Of a DNA stretch of 64,000 nucleotides, positions 1-64,000 are shown piece by piece. The translations under genes were made by a program, and so were the position numbers. This DNA is from Vogesella urethralis. GTDB lineage: Bacteria; Pseudomonadota; Gammaproteobacteria; Burkholderiales; Chromobacteriaceae. Under the pieces are notes generated by a model. It made no database searches. It worked only from the letters and a program-made list of their open reading frames with translations, and was not told the DNA's origin. Numbering within the stretch: position 1 is the stretch's first letter; every line of letters starts with the position of its first letter. Location of the stretch: assembly GCF_007644045.2 (NCBI RefSeq), contig NZ_VMDW02000054.1:1-64000 (forward strand), given 5' to 3'.

Positions 1-62
1 CAAACGGTCCGCATGGGATAGATCTGCCCGGGGATTGGGGTAGCTCGACCTGCAGCTGATTT

Positions 63-317
63 GTGCAACAAAGCCCTGCCGTGGCGGCACTGAAGGCGCA
101 CATCAGCGGTGTACCCAATGTGCTGGCCGATCCGGGTGTCGAGGTGGAAATCCTCGAGTTCAACCTGGTCGGCCCGGTACTGGCCGTCCGTCCGTACTGC
201 CATAACGACCACTACTGGCAGGTGTACTTCGACACCAACAAGGCCATTCGCGACACGCTAGGCAGCCAGGACTTCCCGGCACCGATGCCAGCCCAGGTGG
301 TCTACGTCAAACAGTAA
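63..317 (+). CDS. C-terminal fragment of an MscS-family mechanosensitive channel
   Basis: The 84 residues match the cytoplasmic C-terminal part of small-conductance mechanosensitive channels, with the family-like stretches EVEILEFNLVGPVLAVRPY and HNDHYWQVYFDTN. The transmembrane segments and the pore helix are missing. The frame is closed by TGA at 57-59, and the only available start is GTG at 63, so this is not a complete gene. Bases 47-61 in another frame read Asp-Leu-Gln-Leu-Ile, which would fit the preceding part of such a channel if one T at 60-62 were extra. A frameshift or a poor contig edge is therefore likely. The first 60 bases also look like cloning polylinker. Family assignment is fairly sure; gene integrity is not. 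Confidence 0.7.
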   Translation: MQQSPAVAALKAHISGVPNVLADPGVEVEILEFNLVGPVLAVRPYCHNDHYWQVYFDTNKAIRDTLGSQDFPAPMPAQVVYVKQ

Positions 318-396
318 GCCCCCGTCGCCGGCCTGCCCCGCAGGCCGGCTTTGCAAGCCGGCGCTTTACACGCAAAATGGCAATAAACTGATTGCC

Positions 397-1173
397 ATGC
401 TCATGCGCTACCCGACACTGCTCCCGCTTTCCCTCATCATCCTGCTTGGCCTGGCTGGCTGCGCCAGCAACAAGGCCCGCGAAGAAGCCGACCGCGCCCG
501 CGTGCAGCTGTCTGCCGACGGCAAACGCCTGATCTACAACGGCAAGATCAAGGCGGCCACCGTCGACGAGGCGCTGGCGCTGTACAAGGCGGCCAACCCC
601 AAACCCGACACGCTGGACATCTCCAGCCAGGGCGGCAGCCTGTACGACGGCATCCGCCTGGGCACCCTGGTATACAAGCAACAGCTGGACGTGCGCATTT
701 TTGGCGAGTGCGCGTCTTCGTGCGCTAACTACATTTTCCCTGCCGGCAAGCGCAAGTTCCTGCTGCCCAACAGCCGCCTGCTGTGGCACGGCGGCATGCT
801 GCAACCGGACTGGCACGCGCGCATCGATAAGCTCTACGCCAAGCCGGACGAGAAACTGGCGGCGCTGGAAGATCACGAATGGATGCTGCAGCGCGAAGCG
901 GCTTACTTCCGCATGATCGGTGTCGACCCGCTGCTGACGGTGTGCGGCCAACATGAAGCCTTGCGCGAGGCGCACCCGGACACGCACGGTTTCGATTACA
1001 CGCTGGAAGATCTGGCCCGTTTTGGCGTGACCCAGGTGCAGACCGTGGGCCGCCCGTGGCGCCCCAGCGGTGACGACGGCAAGATCTTCCGCGCCAGCTA
1101 CTGCACGTCGGCGCCGGCACAAACCCAGCAGTTACTGAAGAACGCCAGCAAGTATTCGTCCGAAGACGACTGA
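397..1173 (+). CDS. ClpP/crotonase-like periplasmic lipoprotein
   Basis: This 258-residue protein starts with a lipoprotein signal peptide ending in a GLAGC lipobox, with Cys22 as the predicted lipidated residue. The body resembles predicted periplasmic proteins with a ClpP/crotonase-like fold: an ISSQGGS turn near residues 75-81, then GECASSCANY at 103-112, then His131 in WHGG. A Ser107 or Ser108 nucleophile paired with His131 has about the Ser-to-His spacing of ClpP, so a serine protease activity in the periplasm is plausible but inferred. Cys105 and Cys109 flank the serine and could form a disulfide. It is a single-gene unit ending at a strong bidirectional terminator. No specific gene name is recognised. 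Confidence 0.65.
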   Translation: MLMRYPTLLPLSLIILLGLAGCASNKAREEADRARVQLSADGKRLIYNGKIKAATVDEALALYKAANPKPDTLDISSQGGSLYDGIRLGTLVYKQQLDVRIFGECASSCANYIFPAGKRKFLLPNSRLLWHGGMLQPDWHARIDKLYAKPDEKLAALEDHEWMLQREAAYFRMIGVDPLLTVCGQHEALREAHPDTHGFDYTLEDLARFGVTQVQTVGRPWRPSGDDGKIFRASYCTSAPAQTQQLLKNASKYSSEDD

Positions 1174-1192
1174 TAGCGCCTTGGCGGCAGGG

Positions 1193-1202
1193 GTTGGCCG
1201 CA
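1193..1202 (+). repeat. Copy of the GTTGGCCGCA word
   Basis: An exact copy lies 20 bases after the stop codon of the ClpP-like lipoprotein gene and just before the terminator. It belongs to the window-wide repeated word described in the findings. Confidence 0.8.
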
Positions 1203-1211
1203 GGCACACAG

Positions 1212-1247
1212 CACAAGGCCCGGCTGCTATCGCAGCCGGGCCTTGTG
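1212..1247. terminator. Bidirectional terminator between convergent genes
   Basis: A perfect 16-bp inverted repeat (1212-1227 and 1232-1247, four-base loop) lies between the stop codons of the lipoprotein gene and the efflux permease gene, which converge here. It has no long T run, but stem strength and position fit a shared terminator. Confidence 0.75.
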
Positions 1248-1268
1248 TCATGCGGGCACCCTGCGTCC

Positions 1269-4200
1269 TCAGTCGTGCGCCTGCGCTACCTGCTGCCCGC
1301 TCAGTCTGGCCAGCAAGCGGCGGATACGGCTGCGCAGCCCGTCCATACAGGTGTACACCACCGGCACCACGATCAGCGTCAGCACCGTCGAGGTAATCAT
1401 GCCGCCGATGATGGCGTGCGCCATCGGCCGCTGCGTCTCCGACCCGGCACCGCTGGCCAGCGCCAGCGGCAGCATGCCGAAAATCATCGCCAGGCTGGTC
1501 ATCATGATCGGGCGCAGCCGCACGCGGCCCGCCTCCACGATAGCGTCCAGCCGCGACATGCCCTCGCGCCGGCTCTGGTTGATGAAGTCCACCAGCAGAA
1601 TGCCGTTTTTCGACGCCAGACCCATCAGCATGATGATGCCGATCACCGAGAACATATTCAGCGTGGAGCCGAACGCCAACAGCGCCACGAACACGCCGAC
1701 AAAGGCCAGCGGCAGCGCCACCATGATGGTGATGGGCAGGGTGAAGCTGCGGAACTGCGCTGCCAGAATCATGTAGATGAAGATCACCCCCATCGCCAGC
1801 GCCTGCACCGCGTAGCCCAGCGACTCCTGCATGTCCTGGCGCTCGCCCTGCTGCGACAGCACCACGCCCGGCGGCAACTTCAGCTGCTTCAGTAGCTTGT
1901 CCACGTCGGCAAACACCTCGCCCGAACTGCGGCCGCTGATATTGGCGGTAATGCTGATCTCGCGCATCAGGTCGGTGCGCTCGATCTGGCGCGGGCTGGT
2001 GGCCGGGCTGATCGCCGCCACCTGCGACAGCGGCACCATCTGCGCCTCGCCACCGTCGGCGCGCTTGCCCGGTACCGTCAGCACGTCCAGCAGCTCGGCG
2101 GCGCGTTCGTCACGCGGAACCTGCAGCCGCACGCTGTAGTTTTCGCCGTCCGGTGCCTCCCAGGTGGTGGCGGTACTGCCACCCAGCAGCACCGACAGCG
2201 TAGTGCCAACGCGGGCCAGGTCCACCCCCAGGTTGGCCGCAGCATCGCGTTGCAGCTGCACGTTCAGCGCCGGGTCGGCGTCGCTCAGGCTGGACGCCAC
2301 GTCGCTGACGCCTTTCACCTGGCGCAGCGCGGCCATCAGCTGGTCGGTCGCCTGCTGCAGCTGCTGCAAGTCGCTGCCACGCACGCCCAGGTTCACCGGC
2401 TTGCCCGGCGGGCCGTGCTGGCCGGTTTCCTCCACCGAGTCCACCTCGATGCCGGCTACCTGCAATGCGGCCTGGCGGGCCAGCGGCATCAGCGTGAACA
2501 GCGTACGCTCGCGCTGCTGCTTGTCGCCCACATTGATGCTCAGCCGGGCCTCGTTGCGACCGGCGCCAAAGCTGCCGCCGCCGATCTTGCTGTCGATGGT
2601 TTTCACTTCCGGCATCACGGCACGGATGCGGGCCTCCACCTCGCGCGCCTTGGCCTCGGTGTAGTCCAGCGAGGAGCCGGCCGCGGTTTTGAAGGTCAGC
2701 CGGAACTCGCCCTTGTCGGCCGCCGGCATGAATTCGCCACCGATGACCGGCACCAGCATGAAGCTGCCCACCGTCATTGCCAGTGCGCTGGCCACCACCG
2801 TTTTGCGGTGCCCCAGCGCCCAGCGGATGGCGCCCACGTAGCGTTCGGCCAGCCGGTCCAGCGACGCCTCGAACCAGTCCAGCAGGCGACCGACCGGGCC
2901 GCGGTGCTTGTCGCCGTGGTGATGCGGGTCGTGCCAGATCGACGACAGCATCGGGTCCAGCGTAAACGACACCAGCAGCGAGATCAGCACCGCCACCGTC
3001 ACGGCCAGGCCGAACTGGTGGAAGAACTTGCCGATGATGCCGCCCATGAAGCCCACCGGCAGGAACACCGCCACGATGGTCAGCGTGGTGGCCAGCACCG
3101 CTAGGCCGATCTCGTTGGTGCCGTCCAGCGCCGCCTGGAAGTGGGTCTTGCCCAGGTTGGCGTGGCGCACGATGTTCTCGCGCACCACGATGGCGTCGTC
3201 GATCAGCAGGCCCACCGATAGCGACAGTGCCATCAGCGTCATCATATTGAGGGTGAAGCCCATCGCCTGGATGGCAAACAGGGTGCCGATCATCGAAATC
3301 GGCAGCGTCAGCCCGGTAATCACCGTACTGCGCCAGCTGCCCAGGAACAGGAACACGATCAGCACCGTCAGCACGGCGCCTTCGATCAGCGTTTTTTGTA
3401 CTTCGTGCAGCGAACCCTTCACGTCTTCCGACTTGTCGTACGTGAGCCGCAACTCGGTGCCGGCCGGCGCCTGACTGCGGTATTCGTCGATGATGCGTTT
3501 GACGCCCTCGGCCACTTTCACCACATTGGCGCCACGCGCGGCGCGGATGTCCAGCCCCACCCCCGGCTTGCCGTCGATCAGCGTCACGCTGTTGCGCTCA
3601 GCTTCACTGTCTTCTACCGTGGCCAGGTCAGACAGGCGGATGTCGCGGCCGTCCCGGCTGGCAATCACCAGGTTGCGGAAGTCATCTATCGTCTTGAGCT
3701 TGCCGGCCACGCGCACCGCCAGTTCGTTACTCTGGGTGCTGACCTGGCCCGCCGGGTAGTCACGGTTGGCCGCCGCAATAGCGTCCGATACCTCGCTTAC
3801 CGACAGTCCCAGCGCCTCCAGCCGGTACGGGTCCAGATTGACACGCACTTCGCGCTTGCTGCTGCCCACCAGCTTCACCTCGCCCACGCCGGCCACCGTC
3901 TGCAAACGCTTCTTCAGCACGTTGTCGGCCCAGGTGGACAGCTCGCGCTGGCTGCTCTGCGCAGAGCTGAGCGTGTACGACATCAACGGGTCGTCGTTGG
4001 GGTTCATCTGCGAAATGGTGGGGGTATCCACCTCGCGCCGCAGGCTGCCCTGCACCGCGCCCACCTTGTCGCGCACTTCCTGCAAGCCCTGCGCGGCGTC
4101 AGTGGACAGTTCGAACTCCACCACCACCACCGAGCTGCCTTCAAACGAATAGGAGCGGATGTGCTTGACGCCGTTGATGGTATTCACCGCTTCTTCGATG

Positions 4201-4397
4201 GGGCGGGTGACGTCACTTTCCACCACCTCGGGCGACGCGCCCTGATAGCTGGTGGAAACCACGGCCACCGGGAAGCGGATATCGGGAAACTCCTCCACCG
4301 GCAGATTGCGCCAGGCAAACAGGCCCAGCACCGTCAGCAACAGCATCAGTACGGCGGCGAAGTACGGGTTTTGCACACTGACACGGGTCAGCCACAT
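1269..4397 (-). CDS. RND efflux permease (HAE1/AcrB-type)
   Basis: This 1042-residue inner-membrane transporter has the full RND layout: an N-terminal transmembrane helix, a large periplasmic porter loop, a six-helix bundle, and the same arrangement repeated in the second half. Family motifs include NLPVEEFPDI early on and the proton-relay pair Asp400-Asp401 in SVGLLIDDAIV. It would export hydrophobic or amphiphilic compounds using the proton gradient, together with the adaptor encoded just upstream (13 bases between the genes) and an outer-membrane channel that is not in this window. No TetR or other regulator gene lies beside it. The substrate cannot be told from sequence. The closest relatives are multidrug-type permeases of betaproteobacteria. 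Confidence 0.92.
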   Translation of the reverse strand: MWLTRVSVQNPYFAAVLMLLLTVLGLFAWRNLPVEEFPDIRFPVAVVSTSYQGASPEVVESDVTRPIEEAVNTINGVKHIRSYSFEGSSVVVVEFELSTDAAQGLQEVRDKVGAVQGSLRREVDTPTISQMNPNDDPLMSYTLSSAQSSQRELSTWADNVLKKRLQTVAGVGEVKLVGSSKREVRVNLDPYRLEALGLSVSEVSDAIAAANRDYPAGQVSTQSNELAVRVAGKLKTIDDFRNLVIASRDGRDIRLSDLATVEDSEAERNSVTLIDGKPGVGLDIRAARGANVVKVAEGVKRIIDEYRSQAPAGTELRLTYDKSEDVKGSLHEVQKTLIEGAVLTVLIVFLFLGSWRSTVITGLTLPISMIGTLFAIQAMGFTLNMMTLMALSLSVGLLIDDAIVVRENIVRHANLGKTHFQAALDGTNEIGLAVLATTLTIVAVFLPVGFMGGIIGKFFHQFGLAVTVAVLISLLVSFTLDPMLSSIWHDPHHHGDKHRGPVGRLLDWFEASLDRLAERYVGAIRWALGHRKTVVASALAMTVGSFMLVPVIGGEFMPAADKGEFRLTFKTAAGSSLDYTEAKAREVEARIRAVMPEVKTIDSKIGGGSFGAGRNEARLSINVGDKQQRERTLFTLMPLARQAALQVAGIEVDSVEETGQHGPPGKPVNLGVRGSDLQQLQQATDQLMAALRQVKGVSDVASSLSDADPALNVQLQRDAAANLGVDLARVGTTLSVLLGGSTATTWEAPDGENYSVRLQVPRDERAAELLDVLTVPGKRADGGEAQMVPLSQVAAISPATSPRQIERTDLMREISITANISGRSSGEVFADVDKLLKQLKLPPGVVLSQQGERQDMQESLGYAVQALAMGVIFIYMILAAQFRSFTLPITIMVALPLAFVGVFVALLAFGSTLNMFSVIGIIMLMGLASKNGILLVDFINQSRREGMSRLDAIVEAGRVRLRPIMMTSLAMIFGMLPLALASGAGSETQRPMAHAIIGGMITSTVLTLIVVPVVYTCMDGLRSRIRRLLARLSGQQVAQAHD

Positions 4398-4410
4398 AGC
4401 GGGTTACTCC

Positions 4411-5532
4411 TCAAGGCTTGGGCAGGGTGACGGCGTCACCCGGCTTCATGCCCAGCAAGGCCGCGGCCAACACGGTCTGGCCAGCGGCCACCCCCTGTAC
4501 CGCGAAGCGGCGGTCGGTATCGGAACGCAGCACCACCGTCACCGGCTGCTTCACCAGTTTGCCGTTCTGCACCAGCAGCAGCCACGGGTTGGCGCTGTCG
4601 GCCTGCTGCACCGCGGCCTGCGGCACGGCGATGGCGTCGGTCACTTCGCGCAGCACGATGCCGCCCTTGGCAAACTGGCCGGCTTTCAGGCGGCCGTCGG
4701 CGTTGGCCACGCGGATGTAGGCATTGAAGGTACGGGTAGCGCTGGCAGCAACCGGGTTGATGCGTACCAGCTCGCCACGGAACTCGCCGTCCTGGCCTTC
4801 CACCTGGAAGCGGGCTTGCTGGCCGGGCTGCAAGCGCGACACCAGCCGCGCCGGAATGCTGGCACTGCCTTCCAGTACCGACAGATCGGCAATGGCGAAC
4901 AGCTTCTGGTTCTTGCTGGCCTGCTCACCCGGCTGGGTACGGCGGGCGTACACGGTACCGGCCATCGGCGCGCGTACTTCGGTTTCGCCCAGGCTCTTCC
5001 TGGCGCGGGCCAGCTGACTACGGCGAGCGGCCAACTCGCCTTCGCGGATCTGGTAGTCGTTTTCGATTTCATCGAACGCCAGCTTGGAGATGAAGCCCTG
5101 CTGGTACAGCTCGCGCTGCTTGTCGCGCTTGAGACGCGCCAGCTTCAGCCGCGCTTCGTCGTTGGTCAGCTGGGCCTGCATTTCCAGCACGTTCTGGCGC
5201 AAAGCTTCGCCGTCGATGCGCGCCAGCAGCTGGCCTTTCTGTACCGTTTCGCCCTCGCGCACCAGCACCTCCAGCACGCGGCCTTCGGCCTCGGCGGCCA
5301 CTTCGGCGCTGTTGAGCGGGTTCAGCGTGGCGGTGAACGGCAGCAGCTCGGCCACCGCGCTCACCTTGGTCAGCAGCAGGTCCGCCGGCGCCAGGGCGCG
5401 GCTGGGCGCGGCGGCGGCCGGGCTGCTGGCCGACGCGGCAGCGTCAGCATTCTTGTTGCTGCAGGCAGTAATGCCCAGCGCGGTCGCGGCCAGCAAGGCC
5501 AGCCACAGCGGGGCGCGATGCAATGTATGCAT
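4411..5532 (-). CDS. RND periplasmic adaptor (membrane fusion protein)
   Basis: The 373-residue product begins with a lipoprotein signal (lipobox GITAC), so it is probably anchored in the inner membrane. It then shows the usual adaptor order: a split lipoyl/barrel-sandwich domain (VLVREGETVQKGQLLARID and later RAPMAGTVYARRTQPGEQ), a helical hairpin between its halves, a beta-barrel and a membrane-proximal domain. It links the RND permease encoded immediately downstream to an outer-membrane channel. The two genes are on the same strand with a short gap and are almost certainly co-transcribed. Length and domain order are normal for the HlyD/AcrA-like family. Confidence 0.92.
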   Translation of the reverse strand: MHTLHRAPLWLALLAATALGITACSNKNADAAASASSPAAAAPSRALAPADLLLTKVSAVAELLPFTATLNPLNSAEVAAEAEGRVLEVLVREGETVQKGQLLARIDGEALRQNVLEMQAQLTNDEARLKLARLKRDKQRELYQQGFISKLAFDEIENDYQIREGELAARRSQLARARKSLGETEVRAPMAGTVYARRTQPGEQASKNQKLFAIADLSVLEGSASIPARLVSRLQPGQQARFQVEGQDGEFRGELVRINPVAASATRTFNAYIRVANADGRLKAGQFAKGGIVLREVTDAIAVPQAAVQQADSANPWLLLVQNGKLVKQPVTVVLRSDTDRRFAVQGVAAGQTVLAAALLGMKPGDAVTLPKP

Positions 5533-5593
5533 GGCAGGTTCGTCCTTGGTCTGGCGCGGCCAACTGTGCCGCGCCGGCGTCAGTCAATCGGTA

Positions 5594-6856
5594 TCAGGGG
5601 TTGGCCTGCGGCTGCAGGCCACGCGGCCACAGCAGCCACAAGCGGCCGCTTTGTTTCATGCGGCCGGCGTACAGCCCGGCTTCGGTGCCGAAGCCGAAGA
5701 AAAAGTCGGCGCGTACGCCGCCACGAATGGCGCCGCCGGTGTCCTGGGCGTTCACCAGGCGGTTCAGCGGCTTGGCCGGGCCGTCGAGCGGCCAAGTGGT
5801 AGACAGGTACACCGGCGCGCCCAGCGGAATGTAGCGCGGGTCAACCGCAATGCTGTACCCGCCCAGCAGCGGCACGCCCAGCGCGCCCAGCGGGCCGTTG
5901 TCGTCGGCCGGCAGCGTTTTGAAAAACACGTAGCTGGGGTTGGCGTTGAACAGCTCGTCCTTGCGCCCAGGGTTGGCCGCAATCCATTCCTTGATGCTTT
6001 GCATCGACACATCCGACAGCTTCATCTGGCCGTTATCCACCAGCCAGCGGCCGATGGACTTGTAGCCGTGGCCGTTCTGCTCGGCGTAACCGGCCCGCAG
6101 ATAGCGGCCGTCTTCCAGCTGGATACGGCCGGAGCCCTGCACCTGCAGGAAGAACAGCTCGGTATCGTTTTCCACCCAGGCCAGTACCGGCGCGGTGTTG
6201 ACGCCCTTGCCGGCGTTGATCTCGGCGCGGGTGTAGTACGGGCGCAGCCGGCCCTGCTCGATGCGGCCTTTCAGCGCGCGGGTGCGGCTATCGATGACGA
6301 ATTCTTTCGGGTACACCAGCAGCTCGCCGGCATCGGCGCGGGTCTTGCCCGGCACCACTTGCAGGCGGTTGCCGCCAGCGGGCTTGGCCACCACCACCTC
6401 GGCACCCAGCTGAGCCGCGCTGGCGTCCAGCACACGCAAGTCGGCCGGCACGCCGTATACCGGGTACGGCGTCTGCGCCGACTGTTGCACGCCGCCAGCC
6501 AGCAGCGGCTCGAAGTAACCGGTGATCAGGCCGCTGTCCTTGCCCTGCTCGCTGATTTGCCACGGCGTAAAGCGGGTTTCGTAAAAGCGGGTCACCGTCG
6601 GCAGGTTGGCCGCGTCCAGGCTGGCGGCTTCGGCACAGATGTCTTTCCACGCCGGGCGGCCCTGCAGGGTACGGCAGCTGATGCGCAGGCCTTCCAGGCT
6701 CTGGGACGCCATGCTGTTGCCCCAATCGGGCAGGTCGCTGAAACGGGCTTGCTGATAGCGCACGTTGCTGCTGGCGGAGGAACCCGATGGTGGCGACACG
6801 GTGGAACAGGCGGCCAGCAACAGCAGTGCCGACAGGGGCAGGAAAGTCTTGAGCAT
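5594..6856 (-). CDS. mltA: Membrane-bound lytic murein transglycosylase A
   Basis: This 420-residue outer-membrane lipoprotein (lipobox LLAAC near the N-terminus) cleaves peptidoglycan strands to leave 1,6-anhydromuropeptides. The MltA barrel domain contains the ITGYFEPLLAG stretch, and a C-terminal 3D domain contains AQDTGGAIRG and RADFFFGFG. Asp372 and Asp384 lie in these conserved stretches and include the likely catalytic acid. The gene lies 61 bases upstream of the RND adaptor gene on the same strand. There is no clear terminator between them, so read-through into the efflux genes is possible. Length is typical of the beta- and gammaproteobacterial family. Confidence 0.95.
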   Translation of the reverse strand: MLKTFLPLSALLLLAACSTVSPPSGSSASSNVRYQQARFSDLPDWGNSMASQSLEGLRISCRTLQGRPAWKDICAEAASLDAANLPTVTRFYETRFTPWQISEQGKDSGLITGYFEPLLAGGVQQSAQTPYPVYGVPADLRVLDASAAQLGAEVVVAKPAGGNRLQVVPGKTRADAGELLVYPKEFVIDSRTRALKGRIEQGRLRPYYTRAEINAGKGVNTAPVLAWVENDTELFFLQVQGSGRIQLEDGRYLRAGYAEQNGHGYKSIGRWLVDNGQMKLSDVSMQSIKEWIAANPGRKDELFNANPSYVFFKTLPADDNGPLGALGVPLLGGYSIAVDPRYIPLGAPVYLSTTWPLDGPAKPLNRLVNAQDTGGAIRGGVRADFFFGFGTEAGLYAGRMKQSGRLWLLWPRGLQPQANP

Positions 6857-6917
6857 GGTGGTATGTGGGTGCGACGACGCCGCAATGCATGGTAAGGATG
6901 GTAGCCGGCTGACAATG

Positions 6918-6955
6918 GCAAAACCGGCAAGTTCAGATGGTACTGAACCGCCGGT
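6918..6955 (-). terminator. Rho-independent terminator downstream of the glutathione peroxidase gene
   Basis: Two nested inverted repeats (ACCGGC 6923-6928 with GCCGGT 6950-6955, and GTTCAG 6931-6936 with CTGAAC 6943-6948) form a stem. On the minus strand it is followed by a short T run. It fits the end of the peroxidase transcript. Confidence 0.7.
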
Positions 6956-7015
6956 CAGGTAGGCAAATGACAGTTGGCTGACTGTGGCAGCTTCTGCCCT
7001 GTTATCCAGGCAAGG

Positions 7016-7546
7016 CTAGCGCGGCAGGGCGGCGCCGACGGCCTTCAGGAACTCGGCCGAATCGGGCCGCGTCAAGGAGCTGAAGGCGGTGACGGTCTTG
7101 CCGTCGGCCGAAATCACATACTTATAGAAATTCCACTTCGGCGTGGTGCCGCTGGCCTCGGCCAGCGCTTGGTAAAACGGATGAGCGTCGCTGCCGCGCA
7201 CTTTTACCCGGCTGGACATCGGAAAGCTGACACCGTAATTGCTCTGGCAGAAGCTGGCCACGTCGGCATCTTTGTCCAGCTCCTGGTTGAAGTCGTCACT
7301 GGGGAAGCCCACCACCACCAGGCCTTTGGCGCGGTAATCCTGCCACAGCTTTTGCAGGGTTTTGTACTGCGGGGTAAAGCCGCATTCGCTGGCGGTATTC
7401 ACCACCACTACCGCCTTGCCGCTGTACTCGCACAGGTTGAGCTTGCCGCCCATCAGTGCCGGCACCTGGTGATTCAGCAACGGCGGACAGGCCGCCACCG
7501 CCGCCAGCGGCGCCGCCCACAGCAGGGCAAACAGGGTTCGCTTCAT
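7016..7546 (-). CDS. Exported glutathione peroxidase family protein
   Basis: The protein reduces peroxides with thiol electrons. It carries the family core VVVNTASECGF with Cys55 as the peroxidatic residue (cysteine rather than selenocysteine), a degenerate FPSDDFNQE motif and the conserved WNFYKY tryptophan motif. I start it at 7546 because an AAGGA ribosome site sits just upstream and the resulting N-terminus is a good signal peptide (MKRTLFALLWAAPLAAVAA). An upstream in-frame ATG at 7585 would hide this signal. Export to the periplasm is inferred. Its neighbour upstream is a thioredoxin gene on the same strand, a possible electron donor, although that protein has no signal peptide. Confidence 0.88.
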   Translation of the reverse strand: MKRTLFALLWAAPLAAVAACPPLLNHQVPALMGGKLNLCEYSGKAVVVVNTASECGFTPQYKTLQKLWQDYRAKGLVVVGFPSDDFNQELDKDADVASFCQSNYGVSFPMSSRVKVRGSDAHPFYQALAEASGTTPKWNFYKYVISADGKTVTAFSSLTRPDSAEFLKAVGAALPR

Positions 7547-7593
7547 GATATGACTGTCCTTGTTGATCTCGGGTCTGGCTGACACGGCGCCAT

Positions 7594-7603
7594 GTTGGCC
7601 GCA
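7594..7603 (+). repeat. Copy of the GTTGGCCGCA word
   Basis: An exact copy in the short gap between the thioredoxin stop codon and the peroxidase start. Confidence 0.75.
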
Positions 7604-7652
7604 TCAGGCTCAGACCCGCTGCGGCGGTGCAGGTTCGCGCCGCCACCGGTGC

Positions 7653-8015
7653 TCAGTCTTGCTGCGCGGCGATCTCGGCGCGCACTTTGTCCATGTCCAG
7701 GTCGCGGATGGCCTGGATCAGCTGCTCGAACTGGCCGGCCATCATGGCACCCGCCTGGTGGAACACCACGATGCCGTCTTTCAGCGCCATCAGCGTGGGG
7801 ATGGAACGGATCTGGAAATGCGCGGCCAGTTCGCGCTCGGCTTCGGTGTCGATCTTGGCGAACACGATGTCCGGGTGCTTCTGCGCTGCCGCCTCGAACA
7901 CCGGGCCGAACATCTTGCACGGGCCGCACCAGTCGGCCCAGAAGTCCAGCATCACGATGCCTTCACGCTCGGCGTAGTCGTTGAAGGTATCGGCGGTAAG
8001 GTTGATATGGCTCAT
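7653..8015 (-). CDS. Thioredoxin
   Basis: This 120-residue cytoplasmic thioredoxin has the active site WCGPC (Trp29, Cys30, Cys33) and the cis-proline motif SIPTL further on. I start it at 8015, where an AGGAAA ribosome site precedes ATG and MSHINLTADTF aligns with the usual thioredoxin N-terminus. The reading frame stays open further upstream, but that sequence is not thioredoxin-like and runs into a repeat element. The C-terminus is about a dozen residues longer than classic TrxA. It is probably a secondary thioredoxin; the exact paralogue name is uncertain. Confidence 0.9.
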   Translation of the reverse strand: MSHINLTADTFNDYAEREGIVMLDFWADWCGPCKMFGPVFEAAAQKHPDIVFAKIDTEAERELAAHFQIRSIPTLMALKDGIVVFHQAGAMMAGQFEQLIQAIRDLDMDKVRAEIAAQQD

Positions 8016-8160
8016 GAGGATTTCCTGATCGGTTAAACGACGGCGCTGCCGTCCATAGCCTGCAAGATGGCTACCTTTGGCGCCGAATACAAGCGCGAAG
8101 GGATGGTATTTTTTTATCGAGGTGATAGCGGGCGCTGCGGTGCGACGATGAATGTGCCAG

Positions 8161-8170
8161 GTTGGCCGCA
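8161..8170 (+). repeat. Copy of the GTTGGCCGCA word
   Basis: An exact copy marks one edge of the palindromic element at 8175-8259 in the gap between the thioredoxin and methyltransferase genes. Confidence 0.8.
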
Positions 8171-8174
8171 ACGG

Positions 8175-8259
8175 GTAGGATGGGTGTAGGCACTGACACC
8201 GCCACCCATCGATCCATCAACGCACCACGATGGGTTGCGCTGCGCTGCACCCATCCTAC
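8175..8259. repeat. REP-like palindromic element
   Basis: The element has nested inverted repeats: GTAGGATGGGTG (8175-8186) pairs with CACCCATCCTAC (8248-8259), and ACCCATCG (8204-8211) pairs with CGATGGGT (8228-8235). It therefore contains the GATGGGT word four times in alternating orientation, like REP doublets common in proteobacterial intergenic regions. It fills most of the roughly 320-base gap from 8016 to 8335, which has no convincing gene. Copies of the GTTGGCCGCA word lie on both sides. Confidence 0.65.
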
Positions 8260-8280
8260 GAGCGGCGTTCTTCTGATCAA

Positions 8281-8310
8281 GTTGGCCGCAACGGTCCATC
8301 TGCGGCCAAC
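8281..8310. repeat. Inverted pair of the GTTGGCCGCA word
   Basis: GTTGGCCGCA (8281-8290) and its reverse complement (8301-8310) form a perfect 10-bp hairpin with a 10-base loop. It lies 25 bases past the stop codon of the minus-strand methyltransferase gene and may act as its terminator, though no T run follows. Confidence 0.8.
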
Positions 8311-8335
8311 CTTACCGTGATAGCTAGGCGTAGTA

Positions 8336-9283
8336 TCAGGCGCGGTGGGTAATGCGCCAGCACTGGTGAATTTTCTTGTTGCGGAAGTCTTCCGGCACCG
8401 ATTGTGCGCTGATGTCGCGCACGGCATAGTCGGCTACCAGTCGTTCATCCAGCGTGAAGCTGCGCAGGTTATTGCTGAAGTACAGCACGCCGTCCGGCGC
8501 CAGCAGGCGCATGGCGCCGTCCACCAGTTTCAGCTGGTCGCGCTGCACGTCCAGCTCGTCCATCATCTTCTTGCTGTTGGAAAAGCTGGGCGGGTCCATC
8601 ACGATCAGGTCGAACTGCTTGCCCGCTACCCAGGCGTCTTCCAGGTACTGGAACACGTCGTCGCGGATCAGCTCATGCTTGGCCAGGTCCAGGCCGTTGA
8701 GCTCGAAGTTGCGGCGGCTCCAGGCCTGGTAGGTGTTGGACAGGTCCACCGTCTCGCTGGATACCGCACCGCCGCTGGCGGCGTAGCAGGTAAAGCTGCC
8801 GGTGTAGGCAAACAGGTTCAGAAAACGCTTGCCGGCGGCTTCTTCGCGCACGCGGCGGCGGGTGTTGCGGTGGTCGAGAAACAGGCCGGTATCGAGGTAG
8901 GCGTCGAGGTTGACCCAGAAGCGCAGGCCTTGCTCTTCCACGATGAAGTCTTCGCCTTCGCGGCCGGTTTTCTCGTACTGGTTTTCGCCTTTCTGGCGGC
9001 GGCGGGTTTTCAGCGAGATCTGCCACAGCGGCACACCGGTAACCTCGGTGATCACCTGCTGCACGGCGGCCATCCAGGCCTGGTAGTCGGCGTCTTCGAT
9101 CTGCCAGCCGGTATCATATTCCTGCAGGTGGATGCGTTCGCCGTACAGGTCGATGATCAGCGGAAACTGCGGCACGTCGCGGTCGTACACACGCCAGGCG
9201 TCCAGGCCGTTGCGGCGTGCCCACTTGCTGTAATGCTTGAAGTTCTTGGCCAGGCGGCCGGCAAAGGCCGATACGTCTACCAT
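8336..9283 (-). CDS. Stand-alone RlmK-like 23S rRNA methyltransferase
   Basis: The 315 residues match the C-terminal half of the fused RlmKL protein, which makes m7G2069 in 23S rRNA. It has an N-terminal KNFKHYSKWARR stretch, a PUA-like segment, then a Rossmann methyltransferase core with the SAM loop NLFAYTGSFTCYAASGGA and the catalytic-type DPPSFS motif at Asp230-Pro231-Pro232. The N-terminal RlmL half (THUMP plus m2G methyltransferase) is absent here, so the two activities would be on separate proteins in this organism. Assignment to the RlmK/RlmI group is firm. RlmK rather than RlmI is judged from the TVDLSNTYQAW and NKKIHQCWRI stretches. Confidence 0.8.
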   Translation of the reverse strand: MVDVSAFAGRLAKNFKHYSKWARRNGLDAWRVYDRDVPQFPLIIDLYGERIHLQEYDTGWQIEDADYQAWMAAVQQVITEVTGVPLWQISLKTRRRQKGENQYEKTGREGEDFIVEEQGLRFWVNLDAYLDTGLFLDHRNTRRRVREEAAGKRFLNLFAYTGSFTCYAASGGAVSSETVDLSNTYQAWSRRNFELNGLDLAKHELIRDDVFQYLEDAWVAGKQFDLIVMDPPSFSNSKKMMDELDVQRDQLKLVDGAMRLLAPDGVLYFSNNLRSFTLDERLVADYAVRDISAQSVPEDFRNKKIHQCWRITHRA

Positions 9284-9349
9284 GTTTTACCTCTCTGAAA
9301 TGCAGCGCGCCGGAGCGTGTCCGGCGCGACAAAATACGGAATGGCCAGG

Positions 9350-9359
9350 GTTGGCCGCA
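9350..9359 (+). repeat. Copy of the GTTGGCCGCA word
   Basis: An exact copy lies directly after the coaD stop codon (9364), between coaD and the methyltransferase start. Confidence 0.8.
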
Positions 9360-9363
9360 GGCC

Positions 9364-9891
9364 TCAGCCTTGTTGCTGGTAGTAGTTTACCAGCTTGCGG
9401 TACACCGGCTCCGGCACGTACTGGCGGATCATCTGTTCCCAGCCATTGGGGCCCATCAGGCCTTTGACCATGGTGGACGATACTTCGGCGTACTCGCGCG
9501 GCGGCAGCAGGAAGATGGTGGTGATGTCGGCGTGCAGGTCGGAGTTGATGTAGCGCATGGTGCGCTCGTACTCGTAATCGCTGGCGGTGCGGATGCCGCG
9601 AATGATGTAGTTGGCGTCGATGCTTTGCGCGTAGTTCACCAGAAACTGGTTTTCGAACACTTCTACCTTCAGCTTGGAAAAACCGCGCGTCACCGCACGC
9701 AGCATGTCCAGCCGCTCGTCCACCGAAAAGGTACAGCGCTTTTCCGGGTTGACGCCGATGGCGACCACCAGTTCGTCGAACAGCTCGACCGCTTCGCGGA
9801 TCATCCACAGATGACCGTTGGTGACCGGGTCGAAACTACCGGCGTAGACAGCTCGCTTCAATTGGCGCTTTCCTTTGTGGGTATGAGGCAT
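9364..9891 (-). CDS. coaD: Phosphopantetheine adenylyltransferase-type nucleotidyltransferase
   Basis: This 175-residue nucleotidyltransferase has the T/HxGH-type motif [10 protein letters not shown] at residues 18-27 and the CoaD-like [15 protein letters not shown] motif, then SSTMVKGL in place of the usual SSTxVRE. CoaD joins phosphopantetheine to AMP in coenzyme A synthesis; coaE, the next enzyme, is encoded near the other end of this window. The sequence differs from textbook CoaD in several places ([21 protein letters not shown]), a form I associate with Neisseria. A better start may be TTG at 9861, which has an AAGGAAA ribosome site and gives a protein starting with [11 protein letters not shown] different nucleotidyl acceptor cannot be excluded. 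Confidence 0.8.
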
Positions 9892-9948
9892 AGCGGAATG
9901 TATCCTGCTTGAAGCCGGTGAAACAAGGCATTTATTGCTGCAGTGCAG

Positions 9949-9987
9949 AAAAAAGCGCCGCAGCGGTGTTTTTCACCACTACGGCGC
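9949..9987 (-). terminator. Terminator of the dpp operon
   Basis: GCGCCG (9955-9960) pairs with CGGCGC (9982-9987), and GGTG pairs with CACC further in. On the minus strand the stem is followed by six T (9954-9949). It lies 20 bases after the dppF stop codon. Confidence 0.88.
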
Positions 9988-10005
9988 ATTTTAGACCAGC
10001 CAGCA

Positions 10006-10980
10006 TCAGGCGTTGATGGTTTCCGCGTGGTGGCAGGCTACCTCACGCCCCAGTACGGTGCGCAGCTCGGGCACGTCCTTGCTGCAACGCTCGCTGGCGT
10101 ACGGGCAGCGCTTGTGGAAGGCGCAACCGGTAGGCGGGTTAAGCGGGCTGGGCAGCTCGCCCTGGATCTTGATCTTCACGCGGCGGTCTTCTTCGTGAAT
10201 CGACGGCGTAGCCGACAGCAGCGCTTGCGTGTACGGGTGCAGCGGCTTGTCGTAGATCACTTCCTTGGTGCCCACTTCCACCGCGCGGCCCAGGTACATC
10301 ACCATCAGGTCGTCAGCCACGTGTTCCACCACCGCCAGGTTGTGCGAGATGAACACGTAGGCGGTCTGGAACTCGTCCTGCAGGTCCATGAACAGGTTCA
10401 GCACCTGCGCCTGGATCGACACGTCCAGCGCCGAGGTCGGCTCGTCGGCCACCACGATTTGCGGCTGCAGCATCATGGCGCGCGCGATGGCAATACGCTG
10501 GCGCTGGCCGCCGGAGAACATGTGCGGGTAGCGGTAGTAGTGCTCCGGGCGCAGGCCGACGCGCTGCATCATGGCACGCACTTTTTCTTCGCGTTCCTTG
10601 GCGTTGAGGGTGGTGTTGATCAGCAGCGGCTCGCCCAGCTGGTCGCCGATTTTCTGGCGCGGGTTCAGCGAGGCGTACGGGTTCTGGAACACCATCTGCA
10701 CCTTGCTGCGCAGCGCTTTCAGCTCGGCCTTGCTGGCCTTGGCGATATCGACGCCGTCCAGCACCAGCGAACCGGCGGTGGGAGCTTCGATCAGCGTCAG
10801 CTGGCGCGCCAGCGTGGACTTGCCGCAGCCGGATTCACCCACCACGGCCAGCGTTTTACCGGCTTTCAGTTCGAACGAGACGCCGTTCAGCGCCTTCACC
10901 ACGGCCTTGGGTTTCAGAAAGCCCTGCGACACCTCGTAGTGACGGGTCAGATCGCGAGCCTGCATGACGGTCTGGCTCAT
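10006..10980 (-). CDS. dppF: Dipeptide ABC transporter ATP-binding protein DppF
   Basis: This 324-residue ATPase has Walker A GESGCGKS at 48-55, signature [14 protein letters not shown], Walker [13 protein letters not shown] and the oligopeptide-transporter C-terminal extension with a cysteine-bearing [12 protein letters not shown] stretch. With DppD it forms the ATPase pair that drives dipeptide uptake through DppB and DppC. Its start overlaps the dppD stop by four bases (ATGA), which indicates translational coupling. It is the last gene of the operon before the terminator. The substrate (dipeptides, perhaps also haem or aminolevulinate as in E. coli) is inferred from family. Confidence 0.93.
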
Positions 10981-11951
10981 GAGGCCTCCTTGTCGAACAG
11001 CGGGTAGAAGCAGCGCACGGCACCGTGCTGATGCGGGGTAATGGACGGGCGGCTGTCACGACAGGCTTGCTGCACGTGCGGGCAGCGCGGGCTGAGCAGG
11101 CAGCCTTTCGGGCGGTCGTACTGGCCGGGCACGATGCCGGGCAGCGTGGACAGGCGGTGTGCGCCTTTGCTGTGCTCGGGAATGGACGACAGCAGCGCCT
11201 GGGTGTACGGGTGCACCGGCTGGCGGAACAGCTGCGGCACCACGCCCTCTTCGGCCACCTGGCCGGCGTACATCACCGCCACGCGGTGTGCCACTTCGGC
11301 AATCACGGCCAGATCGTGGGTAATCATGATCAGCGCCATATTGCGCTCTTTCTGCAGGTTGACCAGCAGGTCCATGATCTGCGCCTGGATGGTGACGTCC
11401 AGCGCGGTGGTGGGTTCGTCAGCGATCAGCAGCTTGGGGTTACAGGCCAGTGCCACGGCGATCATCACGCGCTGGCTCATGCCGCCGGACAGCTGGTGCG
11501 GGTAGGCTTCCAGCCGGCTCTTGGGCGCCGGAATCTCCACCAGCTCCATCAGCTCCAGCGCCCGCGCTTTCAGCTCGGCACCGCGCAGCCCCTGGTGCAC
11601 CTTCAGCACCTCCATGATCTGGTAACCCACGGTGTAGCTGGGGTTCAGCGAGGTCATCGGGTCCTGGAAGATCATGGCGATGTCTTTGCCAACGATCTGG
11701 CGACGCGCCTTGGGTGTGATGGTGAGCAGGTCTTTACCGTCAAATTGCAGCTTGTCGGCCACAATGCGGCCCTGCCCTTCCAGCAGGCCCATCATCGCCA
11801 TCATGGTGACGGATTTGCCGGAGCCGGATTCGCCGACGATGCCGACGATCTCGCCCTGGTTGACGGTGAGGTCCAGGCCTTCCACCGCACGGAACGGGTT
11901 GGCCGCATTGCCGAACTCGACCGACAGGTTCTTGATTTCTAGCAGACTCAT
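10977..11951 (-). CDS. dppD: Dipeptide ABC transporter ATP-binding protein DppD
   Basis: This 324-residue ATPase has Walker A GESGSGKS at 40-47, signature [12 protein letters not shown], Walker [13 protein letters not shown] and the oligo/dipeptide-type C-terminal region with paired cysteines ([16 protein letters not shown]). It pairs with DppF. It lies nine bases downstream of dppC and overlaps dppF, within the order dppA-B-C-D-F. LSGGMSQR instead of LSGGQxQR in the signature is usual for this subfamily. Confidence 0.93.
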
Positions 11952-11960
11952 GATTTCCCC

Positions 11961-12884
11961 TTACGCAGCGCGCTTCATCTTCGGGTCCAGCGCGTCACGC
12001 AGGCCATCACCCATCAGGTTGATCGACAGCACGGCCAGCAGGATGGTGAGGCCAGGCATCAGCACCACCCACCAGGCGCTGGTCATGTAATCGCGGGCGC
12101 CGGACAGCATGGTGCCCCACTCCGGCGTCGGCGGCTGTACGCCCATGCCCAGGAAGCCCAAGGCCGAGATTTCCAGAATGGCAGCCGAGAAGCTCATGGT
12201 GGCGTGCACGATCAGCGGCGCCATGCAGTTGGGCAGCACGGTGACGAACATCAGGCGCAGCAGGCCGGCGCCCGACACGCGGGCGGCGGTCACGTAGTCG
12301 CGGTTCAGCTCGGTCATGGCCGAGGCGCGCGTCAGGCGCACGTAGCCCGGCAGGCCCACCACGGCGATGGCGATCATCGCGTTCACCAAGCCCGGCCCCA
12401 GAATGGCCATGATGGCGATGGCCAGCAGCAGCGACGGCAGCGCCATCATGATGTCCATCAGGCGCATGATCAGGCCGCCCATCACCTTGGGGAAAAACGC
12501 GGCCAACAGGCCCAGCACCACGCCAGGCAACAGCGACAGCAGCACCGAGATCAGGCTGATCAGCAGCGACATCTGCGCGCCGTAGAACAGGCGCGCCATG
12601 ATGTCGCGGCCCAGCTCGTCGGTGCCCAGCAGGAACTGGGCGCTACCGCCGGCTACCCACGCCGGCGGCGTCAGCAGGTGGTCGCGGTACTGTTCCAGCG
12701 GGTCGTGCGGGGAGATCAGCGGCGCAAACAGCGCACAGAAGATCACGATGGTCATGAACACCAGCCCGGCTACCGCACCCTTGTTCTGGCGGAAGCTCAG
12801 CCAGAACTCTTTCAGCGGGGACGGATAGCTCAGCGCCGGATCCTCGTTGGCCGCCACTTGCGGCGAAACATTCACATTAGCCAT
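11961..12884 (-). CDS. dppC: Dipeptide ABC transporter permease DppC
   Basis: This 307-residue inner-membrane permease has about six transmembrane segments, an N-terminal domain typical of OppC/DppC, and the EAA-loop region RASAMTELNRDYVTAARVSGAG that contacts the ATPases. It forms the membrane channel with DppB. The gene starts 12 bases after dppB. Confidence 0.93.
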   Translation of the reverse strand: MANVNVSPQVAANEDPALSYPSPLKEFWLSFRQNKGAVAGLVFMTIVIFCALFAPLISPHDPLEQYRDHLLTPPAWVAGGSAQFLLGTDELGRDIMARLFYGAQMSLLISLISVLLSLLPGVVLGLLAAFFPKVMGGLIMRLMDIMMALPSLLLAIAIMAILGPGLVNAMIAIAVVGLPGYVRLTRASAMTELNRDYVTAARVSGAGLLRLMFVTVLPNCMAPLIVHATMSFSAAILEISALGFLGMGVQPPTPEWGTMLSGARDYMTSAWWVVLMPGLTILLAVLSINLMGDGLRDALDPKMKRAA

Positions 12885-12896
12885 AGTGCTACCTGC

Positions 12897-13925
12897 TTAT
12901 TTGGCGTGACGGATACGCGGGTTGGCGATGCCGTACAGGATGTCGACGATGAAGTTGGTGAGGATCACCAGCGTAGCCACGATCAGGATGCCGTTCTGCA
13001 CCACCGGGTAGTCGCGGCGGCCGATGGCCTCGATCAGCCACTTGCCGATACCGGGCCACGAGAAGATGGTTTCGGTCAGCACCGCGCCACCCATCAGCGT
13101 GCCCACCTGCAGGCCGATCACGGTCAGTACCGGAATCAGCGCATTGCGCAGGGTGTGGATGAAGATCACGCGTGCCGGCGACAGGCCTTTGGCGCGGGCA
13201 GTACGGACGTAGTCTTCGCGCAGCACTTCCAGCATCGACGAACGCGTCATCCGTGCGATGGTGGCCAGCGGGATGGTACCCAGCACCACGGTCGGCAGGA
13301 TCAGGTGCATCACCGCGTCCTTGAAGGCACCGGCGTTGATGTCCGGGTCTGCCACCTGGGCACGCCAAGCGTCAATCAGCATGAAGCCGGTTTGCGGCGC
13401 CACGTCAAAAGCCAGGTCGATACGGCCGGATACCGGCGTCCAGCCCAGGTACACAGAGAAGAACATCACCGCCAACAGGCCCCACACGAAAATGGGCATC
13501 GAGAAGCCGGTGAGCGACAAGCCCATCACGCCGTGGTCGAAGATGGAGCCGCGCTTGATGGCGGCAATCACCCCGGCCAGCAGCCCGAACACAGTGGCGA
13601 ACACCAGCGCGCACAGCGCCAGCTCCAGCGTGGCCGGGAACAGGGTGGTGAATTCTTTCCATACGCTTTCCTGGGTCTTGAGCGAGGCGCCCAGGTCACC
13701 GTGGAACAGCTTGGACAGGTAATCGAAGTACTGCACGTACAGCGGCTGGTCCAGGCCCAGTCGCTTCATGGCGGCAGCGTGCATGACCGGGTCCAGCGAG
13801 CGTTCGCCCACCATGACCTCGATGGGGTCGCCAGGAATCATGCGGATCAGTGCGAACGTAATCAGCGTAATGCCGAAGAAGGTGGGGACGAGTACACCCA
13901 GCCTGCGCAGAATGAAGGAAAACAT
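12897..13925 (-). CDS. dppB: Dipeptide ABC transporter permease DppB
   Basis: This permease of 342 residues starts MFSFILRRLGVLVPTFFGI, the standard DppB N-terminus. The EAA loop MLEVLREDYVRTARAKGLS is clear. I choose ATG 13925 because a GGGAGA ribosome site lies just upstream; the frame stays open further upstream without family similarity. The gap to dppA (13926-14252) holds stem-loops at 14196-14219 and 14228-14241 and no gene. Confidence 0.93.
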   Translation of the reverse strand: MFSFILRRLGVLVPTFFGITLITFALIRMIPGDPIEVMVGERSLDPVMHAAAMKRLGLDQPLYVQYFDYLSKLFHGDLGASLKTQESVWKEFTTLFPATLELALCALVFATVFGLLAGVIAAIKRGSIFDHGVMGLSLTGFSMPIFVWGLLAVMFFSVYLGWTPVSGRIDLAFDVAPQTGFMLIDAWRAQVADPDINAGAFKDAVMHLILPTVVLGTIPLATIARMTRSSMLEVLREDYVRTARAKGLSPARVIFIHTLRNALIPVLTVIGLQVGTLMGGAVLTETIFSWPGIGKWLIEAIGRRDYPVVQNGILIVATLVILTNFIVDILYGIANPRIRHAK

Positions 13926-14195
13926 GTTGAATGAGTCTCCCGTGCACGCCCTTGTGGGGCATGACGTGTACAGCCAGAAACGCAGACAAACGGGGAAGTA
14001 CGACAACAGCAGAAGGGGAAGCGAGGGGTGCCGGGCAGCTTGCAACTGAACCACCCACCTATACCAGCAACAAGGCCGCCACGGCAGAACGCACTTTACG
14101 CGCCCCGGCCCTGCCCTGCCTTGATACAGATCAACCCGTCCTAACGCTACCTATCGATAAATTCCCGTTTGCATAAACGGCCAGCCAGTGAGCAA

Positions 14196-14241
14196 ACAAG
14201 GAGGCCGAAGCCTCCTTGTCCCAACAGGGGGCCGCAGCCCC
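14196..14241 (-). terminator. Intercistronic stem-loops between dppA and dppB
   Basis: ACAAGGAGGC (14196-14205) pairs with GCCTCCTTGT (14210-14219) around a CGAA loop. A second small hairpin, GGGGC with GCCCC, lies at 14228-14241. Neither is followed by a T run on the minus strand. They look like processing or stabilising structures that would keep dppA mRNA more abundant than the rest, as in other binding-protein transporter operons. The rest of the 330-base gap shows nothing else I can name. Confidence 0.6.
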
Positions 14242-14252
14242 GTGCTACCAGC

Positions 14253-15845
14253 TTACTTGACGCTGACACCCGCGAACGAGTAGTCGCCGAACGGGCTGAT
14301 CTTGAAGCCGTCCACTTCCTTGCGCATCGGCTGGTTCACAGTCGAGTGGGCAATCGTGGACCACGGCAGGTCTTTCTTGAAGGTTTCCTGGGCTTTCTGG
14401 TACAGCGCAGTACGCTCTTTCACGTCGGTGCTCTTACGGGCTTTCAGTACCGCAGCGTCGAAATCCTTGCTGCAGTAGCGCGCGTAGTTGGAACCGCCGA
14501 TGGCTTCGCAAGTCAGCAGCACGCCCAGGAAGTTATCCGGGCTGGCGTAGTCGCCGGTCCAGCCGATCAGGCCGGTGTCGTGCTCGCCGTTCTTCATGCG
14601 CTTCAGGTACTCGCCCCACTCGTAAGTGGTGATCTTGGCTTTCACGCCGATCTTGGCCCAGTCGGCCTGGATCATTTCGGCCATCAGTTTGGCGTTCGGG
14701 TTGTACGGACGCTGAACCGGCATCGCCCACAGGGTGATTTCGAAGCCGTTCGGGTAGCCGGCCTTGGCCAGCAGTGCCTTGGCCTTGGCCACGTCTACTG
14801 CCGGGTTACGCAGCTTGTTGTTGTACGACCACAGCGAAGCCGGGAACGGGTTGGCCGCTTCCTGGCCCTGGCCTTGGTATACCGCATCGATGATGGCTTT
14901 GCGGTTGATGGCCATGTCCAGCGCCTGGCGCACTTCCAGTTTCTTCAGCTGCGGCTTTTCAACGTTGTAAGCCAGGTAGCCGATGTTGAAGCCCGGAGCG
15001 GTGGTCACTTTCAGTGCCGGGTCGGACTTCATCGCCGGCAGGTCCTGCGGCTTCGGATAGGACATGATGTGGCACTCGCCAGCCTTCATCTTCTGGGCGC
15101 GTACCGAGGCGTCAGTGGTGATGGCGAAAATCAGGTTGTCGACTTTCACATCGCCTTTTTTCCAGTACTGCTTGTTGGCTTTGTAGCGGATCTGCGCGTC
15201 TTTCTGGTAGCGCACCAGAATGAACGGGCCGGTACCTACCGGCTGCTGGTTGATCTGGGCAGCTTTGCCTTCTTTGACCAGCTTGTCAGCGTACTCGGCC
15301 GACTGGATGGACGCGAACGGCATGGCGATCTTGGCCAGCAGGTCGGCATCCGGGTCTTTCAGGGTGAATTTGACGGTGTTGGCGTCAACTTTCTCTACCT
15401 TCACGATATTGCCGTCCAGGCCGGTATCGGAAGCGTACGGGAATTCAACCGGGTAAGCCTTGTTGAACGGGTGGTTCTTGTCGGTCATGCGGCCGAAGGT
15501 GAACACCACGTCGTCAGCGGTGAAGTCGCGGCTGGGGGTGAAGTAGTCGGTGGTGTGGAATTTCACGCCCTTGCGCAGCTTGAAGGTGTATTCCTTGCCG
15601 TCCGGGGACACGGTCCAGGACTCGGCCAGACCCGGGATGGTCTTGGTGGAGCCTTTTTCGAATTCAACCAGACGGTTGAACATGGCGTGGCCGGCAGCGT
15701 CGAAGGTGGAACCACCAGTGTACTGGGCGGAGTCGAAGCCTTCCGGGCTGGCTTCGGAGCAGTAAATCAGTGTGCCGGCTGCGTGAGCGGCGGTGGCAGC
15801 GGCGGTCAGGCCGGCTGCAAACAGCAGATGTTTGGCAACTCGCAT
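14253..15845 (-). CDS. dppA: Periplasmic dipeptide-binding protein DppA
   Basis: This solute-binding protein of 530 residues has a clean signal peptide (MRVAKHLLFAAGLTAAATAAHA) and the SBP family 5 fold, recognisable from LIYCSEASPEGFDSAQYT and the C-terminal PWSTIAHSTVNQPMRKEVDG. It captures dipeptides in the periplasm and delivers them to DppBC. Start 15845 is preferred over upstream in-frame ATGs because it begins the signal peptide and has AGAGAAA upstream. It is the first gene of the dpp operon. A LysR-type regulator is encoded divergently. Confidence 0.93.
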   Translation of the reverse strand: MRVAKHLLFAAGLTAAATAAHAAGTLIYCSEASPEGFDSAQYTGGSTFDAAGHAMFNRLVEFEKGSTKTIPGLAESWTVSPDGKEYTFKLRKGVKFHTTDYFTPSRDFTADDVVFTFGRMTDKNHPFNKAYPVEFPYASDTGLDGNIVKVEKVDANTVKFTLKDPDADLLAKIAMPFASIQSAEYADKLVKEGKAAQINQQPVGTGPFILVRYQKDAQIRYKANKQYWKKGDVKVDNLIFAITTDASVRAQKMKAGECHIMSYPKPQDLPAMKSDPALKVTTAPGFNIGYLAYNVEKPQLKKLEVRQALDMAINRKAIIDAVYQGQGQEAANPFPASLWSYNNKLRNPAVDVAKAKALLAKAGYPNGFEITLWAMPVQRPYNPNAKLMAEMIQADWAKIGVKAKITTYEWGEYLKRMKNGEHDTGLIGWTGDYASPDNFLGVLLTCEAIGGSNYARYCSKDFDAAVLKARKSTDVKERTALYQKAQETFKKDLPWSTIAHSTVNQPMRKEVDGFKISPFGDYSFAGVSVK

Positions 15846-16257
15846 GGTTTCTCTATTCCCTATTTCTACTTTGATGGAAGTGATGCCTGGGCATCGCACG
15901 TCTCGTGATGCAAATGCCGTGCCGGTGTTAGCCCCGGACGTATACATTATGCAACGCACTAGAACGACAACAAGCTCGGCTTGTTATTTTTCACCACAAA
16001 GCATGAGCCAGGCAGTGCGCTTGTTGTGTTTTAGGCGCTTTCCTGATGCAGATCACGCCTTTTTATGACGTGATGTTGCAACGGATGTAGACAGACTGCA
16101 GCTCAAGCTGTCGGACAGTGTGCCTGTCCGATCGCGGCTGAGTATTTCACAGCTTTTCTTATCACATCCACTGAGTAAAATTGATGTTCTATGTGATTTT
16201 GTTATAGGCTGCTGCGCACTGCCGCTTGCGGCCAACCTTGCACGTTGATAGATAAAA
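15846..16257. promoter_or_regulatory. Divergent control region of dppA and the LysR gene
   Basis: This 410-base gap has no gene. It holds several palindromes: AACAAGC/GCTTGTT with a following ATTTTT (15969-15991), ATCACG/CGTGAT near 16052-16074, TCGGACAG/CTGTCCGA (16111-16118 and 16124-16131) and ATCACAT/ATGTGAT (16161-16167 and 16191-16197). A possible promoter for the LysR gene is TTGATG (16181-16186) with TATAGG (16203-16208), spaced by 16. Which palindrome is an operator cannot be decided from one sequence. Confidence 0.5.
16227..16236 (-). repeat. Copy of the GTTGGCCGCA word
   Basis: An exact copy, in the longer form TGCGGCCAACCTT, lies 22 bases upstream of the LysR start codon. It is one of the few copies found 5' of a gene. 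Confidence 0.75.
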
Positions 16258-17184
16258 ATGATTCGTTTTCGCCAGATCGAGGCATTTCGTTGCCTGATGA
16301 GCTGCGGCACCACGGTGGCCGCCGCCCGCCGCATGCACATCACCCAGCCCGCGATCAGCCGGCTGATCGCCGATCTGGAAGACGACCTGGGCTTCCGCCT
16401 GTTCAACCGCGCCAAAGGCCGGCTGGAACCCACCACCGCCGCCATCCGCTTCCAGCGCGCCGTGGAAGAAAACTTTCTGGGCCTGGAGCGCTTGCGCCAG
16501 GTGGCGGAAACCATCCGCAACGAGGAAAACGAAGGTCTGGCCATCGCCTGCATGCCGGTGCTGTCTACCAGCCTGCTGCCGCAGATCCTGAAAGAATTCT
16601 TCAAGCTGCGCCCCGAGGTGCCGGTACGCATCGATACCGTCGGCAACGCCGAAGTCACCGTCAAGCTGCAGGATCTGAAAGTGGACGTGGCCATCAGCCT
16701 GGCCTTTCCGGCCATCGCCGGTATCGAGGTGGAACCGCTATTGGAGGCCGACGTGCTGTGCGCACTACCGGCCGACCACCCGCTGGCCGAACGCGACTAC
16801 ATCACGCCGCAAGACCTGGCCGAAGAAACCATCATCGGCTGGCTGCCCAACTACCCGCTAAGCCAGAACCAGGAGCAGAAGTACTTCGGACACGCCGGCG
16901 TCAGCCCGCGCTACAACATCCGCACCCACGCCTCGCACACCCGCTATGCGATGGTGGCCAACGGCTTTGGGGTATCGATCGTGGAACCGTTTGCCAGCGA
17001 ACTGTGGGCCACGCAAGGCGTGGTGACGCGGCCGTTCCAGACGCCGGCCAAGCACGAATACGTGCTGGCCTATCCGTCCAGCGGCAGCCGCTCTGCCATC
17101 CTGCAAGATTTCCGCCTGGCCACGCTGCGCGTGGTCAATGACCCCGAGCTGGTGCCGTGGGGGCGGGCACTGACGCGGGAATGA
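16258..17184 (+). CDS. LysR family transcriptional regulator
   Basis: This 308-residue regulator has an N-terminal winged helix-turn-helix (residues 1-60, with TVAAARRMHITQPAISRLIADLE) and a periplasmic-binding-protein-like effector domain. It is divergent from dppA, and LysR proteins usually control the divergent neighbour, so control of the dipeptide transporter is the obvious guess. The sequence resembles the amino-acid-responsive OccR/NocR-like branch, but the effector is unknown. The gene ends at a bidirectional terminator. Confidence 0.88.
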   Translation: MIRFRQIEAFRCLMSCGTTVAAARRMHITQPAISRLIADLEDDLGFRLFNRAKGRLEPTTAAIRFQRAVEENFLGLERLRQVAETIRNEENEGLAIACMPVLSTSLLPQILKEFFKLRPEVPVRIDTVGNAEVTVKLQDLKVDVAISLAFPAIAGIEVEPLLEADVLCALPADHPLAERDYITPQDLAEETIIGWLPNYPLSQNQEQKYFGHAGVSPRYNIRTHASHTRYAMVANGFGVSIVEPFASELWATQGVVTRPFQTPAKHEYVLAYPSSGSRSAILQDFRLATLRVVNDPELVPWGRALTRE

Positions 17185-17210
17185 AAAAAGGCGCCGCAAG
17201 GCGCCTTTTT
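17185..17210. terminator. Bidirectional terminator
   Basis: GGCGCC (17190-17195) pairs with GGCGCC (17200-17205) around GCAA, flanked by A5 on one side and T5 on the other. It serves the LysR gene and the convergent ketoacyl synthase gene. Confidence 0.92.
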
Positions 17211-17216
17211 GATGCC

Positions 17217-17226
17217 TGCGGCCAAC
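17217..17226 (-). repeat. Copy of the GTTGGCCGCA word
   Basis: An exact copy sits between the terminator and the stop codon of the ketoacyl synthase gene. Confidence 0.75.
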
Positions 17227-17228
17227 GT

Positions 17229-18350
17229 TTAACGCTTGCGCAGGATGACCGAGCCTACCGAGTAGCCGGCACCGAACGACGACAGCACGCCGATATCGCC
17301 GCTTTGCAGGTCGGCATGGTGCAGGTGCAGCGCAATCACGCTACCGGCGGAGCTGGTATTGGCGTAGCTGTCGAGAATCACCGGGGCTTCGCTGCCTTCG
17401 GCGTCGCGGCCCAGCACGCGGCGGGCGATCAGCTGGTTCATCGACAGGTTGGCCTGGTGCAGCCAGAAGCGCTTCACGCCTTGCGGCTCGATGCCGTTGG
17501 CCTGCAGGTGCGCCACAATGTGCTCGCCTACCATCGGGCACACTTCTTTGAATACCTTGCGGCCTTGCTGCACGAACAGCTTGTCCAGCTGGCCGATACC
17601 GCTTTCGTCGCAACGGTTCAAGAAACCGAAGTTGTTGCGGATGTTATTGGAGAACACAGTAGCCAGCTTGCAGCCCAGCACGTCGAACACGTTGGCCGCA
17701 GTGGCGGTATCGGCCGCTTCCAGTACCACGGCGGTGCAGGCATCGCCGAAGATGAAGTGGCTGTCGCGGTCGCGGAAGTTCAGGTGGGCGGAGCAGATTT
17801 CCGGGTTCACCATCAGCACCGCGCGCGCCTGGCCGGCGGCGATGGCGTTGACGGCGGTCTGGATGCCGAAGGTCGCCGACGAGCAGGCCACGTTCATGTC
17901 GAAGGCGTAGCCATGGATGCCCAGTGCCTGCTGCACTTCGATGGACACCGCCGGGTACGGGCGCTGCATATTGGAGCAGGCCACAATCACCATATCGATA
18001 TCGGCAGCGCACTTGCCGGCGTTGGCCAGCGCGTCGCGGGCGGCGGCCACAGCCATCTCTGCCTGGATCGACAGTTCATCGTTGCTGCGCTCCGGCAGAA
18101 ACGGCGTCATGCGTGCCGGGTCCAGCACACCCTCTGCGTTCATCAGGTAGCGCTGCTTGATGCCGGACGCCTTTTCGATGAACTCGGCGCTGGACTCGGC
18201 CAGGGCCGCGATGTCGCCACGGGCGATGGCGTCCTGGTTGGCCGCGTTGAAGGCGTTTACGTAACTATTGAAAGCGACTACCAGCGCTTCGTTGCTCACC
18301 GCATGCGGCGGCGTGAACAGGCCGGTACCACTGATCACCACGTCTTTCAT
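17229..18350 (-). CDS. Beta-ketoacyl-ACP synthase III family protein
   Basis: This 373-residue thiolase-fold enzyme has the complete KAS III triad: Cys156 in NVACSSATFG, His298 in WLHQAN and Asn331 in YANTSSAG. KAS III enzymes condense an acyl-CoA with malonyl-ACP to start fatty acid synthesis. At 373 residues it is longer than FabH (about 320) because of an insert near residues 30-60. It stands outside any fab cluster, so it may use a non-acetyl primer or recycle beta-oxidation products. A palindrome, CAAACAAGTGTTTG, 41 bases upstream of its start resembles PsrA-type fatty-acid operators and also occurs upstream of etfB in this window. Confidence 0.85.
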   Translation of the reverse strand: MKDVVISGTGLFTPPHAVSNEALVVAFNSYVNAFNAANQDAIARGDIAALAESSAEFIEKASGIKQRYLMNAEGVLDPARMTPFLPERSNDELSIQAEMAVAAARDALANAGKCAADIDMVIVACSNMQRPYPAVSIEVQQALGIHGYAFDMNVACSSATFGIQTAVNAIAAGQARAVLMVNPEICSAHLNFRDRDSHFIFGDACTAVVLEAADTATAANVFDVLGCKLATVFSNNIRNNFGFLNRCDESGIGQLDKLFVQQGRKVFKEVCPMVGEHIVAHLQANGIEPQGVKRFWLHQANLSMNQLIARRVLGRDAEGSEAPVILDSYANTSSAGSVIALHLHHADLQSGDIGVLSSFGAGYSVGSVILRKR

Positions 18351-18390
18351 GGCTTCATCCTTCCTCTGGGCAGAGGGCCTGCCCGCAATT

Positions 18391-18404
18391 CAAACAAGTG
18401 TTTG
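18391..18404. promoter_or_regulatory. PsrA-like palindrome upstream of the KAS III gene
   Basis: CAAACAAGTGTTTG is a perfect palindrome with six-base arms and fits the C/G-AAAC-N2-4-GTTT-G/C consensus of the TetR-family regulator PsrA. A very similar site lies at 54775-54790. Regulator identity is inferred. The rest of the 18351-18580 gap holds no gene. Confidence 0.5.
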
Positions 18405-18589
18405 CGCGAATCATACACCAAGCCACCGGCGCTTCGGGCATTTTGCCTGCCACGCCGGGCGCCGCCAAGGCAAAAAACCCTGTCAAACTAGGTAAATACG
18501 GGTAAAATATCCGACCTTTCCGTTTGACCTTTTGGCACCTTCCGCGTGCCTGCCATTCCCCTGCCCTGCGCCGTGAACTTCCGCCTGCA

Positions 18590-18624
18590 ATACTTGACCA
18601 AATTACTCGGGATTGAGTTATAAT
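18590..18624 (+). promoter_or_regulatory. iscR promoter with type 1 IscR site
   Basis: TTGACC (18594-18599) and TATAAT (18619-18624) are spaced by 19 bases. The overlapping stretch ATACTTGACC then AAATTACTCGGG closely matches type 1 IscR operators of other proteobacteria, which bind [2Fe-2S]-IscR. The operon is therefore expected to be repressed when cluster supply is adequate. Confidence 0.8.
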
Positions 18625-18652
18625 CCGGTCAACCACCCAGGGAGCCCACACG

Positions 18653-19141
18653 ATGCGCCTCACCACCAAAGGCAGATTTGCCGTTACCGCCATGCTTGAC
18701 CTGGCCCTGCGCGAGGCCAACGGCCCCGTCACGCTGGCCGGCATCAGCGAACGCCAGGGTATTTCCCTGTCCTATCTGGAACAGCTGTTCGGTAAACTGC
18801 GCCGCGCCCAGCTGGTAGACAGCGTGCGTGGCCCCGGCGGCGGCTACACGCTGGCCCGCACCATCGAAGAGATTTCCGTGGCCGACATCATTGTTGCCGT
18901 GGACGAACCGGTAGACGCCACCCAGTGCGCCGGCCGCGAGAACTGCCACGACAACCACCGCTGCATGACGCACGACCTGTGGACCGACCTGAACGTGACC
19001 ATCTTCGACTACCTGTCCAAGATCAGTCTGGCCAGCCTGGTCGCCAAGCAGCGCGCCAAAGAAACCACTGTAGTACAAGATCAAAGAACCCTGCGTCGCA
19101 ACAGTCCCTGTAGCGAGGCTGTCGCCGGCAACGCACTCTGA
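18653..19141 (+). CDS. iscR: Iron-sulfur cluster regulator IscR
   Basis: This 162-residue Rrf2-family repressor has an N-terminal winged helix (MRLTTKGRFAVTAMLDLAL) and the cluster ligands Cys92, Cys98, Cys104 and His107 in QCAGRENC and NHRCMTH. With a [2Fe-2S] cluster it represses the isc operon; without the cluster it acts on other sites. It is the first gene of iscRSUA-hscBA-fdx-iscX and is preceded by a matching operator. Confidence 0.96.
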   Translation: MRLTTKGRFAVTAMLDLALREANGPVTLAGISERQGISLSYLEQLFGKLRRAQLVDSVRGPGGGYTLARTIEEISVADIIVAVDEPVDATQCAGRENCHDNHRCMTHDLWTDLNVTIFDYLSKISLASLVAKQRAKETTVVQDQRTLRRNSPCSEAVAGNAL

Positions 19142-19162
19142 GCGACACCTGGAGAACCCGAT

Positions 19163-20380
19163 ATGAGCGAGCTGAAGCAACCGATCTACCTCGACTACTC
19201 TGCCACCACGCCGATCGACCCGCGCGTGGCCGAGGCCATGATCCCGTACCTGACCGAGCTGTTCGGCAACCCGGCCAGCCGCAGCCACAGCTATGGCTGG
19301 ACAGCCGAGGAAGCGGTAGAGAATGCCCGTGCCAACGTGGCGCAGCTGGTGAACTGCGATCCGAAAGAAATCGTGTGGACTTCCGGCGCCACCGAATCGA
19401 ACAACCTGGCCATCAAGGGTGCCGCCCAGTTCTACAAGAGCAAGGGCAAACACCTGGTGACCCAGCGTACCGAACACAAGGCCGTACTGGACACCATGCG
19501 CGAGCTGGAGCGCCTGGGCTTTGAAGTGACGTACCTGGACGTGCAGGAAAACGGTCTGGTCAGCCTGGCCGACTTTGAAGCTGCACTGCGTCCGGACACC
19601 ATCCTCGCCTCCATCATGGCGGTGAACAACGAAATCGGCGTGGTACAACCGATCGCCGAGCTGGGCGAGCTGTGCCGTGCCCGCGGCGTGCTGTTCCATG
19701 TGGATGCCGCCCAGGCAACCGGCAAGATCGACATCGACCTGTCGGCGCTGAAAGTGGACCTGATGAGCTTCAGTGCCCACAAGACCTACGGCCCGAAAGG
19801 CATTGGCGCGCTGTACATCCGCCGCAAGCCGCGTGTGCGCCTGGAAGCGCAAATGCACGGTGGCGGCCACGAGCGCGGTTTCCGCTCCGGCACGCTGGCC
19901 ACCCACCAGATCGTGGGCATGGGCGAGGCGTTCCGTATTGCCCGCGAGGAAATGGCCAGCGAAAACGTGCGCATCGCCGCGCTGCGTGACCGCCTGTGGG
20001 CCGGCCTGCAAACCATCGAGGAAACCTACCTCAACGGCGACATGCAGCAGCGCGTACCGCACAACCTGAACGTCAGCTTCAACTTCGTCGAAGGCGAGAG
20101 CCTGATCATGGCCATCCGCGACCTGGCGGTATCGTCCGGATCGGCTTGTACTTCCGCCTCGCTGGAGCCGTCCTACGTGCTGCGCGCCCTGGGCCGCAAC
20201 GACGAGCTGGCACACAGCTCCATCCGTTTCTCCATCGGCCGCTTCACCACCGAAGCCGACATCGACTACGCCGTGAACCTGCTGCAAGGCAAGATCGGCA
20301 AGCTGCGCGAGATGTCCCCGCTGTGGGAAATGTTCAAGGACGGCATCGACCTCAACACCATCGAGTGGGCCGCCCACTAA
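19163..20380 (+). CDS. iscS: Cysteine desulfurase IscS
   Basis: This 405-residue PLP enzyme takes sulfur from cysteine and passes it to IscU, and also to tRNA-modifying partners. The PLP lysine is Lys207 in [10 protein letters not shown], and the persulfide cysteine is Cys329 in [10 protein letters not shown] on the mobile loop. Length and both motifs are typical of group I NifS-like enzymes. It is 21 bases downstream of iscR. Confidence 0.97.
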
Positions 20381-20405
20381 TCACCGTTTAGACGAGGCGG
20401 CCAGG

Positions 20406-20415
20406 GTTGGCCGCA
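20406..20415 (+). repeat. Copy of the GTTGGCCGCA word
   Basis: An exact copy lies in the 51-base gap between iscS and iscU, 25 bases after the iscS stop codon and inside the operon. Confidence 0.8.
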
Positions 20416-20431
20416 CGCAGGAGAACCGATC

Positions 20432-20815
20432 ATGGCATACAGCGACAAGGTAATGGACCACTACGAAAACCCGCGCAACGTGGGGGCTTTCGACAAGGGT
20501 GACGACTCGGTAGGTACCGGCATGGTCGGCGCACCGGCCTGTGGCGACGTGATGAAACTGCAGATCAAGGTAGGCGAGAACGGCGTAATCGAAGACGCCA
20601 AGTTCAAGACCTACGGCTGTGGCTCCGCCATCGCCTCCAGCTCGCTGATCACCGAATGGGTGAAAGGCAAGTCGCTGGACGAAGCGCTGGCGATCAAGAA
20701 CACCGACATCGCCGAAGAGCTGGCGCTGCCGCCGGTAAAAATCCACTGCTCCATCCTGGCCGAAGACGCCATCAAGGCCGCAGTGGCCGACTACAAGCAA
20801 AAGCACGGTCAATAA
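20432..20815 (+). CDS. iscU: Iron-sulfur cluster scaffold IscU
   Basis: This 127-residue scaffold builds [2Fe-2S] clusters and hands them on. The ligands Cys37, Asp39, Cys63 and Cys106 are present, and LPPVK at 99-103 is the binding motif for the chaperone HscA encoded downstream. Confidence 0.97.
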   Translation: MAYSDKVMDHYENPRNVGAFDKGDDSVGTGMVGAPACGDVMKLQIKVGENGVIEDAKFKTYGCGSAIASSSLITEWVKGKSLDEALAIKNTDIAEELALPPVKIHCSILAEDAIKAAVADYKQKHGQ

Positions 20816-20860
20816 CAGACGGCGGGCTGTGGCCCGCCAGCAGCACAAGGCAGACGCATC

Positions 20861-21184
20861 ATGGCAATCACGCTCTCTGAAAGCGCAGCAAAACACGTCA
20901 GCAACTTCATCGCCAAACGCGGCAAGGGCCTGGGCATCCGCCTGGGGGTGAAAACATCCGGTTGCTCCGGCATGGCCTACAAGCTGGAATTCGTCGATGT
21001 CGCCACCGATGACGACATCACCTTCCAGAGCCACGGCGTGACCGTGTTCACCGACGCCAAGAGCCTGGCTTACCTGGACGGCACCGAGCTGGACTACACC
21101 AAGGAAGGCTTGAACGAAGGCTTCAAGTTCAATAACCCGAACGTGAAAGACGAGTGCGGCTGCGGCGAAAGCTTCAACGTCTGA
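20861..21184 (+). CDS. iscA: Iron-sulfur cluster assembly protein IscA
   Basis: This 107-residue A-type carrier has the three conserved cysteines Cys35 (TSGCSGMAY), Cys99 and Cys101 (DECGCGESF). It delivers clusters, in particular for [4Fe-4S] maturation. It lies 45 bases after iscU. Confidence 0.97.
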
Positions 21185-21195
21185 GCCCTGCCTGC

Positions 21196-21232
21196 CACCG
21201 GCCCTGCCCGCCAGCGTGCGGGCAGGCCGGTG
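21196..21232 (+). terminator. Strong stem-loop between iscA and hscB
   Basis: CACCGGCC-C-TGCCCGC pairs with GCGGGCA-GGCCGGTG (21196-21232) with one bulge. The following TTGTCGTTTC is only partly T-rich. It may reduce expression of the hscBA-fdx half relative to iscRSUA. Confidence 0.55.
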
Positions 21233-21272
21233 TTGTCGTTTCATCCTTACCCGGTTTTTGCAGAAAGCGTTC

Positions 21273-21806
21273 ATGAGCACCGACTTCACGCAGGATCACT
21301 TTGCGCTGTTCAACCTGCCGCGCCGCTTCGGCATCGACCTGGCGCAACTGGATAGCGCCTGGCGCACCGCCGCCGCCGAAGTGCACCCCGATCGCTACGT
21401 CAGCGCGCAGGACGCCGAAAAGCGCGTGGCCCTGATGCGCGCCACCCGCGTGAACGAGGCCTACCAGACGCTGAAATCGCCGGTAGACCGCGCCCGCTAC
21501 CTGCTGCAGCTGGCTGGCGTGGATACTGCCGAAGAAACCAATACCAGCATGCCGGCCGCTTTCCTGATGGCGCAGATGGAATGGCGCGAAGCCATTGGCG
21601 ACGCCCGCGCCGCGGCCAACGTGGACGCGCTGGAAAGCCTGTTGCGCCAGCTGCGTACCGACGTGAAGGCGCTGGAAGCCGAGCTGGCCGACGTACTGGA
21701 TAGCCAGGCCGACCACCAGGCCGCGGCACTGGCGGTACGCAAGCTGCGCTTTCTGGAAAAACTGGATCAGGAAATCGGCGACGCCATCGAAGCGTTGCTG
21801 TACTAG
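21273..21806 (+). CDS. hscB: Co-chaperone HscB
   Basis: This J-domain protein of 177 residues has HPD at 38-40, followed by the C-terminal helical domain that binds IscU. It brings IscU to HscA and stimulates its ATPase. Start 21273 gives MSTDFTQDHFALFNLP, the family N-terminus; an in-frame upstream start lacks similarity and overlaps the stem-loop. Confidence 0.94.
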   Translation: MSTDFTQDHFALFNLPRRFGIDLAQLDSAWRTAAAEVHPDRYVSAQDAEKRVALMRATRVNEAYQTLKSPVDRARYLLQLAGVDTAEETNTSMPAAFLMAQMEWREAIGDARAAANVDALESLLRQLRTDVKALEAELADVLDSQADHQAAALAVRKLRFLEKLDQEIGDAIEALLY

Positions 21807-21855
21807 AAAACCCAGCCGGCCCGCGCCGGTAAACGCATAGAGTAAGCAAGCAGCC

Positions 21856-23715
<1,860 letters not shown>

Positions 23716-23720
23716 CCCCG

Positions 23721-23738
23721 CGGCGGCCCTGGCCGCCG
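23721..23738 (+). terminator. Small intercistronic stem-loop between hscA and fdx
   Basis: CGGCGGCC (23721-23728) pairs with GGCCGCCG (23731-23738). There is no T run, so it is probably an mRNA stability or processing element. Confidence 0.4.
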
Positions 23739-23767
23739 TGTTGTAAAGTACTGAAAAGGAAACCAAC

Positions 23768-24109
23768 ATGCCGCGCATCATCGTGCTGCCCCACGCAGAC
23801 CTGTGCCCGGAAGGCGCCGTGATCGACGACGTCGCTGCCGGTACCACCGTGTGTGACGCCCTGCTGGGCTGCGATATCGAAATCGAACACGCCTGCGAGA
23901 TGTCCTGTGCCTGCACTACCTGCCACGTCATCGTGCGCGAAGGCTTCAACTCGCTGCCGCCGTCCGACGAGCTGGAAGACGACATGCTGGACAAGGCCTG
24001 GGGGCTGGAAGCGCAATCGCGCCTGTCCTGTCAGGCCATCGTCACCGACGAAGACCTGGTGGTGGAGATTCCGCGCTACACCATCAACCACGCCCGCGAG
24101 CATCACTGA
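23768..24109 (+). CDS. fdx: ISC-type [2Fe-2S] ferredoxin
   Basis: This 113-residue adrenodoxin-type ferredoxin gives electrons for cluster assembly. The cluster ligands are Cys43, Cys49, Cys52 and Cys88, in HACEMSCACTTCH and RLSCQ; the extra Cys47 is usual for ISC ferredoxins. Confidence 0.96.
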   Translation: MPRIIVLPHADLCPEGAVIDDVAAGTTVCDALLGCDIEIEHACEMSCACTTCHVIVREGFNSLPPSDELEDDMLDKAWGLEAQSRLSCQAIVTDEDLVVEIPRYTINHAREHH

Positions 24110-24120
24110 GGAGCCTGGCC

Positions 24121-24315
24121 ATGAAGTGGACCGACATCAACCAGATTGCCATCGAACTGTACGACAGCCTGCCGGACGTCGACCCGAAAACCGTGCGCTT
24201 CACCGACCTGCACAACTGGGTGGTGAACCTGCCGGAGTTCGACGACGACCACAGCCGCGGCGGCGAAAAGGTGCTGGAAGCCATCCAGCAAGCCTGGATC
24301 GACGAAGCAGAATAA
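24121..24315 (+). CDS. iscX: IscX (YfhJ) iron-sulfur assembly adaptor
   Basis: This acidic 64-residue protein contains the family signatures MKWTDINQIAIELYD and FTDLHNWV. IscX binds IscS and iron and tunes cluster assembly. It is the last gene of the operon, 11 bases after fdx and followed by a terminator. Confidence 0.94.
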   Translation: MKWTDINQIAIELYDSLPDVDPKTVRFTDLHNWVVNLPEFDDDHSRGGEKVLEAIQQAWIDEAE

Positions 24316-24321
24316 GCCCCA

Positions 24322-24346
24322 CGCCCTGCCCGCCGCAGGGCGTTTT
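24322..24346 (+). terminator. Terminator of the isc operon
   Basis: CGCCCTGC (24322-24329) pairs with GCAGGGCG (24335-24342), followed by TTTT. Confidence 0.85.
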
Positions 24347-24367
24347 GCCGTCTGCCGGCAGCCAAAG

Positions 24368-24377
24368 GTTGGCCGCA
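24368..24377 (+). repeat. Copy of the GTTGGCCGCA word
   Basis: An exact copy in the long form AAAGGTTGGCCGCA lies after the isc terminator. The rest of the gap to udk includes a TTGACA at 24429-24434 but no -10 box at a proper distance. Confidence 0.8.
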
Positions 24378-24502
24378 GCACGAATCGTGCACGACAGCCG
24401 CATGATGCGCCGCAAAATTGCGGGCTGGTTGACAAAAACAGTGGTCTGACGCGCGCCAAGTCATTAGAATGGCGCGTTTTTTCGCTTTACAGGCAAGGGA
24501 TT

Positions 24503-25126
24503 ATGTCGACTCCGTTCATCATCGGCGTCGCTGGCGGCAGCGGCAGCGGCAAAACCACGGTGACCCGCAAGGTGCTGGAAACCATCGGCACCGAGATGGC
24601 GGCCGTGATCGTGCAGGACTATTACTACCGCGACCAGAGCCACCTCACTTTCGAGCAGCGCCTGGCCACCAACTACGACCACCCGCACGCCTTCGACTGG
24701 CCCCTGCTGATCGAACATATCGACGATCTGCGTAACGGCCGCGCCATCGAGATGCCGGTGTACGACTTTGCCAAGCACACCCGCAGCGAAGCTACCGTCA
24801 CCGTGCAACCGGCACCGGTGATCGTCATCGAAGGGCTGTTCCCGCTGTACGACGCGGCGCTGCGCGAGATGATGTCGCTGAAAATCTTTGTCGATACCGA
24901 CCCGGACGTGCGTTTCATCCGCCGCCTGAAGCGCGATATCGCCGAACGTGGCCGCACCACCGACAACGTGATCGACCAATACCTGAGCACGGTGCGCCCG
25001 ATGCACAACCAGTTCATCGAGCCGACCAAACGCTTTGCCGACGTGATCCTGCCGCACGGCGCCAACGACCCGGCGGTAGACATCATTACCACCAAGGTAG
25101 CCAGCCTGATTACCCAGGCAGGCTAA
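24503..25126 (+). CDS. udk: Uridine kinase
   Basis: This 207-residue P-loop kinase phosphorylates uridine and cytidine in pyrimidine salvage. It has the P-loop GGSGSGKT at 11-18, the QDYYYRD motif and the nucleoside-binding YDFAKHTR. Length is typical. Confidence 0.95.
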   Translation: MSTPFIIGVAGGSGSGKTTVTRKVLETIGTEMAAVIVQDYYYRDQSHLTFEQRLATNYDHPHAFDWPLLIEHIDDLRNGRAIEMPVYDFAKHTRSEATVTVQPAPVIVIEGLFPLYDAALREMMSLKIFVDTDPDVRFIRRLKRDIAERGRTTDNVIDQYLSTVRPMHNQFIEPTKRFADVILPHGANDPAVDIITTKVASLITQAG

Positions 25127-25175
25127 CCTTGTTTTGCCACGGCAGGCCTCGCGCTTGCCGGGCACCACGGCCGCC

Positions 25176-25185
25176 TGCGGCCAAC
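25176..25185 (-). repeat. Copy of the GTTGGCCGCA word
   Basis: An exact copy, in the long form TGCGGCCAACCTT, lies in the 73-base gap after udk. Confidence 0.8.
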
Positions 25186-25199
25186 CTTGCGGAGTGAGC

Positions 25200-25478
25200 A
25201 TGACCACCATCAAACCGCGCAACCCGTTTGCGCACAGCCCGCTGCTGAAGAAAGGCGGCGCCCACCAGCGCAGCGCCAGCAGCGCACGCTTTGCCGGCCG
25301 TCAGCAACTGCTGGCCGAGCTGGACGACTGGTATCACGACAGGGACGACGGGGTAGACACCCAGCAGCCCTCCAGCAAGGAGGACGCTGCCGGCAAACCG
25401 GGCTGCGGCCCGGTTTTTTTACGTCTAGGCATCCGGTACGGTGGCCGCCCGCTGGTACGGCCGCTGCGGGCTGGCTAA
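25200..25478 (+). CDS. Small basic protein of unknown function
   Basis: The first 45 or so residues (MTTIKPRNPFAHSPLLKKGG, then AHQRSASSARFAGRQ) look like a small conserved basic protein seen near housekeeping genes in Neisseriales and relatives; I do not know its function. The downstream half is less convincing, because a strong rho-independent terminator (25395-25420) lies inside the frame, which then continues to 25478. Either the gene really ends near 25390 and a frameshift hides the stop, or the terminator belongs to udk and the frame is read through rarely. Confidence 0.5.
   Translation: MTTIKPRNPFAHSPLLKKGGAHQRSASSARFAGRQQLLAELDDWYHDRDDGVDTQQPSSKEDAAGKPGCGPVFLRLGIRYGGRPLVRPLRAG
25395..25420 (+). 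terminator. Rho-independent terminator
   Basis: AACCGGGC (25396-25403) pairs with GCCCGGTT (25408-25415) around TGCG, and the stem runs into T7. It overlaps the 3' half of the small reading frame above. Confidence 0.9.
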
Positions 25479-25512
25479 GATACTGGCCCCACCACCTTCC
25501 TGCCACATCATC

Positions 25513-25734
25513 ATGCCTACCCGCAAACACGCGCTGCTGTTCGCCCTGTTCATGTCCGGTTACATGGCCTTTTTCATGTCCGGCATTCTCACCGCCATCA
25601 ATACCGGCCTCGATAACGGCTTTGTCAGCCGCTGGCTGCACGCCTGGCTGCTGGCCTGGAGCTGCGCCTTCCCGCTGGTACTGATCGGCGCACCGCGCGT
25701 ACGCGCGCTGGTGACCCGCCTGTTCGGTAACTGA
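25513..25734 (+). CDS. DUF2798 family small membrane protein
   Basis: This 73-residue protein has two transmembrane helices (about residues 8-30 and 42-62), with the family-like ALFMSGYMAFFMSGILTAIN and WLHAWLLAWSCAFP stretches. Function is unknown. Start 25513 matches the usual short N-terminus (MPTRKHALLFALFMS). It stands alone. The 300 bases that follow (25735-26036) are unusually AT-rich and hold no gene. Confidence 0.75.
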   Translation: MPTRKHALLFALFMSGYMAFFMSGILTAINTGLDNGFVSRWLHAWLLAWSCAFPLVLIGAPRVRALVTRLFGN

Positions 25735-25819
25735 GCCCCTCGCCGCCTGCAACCCAGTTTCGCGCCACCTGAATACCGCCCCCTATCCTGCTGTCGGTAT
25801 GGCCACCACAATGGTTGGC

Positions 25820-26036
25820 CGCCACCACACCGTTTCATTATCGAACAATTAATTTCAATATCAGCAATCTGGCAAGTTAAATCATTGCTTTTGCTGTCAT
25901 TTTTTTCATTTTTGAGCGCATACAATCGACAAATAAGCTATTATGGCGCGCCTCGAAAGAGCTTGATTCTCTATCGAATAAAACCAAGACCATCGTAATG
26001 GCGTTCAACAACACCTTCATTCTTGAGGAGTCCCGC
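25820..26036 (+). promoter_or_regulatory. AT-rich upstream region of the alanine/glycine symporter gene
   Basis: This is the most AT-rich stretch of the window, with T7 and A/T runs at 25830-25945 and a candidate -10 TATTAT at 25939-25944, but no -35 at good spacing. A near copy of the repeated word (GTTGGCCGCC) starts near 25814. A strong GAGGAG ribosome site precedes ATG 26037. Operators cannot be named. Confidence 0.4.
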
Positions 26037-27461
26037 ATGGAAGCTCTCCATAGCCTGATCAACGCAGGCAATGACCTGGTTTGGGGCCAGCTGCTGATCT
26101 ATATCCTGATCGGCGTCGGCCTGTTCTTCACCGTACGCATGGGTTTCATGCAAATCCGCCTGCTGCCGCGCGGCTGGCAGGAAATGCTGGGTGGCCGTGG
26201 CCACAACAGCGAAGGCAGCGACATTTCGTCGTTCCAGGCGTTTGCCACCGGCCTCGCTAGCCGCGTGGGTACCGGTAACGTGGCCGGTGTTGCCACCGCC
26301 ATCGCCCTGGGTGGCCCGGGTGCCGTGTTCTGGATGTGGATGACCGCGCTGCTGGGCATGGCCAGCGCCTTTGCCGAATCCACGCTGGCACAGCTGTTCA
26401 AGGTGAACCATCACGATGGTACCTTCCGTGGCGGTCCGGCTTACTACATCCAGAAGGGCCTGGGCCAGCGCTGGCTGGGCATTGCGTTCTCCATCTCGCT
26501 GATCATCGCTTTCGGCCTGGTGTTCAATGCAGTACAAGCCAACTCCATCGTGGCCGCTACCGAAGGGGCCTGGGGCTGGGACAAAAACCTGGTCGCTGTC
26601 GGCCTGGTCCTGATCACCGCACCGATCATCTTTGGCGGTATCCGCAAAGTGGCCCAAGTGGCCGAGTGGATGGTACCGGTGATGGCTGCCATCTACCTGG
26701 GCATGACGCTGTTCGTCATCTTCACCAATTTGTCTGAAGTACCGGCCATCTTCATGCTGATCGTGAAGAGCGCCTTCGGTCTGGAGCAGGCTGCAGGTGG
26801 CTTTGCCGGCTACGCCGTGAGCCAGGCGATGATGATGGGCATCAAGCGCGGTCTGTTCTCCAACGAAGCCGGCATGGGCTCGGCACCGAACGCCGCGGCT
26901 GCGGCAACCACCGCTCACCCCGCTAGCCAGGGCATCATCCAGATGTTCGGTGTCTTCATCGACACCATCATCGTGTGCTCCTGCACAGCCTTTATCGTGC
27001 TGCTGTCCGGTGCCTATGTACCGGGTGCCGAACTGAAAGGCGTACAACTGACCCAGGCCGCACTGAGCGCCACACTGGGCAGCTGGGGTGGCCACTTCCT
27101 GGCCGTTGCGCTGTTCCTGTTCTGCTTCAGCTCCATCATCGGTAACTACGCTTACGCAGAAGGTAACGTCGAGTTCATCAAGAACAACAAGGGCGTGATG
27201 CTGGCCTTCCGCCTGCTGGTACTGTTCATGGTGGGCTTTGGTGCTATCGGCAGCTCGCCGCTGGTATGGGACATGGCCGACCTGGCCATGGGCGTGATGG
27301 CGCTGATCAACCTGTTTGCCATCGTGATGCTGTCCAAGTACGTGTTCATCCTACTGAAGGATTACCAACAGCAGCTGAAAGCCGGCAAGGACAAACCGGT
27401 GTTCGACGTGAAGCAGTACCCGGAAATCCAGGCCAAGATCCACAAGGACGTGTGGAAGTAA
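26037..27461 (+). CDS. Alanine or glycine:cation symporter (AGCS family)
   Basis: This transporter of 474 residues has about eleven membrane helices and the AGCS signatures FATGLASRVGTGNVAGVATAI, GGPGAVFWMWMTALLGMA and FRGGPAYYI. It takes up alanine or glycine with sodium or protons. Start 26037 is chosen for its GAGGAG ribosome site; an ATG at 25998 in frame lacks one. The C-terminal tail is cytoplasmic and charged. It is a single-gene unit. Confidence 0.92.
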   Translation: MEALHSLINAGNDLVWGQLLIYILIGVGLFFTVRMGFMQIRLLPRGWQEMLGGRGHNSEGSDISSFQAFATGLASRVGTGNVAGVATAIALGGPGAVFWMWMTALLGMASAFAESTLAQLFKVNHHDGTFRGGPAYYIQKGLGQRWLGIAFSISLIIAFGLVFNAVQANSIVAATEGAWGWDKNLVAVGLVLITAPIIFGGIRKVAQVAEWMVPVMAAIYLGMTLFVIFTNLSEVPAIFMLIVKSAFGLEQAAGGFAGYAVSQAMMMGIKRGLFSNEAGMGSAPNAAAAATTAHPASQGIIQMFGVFIDTIIVCSCTAFIVLLSGAYVPGAELKGVQLTQAALSATLGSWGGHFLAVALFLFCFSSIIGNYAYAEGNVEFIKNNKGVMLAFRLLVLFMVGFGAIGSSPLVWDMADLAMGVMALINLFAIVMLSKYVFILLKDYQQQLKAGKDKPVFDVKQYPEIQAKIHKDVWK

Positions 27462-27485
27462 TCGCTGCCACGTGACCGACATTTG

Positions 27486-27513
27486 CGCCCTGCCACCCTG
27501 GCAGGGCGTTTTT
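27486..27513 (+). terminator. Terminator of the symporter gene
   Basis: CGCCCTGCCA (27486-27495) pairs with TGGCAGGGCG (27499-27508) and is followed by T5. Confidence 0.92.
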
Positions 27514-27526
27514 ATTTGGCAGCCCG

Positions 27527-27536
27527 GTTGGCCGCA
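27527..27536 (+). repeat. Copy of the GTTGGCCGCA word
   Basis: An exact copy lies between the two terminators that separate the convergent symporter and glmM genes. Confidence 0.8.
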
Positions 27537-27541
27537 GGCGT

Positions 27542-27569
27542 AAAAAAACCGGCCGTAGCCGGTTTTTTT
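27542..27569. terminator. Bidirectional terminator downstream of glmM
   Basis: A7 and ACCGGC-type stem bases (27542-27553) pair with GCCGG plus T7 (27558-27569) around a CGTA loop. It ends the rlmE-ftsH-folP-glmM transcripts. Confidence 0.93.
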
Positions 27570-27584
27570 GCTTCAGTACAGCAC

Positions 27585-28916
27585 TCAGGCCGCTTCGATG
27601 GCGGCAGCGATACGGCTGGCCCAGTCATTCGCCAGCGCGGCATCGTCCGCCTCCACCATCACCCGTACCACCGGCTCGGTGCCGGACGGGCGCAGTACCA
27701 CGCGACCACGCCCGTGCAACGCCGCTTCGGCCTCTTGCAGCGGGCCGGCACTGGCGGCCTTCCAGTCCTGACCATTCAGGCGCACATTGATCATCTTTTG
27801 CGGGAACGGTGTCCAGTCGGCACAGATGGTAGCCAGATCAGTACCCAGCTCCTGAACCGCGGCCAACACCTGCAGGCAGGAAATGATGCCGTCGCCGGTG
27901 GAGTGCTTGTCCAGGCACAGGATATGGCCGGAGGCTTCACCGCCAACCTGCCAGCCATGCTGCCCCAGCAGCTCCAGTACGTAGCGGTCACCTACCTTGG
28001 CGCGGGCAAACGGCACGCCTTGGCGCTGCAGCGCCAGTTCCATCGCCATATTGGTCATCACGGTACCCACCACACCACCCGCCAGTTGGCCACGCGCAGC
28101 GCGCGCCTTGGCTACCACGTAGATCAGCTGGTCGCCGTCGTACAGATTACCGTCACGGTCAGCCATCATCAGGCGATCACCGTCGCCGTCCAGCGAGATG
28201 CCGAAGTCGGCACCGTGCTCGCGAACCGCCTTGGCAACCGCCTCCGGGTGAGTGGCACCGACGCCATCATTGATGTTGTAACCATTCGGCTGGTTACCGA
28301 TGGCAATCACCTCGGCACCCAGCTCGTGAAATACCTGCGGTGCGATGTGGTAAGTGGCACCGTGGGCGCAATCCACCACCAGTTTCAGGCCTTTGAGGTC
28401 CAGCTCGTTGGGGAAGGTGCTCTTGCAGAATTCGATATAACGCAGGTCGGCACCGTCAATGCGCTTGGCGCGGCCCAGCTCGCGCGACGTGCTGGTCTGC
28501 ATCGGCTGGTCCAGCATGGCTTCGATCTGCAGCTCCAAGGCGTCGTCCAGCTTCTTGCCGCCTTTGGCAAAAAACTTGATACCGTTATCCTGGAACGGGT
28601 TGTGCGAGGCGGAAATCATCACCCCGGCAGACAGGCGCAAGGCACGGGTAAGGTAGGCGATACCCGGCGTCGGCAGCGGGCCAGTCAGCAGCACGTTGAC
28701 ACCGGCTGCGGTGAAACCGGCTTGCAGGGCGGCTTCCAGCATATAGCCGGAGATACGGGTGTCCTTGCCGATGATGACGGTAGGATGTTCTTCATGCTCA
28801 TGGTCGACCAGCACTTTGCCAGCGGCATAGCCTAGACGCAGAGCAAACTCCGGCGTGATCGGAAACTTGCCCACTTCGCCGCGGACACCATCGGTACCAA
28901 AATACTTGCGCGTCAT
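27585..28916 (-). CDS. glmM: Phosphoglucosamine mutase
   Basis: This 443-residue enzyme converts glucosamine-6-phosphate to glucosamine-1-phosphate for peptidoglycan and lipopolysaccharide. The phosphorylated serine is Ser104 in ISASHNP, the metal loop is DGDGDR at 243-248, and the C-terminal phosphate-binding motif is [10 protein letters not shown]. It follows folP by 63 bases, the same order as in E. coli (ftsH-folP-glmM). Confidence 0.96.
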
Positions 28917-28979
28917 CGCACGTCCTTCGATAAAGAAATTTGCCTGATTCTACCGCTATTGCTGCAATGTGTCGTGATG

Positions 28980-29831
28980 CTATGCAGATAACGCGTCACA
29001 AGCGGCCAGTACCTGCATGGCCTGCACCGTGGCTTTCACGTCATGCACGCGTATGATGCGCGCCCCGCCCTGCGCTGCCAGCAACGCGGCAGCCACGCTG
29101 GCACCCAGTCGCTGGTCTGCTGCCTGTTCGCCGGTAATGGCACCCAGCATGCTCTTGCGTGACAACCCCGCCAGTAACGGCACCCCGCTACGGGCGATCA
29201 ACTGCGGCAAGGCACGCAGCAGCGCCAGGTTGTGGGCTAGCGTTTTGCCAAAGCCAAAACCGGGGTCAATCAGCAACCGATCACGCGCCATGCCGGCATC
29301 GACACACACTTGCACGCGGCGAGCCAGGTAATCGCCCACTTCATCCACCACGTCCAGGTAATCAGGCCGCAGTTGCATGTTGTCCGGGTTGCCTTGCTTG
29401 TGCATCAGGCACACGCCAACGTTGGCCGCCGCCAGCAAGGGCAGAGCCCCCTCGTCTTCCAGTGCCGACACGTCGTTGATCAAGTCCACCAGCCCTTCCG
29501 CCAGAGCCGCCTGCATCACAACGGTACGGCGGGTATCCAGCGAAAGCGGCACCTGTAGCGCTACCAGCTCGCGCAAAACCGGCATCACACGCTGCAGCTC
29601 TTGCTCCGGGCTGACATAGGCGGCACCTGGGCGCGTGGACTCGCCGCCGATATCCAGAATATCGGCGCCCTCGGCCAACAGCTGCCTCGCGTGTGCCACC
29701 GCCGCCGCCACGTCGTCGTGACGACCACCATCCGAAAACGAATCCGGCGTCACATTCACAATCCCCATCACCAGAGGGCGGGACAAATCCAGCGTAAAAC
29801 GGCCGCAGGCAAAAGCAGACATGGCAGACAT
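28980..29831 (-). CDS. folP: Dihydropteroate synthase
   Basis: The enzyme joins p-aminobenzoate to the pterin pyrophosphate in folate synthesis and is the sulfonamide target. It has [15 protein letters not shown] and [11 protein letters not shown] motifs and the C-terminal RIIRVHDV. Several in-frame ATGs lie near the start (29843, 29831, 29822). The first lies against the stem of the upstream terminator, so 29831 or 29822 is more likely. A terminator between ftsH and folP suggests partly separate expression. Confidence 0.94.
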
Positions 29832-29835
29832 CCAC

Positions 29836-29870
29836 ACAAACAAAAGAGCCGCAGCTTAAGCTGCGGCTCT
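29836..29870 (-). terminator. Terminator between ftsH and folP
   Basis: A perfect 26-base palindrome (29845-29870, AGAGCCGCAGC arms around TTAA) is followed on the minus strand by TTTTGTTTGT. It would end part of the rlmE-ftsH transcripts. Confidence 0.85.
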
Positions 29871-29887
29871 CGGGTGCGCAATAGCGC

Positions 29888-31792
29888 TTACAGTTCCTGG
29901 GCCGGTGTGGTGCTGACTTCCGGCGCAGGCGGTGCCGGCGGTTTGGTTTCCGGCGGGGCAAAACCACCACCCGGCTTCGGCGGGCGCGGCGGGCGGTTTT
30001 CCATGATGTCGCGAATTTGCTCGCGATCGATGGTTTCCCACTCGATCAGTGCCGCGGTCATCGCTTCTACCTTGTCGCGGTTTTCATCCAGCAACTTGAC
30101 GGCCAGCGCGTACTGCTCGTCCAGAATGCGGCGGATTTCTTGGTCTACCTGCTGCATGGTGGCTTCGGACAGGTTCTTGTGCGTGGTGACCGAGCGGCCC
30201 AGGAACACTTCGCCTTCGTTCTCGCCATACACCATCGGGCCCAGCTTGTCGGACATGCCGTAGCGGGTCACCATGTCGCGGGCAATGCTGGTAGCTCGCT
30301 CGAAGTCGTTGGAGGCCCCCGTGGAAATCTGGCCGGTGAACAGGTCTTCGGCTACGCGGCCGCCGAACAGCATGGTGATCTGCGCCAGCATCTGGTCTTT
30401 GTACAGCGAGAAGCGGTCTTGCTCCGGCAGCGACCAGGTCACACCCAGTGCACGGCCACGCGGGATGATGGTGACCTTGTGTACCGGGTCGCAGCCGGGC
30501 AGCAGCTCGCCGATGATGGCGTGGCCGGACTCATGGTAAGCGGTTTTCTTCTTGTCGTCGGGCTGGATGATCATGGACTTGCGCTCGGCGCCCATGAAGA
30601 TCTTGTCCTTGGCATCTTCAAAGTCCAGCATATCAACCAGGCGCTTGTTGCGACGGGCAGCAAACAGCGCCGCTTCGTTCACCAGGTTGGCCAGGTCGGC
30701 ACCGGACATGCCGGGGGTACCGCGTGCCAGAATGCCGGCTTCGACGTCGGCCGCGATCGGCACCTTGCGCATGTGTACGTTCAGGATCTGCTCACGGCCA
30801 CGGATATCCGGCAGCGGCACCACCACCTGGCGGTCGAAACGGCCAGGACGTTGCAGCGCCGGGTCCAGCACATCCGGACGGTTGGTGGCGGCGATCACGA
30901 TGACCGTCTGGTTGGTCTCGAAACCGTCCATTTCCACCAGCAACTGGTTCAGTGTCTGTTCGCGCTCGTCGTTGCCGCCGCCCAGGCCGGCGCCACGCTG
31001 GCGGCCAACCGCGTCGATCTCGTCAATGAAGATGATGCACGGTGCGTTTTTCTTGGCCTGCTCGAACATGTCGCGTACGCGGGAGGCACCGACACCGACG
31101 AACATTTCCACGAAGTCGGAACCGGAGATGCTGAAGAACGGCACCTTGGCTTCGCCGGCGATGGCCTTGGCCAGCAGCGTTTTACCGGTACCCGGGCTGC
31201 CTGCCAGCAGGATGCCGCGCGGGATGCGGCCGCCCAGGCTCTGGTAGCGGGTAGGGTCGCGCAGGTAATCGACGATCTCCTTCACCTCTTCCTTGGCCTC
31301 GTCACAACCGGCCACGTCGGCGAAGGTGACGGTGTTGGCGTCCTGGTCCAGCATGCGCGCCTTGCTCTTGCCGAACGAGAACGCACCGCCCTTCCCGCCG
31401 CCCTGCATCTGGCGCATGAAGAAGAACCACACGCCGATCAGCAGCAGCATCGGGAACCAGCTGATGAAGATGTTCATCAGCATCGACGGTTCTTCTTCCG
31501 GTTTGGCCGAGAAGCGCACGTTGTTCTGGATCAGCACGTCTACCAGCTTGGTATCCAGCGGCGCATAGGTGCTGAACTGGGTGCCGTCGGTACGCTTGCC
31601 ACGAATGATCTGCCCGCGCAGCGGGTTGCCCTCAATGGTCAGCGCTTGCACCTTGCCGGTTTCAACGTCGCTGATGAATTGCGAGTATTCGAGCGCGTTT
31701 TGCGGCTCACGGGTCTGGAACTGCTTGAAGACCGTCATCAGTACCAGCCCGATGATGACCCAGATTGCGATGTTTTTACCGATATTGTTCAC
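29888..31792 (-). CDS. ftsH: ATP-dependent zinc metalloprotease FtsH
   Basis: This 634-residue membrane AAA+ protease degrades misfolded membrane proteins and regulatory proteins. It has two N-terminal membrane helices (about 8-24 and 105-126), Walker A GSPGTGKT at 198-205, Walker [10 protein letters not shown] near 253-261, the second region of homology near 300-320, and the zinc site HESGH at 420-424. The proline-rich C-terminal tail is less conserved. GSP instead of GPP in Walker A is, to my knowledge, usual in Neisseriales. It lies 71 bases downstream of rlmE on the same strand. Confidence 0.97.
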
Positions 31793-31863
31793 AAGAGCGT
31801 GCTCCTATGTGCCCTGGCTAGATGATGTGGTTGGTTTGATTGTAACCCCCGCATGGCAGGCTG

Positions 31864-32481
31864 TCAGCGACGGCCCTTGCCTAGCAGGTAAATTTCACTG
31901 GAGCGATCACGGGAGGCCTTGGGTTTGCGCGTTACCACATCGGTAAACAACTCGCGCATGGACTTCAGATAAGCCTGGAATTCGCTGCCCTGAAACACCT
32001 TGACCAGAAAATGGCCGCCGGGTTTCAGGTGATCACGGGCAAACTCCAGCGCCAGTTCGGTCAGGTGAAAGCTGCGAGCCTGATCCATGGCGCTCATTCC
32101 GGAGATATTGGGGGCCATGTCGGAAATTACAAGGTCCAGTTGACGGCCGCCCAGCAAGGTAACAAATTCGTCCAGCACTTCCTGCTCGCGGAAGTCGCCC
32201 TGGATGAAAGACACGTCGGCAATCGGGTCCATCGGCAGGATGTCCAGTGCAAACACCTTGCCCTTGTTGCCCACCAGCCGCGCCGCCACTTGCGACCAGC
32301 TCCCCGGAGCAGACCCCAGATCGGCCAGCACGGTTCCCGGGCCGATCAATTTATCTTTTTCGTTGATCTCCAGCAGCTTGTAGGCTGCACGGGCACGGTA
32401 GCCGTCTTTCTTGGCCATGTGCACGTAGTGATCGTTGACGTGTTCCTGTAGCCAGACATTGCTGGAAGTGCTGCGCGCCAT
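31864..32481 (-). CDS. rlmE: 23S rRNA 2'-O-ribose U2552 methyltransferase RlmE
   Basis: This 205-residue methyltransferase has the K-D-K-E tetrad at Lys35, Asp121, Lys161 and Glu196 and the SAM loop LADLGSAPGSWSQ. It modifies U2552 of 23S rRNA during 50S assembly. The rlmE-ftsH pair is conserved in proteobacteria, and yhbY is divergent here as in E. coli. Confidence 0.96.
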   Translation of the reverse strand: MARSTSSNVWLQEHVNDHYVHMAKKDGYRARAAYKLLEINEKDKLIGPGTVLADLGSAPGSWSQVAARLVGNKGKVFALDILPMDPIADVSFIQGDFREQEVLDEFVTLLGGRQLDLVISDMAPNISGMSAMDQARSFHLTELALEFARDHLKPGGHFLVKVFQGSEFQAYLKSMRELFTDVVTRKPKASRDRSSEIYLLGKGRR

Positions 32482-32655
32482 GCTTGTTTCCTGTTTTCTG
32501 TCGCTTTCCCTATCGGGAACTATAAATACAATACGCCCGAATGCCAGCTATAACGGCACTCACGGCCAAGCCGGGGCAGGGAATGCGGTTTAACCCTGTG
32601 AACCAACCCCGTTTTTTAGTAAAATCGTTTTTTAATCTGAAACTTGAAGCGTTAC

Positions 32656-32982
32656 ATGAAAATTGAACTGACAGCCGTCGAGCGTACTTATCTGAAAGGT
32701 CTGGCCCATTCGCTGAACCCGGTGGTAATGATCGGCAACAACGGCCTGACCGACTCCGTGATCCGTGAAATCGCCATCAGCCTGGACGCCCACGAGCTGA
32801 TCAAAGTCCGCGTGCTCGGCGACGACCGCGATGCCCGCGTTGCCATGTACGAACAGATCTGCAACGACCTGAGCGCGGCACCGGTGCAACACATCGGCAA
32901 ACTGCTGGTGCTGTACCGCCCGTCGGACAAAAAGCTGATCGATCTGCCCAAGAGCAAGAAAGCGCTGAAGGCCCGCCCGTAA
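32656..32982 (+). CDS. yhbY: CRM-domain RNA-binding protein YhbY
   Basis: This 108-residue protein is a single CRM domain (LTAVERTYLKGLAHSLNPVV, then GNNGLTD and the GxxG-type loop) that associates with pre-50S particles. Start 32656 (ATG) is preferred over TTG at 32644. A -10-like TAAAAT lies at 32620-32625. The gene ends at a palindromic terminator. Confidence 0.92.
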   Translation: MKIELTAVERTYLKGLAHSLNPVVMIGNNGLTDSVIREIAISLDAHELIKVRVLGDDRDARVAMYEQICNDLSAAPVQHIGKLLVLYRPSDKKLIDLPKSKKALKARP

Positions 32983-33002
32983 GCCGGCCCGGCAACTCAG
33001 CA

Positions 33003-33028
33003 AAAAGCGGTGGCATGCCACCGCTTTT
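33003..33028. terminator. Bidirectional terminator
   Basis: A perfect palindrome with AAAAGCGGTGGCA/TGCCACCGCTTTT arms lies between the convergent yhbY and DUF4149 genes. Confidence 0.93.
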
Positions 33029-33038
33029 CGTTTGCGCG

Positions 33039-33470
33039 TCAGTTATCGCTGCGTAGCAGGTACGCGAGGCCCATCAGGCTCTGCACCAGATAGATCAGGC
33101 TGGAGATGGCGTGCCAGGTAGCGAAACCGCCGCCAAATAAACCCTCGGCCGCCTGGTTCATCTGCGCCTTCAGCGCCGCAATCATCGGCGTCACACCGAA
33201 GTGATTGATGACGATGCAGGCCAACATGCCCAGCAGCAGCCAGAACGGTGCCTGTTTCAGGCCGCGTGCGCCCTGACGCATGACGTAATCCGCCATCAGG
33301 AACACGCTGCACACCAGGCCCACCCAGGCGATGGCAGCAAACAGCCTGCCCGCCACCATGCCGGCGGTCACTTTATCCAGTGCGGCAAACAGCACCGGCG
33401 TCACGATGATGCCGATGACCCACATGCCCCCGATCCAGAAAGTCCGGGCAATGGCGCGCAAACCGTTCAT
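33039..33470 (-). CDS. DUF4149 family membrane protein
   Basis: This 143-residue protein has four predicted membrane helices, with the family-like FWIGGMWVIGIIVTPVLF and FATWHAISSLIYLVQSLMGL. Function is unknown. Start 33470 is chosen for the AGGGG ribosome site just upstream. In related genomes a DUF4149 gene often follows greA, as here (33531-34007 is greA), so they may form one operon. Confidence 0.8.
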   Translation of the reverse strand: MNGLRAIARTFWIGGMWVIGIIVTPVLFAALDKVTAGMVAGRLFAAIAWVGLVCSVFLMADYVMRQGARGLKQAPFWLLLGMLACIVINHFGVTPMIAALKAQMNQAAEGLFGGGFATWHAISSLIYLVQSLMGLAYLLRSDN

Positions 33471-33498
33471 GCTTTCCCCTTGATCATGCTTGCTCAAG

Positions 33499-33508
33499 GT
33501 TGGCCGCA
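33499..33508 (+). repeat. Copy of the GTTGGCCGCA word
   Basis: An exact copy in the long form CAAGGTTGGCCGCACG lies just after the greA stop codon. Confidence 0.8.
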
Positions 33509-33530
33509 CGCAGCGCGGCCGGCCTCAGGC

Positions 33531-34007
33531 TCAGATGTACAGTACGTCCAGGATTTCGTATTCGCGGATGCCGCCCGGGGCCATCACTTCGGCCACGTCG
33601 CCGGCTTCCTTGCCGATCATGGCGCGCGAAATCGGCGAATTGATCGACACTTTGCCTTCCTTGATGTCGGCTTCGTCGTCGCCCACGATCTGGTAGGTCA
33701 CTTCTTCGTCGCTTTCCAGATCCAGCAGCTTGACGGTGGCGGCAAACACCACGCGGCCGTCAGCGTTCAGCTCGGTCGGGTCGATGATCTGCGCGTTGGA
33801 AACCTTGGCTTCCAGCTCGGCGATGCGGCCTTCCACGAAAGCCTGGCGTTCTTTGGCGGCTTCGTACTCGGCGTTTTCCGACAGGTCGCCCTGGGCACGT
33901 GCCTCGGCGATGGCCTCGATCACCGACGGACGCTCTACGCTCTTGAGGCGTTGCAGCTCGGCCTTGAGCATTTCGGCTCCACGTACGGTCAACGGGACTT
34001 TGATCAT
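33531..34007 (-). CDS. greA: Transcription elongation factor GreA
   Basis: This 158-residue factor has an N-terminal coiled coil with the acidic tip ([15 protein letters not shown]) that enters the RNA polymerase channel, and a C-terminal FKBP-like domain. It stimulates cleavage of backtracked RNA. It lies downstream of carB on the same strand, separated by a stem-loop. Confidence 0.96.
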
Positions 34008-34052
34008 GTGTCTATTCTCCGGGGGCCTCTGGCGGCCCCATGATAAAAGCGT

Positions 34053-34077
34053 AAGCCGCCGTACGAGACGGCGGCTT
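34053..34077 (-). terminator. Stem-loop between carB and greA
   Basis: AAGCCGCCGT (34053-34062) pairs with ACGGCGGCTT (34068-34077). On the minus strand it is followed by ACGCTTTTATC, a weak terminator tail. Confidence 0.65.
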
Positions 34078-34132
34078 GGCAGGACGTTGGTGTCAGCCGG
34101 AATTGTAACGGGATTTCACGTGCGGTTCAAAG

Positions 34133-34142
34133 GTTGGCCGCA
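34133..34142 (+). repeat. Copy of the GTTGGCCGCA word
   Basis: An exact copy in the long form AAAGGTTGGCCGCACG lies 12 bases after the carB stop codon. Confidence 0.8.
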
Positions 34143-34154
34143 CGTGACGCCGTA

Positions 34155-37364
<3,210 letters not shown>

Positions 37365-37396
37365 GGTTATCGCTCAATTCAATTCAATTATTCAAT

Positions 37397-38044
37397 TCAC
37401 AGACTGGCTGCGGCCAACTTGGCGCCAAAGCCGATGAACATCGCCCCGACCGAGCCGCCCATGGCGGCCGACAAGCGGCGGCGGCGGCGGAAGGCGTCGG
37501 CCAGATGACTACCGGCCAGGATGATCATCGTCAGGTACAGCAGGCTGAAGCACTGCACGATGGTGCCCAGCACGGCAAACGTCAGCGCCGGGTAGGCATA
37601 GGCCGGATCGACGAACTGCACGAAGAACGATACGAAAAACAGGATCGCTTTCGGGTTCATCAGGCTGATCAGCAGCGCCTTGCGGAACGGGTTGGCCGCA
37701 TCGACCTGCCGCGCTTCGGCCGCCGCCTGCGGCTGCGCAGCACGGCGCCACGCCTGCCAGCCGCCTTTCAGCATGTTCAGGCCGATCCAGGCCAGGTAGC
37801 CGCCACCCAGGTACTTCACGATGGCAAACAGCGCCGGGTTGGTCTGCAGCAGGCCGGCAGCACCGGTGGCTGCCAGCGTCATCAGGATCAGGTCGCCGGT
37901 AAACACCCCGGCGGCACCGGCAAAGCCGGCGCGCGCACCACGCTGGGCTGCGACGGACAGCACGTACATCGAGTTGGGCCCCGGCAGCAGGATGATGAAA
38001 ATGGTGCCGAGGATGTAGGTGGTGAGGTCGGTAATGCCCAGCAT
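37397..38044 (-). CDS. LysE/RhtB family amino-acid exporter inside the car operon
   Basis: This 215-residue membrane protein has six predicted helices and the LysE-type N-terminus ILLPGPNSMYVLSVAAQRGA with the later NPKAILFFVSFF motif. Such proteins export amino acids or related compounds. It lies 13 bases after carA and 32 bases before carB on the same strand, so it is expected to be co-transcribed with carbamoyl-phosphate synthase. Start 38044 is used because it gives the family N-terminus. The substrate is unknown; a link to arginine or pyrimidine metabolism is only suggested by position. Confidence 0.88.
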   Translation of the reverse strand: MLGITDLTTYILGTIFIILLPGPNSMYVLSVAAQRGARAGFAGAAGVFTGDLILMTLAATGAAGLLQTNPALFAIVKYLGGGYLAWIGLNMLKGGWQAWRRAAQPQAAAEARQVDAANPFRKALLISLMNPKAILFFVSFFVQFVDPAYAYPALTFAVLGTIVQCFSLLYLTMIILAGSHLADAFRRRRRLSAAMGGSVGAMFIGFGAKLAAASL

Positions 38045-38057
38045 GATGGTCTCCCGA

Positions 38058-39185
38058 TCAGGCGCGTTCGGCCATGGCGGCGATGAAACGGTCAAACAGG
38101 TAGGCGACGTCTTCCGGGCCCGGGCTGGCTTCCGGGTGGCCCTGGAACGAGAACGCCGGGCGGTCGGTCAGCGCAATGCCCTGCACGGTCTGGTCGAACA
38201 GCGAACGATGCGTCACGCGCACGTTGGCTGGCAGGCTGGATTCGTCCACCTGGAAGCCGTGGTTCTGGCTGGTGATCATCACGCGGCCGCTGTCGAGGTC
38301 CTGCACCGGGTGGTTGGCACCGTGGTGGCCGAACTTCATCTTGGATGTCTTGGCACCACTGGCCAGACCCAGCAGCTGGTGACCCAGGCAAATGCCGAAT
38401 ACCGGCAGCTTGGTGTCGAGGATCTCGCGGATGGCGGTAATCGCGTAGTCACACGGTTCCGGGTCGCCCGGGCCGTTGGACAGGAACACGCCGTTCGGGT
38501 TGAGCGCCAGCACGTCCTTGGCCGGGGTTTGGGCCGGCACCACGGTCAGCTTGCAGCCACGCTCGGCCAGCATGCGCAGGATGTTGTGCTTGACGCCGAA
38601 GTCGTAGGCCACCACGTGGAACGGGGTGTCGGTCTGTTCGGTGTAGCCCTGGCCCAGGCGCCACTCGCGCAGGTTCCAGCTGTAGCTTTCCTTGCAGCTC
38701 ACCACCTTGGCCAGATCCTGGCCTGCCATGCTGCCAAAACCGCGGGCCAGTTCAACGGCACGGGCTTCGTCGATGTCACCGGCCATGATGCAACCGGCCT
38801 GGGCACCTTTTTCACGCAGGATGCGGGTGAGTTTGCGGGTATCGATGTCGGCAATGGCGACAACGTTGTTCTTCACCAGATAATCGGACAGCGAGTCTTC
38901 TGAACGGAAGTTGCTGTGCAACAGCGGCAGATCGCGAATGATCAGGCCGGATGCAAAAACGGCGCCGGACTCGGTATCTTCCGAGTTGGCGCCGACGTTT
39001 CCAATATGGGGATAGGTCAGAGTGACGATTTGCCGGGTATAGGACGGATCGGTAAGGATTTCCTGATAACCGGTCATGGCGGTATTGAATACCACCTCTC
39101 CGACGGTGTGGCCGCTGGCTCCGATGGCAACGCCTTTGAAAAGGGTGCCGTCAGCCAAGGCTAGAATCGCGGGTACGGTTGTCAC
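38058..39185 (-). CDS. carA: Carbamoyl-phosphate synthase small subunit
   Basis: This 375-residue glutaminase subunit has the class I amidotransferase nucleophile Cys266 in [10 protein letters not shown] and a His-Glu pair in [11 protein letters not shown]. It channels ammonia to CarB. It is the first gene of carA-exporter-carB, with a good minus-strand promoter and a leader hairpin upstream. Confidence 0.97.
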
Positions 39186-39230
39186 TGGCTGGCTCCTGAA
39201 TAATGGTCTTTTGAATCGCTTTATATAACA

Positions 39231-39263
39231 AACGGGACACCACGCCGCAGCGCTTGTCCCGTT
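39231..39263 (-). promoter_or_regulatory. Stem-loop in the carA leader
   Basis: AACGGGACA (39231-39239) pairs with TGTCCCGTT (39255-39263) with a 15-base loop. It lies downstream of the predicted start site and about 45 bases before the carA start codon, and on the minus strand is followed by a T/A-rich stretch. It could be an attenuator. Confidence 0.5.
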
Positions 39264-39278
39264 CGGTTAAACTTTTCG

Positions 39279-39306
39279 ATTATAACCCGATTTTCTGTTT
39301 TTTCAA
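39279..39306 (-). promoter_or_regulatory. carA promoter
   Basis: On the minus strand TTGAAA (39306-39301) and TATAAT (39284-39279) are spaced by 16 bases, a near-consensus sigma-70 promoter about 95 bases upstream of carA. Confidence 0.75.
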
Positions 39307-39355
39307 TGGTTTTTCCGGAACAATTTTTCGCTTATCAACAAAAACAGGCACTTGC

Positions 39356-39365
39356 TGCGGCCAAC
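39356..39365 (-). repeat. Copy of the GTTGGCCGCA word
   Basis: An exact copy lies 30 bases after the gspN stop codon, in the gap before the carA promoter region. Confidence 0.8.
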
Positions 39366-39394
39366 CTGTCCGGCAGGCACAGTTGACGAAAACG

Positions 39395-40126
39395 TCAACG
39401 CAGCTGCCAGGCCACGCTGGTGGGGCCATTCGGCTGACCCAGCATCAGCAATACCGGTTTCAGCGCCTCATAATCGCCAGATTCGCTAGCGGCGGTGCCG
39501 GCAAACTGCAGGCCGTTACCACTATAGCTGCCCTGCCCCTGCATTTGCAGCGGGCCGTGCACGGTACGCAGGGTCAGCAGCACCTGGCTGCCCTGCCCTT
39601 GCGCGTCCAGCGCATAGCTGCCAAACGGCTGCAGTCGCGACAACGGCGAGCTGGCCGCCTGCCAGCCCAGCATGGCCGCGCCTTGCACCTGACCACCGGC
39701 CAGCAGCCACTGCGGTACGTGCAGCTGCAGCACGCCGCCCAGCCGCGCGCTGTGCCAGCGTGGCGAAAAGGCGGTCACCGCCGCCACCGGCACCTGCAGC
39801 TGCAGGTTTTCCACCGTCACACCGCCCCACTGCAACCGCGCCTGGGCTATCGTGCCGTCGCTATCGATCTGCCAGCCCAGTGCCAGCTGCCGCAAGGCGG
39901 TCGGTTGCCAGCGCCACGCCAGCCGTGACATCGGCAGTACCTCGCCGGAGGCGGCCACGTACATCAACTGCCCCTCGCCCTGCCACACAGTGCCACTGGC
40001 CGCCGCCAGCCGCCACCGCTGGCCGGTAGCCGCCGCCAGCCGTGCGTCCAGCAGGCTAGCCGGCAGATGGGCCAGTAAAGAAGCGCTGCCCACCAGCAGC
40101 AGCATCAGCCACGCACCACGCCTCAT
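39395..40126 (-). CDS. gspN: Type II secretion system protein N
   Basis: This 243-residue inner-membrane protein has one N-terminal helix and a periplasmic domain with the GspN-like SGTVWQGEGQL stretch. Its exact role in the secretion machine is unclear; it is not present in every system. It is the last gene of the gsp operon and overlaps gspM by four bases. Confidence 0.85.
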   Translation of the reverse strand: MRRGAWLMLLLVGSASLLAHLPASLLDARLAAATGQRWRLAAASGTVWQGEGQLMYVAASGEVLPMSRLAWRWQPTALRQLALGWQIDSDGTIAQARLQWGGVTVENLQLQVPVAAVTAFSPRWHSARLGGVLQLHVPQWLLAGGQVQGAAMLGWQAASSPLSRLQPFGSYALDAQGQGSQVLLTLRTVHGPLQMQGQGSYSGNGLQFAGTAASESGDYEALKPVLLMLGQPNGPTSVAWQLR

Positions 40127-40620
40127 GCTTCCCCCCCGGCGTGCGCCAGCACCGCATCGAGTTTCACCCGCCCCGGGCCGGCGGCATCGGCTTGCAAGCG
40201 CAGAATGCGCACCTGTTGTGCCGCCAGCGTGCCGGTGGCTTTCACCCAGTCGTCAAACGCTACCTCGCCGCTGACGCGCACGCCAAAACCGCCCTCTTCC
40301 GCCAACTGCAAGTTGCCCAGCCCGGCCTGCTGCAACAGCGGTTGCAGCATCAGCTTGAGCTCGGCGGCGGCCAACGGCGCCACTTCGGCTTGCGGCTTCA
40401 GCCCGCGTGCCTCGCTGGCCAGCGTCGCCACCAGCTGTTTCTCGGCCTGCAAGCCGGCGACCGAGGCGGCCAGCCTGGCCGACTGGCGGTGCGCCGGCTC
40501 CCATAGCGCCACATAGAACAACGCGCCGCCCAGCACGATGGCCATCAGCAGCAACAGGCGCTGCTCGCGCTGCGACAGCTGCTGCCAGCGCTGCCGGCCT
40601 TGATTGATCAGGTTCTGCAT
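40123..40620 (-). CDS. gspM: Type II secretion system protein M
   Basis: This bitopic protein of 165 residues has a short cytoplasmic N-terminus, one helix (about 24-42, LLLLMAIVLGGALFYVALW) and a periplasmic coiled-coil and ferredoxin-like domain. It supports GspL in the inner-membrane platform. Start 40620 overlaps the gspL stop codon (TAATG). Confidence 0.88.
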   Translation of the reverse strand: MQNLINQGRQRWQQLSQREQRLLLLMAIVLGGALFYVALWEPAHRQSARLAASVAGLQAEKQLVATLASEARGLKPQAEVAPLAAAELKLMLQPLLQQAGLGNLQLAEEGGFGVRVSGEVAFDDWVKATGTLAAQQVRILRLQADAAGPGRVKLDAVLAHAGGEA

Positions 40621-41771
40621 TACGGCTTCCTTGTCAGTATCCACTCGCGCTGGCCCTGCTCGGTTTGTGCCGAGCTCAGCAGCCACTGCCGCGCCGCCAG
40701 TTGCTCGCGCCAGCGCGCAGCCACCTCGGGTGCCAGCGTCGGCGCCACGAACGCCAGACGGCCGGCCTCATACCGGAGCTGGGCCAGCTGCAGTTGGCCG
40801 CCGCTGACGGCAGCCAGCTGCGCCATGGCCGCCACCGCATCGTCGCGCGCCGGCAGGCCGCGGCTGAGCCGGAGGCGGTCGACTGCGCGCAGCATCGGCA
40901 AGGCGCTGCTACCGGCCACCGCCTGCGGCGCCCACGGCTGCACCAGCTGACGGATGTCCTGCTGCAGGCTGCGCTTTTGCCACGCGTACCAGCCCCACTG
41001 GCCGCACACCAGCGCTGTCTGCGCCAGGATGAGCGCGCCCAGAATCAACCCACTGCGGCGCAACAGCGGCGCCAGTGCACGCCACTGGCGGTCTGCCGCC
41101 AGCTCGCCCTGGGCAAAATTGACGCCCTGATGGCGCCCGAGCTGCCACTGCCAGCGCGGCAGCGCTTGCACCTCGACCGCCGGCAAACCGGCCGGCGCCT
41201 CGCCCAACAGCGTAATGCTGGCCGGGGCCGGCGCGGCGGCCAACCGGGGCAGCAGCAGGCCGACGCTGGCCGCCGGCAAGAAGCCGGCCTGGCCGTACGG
41301 CTGCCGCAGCAAATAGCCGTGCTCGCCCTGCGCCAGCACCCAGCCGTCGGCAGCGGGCACGGGCAGCAGGTGTTCTTCCGGCACGATGCGATCGGCCAGC
41401 CGGCCCAGCTGGCGCAGCATGGCCACCGCGCGGCGCACCGGCGCCGCCTCGCACACCCCCACCACCCGTTTGCCATCCGGCAGCCGCTCGCCCGGCGCGT
41501 ACAGGTTGGCCGCCGGGTCGTTGCCCAGCTGTTCTTCCAGCGCGTAGCCGATCACGGCCGGCTTCAGCTCGCGCCCGGCCGGCAGGCTGGCGGCGATGAA
41601 CAGCGTGCGGCCAGCCGGCAACACCAGCTCCAGCTGCTCGCTGCGCGGCCACGCCGACGGCGGGCCGTCGCCCTGTTCGCGGCACTGGCCGTGGCGGTCC
41701 AGCAAGGCCCACGGCAAGCCGGGCTCGCTATCAGGCCAGCCCGGCCGCCAATACAGTCTCAATACACTCAT
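40620..41771 (-). CDS. gspL: Type II secretion system protein L
   Basis: This 383-residue protein has a cytoplasmic actin-like domain that binds the ATPase GspE, one membrane helix near residues 245-263 (GLILGALILAQTALVCGQWG) and a periplasmic domain. It couples GspE to the pseudopilus platform. Start 41771 is chosen because it gives MSVLRLYWRPG. It overlaps gspK by four bases. Confidence 0.88.
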   Translation of the reverse strand: MSVLRLYWRPGWPDSEPGLPWALLDRHGQCREQGDGPPSAWPRSEQLELVLPAGRTLFIAASLPAGRELKPAVIGYALEEQLGNDPAANLYAPGERLPDGKRVVGVCEAAPVRRAVAMLRQLGRLADRIVPEEHLLPVPAADGWVLAQGEHGYLLRQPYGQAGFLPAASVGLLLPRLAAAPAPASITLLGEAPAGLPAVEVQALPRWQWQLGRHQGVNFAQGELAADRQWRALAPLLRRSGLILGALILAQTALVCGQWGWYAWQKRSLQQDIRQLVQPWAPQAVAGSSALPMLRAVDRLRLSRGLPARDDAVAAMAQLAAVSGGQLQLAQLRYEAGRLAFVAPTLAPEVAARWREQLAARQWLLSSAQTEQGQREWILTRKP

Positions 41772-42721
41772 GGTTCCCCCGCGCCTGCTGCTGCGGCCGG
41801 CACGACGCCTTCGTCGCGCCACCACACCTTGCTGGCTTGTTCGTTACGCTGCAGCAGCGCCTGCACCCGCAGCACGCTGCGCGGGTGACGGATGGTGCTG
41901 TCCAGCAGGAAGAAATCGCTGCGCACGCCGTAGTCCACCGCCAGCGGGGTCAGCCCGCCGGTGAGACGCAGGCCGAAATCGGCGCGATCCTTGAAATAGT
42001 TGCTCTGCCGCTGATTCGCCAGCGCCTGCGCCTGACCGCGCCCCAGGCCCGGCACCAGCGCCATCAGCAGCGGCAGGCTGGCGGTGTTGACGTTGATGGC
42101 GGTGCGCTGCGGCAGCACCGCCAGGTGCGGTGCCAGCGTGGCCAGCACCTGCGGCGTATAGCCCTTGACCCAGCGCAGCTGCTCGACGCGGCGCAGGCTG
42201 GCCAGCGGCGGAATGGCGTACGGTGCGGGCAGCGCAGCGTACCAGTCGGCCTCGGCGCCTTGGGCGCGGGCGTCGTTATCGTCGTCCAGCCAGTCCAGCA
42301 AGGTGTCGGCCAGCGCCGCCGGCAATTGCAGCTGCTGCAACAAGCGGCGGTAGAGCTGGGCTTGCAGCTCGTCCGGCTTGCCGTCCTGTTGCATCAGGTT
42401 GCGCACGTTGAAGCGGCCTTGCGCGTCGGACAGTTGGCCGCTGATGCGGGTCTGCTCGGCTTCGGTTTGCGGCAGCGGCTGCGCCCACAACTCGCCCGGG
42501 TAATCCACCGCACCGCTGCTGCGCGCGTCGAAGGCCAGGATGTCGCCAGCCCAGCCGGTACCGGCGTCGGCAATCAGGCGGATATCGGCACGGGCACGGT
42601 CGTTGTCGGCCTGGCGCCACCACAGGCTTTGCTGCCATAACACCGTCGCCGCCGCAGTAGCGGCCAGCGCCACGATCAGCAGCGCCATGATGATGGCCAT
42701 GCCCTGTTGCTGCCGCTTCAT
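41768..42721 (-). CDS. gspK: Type II secretion minor pseudopilin K
   Basis: This large minor pseudopilin of 317 residues has a class III leader (MKRQQQG, cut before M) and a hydrophobic helix. As usual for GspK it lacks Glu at +5. A helical domain with the DADGRFN-like SDAQGRFNVRNL and NVNTAS motifs follows. It caps the pseudopilus tip with GspI and GspJ. Start 42721 overlaps gspJ by four bases. Confidence 0.9.
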   Translation of the reverse strand: MKRQQQGMAIIMALLIVALAATAAATVLWQQSLWWRQADNDRARADIRLIADAGTGWAGDILAFDARSSGAVDYPGELWAQPLPQTEAEQTRISGQLSDAQGRFNVRNLMQQDGKPDELQAQLYRRLLQQLQLPAALADTLLDWLDDDNDARAQGAEADWYAALPAPYAIPPLASLRRVEQLRWVKGYTPQVLATLAPHLAVLPQRTAINVNTASLPLLMALVPGLGRGQAQALANQRQSNYFKDRADFGLRLTGGLTPLAVDYGVRSDFFLLDSTIRHPRSVLRVQALLQRNEQASKVWWRDEGVVPAAAAGAGEP

Positions 42722-43284
42722 GGCAAGGCCCAGACGCGGCGCACCGCTTCGTCGCCCGGCAGCGCCACGCGCATTTCCAGCGCCCGCGCCTGCGGCCGCT
42801 CGCTGATCACGGCCGGCGGCCACTGCGTGTGCCACTGGCCGTTAGCCGCCAGTACGCGCCAGCTGATGCGGTAATCGCCGGCCAGCAGCGGCAGGCTACC
42901 CGCCGCAGGGCTACTGCCGGACGGGCCGGCCAGCCACTGCAAACCGGTGCCGGCGCGGTACCACACGCGTTCCTCGCCGTCCGGGTAGCGCTGCGACGCC
43001 AGCTGCAACTGCAGCGCCTGGCCCTGGCCATCGCCCTGCAGTTGCAGCACGGCCTGGGGTTGGCCGCTGTCGTCGGAAGCCGGCTGCCGCGGCAGGCGCT
43101 GCAGGTCGGCCTCGACGCGGCGCAACACCCGCGCCAGCTGTATCCAGCGTTCGCCGGTCTGCATGATGTGTTCGCGCGCGTTCAGCAGGTTGCCGAAGGC
43201 GCGGTAGCCCATCACGGTGAGGATGGCCAGCAGGCTCATCGCCACCAGAATCTCGATCAGGGTCAGCCCGGCTTGCCGCTTCAT
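42718..43284 (-). CDS. gspJ: Type II secretion minor pseudopilin J
   Basis: The 188 residues begin MKRQAGLTLIEILVAMSLLA, a type III leader cut after Gly6 with Glu at +5. It is part of the pseudopilus tip complex. The frame stays open far upstream without pilin similarity, so 43284 is taken as start. It overlaps gspI by four bases. Confidence 0.9.
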   Translation of the reverse strand: MKRQAGLTLIEILVAMSLLAILTVMGYRAFGNLLNAREHIMQTGERWIQLARVLRRVEADLQRLPRQPASDDSGQPQAVLQLQGDGQGQALQLQLASQRYPDGEERVWYRAGTGLQWLAGPSGSSPAAGSLPLLAGDYRISWRVLAANGQWHTQWPPAVISERPQARALEMRVALPGDEAVRRVWALP

Positions 43285-43658
43285 GGTTGCACCGCCGGGT
43301 TGCGCACAAAGCCGGTCATCTCGGCCAGCACGTAGCGCTGGGCGCCGGGCTGCAGCACGCGAATGATGACTTTGCGGAAGTTGCCGTTGGGGGTGTCGCT
43401 GATTTCGCGCTCCCAGCGCAGGCGGCGGCCGTCGCTGTCGGTTTCGCCTTGCTGCAGGCCGGGGCCGGGCCATTCGCGTTGCGCCTGCAGCAGCGCCAGC
43501 TGGTTTTGCGCCTCCCAGCTGGCGATCATGCGCTGCTTCATCTGTTCGCTGTTGTCTGCGGCCACGCCGCCGGCGCGCAACAGCGCCGACAAAGCCACCG
43601 CCATGATGGCCAGCGCCACCAGCACCTCGAACAGGGTGAAACCGTGCTGACGCCTCAT
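43281..43658 (-). CDS. gspI: Type II secretion minor pseudopilin I
   Basis: This 125-residue pseudopilin has the leader MRRQHG and the mature start FTLFEVLVALAIMAVALSAL with Glu at +5. It is part of the tip complex with GspJ and GspK. It overlaps gspH by four bases. Confidence 0.9.
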   Translation of the reverse strand: MRRQHGFTLFEVLVALAIMAVALSALLRAGGVAADNSEQMKQRMIASWEAQNQLALLQAQREWPGPGLQQGETDSDGRRLRWEREISDTPNGNFRKVIIRVLQPGAQRYVLAEMTGFVRNPAVQP

Positions 43659-44140
43659 GGCGCAGCCTCCACCGTGACGGTACCCACCGGCGACAGCTGG
43701 ATGCTGCGCGCGCCGTTTTCGGCACGCAGCTGGATGGCCAGCGCCGGCGGGCGCCCGTCTTGCCACAGCAGGATGGCGCCACTGGCCGGCTTGCCGTCCA
43801 GCAGCAGGCCATCACCACGCAAGCCCTCCGGCAACGGGCGGTCGGCAAAGAAGGCGTCGCGGCTGGGCTGCCAGCCGCCCTGGCTGTCGGCCACGCGCCA
43901 GTGCGCGCCGTCGGCTTGCCAGTCCAGCGCCAGCGCCTCGCCCATTTCGGCAGCGTCCACGGCTTGTTCCAGAATGCGGGCCAGGCGGTAGCTTTCGTCT
44001 TCCAGCTGGCGGTGGCTGTCCGGGCGCAGGCTGAAGCTGACCGTGGTCGCCATCACGCCGATGATGAGCAACACCACCATCACCTCGATCAGCGTGAAGC
44101 CGCCTTGCGGCCAACGTTGGCCGCAGCCTGCGCACAGCAT
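43655..44140 (-). CDS. gspH: Type II secretion minor pseudopilin H
   Basis: This 161-residue minor pseudopilin has the cleavage site GG before FTLIEVMVVLLIIGV, with Glu at +5. Its 14-residue leader (MLCAGCGQRWPQGG) is odd: most of it is encoded by a perfect 20-base palindrome made of two copies of the repeated GTTGGCCGCA word (44106-44125), and it contains two cysteines and a tryptophan. No other start codon lies between it and the cleavage site. It follows gspG by six bases without a clear ribosome site. Confidence 0.88.
   Translation of the reverse strand: MLCAGCGQRWPQGGFTLIEVMVVLLIIGVMATTVSFSLRPDSHRQLEDESYRLARILEQAVDAAEMGEALALDWQADGAHWRVADSQGGWQPSRDAFFADRPLPEGLRGDGLLLDGKPASGAILLWQDGRPPALAIQLRAENGARSIQLSPVGTVTVEAAP
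44106..44125. repeat. Perfect head-to-head double copy of the repeated word
   Basis: TGCGGCCAACGTTGGCCGCA is a perfect 20-base palindrome. It lies in the gspH leader-peptide codons (Cys6 to Gln12), which are removed from the mature pseudopilin. Confidence 0.9.
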
Positions 44141-44146
44141 GCCGGT

Positions 44147-44584
44147 TTACAGCGCCCAGGAGCCGATATCGGCGTCGTTACCCTCGCCGCCCGGCTCGCC
44201 GTCGGCGCCCAGGCTGAGGATGTCCACCTCGCCGTGGCTACCCGGCGACGCGTACTGGTAGGGGTTGCCCCACGGGTCGTTCGGCAGGCGCTCCAGGTAG
44301 CCACCCGGCTTCCAGTTTTTCGGCGCCGGGCCGCTGGCCGGCTTGCTCACCAGCGCTTGCAGGCCCTGTTCGGTGGTGGGGTAGCGGGTATTGTCGAGCC
44401 GATAGAGCTTGAGCGCCTGCATCATGGCGCCGATGTCCTGCTTGGCGGCCACGATGCGCGCCTCGTCCGGGCGGCTCATCACCTTGGGGACCACCAGCGC
44501 GGCCAGCACGCCGAGGATGACGATAACCACCATGATCTCGATCAGGGTAAAGCCGCGCTGGGCGGCGGGTTTGAGGCGTTTCAT
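44147..44584 (-). CDS. gspG: Type II secretion major pseudopilin G
   Basis: This major pseudopilin of 145 residues has the leader [11 protein letters not shown], mature start [20 protein letters not shown] with Glu at +5, and the GspG-type [20 protein letters not shown] and calcium-loop DPWGNPYQY motifs. It forms the pseudopilus shaft. A good AGGGAG site precedes it, and a stem-loop lies just upstream. Confidence 0.95.
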
Positions 44585-44606
44585 GTTAGCTCCCTTGTGC
44601 ATAGAT

Positions 44607-44627
44607 GGCCGGCAACGGTGGCCGGCC
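44607..44627 (-). promoter_or_regulatory. Stem-loop upstream of gspG
   Basis: GGCCGGC (44607-44613) pairs with GCCGGCC (44621-44627) in the 48-base gap between the DinB-like gene and gspG. It may stabilise the mRNA of the abundant major pseudopilin. Confidence 0.45.
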
Positions 44628-44632
44628 TGATA

Positions 44633-45181
44633 TTAGTTGCGGTGCGCCGCCGTATCCGGCAGCAACACCAGCAAGTCGGTGACGCCCACGTCCACGCCAG
44701 CCTGGCTCAGCAGGGTGCTGGCCTGGCCACGATGGTGGGTCTGGTGGTTGAAAAAATGCAGCAGTACGCCGCCCAGCGCCTTGACGCAGGCGTCGCCGCG
44801 CATCGAATGGTAGGCCAGGTCTTGCGCCAGCACGCGCTCGTCCAGTGTGGCGGCCCATTGCTCGATATAGCTATCCAGCTGCTGGCGCAGCGCGGCCAGC
44901 TCTGCAAGGTTGGCCGCAGGCCGAGCGTCCAGTGCCGCCGGTTGCGGCCACGCCAGCAGCGGCTGCAGCACGTCGGCGCCGAAAGGCAAGCTGGCGAAGC
45001 GGCGCAGCCAGACGGTATCGCCCACCACGATGTGGCTGAGCGTGCCGAATAGCGAGCCGAAAAACGCACCACGTTCGGCGTGCAATACCTCGTCCGGCAG
45101 GCTGGCGGCAGCCTGGTACAGTTTGTCGTTCATCCAGCGGTTATAGGCGGCCAACTGGCGGGCAGCGGCGGGGGTCAGCAT
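44633..45181 (-). CDS. DinB-fold metal-binding protein inside the gsp operon
   Basis: This four-helix DinB/YfiT-like protein of 182 residues has the metal triad His50, His146 and His150 (LSHIVVGD and NHQTHHRGQ). Members are metal-dependent thiol transferases or of unknown function. It has no signal peptide and is not a known secretion component. It lies between gspF and gspG on the operon strand, its start overlapping the small gene upstream, so it is almost certainly expressed with the secretion genes. Start 45181 gives MLTPAAARQLAAYNRWMN, the family N-terminus. Confidence 0.88.
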   Translation of the reverse strand: MLTPAAARQLAAYNRWMNDKLYQAAASLPDEVLHAERGAFFGSLFGTLSHIVVGDTVWLRRFASLPFGADVLQPLLAWPQPAALDARPAANLAELAALRQQLDSYIEQWAATLDERVLAQDLAYHSMRGDACVKALGGVLLHFFNHQTHHRGQASTLLSQAGVDVGVTDLLVLLPDTAAHRN

Positions 45182-45417
45182 GGCGTGGCTCCGGTATAGC
45201 GTTCGGCCAGCTGGCGGCGGCAAGCGGCCAGCTGCGTTTGCTGGCGGGCATAGCGCTGCCAGCGCCACAACCGTAACGACAGCCGCACCGGCAACGGCAA
45301 CAGCAGGGCCAGCAAGGCAGACAGCGGCACACTTGCCGGCGGCGATACCGCCTCGGCCAGCAGCCGTTGCTCCTCGGCCAGCAAGCGGCCGGTACGTTCA
45401 AGGTCTATCGGGTTCAT
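45175..45417 (-). CDS. Small membrane protein of unknown function in the gsp operon
   Basis: This 80-residue protein begins MNPIDLERTGRLLAEEQRLL, has one hydrophobic segment (about residues 29-48) and a basic C-terminus. It starts 5 bases after the gspF stop codon and overlaps the DinB-like gene by seven bases, so both overlaps suggest translation. I do not recognise the family. It could be an unrelated passenger or an accessory inner-membrane factor. Confidence 0.6.
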   Translation of the reverse strand: MNPIDLERTGRLLAEEQRLLAEAVSPPASVPLSALLALLLPLPVRLSLRLWRWQRYARQQTQLAACRRQLAERYTGATPC

Positions 45418-45421
45418 GGCC

Positions 45422-46627
45422 TTACCTCACCATCTGGTTCATGTCGATGATCGGCATCATGATGGCCATCACGATCAGCAGCACCAGCCCGCCCATCACC
45501 AGAATCAGCAGCGGCTCCATCAGCGTGGTGAAGGTGGCCAGCTTGCGTTCCACTTCCTGCTGCTGCTGGACGGCGGCGCGATCCAGCATGTCGGCCAGGC
45601 GGCCGCTGGCTTCGCCGCTGCCGATCAAGTGGATCAGCACCGGCGGAAACTGGCGCGTACTGCCCAGCGCCCGCGACAGCGCCGTGCCCTCGCGGACTTT
45701 GTTCATGGTGTCGGTCAGCGCGTCCTGCATCGGGATCAGGCTGACAATGCCGCGCGCGGTGTCCAGCGCAGTCAGCAACGGCACGCCGGAGCCCACCAGA
45801 ATGGACAGCGTGCTGGCCATGCGTGCGGTGTTGAGCGCCTGCAGCAAGCGGCCAAGCACCGGCAGCCGCAGCAGGCGGCCGTGCCAGGCACGGCGCAGGG
45901 CGGGCACCTGCAACAGGCGCCAGCTCCCTGCGGCGGCAGCCACCAGCAGCAACAGCAACACCACGCCCCAATCGCGCAGGAAGTGGCTGCTGGCCACCAG
46001 CATGCGCGTCAGCAGCGGCAGCGTCTGCTTGCTCTGGGCAAACACGCTCACCACCTGCGGCACCACGTACGCCATCAGCCCGCCCACCACCAGCAGTGCC
46101 ACCACGGTGACTACCGCCGGGTAAGCCATGGCCAGCGCCACTTTCTGCTGCGTGTGCTGGCGCTGGTCCAGGTAGTGTGCCAGCTTGGCCATCACCTCGC
46201 CCAGGTGGCCGGATTGCTCGCCGCCCTGCACCAGCGAGCGGTACAGGCTGTTGAACACGGCTGGCGCGCCGGCCAGCGCCTGCGCCAGCGATTTGCCTTC
46301 CAGGATGTCGCTGCGCACCTGGGCCAGCACGGCACGGGTGCGCGGGTGCTCGCTTTGCTCGGTGATGGCGGCCAGCGCGCGTTCCAGCGGCAGGCCGGCG
46401 TCCAGCAGCGTGGCCAGCTGCTGGGTGAACATCACCAGCTCGGCACGCGGCAGGCCACGCGCCAGCAGCGAATGGCCGCTACGCGGCGCGGCGACGCTAT
46501 CCACTTCCAGCGGCAGCAGGCCGCGCTCGCGCAACTGGGCACGGGCGGCGCGGGCGGAGTCGGCCTCCAGCAGGCCGCTGTGCTCCTTGCCGGCGGCGTC
46601 GAGGGCGGTGTACTTGAATGCGGCCAA
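45422..46627 (-). CDS. gspF: Type II secretion inner-membrane protein F
   Basis: This 401-residue polytopic platform protein has two GspF/PilC-type domains and three membrane helices; FTQQLATLLDAGLPLERALA and VQGGEQSGHLGEVM are family hallmarks. It couples GspE to pseudopilus assembly. The start codon is TTG (46627-46625), one base after the gspE stop, with a GAGGAG site inside the gspE end. The start lies within a copy of the GTTGGCCGCA word. Confidence 0.93.
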   Translation of the reverse strand: MAAFKYTALDAAGKEHSGLLEADSARAARAQLRERGLLPLEVDSVAAPRSGHSLLARGLPRAELVMFTQQLATLLDAGLPLERALAAITEQSEHPRTRAVLAQVRSDILEGKSLAQALAGAPAVFNSLYRSLVQGGEQSGHLGEVMAKLAHYLDQRQHTQQKVALAMAYPAVVTVVALLVVGGLMAYVVPQVVSVFAQSKQTLPLLTRMLVASSHFLRDWGVVLLLLLVAAAAGSWRLLQVPALRRAWHGRLLRLPVLGRLLQALNTARMASTLSILVGSGVPLLTALDTARGIVSLIPMQDALTDTMNKVREGTALSRALGSTRQFPPVLIHLIGSGEASGRLADMLDRAAVQQQQEVERKLATFTTLMEPLLILVMGGLVLLIVMAIMMPIIDMNQMVR

Positions 46628-46628
46628 C
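46619..46628 (-). repeat. Copy of the GTTGGCCGCA word over the gspF start codon
   Basis: Read on the minus strand, TTG-GCC-GCA of the word are the first three codons of gspF. Confidence 0.8.
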
Positions 46629-48083
46629 TCAGCTCCTCGTCACGCGCAGGATTTCTTCGAGGCTGGTTTCGCCGCCGCGTACCCAGCGCAGACCGTCGTC
46701 GCGCAGGCTGCGCATGCCGCACGACAAAGCGTGGGTGCGCAGTTCGGCTTCGCTGGCGCGGTCGTGGATCAGCTTCTGCAGCGTGTCGTCCACTTGCAGC
46801 AGCTCGTACACGCCGTAACGGCCGCGATAGCCGCTATTGCTGCACGCCGGGCAGCCGGCCGGGCGGTAATGCAGCACGCCCGGCGCACCGTCCAACGGCA
46901 GCGGGTGCGGCTGCTTGCACTGCGGGCACAGGCGGCGCACCAGCCGTTGCGCCATCACGCCCAGCAGGCTGGACGCCAACAGGAAGGGCTCCACGCCCAT
47001 GTCGGTCAAGCGCGTAATGGCGCTGGCAGCGTCGTTGGTGTGCAGCGTGGCCAGCACCAGGTGGCCGGTGAGCGAGGCTTGCACGGCGATCTGTGCGGTT
47101 TCCAGGTCGCGGATTTCACCGATCATCACCACGTCCGGGTCCTGGCGCAGGATGGCGCGCAGCGCCTTGGCAAAACTCATGTCGATCTTGGCGTTTACCT
47201 GCGTCTGGCCGACGCCGTCCAGGTGGTATTCCACCGGGTCTTCTACCGTCATGATGTTGGTGTGACGCGCATCCAGCCGCGATAGCGCGGCGTACAGCGT
47301 GGTGGTCTTGCCGGAGCCGGTAGGGCCGGTGACCAGCAAGATGCCGTGCGGCTGGCGGATCAGGCCGTCCACTTGCTGCAAGGTATCGGCGGCCATGCCC
47401 AGCGTGGCCAGGTCCAGCCGCGCCGCTTCTTTATCCAGCAGCCGCAACACCACGCGCTCGCCGTGGCTGGTGGGCAGCGTGGATACCCGCACGTCCACCG
47501 GGCGCCCGCCCAGCCGCAGCGAGATGCGGCCATCTTGCGGCAGCCGCTTTTCTGCGATGTCCATGCTGGCCATGATCTTCAGCCGCGACACCATGGCGGC
47601 GTGCAGCGCGCGGTGCGGCGTCACCACGTCGCGCAGCGTGCCGTCCAGCCGGAAACGCACCAGGCTGCGGTCTTCGAAGGCTTCGATGTGGATGTCGGAG
47701 GCGCCGTCGCGCAGCGCCTGCGTCAGCAGCGCGTTGATCATGCGGATGATGGGCGCGTCGCCTTCGGACTCCAGCAGGTCTTCCACCTCGGGTAGGGAGT
47801 CCACCATGGCGTTCAGGTCCAGGCTGTCGCCGATATCGTCTACCACGCCGGCGGCGCCGTCGCTGCGGTTGGCATACAGGCTGGACAGGCGACGGTCCAG
47901 CTCGTCGGCGGCCAACGTTTCAACCTGATCGGGCGCACCGTGCAGGCGCAGCACCTCGCTGATGGCGGCTGGCGGCGTGGCGTCGTCCAGCAGCAGGACG
48001 CGGCCGTCGGGGCCGTCTTCCAGCACGATGCGCTGGCTGCGGGCAAAGGCAAAACCCAGCACCGGGTGGCGGGCCACGCTCAT
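46629..48083 (-). CDS. gspE: Type II secretion ATPase E
   Basis: This 484-residue secretion ATPase has Walker A GPTGSGKT at 253-260, Asp box GASDIHIEAFED, Walker B-type DPDVVMIGEIRD, His box GHLVLATLHTNDA, and the tetracysteine metal site CPQC...CPAC near residues 410-440. It powers pseudopilus assembly from the cytoplasmic side. It overlaps gspD by four bases. Confidence 0.95.
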   Translation of the reverse strand: MSVARHPVLGFAFARSQRIVLEDGPDGRVLLLDDATPPAAISEVLRLHGAPDQVETLAADELDRRLSSLYANRSDGAAGVVDDIGDSLDLNAMVDSLPEVEDLLESEGDAPIIRMINALLTQALRDGASDIHIEAFEDRSLVRFRLDGTLRDVVTPHRALHAAMVSRLKIMASMDIAEKRLPQDGRISLRLGGRPVDVRVSTLPTSHGERVVLRLLDKEAARLDLATLGMAADTLQQVDGLIRQPHGILLVTGPTGSGKTTTLYAALSRLDARHTNIMTVEDPVEYHLDGVGQTQVNAKIDMSFAKALRAILRQDPDVVMIGEIRDLETAQIAVQASLTGHLVLATLHTNDAASAITRLTDMGVEPFLLASSLLGVMAQRLVRRLCPQCKQPHPLPLDGAPGVLHYRPAGCPACSNSGYRGRYGVYELLQVDDTLQKLIHDRASEAELRTHALSCGMRSLRDDGLRWVRGGETSLEEILRVTRS

Positions 48084-50149
48084 GGCGCTACCGTGCCGCT
48101 ATTGCCCGGCAGCGGCAGTTGGCCGCGCTGCTGCAGCTGTTGCAGCAGGCCGCCGGCCGGGGTGGACTGGTAGGCATCGGCCGCATTCAGCGGCAGCTTG
48201 CCGTCCTGGCGCTGGCGCTCGCCGATCACGTAGTCGTAGCGGTCGCCGGCCACGTTTCGCGCGGCGGCGTCATCGCGCAGGATGGTGGGCTTCAGGAACA
48301 CCATCAGGTTGGTTTTCTTGCGCTGCTTCTGCTGGTATTTGAACAGCCAGCCCAAGACGGGAAGGTCGCCCAGCAGCGGCACCTTGTTTTCGCCATCGCT
48401 GACCGACTCCTGGATCAGGCCGCCGATGGCGACGATGCTGCCGTCGTCTACCGTCACTGTGGTTTCAATGGCGCGCTTGTTGGTGGTCAGCCCGGCCGGG
48501 TTGTTGCGGCTGGTTTCGTCCACCGACGACACCTCTTGCAGAATCTTCATTTTCACCAGGCCGCCTTCGGAAATCTGCGGCGTCAGTTTCAGCGTCAGGC
48601 CCACGTCCTTGCGTTCGTAGGTCTGGAACGGCGACGACACGCTGCTGTTACCGCCGCTACCGTTGCCGGTATTGCTGTAGCTGCCGGTGAGGAAAGGCAC
48701 GTTCTGGCCGATGACGATCTTGGCTTCTTCGTTGTCCAGCGTCATCAGGTTCGGCGTGGACAGCACGTTGCCGTCGGCTTCTTTTTCCAGCGCCCGCGCC
48801 AGCAAACCTAGGTTCAGTACCTGGCCGACGCCCGGAATATTGACCGTGCCCTTGCTGATGCCGATGGTCATGCCGCTGCTGCCGGCCAGCGCGCTGATGC
48901 CGGCAGTACCACCGGTAGCCACGTTGAGGATGCCGGGGTTGCTGGTGCCGGGGAAGTTGGTGCCGCCGATAACGCTGGTGCCGCCATTGCCCAAGCCGGA
49001 CAGCGACTGCCACTGGATACCCACTTCCTGCGCCCGCTCGGCGGATACCTCCATCACCAGCGCCTCGACGAACACCTGGGCGCGGCGACGGTCCAGCATG
49101 TCGATGACGTTGCGCAGGTTCTGGTACATGGCGTCCGGCACGTTCATGATCAACGCGTTGCTGGCGCTGTCGGCCTGGATCATATTGCCCAGCGGGCCGC
49201 TATTGTTGTCGGCGGCCTTGCTGGCCTGCGCGGTGTTGTTACCGGCGTTGGCCGCCGGCGTGGTTGGCGCCTGGCTGCTGCCCGCCTCGCTGGACAGCAG
49301 GCTGCGCAGCGTCTGCGCTACGCGGCTGGCTTCGGCGTTGCGCAGGTACACCACGCGCACGTTGGCGCCGGCCTGGCTGGGCTGGTCCAGCAGTGTCAGC
49401 AGGCTGCGGATCTTGCCCAGCCGCCCGGCGGTATCGGCACGCACCAGCAGGCTGTTGCTGCGCAGGTCGGGCACGATGGTGACACGGCCGCCGTCAGCAG
49501 CGTTGGCCGCACCGGTGCTGGCTTCCTGCATCAGCTTGTTCAACTGGCTGGCCATTTCCACTGCCGACGCGTACTTCACCGGCAGCACCACGGTATCGGC
49601 GGCGCTGGCGCTTTCAATGCTGTCGATGATGGCTTCGATGCGGCGGATGTTGTCGGCGTAGTCAGTCACCACCACGGCGTTGGCCTGCGGCATGGCCGCC
49701 ACGGTGTTGTTGGGCGAAATGAGGGGGCGGATTACCGGCACCAGCTGGTTGGCGCTGCCGTGGCGCAGGATGAACACCTTGGTGATCAGGCGGTCGCCGT
49801 CACCGCGGCGCGCATTGCCCACGCGGGCGTGCAGCTTGGCGTCGGCCTCCGGCACGATCTTGATCACGCCATCGCCTTCCACCGCCGTAAAGCCCTGCAT
49901 GCGCAGGCTGGACAGCAGAATCTGGTAAGACAGTTCGCGTGGCACCGGCCGGGCCGACACGATATTGACCGTGCCCTTTACCCGCGGGTCCAGCACGAAG
50001 TTTTTACCGGAGATATCGCCGATGGCCTTCACCACGGTGTCGATGTCGACGTTGACGAAGTTCAGCATTACCGGCTCGTCCGGCGCGGCATAGGCTTGGC
50101 AAGCAAACACCAGCGCCAGGGCACCGGCCAATCGGGCTATCTGCATCAT
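48080..50149 (-). CDS. gspD: Type II secretion secretin D
   Basis: This outer-membrane secretin of 689 residues has a signal peptide, an N0 domain (LNFVNVDIDTVVKAIGDISG), three N1-N3 ring domains and a C-terminal secretin core with VPFLTGSYS and VPLLGDLPVLGWLF. It forms the exit pore. Starts at 50149 and 50146 (adjacent ATGs) are both possible. The leader is CAA-rich with no Shine-Dalgarno sequence. No S-domain-like pilotin signal is obvious at the end. Confidence 0.95.
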   Translation of the reverse strand: MMQIARLAGALALVFACQAYAAPDEPVMLNFVNVDIDTVVKAIGDISGKNFVLDPRVKGTVNIVSARPVPRELSYQILLSSLRMQGFTAVEGDGVIKIVPEADAKLHARVGNARRGDGDRLITKVFILRHGSANQLVPVIRPLISPNNTVAAMPQANAVVVTDYADNIRRIEAIIDSIESASAADTVVLPVKYASAVEMASQLNKLMQEASTGAANAADGGRVTIVPDLRSNSLLVRADTAGRLGKIRSLLTLLDQPSQAGANVRVVYLRNAEASRVAQTLRSLLSSEAGSSQAPTTPAANAGNNTAQASKAADNNSGPLGNMIQADSASNALIMNVPDAMYQNLRNVIDMLDRRRAQVFVEALVMEVSAERAQEVGIQWQSLSGLGNGGTSVIGGTNFPGTSNPGILNVATGGTAGISALAGSSGMTIGISKGTVNIPGVGQVLNLGLLARALEKEADGNVLSTPNLMTLDNEEAKIVIGQNVPFLTGSYSNTGNGSGGNSSVSSPFQTYERKDVGLTLKLTPQISEGGLVKMKILQEVSSVDETSRNNPAGLTTNKRAIETTVTVDDGSIVAIGGLIQESVSDGENKVPLLGDLPVLGWLFKYQQKQRKKTNLMVFLKPTILRDDAAARNVAGDRYDYVIGERQRQDGKLPLNAADAYQSTPAGGLLQQLQQRGQLPLPGNSGTVAP

Positions 50150-50259
50150 GAGTGTTGTCGTTGTTGTTTGTGTTGTATCAGTACGGTAAACAGTCACCGC
50201 GCCAGCGGAAGCGACAGCCTAACGCCGCACCGGGGTTTCGATAAACCCTCGCGCCGCAG
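50150..50259 (-). promoter_or_regulatory. gspC-gspD intercistronic region with hairpin
   Basis: This 110-base gap is long for this operon. GGGTTT (50233-50238) pairs with AAACCC (50243-50248) around CGAT. The stretch just before gspD is a run of ACAA/CAAC units without a ribosome site. Confidence 0.45.
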
Positions 50260-50862
50260 TCAATCCTTGTTGATGGGTTCGGCGCGTGGTGGTGACGCCT
50301 GGCTGCCGTCAACCGGCGCTGCCTGCAGGTACTGAGGGGGGACCACCGGCACAGTTTGCTGCGGTGGCGATATCGGCACCATGCTGCTACTGGTAGCAGG
50401 CAGCGTCTGCGGTACAGCCGTGGCAGGGGTTCGCTCCAGCGCCACCCTTACCTCTCCGCCCCCCTGCTGCTGAATGACGATGCCGCGGCCATCCACCTTG
50501 CGCAGCCACCAGCCGCCGGGCGACTGCTCGCCCATGCGCAAAGGCAGCATCTGGCCGTTTTCCAGCACGATGGCAAAGTCCTGCTGCGAGCCGTGGCCGC
50601 CGCCCAGCACGCCCAGTACCTGCAACGGCGGCGCAGCCTGGGCCACGGCCTGCTGACTGCTACCGAACCAGGCTTGCTGTGCCACGCTGCCAGCAGCGGC
50701 CTGCGGTTGTGGCATGTCCAGCGTACGCAAAGCAGGCGCAGACGGTGCCAGCAGCTGGGTGGCGGTGGCGACCAGCCACCAACTCGCCAGCGCAGCAGCC
50801 AGTAGTGGCAAGCCGGCAGGCAACTGCCGCGCAAGACTGCGAATGTTGTGTATCGGCATCAT
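50260..50862 (-). CDS. gspC: Type II secretion protein C
   Basis: This 200-residue bitopic protein has one N-terminal helix (about 18-38), the homology region LQVLGVLGG...DFAIVLENGQ that contacts the secretin, and a proline-rich C-terminus in place of a PDZ or coiled-coil domain. It links the inner-membrane platform to GspD. Two adjacent ATGs (50862, 50859) are possible starts. It is the first gene of the operon. The gap upstream (50863-50990) shows no clear promoter. Confidence 0.85.
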   Translation of the reverse strand: MMPIHNIRSLARQLPAGLPLLAAALASWWLVATATQLLAPSAPALRTLDMPQPQAAAGSVAQQAWFGSSQQAVAQAAPPLQVLGVLGGGHGSQQDFAIVLENGQMLPLRMGEQSPGGWWLRKVDGRGIVIQQQGGGEVRVALERTPATAVPQTLPATSSSMVPISPPQQTVPVVPPQYLQAAPVDGSQASPPRAEPINKD

Positions 50863-50990
50863 GTCAGGGCGATCACAAGGGGAAACAAAACAGAAAGAGT
50901 AATGAAGACAGCATGGATGGGCAAGCATCCTACACTGGCCGCATTGCCAGCAGATGAAAACGCCGGTGCGCTCGATAGCAATCGACCATG

Positions 50991-51018
50991 AAAAAGCCCC
51001 GCCGGCAAACGGCGGGGC
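50991..51018 (-). terminator. Terminator of the etf-dehydrogenase operon
   Basis: GCCCCGCCG (50996-51004) pairs with CGGCGGGGC (51010-51018), followed on the minus strand by T5. Confidence 0.9.
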
Positions 51019-51047
51019 GGTGTCGGTGACGGTGTGGCTGTCGCGGC

Positions 51048-52832
51048 TTAGAACAGGGCCTCGTCCAGTGCCAGCACGCTATCGGCGCCGTGCAGGATGG
51101 CCGCGGCCAAGCCACCGGTTTGCGGCAGCAGGTGCTCGGCGTAGAAACGCGCGGTCACTTGCTTGGCGGCCAGGAAATCGGTATCGGCGTCTTCCTCGCC
51201 CTGCTGTGCTTTGGCGATCAGCGCGGCACGGCCCATCATCCAGCCGCCCAGCGTGATACCCATCAGCTTCAGGAACGGTACCGAACCCGCAGCGGCCAGC
51301 GCGGGCTGGCTGCCGAAGGTGCCAACGATGAAATCGACGCAACGCTCGGCGTCTTTCGCCGCCGCTTCCAGGTTGGCCGCGATGCTGTCGAAGCCGGCTG
51401 CGGCCAGCTTGGCCACGGTGCTGCGTACTTCTTCCAGCAGCCAGCGTGCGGTGGCGCCGTTTTCACTGGCGGTTTTACGGCCGATCAGGTCCAGCGCCTG
51501 GATGCCGGTGGTGCCTTCGTAGATGGCGGTAATGCGCGCGTCGCGGCAGTACTGCGCTACGCCGGTTTCCTCGATGTAGCCCATGCCGCCGTGGATCTGC
51601 ATGCCCAGGCTGGTGATTTCGTTGGCCTGCTCGGTGTTCCAGCCCTTGACGATCGGGATCAGGAAGTTCACCAGCGCCTGGTTGCGCGCGGCTTCGCTGG
51701 CCACCGGGTGGCGGGCAGCGCGGTCGAGCGCGGCGGCAGCGTAAAAAGCCAGTGCGCGTTGCGCTTCGATCTGGGCGCGCATGGTCATCAGCATGCGGCG
51801 TACGTCGGGGTGGCGGATGATGGCCACACCGGCCGGGTCCGGGCTGCCGACGGCGCGGCTTTGCACGCGGTCGCGGGCGTATTCCACTGCCTTCTGGTAA
51901 GCACGCTCGGACACCGCCATGCCTTCGATGCCCACGCCCAGACGAGCGTGGTTCATCATGGTGAACATATAGCCCAGGCCCTTGTTGGCCTCGCCCACCA
52001 GGTAGCCGATGGCGCCGCCTTCGTCACCGAAGCTCATCACGGCGGTGGGGCTGCCGTGGATGCCCAGTTTGTGTTCCAGCGACACGCAGCGCACGTCGTT
52101 ACGTTCCCCCAGGCTGCCCTCGGCATTCACCAGGAACTTGGGCACGATGAACAGCGAGATGCCTTTCACGCCCGCCGGGGCGTCGGGCAGACGGGCCAAC
52201 ACCAGGTGGACGATGTTGTCCGCCATGTCGTGCTCGCCCCAGGTAATGAAGATTTTCTGGCCGCTGATCTTGTAGCTGCCATCGCCTACCGGGATGGCCT
52301 TGCTGCGTACCTGGGCCAGGTCGGAGCCCGCTTGCGGCTCGGTCAGGTTCATGGTGCCGGTCCACTCGCCGGTAGACATGCGCGGCAGGTAGACGGCTTT
52401 CAGTTCTTCGGAGGCGTGATGATTGATGGCCTCGATGGCGCCCAGCGTCAGCATCGGCGCCAGCGAAAACGCCAGGTTGGCCGAGCACCACATTTCTTCT
52501 GCGGCCAACGCCACCAGCGCCGGCAGCCCTTGGCCACCGAATTCGGCCGGGGCACGCAGGCCCACCCAGCCGGCTTCCACGTACTGCTGCCACGCTTCCT
52601 TGAAGCCTTCGGCGGCGGTAACGGTAAAGTCCGGCGACCACTTGGCGCCCTTGTCGCCCTGCTTGTTGATCGGGGCCAGCACGCCTTCGGCGAACTTGGC
52701 GCCTTCTTCCAGAATGGCGTCGACCAGCTCGACCGAGCAGTCTTCGTAGCCGGGCAGGCTGCACACGGCCGGCAGCTCGGCCAGCTCGTTCAGGGCAAAA
52801 CGGATTTCCTTGGCGGGGGCCTTGTAGATCAT
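51048..52832 (-). CDS. Acyl-CoA dehydrogenase (long, 594-residue type)
   Basis: This FAD enzyme oxidises an acyl-CoA to the enoyl-CoA and passes electrons to ETF. It has MYKAP-like N-terminal residues (MIYKAPAKEIRFALNEL), the FAD/substrate stretch MNLTEPQAGSDLAQVRSKA and the GGMGYIEETGVAQYCRDARI region. The extra C-terminal domain is found in the DmdC/AcdB-like class of about 590-600 residues, which acts on medium or long chains or 3-methylmercaptopropanoyl-CoA. It lies downstream of etfB-etfA on the same strand. The 180-base gap to etfA holds only small inverted repeats and no gene. The exact substrate is unknown. Confidence 0.88.
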   Translation of the reverse strand: MIYKAPAKEIRFALNELAELPAVCSLPGYEDCSVELVDAILEEGAKFAEGVLAPINKQGDKGAKWSPDFTVTAAEGFKEAWQQYVEAGWVGLRAPAEFGGQGLPALVALAAEEMWCSANLAFSLAPMLTLGAIEAINHHASEELKAVYLPRMSTGEWTGTMNLTEPQAGSDLAQVRSKAIPVGDGSYKISGQKIFITWGEHDMADNIVHLVLARLPDAPAGVKGISLFIVPKFLVNAEGSLGERNDVRCVSLEHKLGIHGSPTAVMSFGDEGGAIGYLVGEANKGLGYMFTMMNHARLGVGIEGMAVSERAYQKAVEYARDRVQSRAVGSPDPAGVAIIRHPDVRRMLMTMRAQIEAQRALAFYAAAALDRAARHPVASEAARNQALVNFLIPIVKGWNTEQANEITSLGMQIHGGMGYIEETGVAQYCRDARITAIYEGTTGIQALDLIGRKTASENGATARWLLEEVRSTVAKLAAAGFDSIAANLEAAAKDAERCVDFIVGTFGSQPALAAAGSVPFLKLMGITLGGWMMGRAALIAKAQQGEEDADTDFLAAKQVTARFYAEHLLPQTGGLAAAILHGADSVLALDEALF

Positions 52833-53012
52833 GAGATTACTCCTCGATTAACTCGTCATCGTGCAAAAAAACCGGCAACCGATCCGGCTGATGGCAAGCC
52901 CGCGCTGCAAGCAGCGCGCATTTCCCCAGACGAACCGGTACACCGGTTTTCTTGTGTGGCGTGGCACCGTAGCGCCACGCCTTGTTTTATTGATACAGCT
53001 TGCTAGTGCGTC

Positions 53013-53945
53013 TTACTTGGACAGCTCGGCCATCAGTTCCGGCACCACGGTGAACAGGTCACCCACAATGCCGTAGTCGGCGATCTGGAAGATCGGCGCT
53101 TCTTCGTCCTTGTTGATCGCCACGATCACCTTGGAGTCTTTCATGCCGGCCAGGTGCTGGATGGCACCGGAGATGCCCACCGCCACGTACAGCTGCGGGG
53201 CCACCACTTTGCCGGTCTGGCCAACCTGGTAGTCGTTCGGCGCGTAGCCGGCGTCAACCGCAGCGCGCGAGGCACCCACGGCCGCGCCCAGCTTGTCGGC
53301 CAGCGGCTCGATGACGGCTTTGAACTGTTCTTCGGAGCCCAGCGCGCGGCCACCAGACACGATGATCTTGGCAGCGCCCAGTTCCGGGCGGTCGGACTTG
53401 GTCAGTTCCTGGCCCACGAAAGCAGACAGCGCGGCGTCGGCAGCGGCGGCCACGCTTTCCACGTTGGCCGCACCGCCTTGTGCCGCCGCTTCGAAAGCGG
53501 TGGTACGCACAGTGATGACCTTGATGGCGTCGGCAGACTGGACGGTAGCCAGCACGTTACCGGCGTAGACCGGGCGGACGAAGGTGTCAGCGGACTCGAC
53601 AGCGATGATGTCGGAGATCTGGGCCACGTCCAGCAGCGCAGCCACGCGCGGCAGCAGGTTCTTGCCGTAGGAGGTAGCCGGGGCCAGCACGTGGCTGTAA
53701 CCACGGGCCAGGTCCACCACCAGCGGCGCCAGGTTTTCGGCCAGGCCGTGAGCGTAGGCGGCGTTGTCGGCCAGCAGTACCTTGGCCACACCGGCTACCG
53801 CCTTGGCTGCGTCGGCGGCGGCAGCGGCGTTGTGGCCGGCTACTAACACGTGTACCTCGCCCAGCTTGGCAGCGGCGGTAACGGTATTGAGGGTGCCTGC
53901 TTTCAGGCTCTGGTTGTCGTGTTCAGCGATAACGAGAATAGCCAT
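53013..53945 (-). CDS. etfA: Electron transfer flavoprotein alpha subunit
   Basis: This 310-residue FAD-binding subunit has the N-terminal adenine-nucleotide-alpha-hydrolase-like domain and the C-terminal FAD signature [20 protein letters not shown]. It accepts electrons from acyl-CoA dehydrogenases and passes them to ETF-ubiquinone oxidoreductase. It lies three bases after etfB. Confidence 0.96.
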
Positions 53946-53948
53946 GGC

Positions 53949-54698
53949 TTACAGCACCTTTGCGTCGTTTTTCAGTTTGGCTACCAGCTCGGCGGCATTG
54001 GCAACCTTGATACCGGCGGAGCGCTTGGCAGGCTCGGCCACTTTCAGGGTTTTCAGACGCGGGGTCACGTCCACGCCCAGGTCGGCCGGGGTGGTTTTGT
54101 CCAGCGGCTTTTTCTTGGCGGCCATGATGTTCGGCAGCTTGACGTAGCGCGGCTCGTTCAGGCGCAGGTCGGTGGTCACCACCGCCGGCAGACGCAGCTT
54201 GACGGTTTCCAGACCGCCGTCCACTTCGCGGGTCACGTCCACGGTTTCGGCGGACAGGTCCACTTTGGACGCGAAGGTACCCTGACCCCAGCCCAGCAGC
54301 GCGGCAGCCATCTGGCCGGTCTGGTTGGCGTCGTCATCGATGGCCTGTTTGCCCACGATCAACAGCTGCGGCTGCTCTTTGTCGGCAACGGCTTTCAGCA
54401 GTTTGGCTACCGCCAGCGGCTGCAGCTCGGCGTCGGTTTCCACCAGAATGGCGCGGTCGGCACCCATGGCCAGTGCGGTGCGCAGGGTTTCCTCGCACTG
54501 CTTCACGCCCATGGACACGGCGACGATCTCGGTGATCTTGCCGGCTTCTTTCAGACGCACCGCCTCTTCCACGGCGATCTCGTCGAACGGGTTCATCGAC
54601 ATCTTGACGTTGGCCACATCCACGTCGGTGCCATCGGCCTTGACGCGTACTTTCACGTTGTAATCGACAACGCGTTTCACAGCGACTAGAGCTTTCAT
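53949..54698 (-). CDS. etfB: Electron transfer flavoprotein beta subunit
   Basis: This 249-residue AMP-binding subunit has [20 protein letters not shown] at the start and the beta-ETF signature [19 protein letters not shown]. It is the first gene of etfB-etfA-acd. A PsrA-like palindrome lies 77 bases upstream. Confidence 0.96.
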
Positions 54699-54774
54699 AT
54701 TCCTCCAGCAGACTCTTCAGGTTTCAACGACTCGCCCCGAGCGGGCAGCGGTTGCATTGTAGCGCGCCGCCAAG

Positions 54775-54790
54775 TCAAACGAGCGTTTAA
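54775..54790. promoter_or_regulatory. PsrA-like palindrome between etfB and the PhaJ-like gene
   Basis: TCAAACGAGCGTTTAA has six of seven arm bases paired and fits the C/G-AAAC-N4-GTTT pattern. It shares its arrangement with the site at 18391-18404. Located between divergent genes of acyl-CoA metabolism (54699-54998), it could serve both. The rest of the 300-base gap shows nothing else I can name. Confidence 0.5.
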
Positions 54791-54998
54791 TTGGTAAACT
54801 GACCACAAAAAAAACATGCAGTACAACAGGGGTGTGCAGATATTACGCCATTTCCCCGCAATTTGCATTTGGGGCAAAGCGTGTCAGAATGCAGCGCAAC
54901 ATTGAGCATGTCATAAGCAGAAAAACAGGCAGGAACACCTTGAAAGTGGCGCCGGCGCTGGGCTGGCGTTGCATACCGCCTTCCGCAAAGGAGTTGTG

Positions 54999-55418
54999 AT
55001 GACAGTCTATTTCGAAGACATCCAGATCGGCGATTCTGCCGAGTACGCCAAAACCATTACCGAAGCCGATATCCTGATGTTCAGCGCCGTATCCGGCGAC
55101 GATAACCCGGTACACATCAACCAGGAATACGCCGAAAGCTCGATGTTCCAGACCCGCATCGCGCACGGCATGCTCACCGCCAGCCTGATCTCCACCGTGG
55201 TCGGCACCCGCCTGCCGGGCAACGGCACCATCTACCTGTCGCAATCCACCAAATTCAAAGCCCCGGTCAAAATCGGCGAAACCGTCACCGCCCGCGTCAC
55301 CGTCACCGAGCTGGACCCGGCCAAAAAGCGCGTGAAGTTTGCCACCGCCTGCCTGGTAAAAGGCAAAGTGGTGCTGGAAGGCGAATCGCTGGTGATTGCC
55401 CCGTCGCGCCCGGCCTGA
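54999..55418 (+). CDS. MaoC-family (R)-specific enoyl-CoA hydratase (PhaJ-like)
   Basis: This hot-dog-fold hydratase of 139 residues has the hydratase 2 motif: Asp and His in SGDDNPVHINQEYAESSMF, then RIAHGMLTASLIS. It hydrates enoyl-CoA to (R)-3-hydroxyacyl-CoA, feeding polyhydroxyalkanoate synthesis or lipid metabolism. Start 54999 has AAAGGAG upstream. It overlaps the next gene by one base (TGATG) and is divergent from etfB. Confidence 0.9.
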   Translation: MTVYFEDIQIGDSAEYAKTITEADILMFSAVSGDDNPVHINQEYAESSMFQTRIAHGMLTASLISTVVGTRLPGNGTIYLSQSTKFKAPVKIGETVTARVTVTELDPAKKRVKFATACLVKGKVVLEGESLVIAPSRPA

Positions 55419-55876
55419 TGACCGCGCTGGACATCGTGCCGCTGTGCGACGACAGCGGGCGCATCCTCCGCGCCGACCTGGCCGATACCTTGTGTGTGCT
55501 GCATCGGCAATTGCGACCGATGCTGCCGGATAACGGCGCCGCCTACCTGGCCAAGATGCAGCGTGTCTGCCACTACGGCGCGCGCCTGGTGGCCGCGCTG
55601 GACAGTGACGGGCGACCGGTCGGCATGGCGCTGTACCGGGTGTACGAAAATACCTACGAGGACCTGCGTCTGTACGTGGACGACCTGGTCAGCGACGAGG
55701 CCGCCCGCTCGCAAGGCGTGGGCAGCCAACTGCTGGCGTGGTGCGAGGCGCAAGCGCGCACGGCCGGTTGCCGCTTCATCGTGCTGGACTCCGGCACCTG
55801 GCGCACGCAGGCGCACAAGCTGTACTTCCGCCTGGGCTTCAGCATTACGTCGTTTCACTTCACCAAACCGCTGTAA
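55418..55876 (+). CDS. GNAT family N-acetyltransferase
   Basis: This 152-residue GNAT protein has the acetyl-CoA loop in ARSQGVGSQLLAWCEAQA and a C-terminal strand LYFRLGFSITSFHF. The substrate is unknown. It is translationally coupled to the PhaJ-like gene (TGATG) and followed by a terminator. Confidence 0.85.
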   Translation: MTALDIVPLCDDSGRILRADLADTLCVLHRQLRPMLPDNGAAYLAKMQRVCHYGARLVAALDSDGRPVGMALYRVYENTYEDLRLYVDDLVSDEAARSQGVGSQLLAWCEAQARTAGCRFIVLDSGTWRTQAHKLYFRLGFSITSFHFTKPL

Positions 55877-55896
55877 GCACCACAAGGCCTATCACC

Positions 55897-55936
55897 GCCT
55901 GAAGCTTGGCCCGCTGCGGCCAACCTTCAGGCTTTT
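55897..55936 (+). terminator. Terminator whose stem contains the repeated word
   Basis: GCCTGAAG (55897-55904) pairs with CTTCAGGC (55925-55932). The inner part TTGGCC/GGCCAA continues the stem with one mismatch, followed by T5. The copy of the repeated word at 55915-55924 forms the right inner arm. Confidence 0.9.
55915..55924 (-). repeat. Copy of the GTTGGCCGCA word inside a terminator
   Basis: An exact copy, in the long form TGCGGCCAACCTT, is part of the terminator stem between the acetyltransferase gene and convergent queG. Confidence 0.85.
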
Positions 55937-57006
55937 TGTTGCTGTTGCTGCAAGGCCCAGGCCACCGATTCACGCACGATGTCGGCCGCGTCGTCGGCCC
56001 TGCCCTGCAACGCCTGGACAACCTCGGCGCTGTACGGTGCATTGCCCAGCGCAATGGCAATATTGGACAGCCACTTGGCATAGCCGATGCGATAAATGGG
56101 GCTGCCCGCCATGCGCTGCTGGAAGTCCTGCTCATGCCAGGCAAACAGCGCCAGCAGGCTGACGTCGTCCAGGCCGTGTCGCACGGCAAAGTCGGCCTCG
56201 CGGCTGGGCACCACGAATCGGTTCCACGGGCACACCAGCTGGCAATCGTCGCAACCATAGATACGGTTGCCGATCAGCGGGCGCATCGGTTCGGGGATGG
56301 CGCCTTTCAGCTCGATGGTGAGGTAAGAGATGCATCGCCGCGCGTCTACCGTGTACGGCGCCACGATGGCGCCGGTAGGGCAGGCGTCGATACAGCGCGT
56401 GCAGCGACCGCAATGGCCGTCTTCGGCCTCGTCTTCCGGCAACGGCAGGTTGGTGAGGATTTCGCCTAGAAAAAACAGCGACCCCTGCTTCTTGTTCAGC
56501 AATAGCGTGTGCTTGCCGCGCCAGCCCTGCCCGGCTTGCGCCGCCAGCGCCACCTCGGCCAGCGGTGCGCTATCGGTAAACACGCGGAACTGGTGCGCCG
56601 GTACCGCGGCACTGATCTGCTCCGCCAGCTTCTGCAGCCGGTTGCGCAGCACTTTGTGATAGTCGCGCCCCAGGGCATAGCGCGAAATGTAGGCCTGCTG
56701 CGGTCGCGTCAGCACCTGCTCGGCGTCGGCGGCGGACTCGGGCCAGTAATGCATGCGCAGGCTGATGACACGCAGCGTGCCGGGTACCAGCTCGGCCGGG
56801 CGAACCCGCAGTGCACCATGACGCGCCATGTAGTCCATCTCGCCGTGGTAAGCTGCGGCCAACCATGTCGCCAGTTGCTGTTCGGCCTCTGGCGGCAGCT
56901 CGGCGCGGGTGATACGGGCCTCGGCAAAGCCCAGATCCTGCGCCCAGCGCTTGATTTGGCCTGCCAAATCGCGATAATTCTCGTTTTTACAGGATATTTC
57001 ACTCAT
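55927..57006 (-). CDS. queG: Epoxyqueuosine reductase
   Basis: This iron-sulfur and cobalamin enzyme of 359 residues makes the last step of tRNA queuosine synthesis. Two [4Fe-4S] motifs are clear, CGRCTRCIDACPTGAI and GCDDCQLVCPWN, and the N-terminal half has GEMDYMARHGALRVRP. A C-terminal HEAT-like segment is present. Start 57006 gives MSEISCKN, matching other QueG N-termini. That codon overlaps the start codon of the divergent tsaE, and no ribosome site is visible. Confidence 0.93.
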   Translation of the reverse strand: MSEISCKNENYRDLAGQIKRWAQDLGFAEARITRAELPPEAEQQLATWLAAAYHGEMDYMARHGALRVRPAELVPGTLRVISLRMHYWPESAADAEQVLTRPQQAYISRYALGRDYHKVLRNRLQKLAEQISAAVPAHQFRVFTDSAPLAEVALAAQAGQGWRGKHTLLLNKKQGSLFFLGEILTNLPLPEDEAEDGHCGRCTRCIDACPTGAIVAPYTVDARRCISYLTIELKGAIPEPMRPLIGNRIYGCDDCQLVCPWNRFVVPSREADFAVRHGLDDVSLLALFAWHEQDFQQRMAGSPIYRIGYAKWLSNIAIALGNAPYSAEVVQALQGRADDAADIVRESVAWALQQQQQKA

Positions 57007-57496
57007 GGCCATGGATGATACCAGTGTCGCAAGCGGCCACCTGGCCGACGAAGCCGCCACCCTGCAACTGGGTAGCCGCATCGCCAGCGTACTGCGCGGC
57101 GGCGTACAGTTGCAGCTGCACGGCGACCTGGGGGCCGGCAAAACCACCTTTACCCGTGGCCTGCTGCAAGGCCTGGGGCACCAGGGGCGCGTAAAAAGCC
57201 CCACCTATACCCTGGTGGAAAGCTATCCGCTGCCGATATTCAGTGTGCACCACTTTGACTTGTACCGCTTCAACGACCCGGAAGAATGGTACGACGCCGG
57301 CTTTGCCGATTATTTTGCCGACGATACCGTCTGTATCATCGAATGGCCAAACAAGGCCGCCGGCGTGCTGCCGGCGCCCGATCTGGTACTGGAACTTGAC
57401 GTGGCAGGCGATGGTCGCAACTACCGCCTCCATGCCCACAGTGAAACAGGACAAGCATGTCTCAATCGCTTCATGACCCACTGCGCCGCAAGCTGA
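57005..57496 (+). CDS. tsaE: tRNA threonylcarbamoyladenosine biosynthesis ATPase TsaE
   Basis: This 163-residue P-loop protein works with TsaB, TsaC and TsaD to make t6A37 in tRNA. It has [26 protein letters not shown] and HFDLYR motifs. Start 57005 or 57011 is possible (two ATGs); an AGGATA lies upstream within queG. Its last 40 bases overlap amiC, as tsaE and amidase genes are often paired. Confidence 0.93.
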
Positions 57497-58695
57497 TCGG
57501 CGCCGCAGCGGCTACCTTCCTGCTGACCGTCAGCCGCGCCGGCCTTGCCGCCGGCAGCCAGGTGGTGGCGGTACGGGTGTGGCCGTCGTCCACCTACACG
57601 CGGCTGACCATCGAGGCCAGCAGCGAAATCCGCTACAAGCACTTCAGCCTGGCCAACCCCAACCGGCTGGTCATCGACCTGGAAGACGTGCAGCTCACCG
57701 GCGTGCTGCAGGATGTCAGCGGCCAGATCCAGTCTGCCGACCCTTTCATCCGCACCGCGCGCGCTGGCCAGTTCAACGGCAATACCGTGCGCCTGGTACT
57801 GGACCTGCGCAATGAAGTAAAACCGCAGATCTTCTCGCTGAAGCCGGTCGCCGAGTATCAGCACCGGCTGGTGGTCGACCTGTACCCGGCCAACGGGCAG
57901 CAGGACGACCCGCTGCTGGCACTGCTGCAGGACTACAACAAAGGCCAGCTGGACAATAACGCCCCCCGCGGCAACAAGGGCAAAACCGACCCGGCGCGCC
58001 CGGTGGTGATCATGATCGACCCTGGTCACGGCGGCGAAGACCCTGGCGCCATCGGCCCCAGCGGCACGCGCGAGAAAGACGTGGTGTTACGCATCGGCCG
58101 TCAGCTGAAGAAGCTGATCGACGCCGAAAAGAACATGAAAGCCTACCTCACCCGCGACGAAGACGTGTTCCTGCCGCTAGGCGTGCGGGTAGCCAAGGCG
58201 CGCAAGATCGGCGCCGACCTGTTCATCTCGGTGCACGCCGACGCGGTAGAAAACCGCACAGCCCGCGGCTCGTCGGTGTTTGCGCTGTCGGAAAACGGCG
58301 CCACCAGTGCCATGGCGCGGCTGCTGGCCAAGTCGCAGAACGAGGCCGACATGATCGGCGGTGTAAAAATCGCCGGCAAGGACAAATACCTGGCGCATAC
58401 GCTGTTCGACCTGACCCAGACCGCCACCATCAACGACAGCCTGAAGCTGGGCAAGGCGGTACTGGGCAAAATGGGCGACCTCAACAAACTGCACAAGCCC
58501 AAGGTGGAGCAGGCAGGGTTTGCCGTGCTGAAAGCCCCGGATATCCCGTCCATTCTGGTGGAGACGGCCTTTATCAGCCACCCGGAAGAAGAACGCAAGC
58601 TGGTCGACCCGGCGTTCCAGCAAGACATGGCCGAAGCCATCCTGTCCGGCGTACGCACCTACTTTGCCCAAGGGGCCGTTATTGCCCGCACCTGA
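57457..58695 (+). CDS. amiC: N-acetylmuramoyl-L-alanine amidase (AmiC-like)
   Basis: This 412-residue periplasmic amidase separates daughter cells by cutting the stem peptide from muramic acid. It has a twin-arginine-like signal ([20 protein letters not shown]), an AMIN domain (about 37-145) and an Amidase_3 domain (about 180-400) with zinc residues in [11 protein letters not shown] and SVHADA and catalytic Glu in [13 protein letters not shown]. It overlaps tsaE by 40 bases. Confidence 0.93.
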
Positions 58696-58702
58696 GCCGG
58701 TG

Positions 58703-58712
58703 TGCGGCCAAC
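58703..58712 (-). repeat. Copy of the GTTGGCCGCA word
   Basis: An exact copy, in the long form TGCGGCCAACCTTGCG, lies eight bases after the amiC stop codon and just before the terminator. Confidence 0.85.
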
Positions 58713-58720
58713 CTTGCGCC

Positions 58721-58758
58721 CAAACAAAAAGCGCTGCCATGGCAGCGCTTTTTGTTTG
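58721..58758. terminator. Bidirectional terminator between amiC and yacG
   Basis: Two perfect 18-base arms (58721-58738 and 58741-58758) surround a two-base centre. The GCGCTGCC core is flanked by A5 and T5. Confidence 0.95.
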
Positions 58759-58770
58759 GGCAATACCAGG

Positions 58771-58959
58771 CTAGAGAGAATCCAGCTCGCGCATCGGGTC
58801 GTCGCCCGACACCGGCACACGGTAATCTTCGTTGGCCCACTGGCCAAGGTCGATCAGGCGGCAGCGCTCGCTGCAGAACGGACGGTACGGACTTTGCGGG
58901 CCCCAGGGCACCGCTGTCTTGCACTGCGGACAGGGCACGATACGGGGTGTGGTGGTCAT
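58771..58959 (-). CDS. yacG: DNA gyrase inhibitor YacG (zinc protein)
   Basis: This zinc-binding protein of 62 residues has the CPQCKT and FCSERC cysteine pairs and the YacG-type [12 protein letters not shown]. It binds GyrB and lowers gyrase activity. Its start codon follows the zapD stop by two bases (TGATCATG). The order coaE-zapD-yacG matches E. coli. Confidence 0.93.
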
Positions 58960-58961
58960 GA

Positions 58962-59747
58962 TCAGAACTTGCAATAGGTCAGGGAAAATTCCACGTCGTC
59001 TTCTACCTGGCGGGCACGTACCTCGCCGGTAGCGGCATGGATGAAACGTACATTGATCGCGTATTTGTTGGCCGATACTTCCGGCACCAGCGGCAGCCCG
59101 CTTTCGAAACCGATACGGATCAGCTGCACCACCTTGCCGCCGGACATCTGCTGAAACGCACCTCGGCGCGCGTGGTACTGGTGCGTCTTGCCGCTATCGC
59201 GCAGCAGCTTGAGCAGGATGTTGGCCGCACGGGCGGTCGGCATCAAGGGTGCCGCCCAGCGTTGCAGGTCGGCCCGGCGCTGCTCGCTGTCCCGCTGCAA
59301 CCACAGGTGGTAGGACGGCAAATCAAACTGGCAGGTACCGCCAGGAATGACGGCACGCTGCTTGATGGTCATCAGCCATTCGTTTTCACGCAGGTGCTGG
59401 CCGAACTTGCCGGTAATGTCGAGCAGGCTGGCCATGGTGCGCTCGATTTCATCGAGCTGCTGTTCCAGCACGTCTTGCTGCACCACCGGATTGTCACGCA
59501 GGCTTTCCAGCCCCAGCTTCTGCCGCTCCAGCTCCTGTAGCAAATCGGACTTCAGCTCGGTACGGCCCGCAGCCTCCAATACCTCGAACAGCGCCATCAG
59601 TGCCGCGTGGTGGGAATAGGTTTCGTCCTGCCCGATGAAAAACACCAGACGCTGGTAGACCTGCTCCAGGCGGAGCAAGGTTCGCGTACGTTCGACAAGG
59701 GGAAACTCGAAACTGGTCACAGCGGCGGTCCGTGGTTGAAATGTCAT
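58962..59747 (-). CDS. zapD: Cell division protein ZapD
   Basis: This 261-residue FtsZ-bundling protein has an alpha-helical domain ([19 protein letters not shown]) and a beta domain. It stabilises the Z ring. It overlaps coaE by four bases. Confidence 0.93.
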
Positions 59748-60361
59748 GCCGGCGCGGCAAGGCCAAAGCAGGCTAGATAATAACGGTGTTTGGCGTCGAC
59801 TTGAAGCGCCAATGCATCGAGATCGGCATCGTTGCTGATCACGTCGTCAGCCAGCAATAAACGCTGCTCGCGCGGCATCTGCGCCGCAATGATGGCGCTG
59901 ACTTGCGGTGCCGGCAGGCCATTGCGTGCCATCACTCTGGCGATCTGGGTTTCCGTCGGACAATCTACCACCAGCGTTCGTGCCACCAGATCGCGGTAAC
60001 GTGCACTTTCGAACAGCAAAGGTACCGCCAGCAAACGGTAAGGGGCGTCCAGTGCGGCCAACTGCCGCAGGCTTTCCTGATGGATCAGCGGGTGCAGAAT
60101 GGCTTCCAGCTGCTGCCGAGCGGCGGGCTGCGAAAATACCAGCGCGCGCATGGCGCCACGGTCCAGCGCGCCGTCTTGCTGGCGCATGGCGGGGCCAAAC
60201 CCCGCCACAATGGCCGGCATGGCAGCGCCGCCTGGCGCGGTGAGCTGGTGCGAGACGGTATCGGTATCGATGCAGGGAATGCCATGCCCGGCGAACAGGC
60301 GGGCCACCGCGCTCTTGCCGCTGCCGATGCCGCCGGTCAGACCAACAATCGGGCTAGCCAC
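59744..60361 (-). CDS. coaE: Dephospho-CoA kinase
   Basis: This kinase of 205 residues makes the last step of coenzyme A synthesis. It has the P-loop GLTGGIGSGKS and DTDTVSHQL motifs. GTG 60361 is preferred as start over TTG 60379 because it gives MASPIVGLTGG, the usual short N-terminus. It overlaps the end of pilD by eight bases. Confidence 0.92.
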   Translation of the reverse strand: MASPIVGLTGGIGSGKSAVARLFAGHGIPCIDTDTVSHQLTAPGGAAMPAIVAGFGPAMRQQDGALDRGAMRALVFSQPAARQQLEAILHPLIHQESLRQLAALDAPYRLLAVPLLFESARYRDLVARTLVVDCPTETQIARVMARNGLPAPQVSAIIAAQMPREQRLLLADDVISNDADLDALALQVDAKHRYYLACFGLAAPA

Positions 60362-61211
60362 CCAGATACCAAGCCACAATGGGCTTGCCCCACACGAAGG
60401 CGATCATGCCAGCCGCCGCCAGGTACGGGCCAAACGGCATGGTCTGCCCGGCGCGATGGCGCTTCAGCGCCATCATGGCGACACCGAATACGGCCCCGAC
60501 CAGCGATGACAGCAGCACCACCAGCGGCAACAGGCTCCAGCCCAGCCAGGCGCCCAATGCGGCCAACAGTTTGAAGTCGCCGTAGCCCATGCCTTCCTTA
60601 CCGGTGGCCAGCTTGAACAGCCAGTAGATCGACCATAAGGACAAGTAGCCCGCCATCGCGCCGACCACTGCATCGGCCAGCGGCACGGTCACGCCCAGCA
60701 GGCTGAACAGCAAGCCAGCCCATAACAACAGCAAGGTGAGATCGTCCGGCAGCAGCTGGGTTTCGGCATCGATCAGCGTCATCGCCAACAGCAGCAAACA
60801 AAACACACTGGCGGCCAACCATGGCAGGCCCAGCCCCAGCTGCCAGGCAAACCCGCCCAGCAACAAGCCGGATACCAGCTCTACCAGCGGGTAACGCCAG
60901 GCGATAGCACCGCCACAGCTGGCGCACTTGCCACGCTGCAGCAAGAAACTGAATACGGGGATGTTCTGCCAGGCCCGGATCGGCGTCTGGCAATGCACAC
61001 AGGCAGAGGGCGGGTACAGCAGGTCGTAGCGGGCTTGCACCTCGGGCGTTTGCCCTTGCAGCACGGCGCACTCCTGCTGCCATTGTCGTTCCAGCATCAG
61101 CGGCAAGCGGTGGATGACGACATTGAGGAAACTGCCTAACAACAGGCCAAGTAACACCGCGACACCGGTTTGCCACGCCAGTGGCAACATTTGCAGATTC
61201 TCCAGCATCAA
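60354..61211 (-). CDS. pilD: Prepilin peptidase / N-methyltransferase
   Basis: This 285-residue polytopic enzyme cuts type IV prepilins and methylates the new N-terminus. It has the zinc cysteines Cys71, Cys74, Cys96 and Cys99 and the catalytic aspartates Asp148 (LIDAE) and Asp212 (GYGDFK). It would process both the pilins and the Gsp pseudopilins G-K encoded in this window; the gsp operon has no gspO of its own. It overlaps pilC by four bases. Confidence 0.95.
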   Translation of the reverse strand: MMLENLQMLPLAWQTGVAVLLGLLLGSFLNVVIHRLPLMLERQWQQECAVLQGQTPEVQARYDLLYPPSACVHCQTPIRAWQNIPVFSFLLQRGKCASCGGAIAWRYPLVELVSGLLLGGFAWQLGLGLPWLAASVFCLLLLAMTLIDAETQLLPDDLTLLLLWAGLLFSLLGVTVPLADAVVGAMAGYLSLWSIYWLFKLATGKEGMGYGDFKLLAALGAWLGWSLLPLVVLLSSLVGAVFGVAMMALKRHRAGQTMPFGPYLAAAGMIAFVWGKPIVAWYLGG

Positions 61212-62425
61212 CCCACCACCTGACCCATCTTGAAAATCGGCATGTACATGGCCACCACCAGGCCGCCGATCAGCACCCCCAGAATCACCATGATCATCGG
61301 TTCCAGCAGGCTCGACAGCGCCGCTACCGCGTTGTCTACCTCTTCTTCGTAAAAGTCGGCCACCTTGTCCAGCATGTCGTCCAGCGCGCCGGACTCCTCA
61401 CCGATCGCGGTCATCTGCAACACCATATTGGGGAACAGGTTGCTGCGTTGCATGGAGAAGTTCAGCGTAGAACCAGCACTGACGTCGGCCTGAATGACCT
61501 TGGTAGCATCAGCATACACCTGGTTACCAGCCGCGCCGGCGACCGAATCCAGCGCTTCCACCAACGGCACGCCGGCGGTAAACAGCGTCGACAAGGTACG
61601 CGACCAGCGCGCAATGGTAGCTTTGCGGACGATGTCGCCAATGACTGGCATGCGTAACAACAAGCGATCCATGCCGACTTGCATGGCCGGGGAGCGCTTG
61701 TACGTGGCCACCAGGGCCCAGATGCTGCCCCCAATCCCGCCAAAGATGATCCACCAGTACTCGACGAATAAATCGGATAGCCAGATCACCATTTGTGTCG
61801 GCGCCGGCAGGTCGGCACCAAAGCTGGAGAACAGCTCCTTGAACGCCGGAATGACGTAGATGAGGATGACTGCGGTAATAACAAAGGCGGTGACGATAAT
61901 GGCGGCAGGGTAAATCATCGCCGACTTGATCTTGCCCTTGATGGCGATGATCTTTTCTTTGTAAGTGGCCAGCTTGTCCAGCAGCGAATCCAGTACGCCA
62001 CCAGTCTCACCGGCAGCAATCAGGTTGCAGAACAGGCTGTCGAAATACAGCGGGTATTTGCGGAAAGCATCGGCCAGGTTGCTGCCGGTTTCCACCTCGG
62101 AACGCACATCGAGCAGGATCTTGGTAAAAGCGGCATTGCTGTGGCCTTTGGCGCTAATATCGAATGCCTGCAACAGCGGTACACCCGCCTTCATCATGGT
62201 GGCCAGCTGGCGGGTAAACAGCGCAACGTCGCGCTCGGTAATGCGCTTGCCGAAACCCGCGCGCTTCTTGGTTATCTTGGTGGCATTAACGCCTTGGCGC
62301 CTCAGTTGTGCCTTGGCTACCGTTTCCGATTCTGCACGGATTTCGCCACGCATCACCTTGCCGGTTTTATCCTTGCCTTCCCAGCTCCAGATGGCGGCGC
62401 TGGGTTTTTTCATGACTTCAGCCAT
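61208..62425 (-). CDS. pilC: Type IV pilus inner-membrane platform protein PilC
   Basis: This 405-residue polytopic protein has two GspF-type domains, with FTRQLATMMKAGVPLLQAFD and AAGETGGVLDSLLDKLATY. It is the rotating platform for pilus assembly (called PilG in Neisseria). It is clearly a paralogue of gspF in this window. The order is pilB-pilC-pilD. Confidence 0.95.
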   Translation of the reverse strand: MAEVMKKPSAAIWSWEGKDKTGKVMRGEIRAESETVAKAQLRRQGVNATKITKKRAGFGKRITERDVALFTRQLATMMKAGVPLLQAFDISAKGHSNAAFTKILLDVRSEVETGSNLADAFRKYPLYFDSLFCNLIAAGETGGVLDSLLDKLATYKEKIIAIKGKIKSAMIYPAAIIVTAFVITAVILIYVIPAFKELFSSFGADLPAPTQMVIWLSDLFVEYWWIIFGGIGGSIWALVATYKRSPAMQVGMDRLLLRMPVIGDIVRKATIARWSRTLSTLFTAGVPLVEALDSVAGAAGNQVYADATKVIQADVSAGSTLNFSMQRSNLFPNMVLQMTAIGEESGALDDMLDKVADFYEEEVDNAVAALSSLLEPMIMVILGVLIGGLVVAMYMPIFKMGQVVG

Positions 62426-62442
62426 GCTCTGCCTGCTTTCGC

Positions 62443-64000
62443 TTATTCGTTGGTAACGGCTTCAATCTCGGTCAGCGACGTGATACCGCGCTTTACCTTC
62501 AGCAAACCGGCATGACGCAGATCTACCATGCCTTCCTTGCGCGCCAGATCGGCAATATCCACGGCATTACCGTCAGACATGATCAAACGCACCATGGCGT
62601 CGGTGATCGGCATCACTTCATAAATACCGGTCCGCCCCTTGTAGCCGGAGCCGCGACATTCATCACACCCCACCGGCCCGTAAGGCTGCCAGCTACCATC
62701 CAGCTCCTCTTCGGCAAAGCCAGCGCGCAGCAGGGCCTCGCGTGGAATCTCCACCGGTTTCTTGCAATGCGTACACAATTTACGCGCCAGCCGCTGCGCC
62801 ATGATCAGCAGCACCGAGCTGGCAATATTGAAAGGCGCGACGCCCATGTTCAACAAGCGGGTCAAGGTAGCCGGGGCATTATTGGTGTGCAAGGTAGAAA
62901 ACACCATATGCCCGGTTTGCGCCGCCTTGATGGAAATGTCGGCGGTTTCGTAATCGCGGATCTCACCCACCATGATCACGTCCGGATCCTGGCGCAGGAA
63001 AGAACGCAGCGCCGAGGCAAACGTCAGCCCGGCCCGCTCGTTGACGTTGACCTGGTTGATGCCGGGCAAGTTAATCTCAACCGGGTCTTCGGCAGTGGAG
63101 ATATTGGTATCGGGCTTGTTCAGGATATTGAGGCAGGTGTACAGCGATACGGTCTTACCGCTACCTGTTGGGCCGGTAACCAGCACCATACCGTAAGGAC
63201 GGGCAATGGCACGCAACAACAGCGCTTTTTGCTCCGGCTCGAAACCCAGCTGTTCGATGTCCAGCGAAGCGGCTGAAGCGTCCAGGATACGCATCACGAT
63301 TTTCTCGCCGAACAGGGTCGGCAAGGTACTGACCCGGAAATCCACCGCTTTGGTGCTGGATATCTTGAGTTTCAAGCGGCCATCCTGCGGCACACGCTTT
63401 TCCGAGATATCCATTCTGGACACCACTTTGATACGCGAGGCAATTTTTTCCTTGATCGCCAGCGGCGGCTGCACCACTTCTTTCAGGTTGCCGTCAATCC
63501 GGTACCGTACCCGGTAAAAACGCTCGTACGGCTCGAAGTGAATATCGGACGCGCCACCATTGATGGCATCCAGCAGCACTTTATTGACGAACTTCACCAC
63601 AGGCGCATCGTCGACATCCGGCATGCCATCCGACGCCGACTCCGCATCCGGGTCGGCGATTTCCAGTTCGCCAAACTCGTCTGCCGCCATGTTATTGAAT
63701 GCGGTGACCGCGGCATTTTCGGTGTAGCGGCCAACCAGCTTGGCCAGTTTGTCGTCTTCCACCACTACTACGTCCACGGTCAGACCGGTTTTGAACGTTA
63801 TGGCATGGAAAGCTGCTGACTGCGTGGGGTCCGAGGTGCCGACAAACAAGCGACTACCTCGCTTGAACAGCGGCAACAGCCGCTTGCCCGCAATCAACTC
63901 GTCATCGATAACGCCCTTGGGCAGGCTATCGGGGCTGATCGTTGCCAGATCCAGCAAAGGTAAACCGAACATGCCAGATGCAAATTTGGCAATCGCCAGT
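62443..64000 (-). CDS. pilB: Type IV pilus extension ATPase PilB (5' end outside window)
   Basis: This hexameric ATPase drives pilus extension (PilF in Neisseria). Visible motifs are [19 protein letters not shown], Walker [21 protein letters not shown], the His box [15 protein letters not shown], and the zinc cysteines CTHC...CDEC. The reading frame stays open from the ATG at 63972 to the window edge (codons for LAIAKFASG), so that ATG is internal and roughly the first 50-60 residues are missing. Confidence 0.95.

What the first reader, a model, noticed from the sequence alone, without database searches (positions are those of the whole stretch)
943..60567. A highly repeated 10-mer, GTTGGCCGCA, with the placement of a DNA uptake sequence
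Reading both strands by eye I find about 37 exact copies in 64 kb; a random GC-rich 10-mer would be expected well under once. Seventeen are in non-coding gaps: 1193, 7594, 8161, 8281, 8301, 9350, 16227, 17217, 20406, 24368, 25176, 27527, 33499, 34133, 39356, 55915, 58703. Fourteen of these extend to GGTTGGCCGCA and many to AAGGTTGGCCGCA. Both orientations occur, most sit within 40 bases of a stop codon, and some form inverted pairs or terminator stems. This is how DUS behave in Neisseriaceae, but the word is unlike the ATGCCGTCTGAA dialects, and I know of no described uptake sequence in Chromobacteriaceae. The window also encodes PilB, PilC and PilD. Alternatives are a HIP1-like word, a nucleoid-protein site or a methylation site (it contains GGCC).
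Basis: partly seen in the sequence, partly recalled or inferred. Interest (0 to 1): 0.88.

Follow-up and report, generated by a model that had tools for sequence, protein, structure and literature searches.

The report
DNA uptake sequence in Vogesella
The repeated ten-letter word looks like a password that lets these water bacteria take up DNA of their own kind; sister genera carry slightly different passwords together with a matching receptor-like pilus protein, in a family not known to have such a system.

Summary
Confirmed: 37 exact copies in the window (0.5 expected) and 1871 in the 4.03 Mb genome, against 14 of the reversed word. The genus is Vogesella (named through); all 13 of its genomes held carry 1871-2895 copies. 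Sister genera carry words with the same core: GTTGGCCGAA in 8 genomes, GTTGGCCGAG in 2. None of 386 order genomes outside the family is rich in the first two words. The word behaves like a Neisseria DUS in the same pipeline: strand-balanced, intergenic, near stops. It is better conserved than its flanks and scarce in two foreign-looking islands. Carriers encode a ComP-type minor pilin whose profile and predicted fold match the solved Neisseria DUS receptor first; a lysine and an NTD motif in it track the carriers. Best explanation: new dialects of the DUS/ComP uptake system outside the Neisseriaceae, with core CCG instead of CTG and mostly without the receptor's second disulfide. Uptake is untested; Table S1D of Frye 2013, which may list some of these words, could not be read.

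The parts
943..952 (-). GTTGGCCGCA copy, coding
1193..1202 (+). copy, intergenic, 24 b from a stop
2232..2241 (+). copy, coding
5972..5981 (+). copy, coding
7594..7603 (+). copy, intergenic
8161..8170 (+). copy, intergenic
8281..8290 (+). copy, intergenic; inverted pair with 8301
8301..8310 (-). copy, intergenic; inverted pair with 8281
9350..9359 (+). copy, intergenic, 9 b from a stop
11898..11907 (+). copy, coding
16227..16236 (-). copy, intergenic
17217..17226 (-). copy, intergenic, 7 b from a stop
17691..17700 (+). copy, coding
20406..20415 (+). copy, intergenic
22153..22162 (+). copy, coding
24368..24377 (+). copy, intergenic
25176..25185 (-). copy, intergenic
27527..27536 (+). copy, intergenic
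33499..33508 (+). copy, intergenic
34133..34142 (+). copy, intergenic
34616..34625 (-). copy, coding
37409..37418 (-). copy, coding
37691..37700 (+). copy, coding
39356..39365 (-). copy, intergenic
44106..44125 (.). two abutting inverted copies (44106-44115 minus, 44116-44125 plus), perfect 20-bp palindrome TGCGGCCAACGTTGGCCGCA, intergenic
44909..44918 (+). copy, coding
46619..46628 (-). copy at the boundary of called genes 45422-46627 and 46629-48083
49502..49511 (+). copy, coding
52500..52509 (-). copy, coding
53463..53472 (+). copy, coding
55915..55924 (-). copy, intergenic, 7 b from a stop
56854..56863 (-). copy, coding
58703..58712 (-). copy, intergenic, 12 b from a stop
59220..59229 (+). 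copy, coding
60053..60062 (-). copy, coding
60558..60567 (-). copy, coding (prepilin peptidase gene)
589..63735 (.). 28 further copies of the 9-mer GTTGGCCGC with C, G or T as tenth base (first at 589, last at 63727)
60354..61211 (-). prepilin peptidase (PilD-type), would process a ComP-type pilin
   Evidence: Peptidase_A24 2.5e-27, A24_N_bact 2.6e-30
61208..62425 (-). type IV pilus platform protein (PilC-type)
   Evidence: T2SSF 6.4e-70; name by gene order
62443..63999 (-). type IV pilus extension ATPase (PilB-type); 62443-63972 scanned
   Evidence: T2SSE 1.1e-153, MshEN 8.2e-14

Best explanation
GTTGGCCGCA is the DNA uptake sequence of the genus Vogesella, one of at least three sister dialects (GTTGGCCG + CA, AA or AG) in the family Chromobacteriaceae. 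Proposed working: double-stranded DNA with the word is bound by a ComP-type minor pilin on the type IV pilus, pulled in through the PilQ secretin, carried inward by ComEC, protected by DprA and recombined. Because word-bearing DNA is taken up best, copies accumulate by biased uptake and recombination (molecular drive), mostly where they do no harm: gaps near stop codons and tolerant protein positions. SHOWN: the enrichment, its boundaries, dialects, placement, lack of polarity, conservation, the receptor homologue, and the presence of ComEC, DprA and a PilQ-type secretin. INFERRED: that ComP binds the word, that the word raises uptake, and that drive built the copy number.
Confidence: 0.9

Rival explanations
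1. The word is a binding site of a nucleoid, segregation or recombination protein (Chi-, KOPS- or SMC-like), read inside the cell, not an uptake signal.
For: Highly enriched, exact, genus-wide and conserved, as such sites can be.
Against: No strand or replichore polarity (150 leading, 136 lagging), unlike Chi or KOPS. Strong preference for gaps, above all convergent ones, and scarcity in two foreign-looking islands. Three dialects in related genera together with a ComP receptor homologue.
Confidence: 0.05
2. A HIP1-like or methylation-linked word: a DNA methyltransferase or restriction system acting on GGCC or the longer word favours it.
For: The core contains the palindrome GGCC; restriction-modification genes occur in the genus.
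Against: GGCC itself is not enriched (ratio 1.02) and the symmetric TTGGCCAA is depleted (0.44); enrichment builds up only along the asymmetric word (TTGGCC 1.40, GTTGGCCG 5.9, GTTGGCCGC 14.7, GTTGGCCGCA 39). Single-base variants are mostly at or below expectation, except at base 10. The intergenic and convergent bias is not expected.
Confidence: 0.02
3. An uptake word, but read by another receptor (for example FimT or PilV), with the ComP-like pilin as a bystander.
For: FimT mediates DNA uptake in other bacteria (PMC8897410, title and abstract start in the listing; DNA binding recalled) and a GspH/FimT-type gene lies next to comP. The ComP second disulfide is mostly absent.
Against: ComP is the only proven DUS receptor type that I know of (recalled); profile and fold match it first; its variation tracks the carriers, including inside genus g2, where the only carrier G010 has NTD and the relatives compared have NAR.
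Confidence: 0.1
4. A mobile short repeat (REP- or MITE-like) or a conserved terminator element that multiplied.
For: Intergenic bias, some inverted pairs and terminator-like hairpins (18 of 158 intergenic copies against 23 of 920 random intergenic positions, two genomes together).
Against: Little conserved sequence beyond about 4 bases on either side. 133 of 216 copies lie in coding sequence, with frame preferences. Most intergenic copies are not in such hairpins.
Confidence: 0.02

Closest known systems
DNA uptake sequence (DUS) dialects of Neisseriaceae (Frye 2013, PMC3630211: sections 6 and 11 and passages read)
   Same: About 10-12 bases, one to several thousand exact copies per genome (943-5918 given there), both strands, gap and stop proximity, inverted pairs, dialects by lineage, AG prefix, ComP-type receptor; 9 of 12 bases shared between AGGTTGGCCGAA and AG-mucDUS or AG-simDUS.
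   Different: All eight published dialects keep CTG at +6 to +8 and A at +10; here the core reads CCG, and +10 is G in one dialect and relaxed in the window's species. Found in another family.
ComP, the DUS-binding minor pilin (PDB 5HZ7, 2NBA, 2M3K; PMC4906244 passages read)
   Same: Best profile and Foldseek matches; shared stretch around ENA, FY, G[FY]K and WPxLP.
   Different: 19 of 23 carrier sequences have two Cys, so only the ordinary pilin disulfide is possible; the C76-C125 bond of the DD region is missing. The NTD motif is not seen in the 11 f44 sequences (by eye).
USS of Pasteurellaceae with proposed receptor ComN/PpdA (PMC12616744, abstract read)
   Same: Same kind of genome-wide uptake word with dialects and a proposed minor-pilin receptor.

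Membership tests
DNA uptake sequence (functional class) | Extreme genome-wide over-representation of one short exact word | tested here: met
   1871 against 14 reversed; 13 of 13 genomes of the genus
DNA uptake sequence (functional class) | No strand or origin-terminus polarity | tested here: met
   922 to 949; 150 leading to 136 lagging on 20 windows of G060
DNA uptake sequence (functional class) | Intergenic and gene-end placement, inverted pairs | tested here: met
   positive control. Abutting inverted pairs: 6 (own) and 8 (G060)
DNA uptake sequence (functional class) | Scarce in recently acquired DNA | tested here: met
   G060: 1 and 2 copies in the two lowest-GC of 20 windows, which carry BREX or restriction genes; two islands only, and a gap of the own genome is the SecY/RpoA region
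DNA uptake sequence (functional class) | Raises uptake or transformation by DNA that carries it | not testable with these tools
   needs transformation assays
Neisseriaceae DUS dialect (sequence family) | CTG core at +6 to +8 | tested here: not met
   core is CCG in all three words; so not filed as a Neisseriaceae DUS dialect in the strict sense
Neisseriaceae DUS dialect (sequence family) | Sequence similarity beyond chance | tested here: inconclusive
   9 of 12, p 0.003-0.008 for the GAA word; 8 of 12, p 0.015-0.07 for the Vogesella word
ComP | Class III signal and type IV pilin fold, closest to ComP | tested here: met
ComP | DD region with two disulfides (four Cys) | tested here: not met
   two Cys in 19 of 23 carriers; G010 and G053 three; G055 and G060 four, the extra ones in the N-terminal helix; hence ComP-type, not ComP in the strict sense
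ComP | Binds the cognate word better than other DNA | not testable with these tools
   needs EMSA, ITC or SPR
Chi, KOPS or HIP1 word | Polarity (Chi, KOPS) or a palindromic core (HIP1) | tested here: not met
   (sequence only; methylation not measured)
Natural transformation machinery | ComEC, DprA, type IV pilus and secretin genes present | tested here: met
   ComEC and DprA families are widespread also in the control genomes

The most novel reading that the evidence does not exclude
The DUS/ComP self-recognition system is older than the Neisseriaceae. ComP and an uptake word were already coupled in the common ancestor of Chromobacteriaceae and Neisseriaceae; the word then drifted into a CTG-core branch and a CCG-core branch with the receptor. 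In the CCG branch recognition works mostly without the second (DD) disulfide, and the system decayed in several lineages (g3, g4, g8, most of g2), in which the ComP copies compared lack the loop lysine. Freshwater Vogesella, Crenobacter, Gulbenkiania and Pseudogulbenkiania would then have dialect-limited gene pools.
Probability: 0.5. Interest if true: 0.85.

Novelty: new variant of a known kind. Interest (0 to 1): 0.78.

Why it matters
Uptake words are known from only a few families, and how a receptor and thousands of genomic words change together is an open question. Here a second family offers three dialects, one relaxed position and word-less relatives that keep the receptor gene: a natural series for mapping which pilin residues read which base. 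If confirmed it contradicts the view that the CTG core and the DD disulfide are indispensable. It also gives a practical handle: adding the word to DNA should ease genetics in these environmental bacteria.

Tried and rejected

Idea that the word belongs to a secretion or pilus operon: rejected, it is genome-wide. Idea that GGCC methylation drives it: rejected on composition. Idea that the words are mainly terminators: rejected as the main role. Similarity to Pasteurellaceae USS: weak. Rfam: no match in the window at gathering scores. The first genome-contig scan, with a single ComP, found no relative; the second, with alignment A1, named the genera. Two other pilin candidates, L012 and L017, hit PilE or PilA in the PDB rather than ComP. 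For G003, G011 and G014 the first best hits were other pilins; they were dropped and replaced by better hits. therefore compared 23 carriers with 24 of the 38 non-carriers; nine more non-carriers read lack the lysine too (by eye). In genus g4 the matches were weak (best 1.2e-14 to 1.0e-18); whether it has a true ComP was not settled and it is in neither the residue comparison nor the tree. The ComP tree puts the f44 (Neisseriaceae-type) sequences beside carriers and genus g3 under one open fork, so it neither shows nor excludes a single origin. L125 (its called start is truncated) was left out of the folding alignment (15 of 16 loci).
Full report
The window has 37 exact copies of GTTGGCCGCA where dinucleotide shuffles give 0.51; [quoted passage not shown] The whole genome (4,028,666 bases, 157 contigs) has 922 + 949 = 1871 copies; the reversed word, a control of equal composition, has 14. 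The 461 kb read in full (window, 260 kb of C81, C9) has 216 copies against 3.8 expected.

EXACTNESS. Single-base variants are mostly at or below expectation at positions 1-9; the few higher ratios there rest on 1-9 copies. At position 10 this species also favours C (96 copies, 7.9 expected) and G (76, 5.8), with T weaker (17, 4.5); the relative G060 keeps A (286, against C 9, G 17, T 1; G there 3.9 times expectation). So the window's species reads GTTGGCCGC plus a relaxed base, with 65 such 9-mers in the window. Intergenic copies prefer AAG just upstream (A 0.61, A 0.73, G 0.66 of 83), so the extended word is (A)AG-GTTGGCCGCA.

WHO HAS IT. Of 61 genomes of the family, all 13 of genus g1 carry 1871-2895 copies and the other 48 carry 8-58. 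Of 399 order genomes, the 386 outside the family have at most 52. De novo k-mer counts on 40 kb from each of ten genomes covering the nine other genera revealed sister words: GTTGGCCGAG in g5 and GTTGGCCGAA in g6, g7, g9 and, more weakly, g10; none in the samples of g2 (G002), g3, g4 and g8. Whole-genome counts: GTTGGCCGAA 183-2168 in eight genomes (G010, G036, G037, G038, G045, G046, G047, G048), GTTGGCCGAG 1940 and 1590 in G034 and G035. G040 and G043 keep a faint excess (62 and 45 GAA; 92 and 85 GAG). In all 23 of 61 genomes are carriers. GTTGGCCGAA is at most 47 in the 386 order genomes outside the family; GTTGGCCGAG was counted in the family only. As a positive control, GCCGTCTGAA had 1863 copies in one genome (G103, family f44) of 38 order genomes tried.

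NAMES. The window's assembly is unnamed. A scan with the ComP alignment found 16 loci with record titles: six Vogesella species, Crenobacter oryzisoli, C. luteus, Pseudogulbenkiania subflava, P. ferrooxidans 2002, Gulbenkiania mobilis, isolate JH1-16, and four isolates or MAGs without a species name. Each locus of the six Vogesella species (20 kb) has 9-13 copies of the GCA word; Crenobacter oryzisoli, the two named Pseudogulbenkiania, JH1-16 and Gulbenkiania have 4-14 of the GAA word (0 in the 7.8-kb Pseudogulbenkiania MAG locus); C. luteus has 8 of the GAG word in 10.5 kb. That P. ferrooxidans 2002 is the 'Lutiella nitroferrum 2002' of Frye 2013 is recalled.

PLACEMENT. With my own gene calls, the own genome has 1.87 copies per intergenic kb and 0.32 per coding kb; convergent gaps 4.4, co-directional 1.95, divergent 0.52 per kb; 50 of 83 intergenic copies lie within 40 b of a stop. 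G060: 1.55 against 0.60; convergent 2.65, co-directional 1.25, divergent 1.04; 38 of 77 near a stop. The same pipeline on G103 and GCCGTCTGAA gives 3.61 against 0.34, divergent gaps lowest (1.08) but co-directional (4.9) above convergent (3.58), and 179 of 297 near a stop. Coding copies (132 framed, own genome) favour AAN (50), LAA (36) and VGR (24) (residues by hand). Abutting inverted pairs, a 20-bp palindrome, occur 6 times in the own 461 kb and 8 times in the G060 sample. Terminator-like hairpins include 8 of 83 and 10 of 75 intergenic copies, against 4 of 120 and 19 of 800 random intergenic positions. On the 20 G060 windows, copies fall 150 on the leading and 136 on the lagging strand (my sum, replichores by GC skew).

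CONSERVATION AND ISLANDS. Across nine directed comparisons of four Vogesella genomes (100 kb each, 93-95% identity), 71-88% of words are fully conserved against 54-66% of other 10-mers of equal composition; identity inside words is 0.95-0.99, in flanks 0.88-0.90. Of 20 G060 windows, the two with the lowest GC (0.542, 0.532) hold 1 and 2 copies, the others 10-21. The region around the first carries a BrxC-type gene, a methylase, RepB and a serine recombinase; the second carries type I restriction and GmrSD genes. Against a pure island rule, the longest gap read in the own genome (8.5 kb of C9, GC 0.549) contains SecY and RpoA genes.

MECHANISM. Steps shown by sequence: word, receptor homologue, pilus assembly genes in the window, ComEC, DprA, secretin; ComEC and DprA families are widespread, so they permit the reading rather than prove it. 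Steps inferred: binding, uptake bias, drive. Scarcity in islands, exactness, stop-proximal placement and conservation follow naturally from drive plus purifying selection on genes.

RELATION TO KNOWN DUS. AGGTTGGCCGAA matches AG-mucDUS and AG-simDUS at 9 of 12 in register (shuffle p 0.003; 0.008 with shifts and both strands); the Vogesella word matches at 8 of 12 (0.015; 0.07) (six of the eight published dialects were compared). Frye 2013 (sections 6 and 11 read) reports that all dialects keep CTG and A at +10; here CCG, and +10 is G in one dialect. I therefore say that it works like a DUS and is probably an old cousin, but do not file it as a Neisseriaceae DUS dialect.

NOVELTY. Searches for the words (41 and 130 papers hold one; the 20 and 40 listed had titles unrelated to uptake), for uptake sequences with Chromobacterium, Chromobacteriaceae or these genera, for Vogesella with transformation, for new uptake words and for Chromobacterium violaceum competence showed no description of this one in what they listed. 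Only open-licence PMC papers were searched, and Table S1D of Frye 2013 could not be read. TerminatorNet (PMC13020248, passages read) reports uptake words in terminators of Neisseriaceae and Pasteurellaceae; these genera are not named in the passages seen.

Noticed in passing
window 40123-50149: A type II secretion operon (GspD, E, F, G, K by Pfam; pseudopilins). The GspE/GspF here (46629-48083, 45422-46627) should not be confused with PilB/PilC at 61208-63999.
   Followed up: partly
L207 (G060:C1:625001-645000) and L061 (G060:C1:1050001-1070000): Low-GC islands with a BREX-like cluster plus serine recombinase, and with type I restriction, GmrSD and a GTPase; nearly free of the word.
   Followed up: partly
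G040 and G043 (genus g8): Faint excess of both GAA and GAG words over control (62/92 and 45/85), possibly a decaying or ancestral dialect.
   Followed up: no
G010 (genus g2): The only one of 10 genomes of its genus with the GAA dialect (1368 copies); a close pair for testing gain or loss of an uptake word.
   Followed up: partly
L018, L017, L022, L023 (G000:C72:7027-8381): A second cluster of minor-pilin-like genes besides the one on C146.
   Followed up: no
window 44106-44125; 6 in the own 461 kb in all, 8 in G060 samples: Abutting inverted copies forming a perfect 20-bp palindrome, the commonest spacing of inverted pairs; recalls the overlapping dyad pairs reported for Simonsiella and Kingella DUS (PMC3630211 section 11).
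   Followed up: partly
G224 (f44, L154): A ComP-type protein of the Neisseriaceae-type family with only two Cys, like those of the Chromobacteriaceae; its genome's uptake word was not looked for.
   Followed up: no
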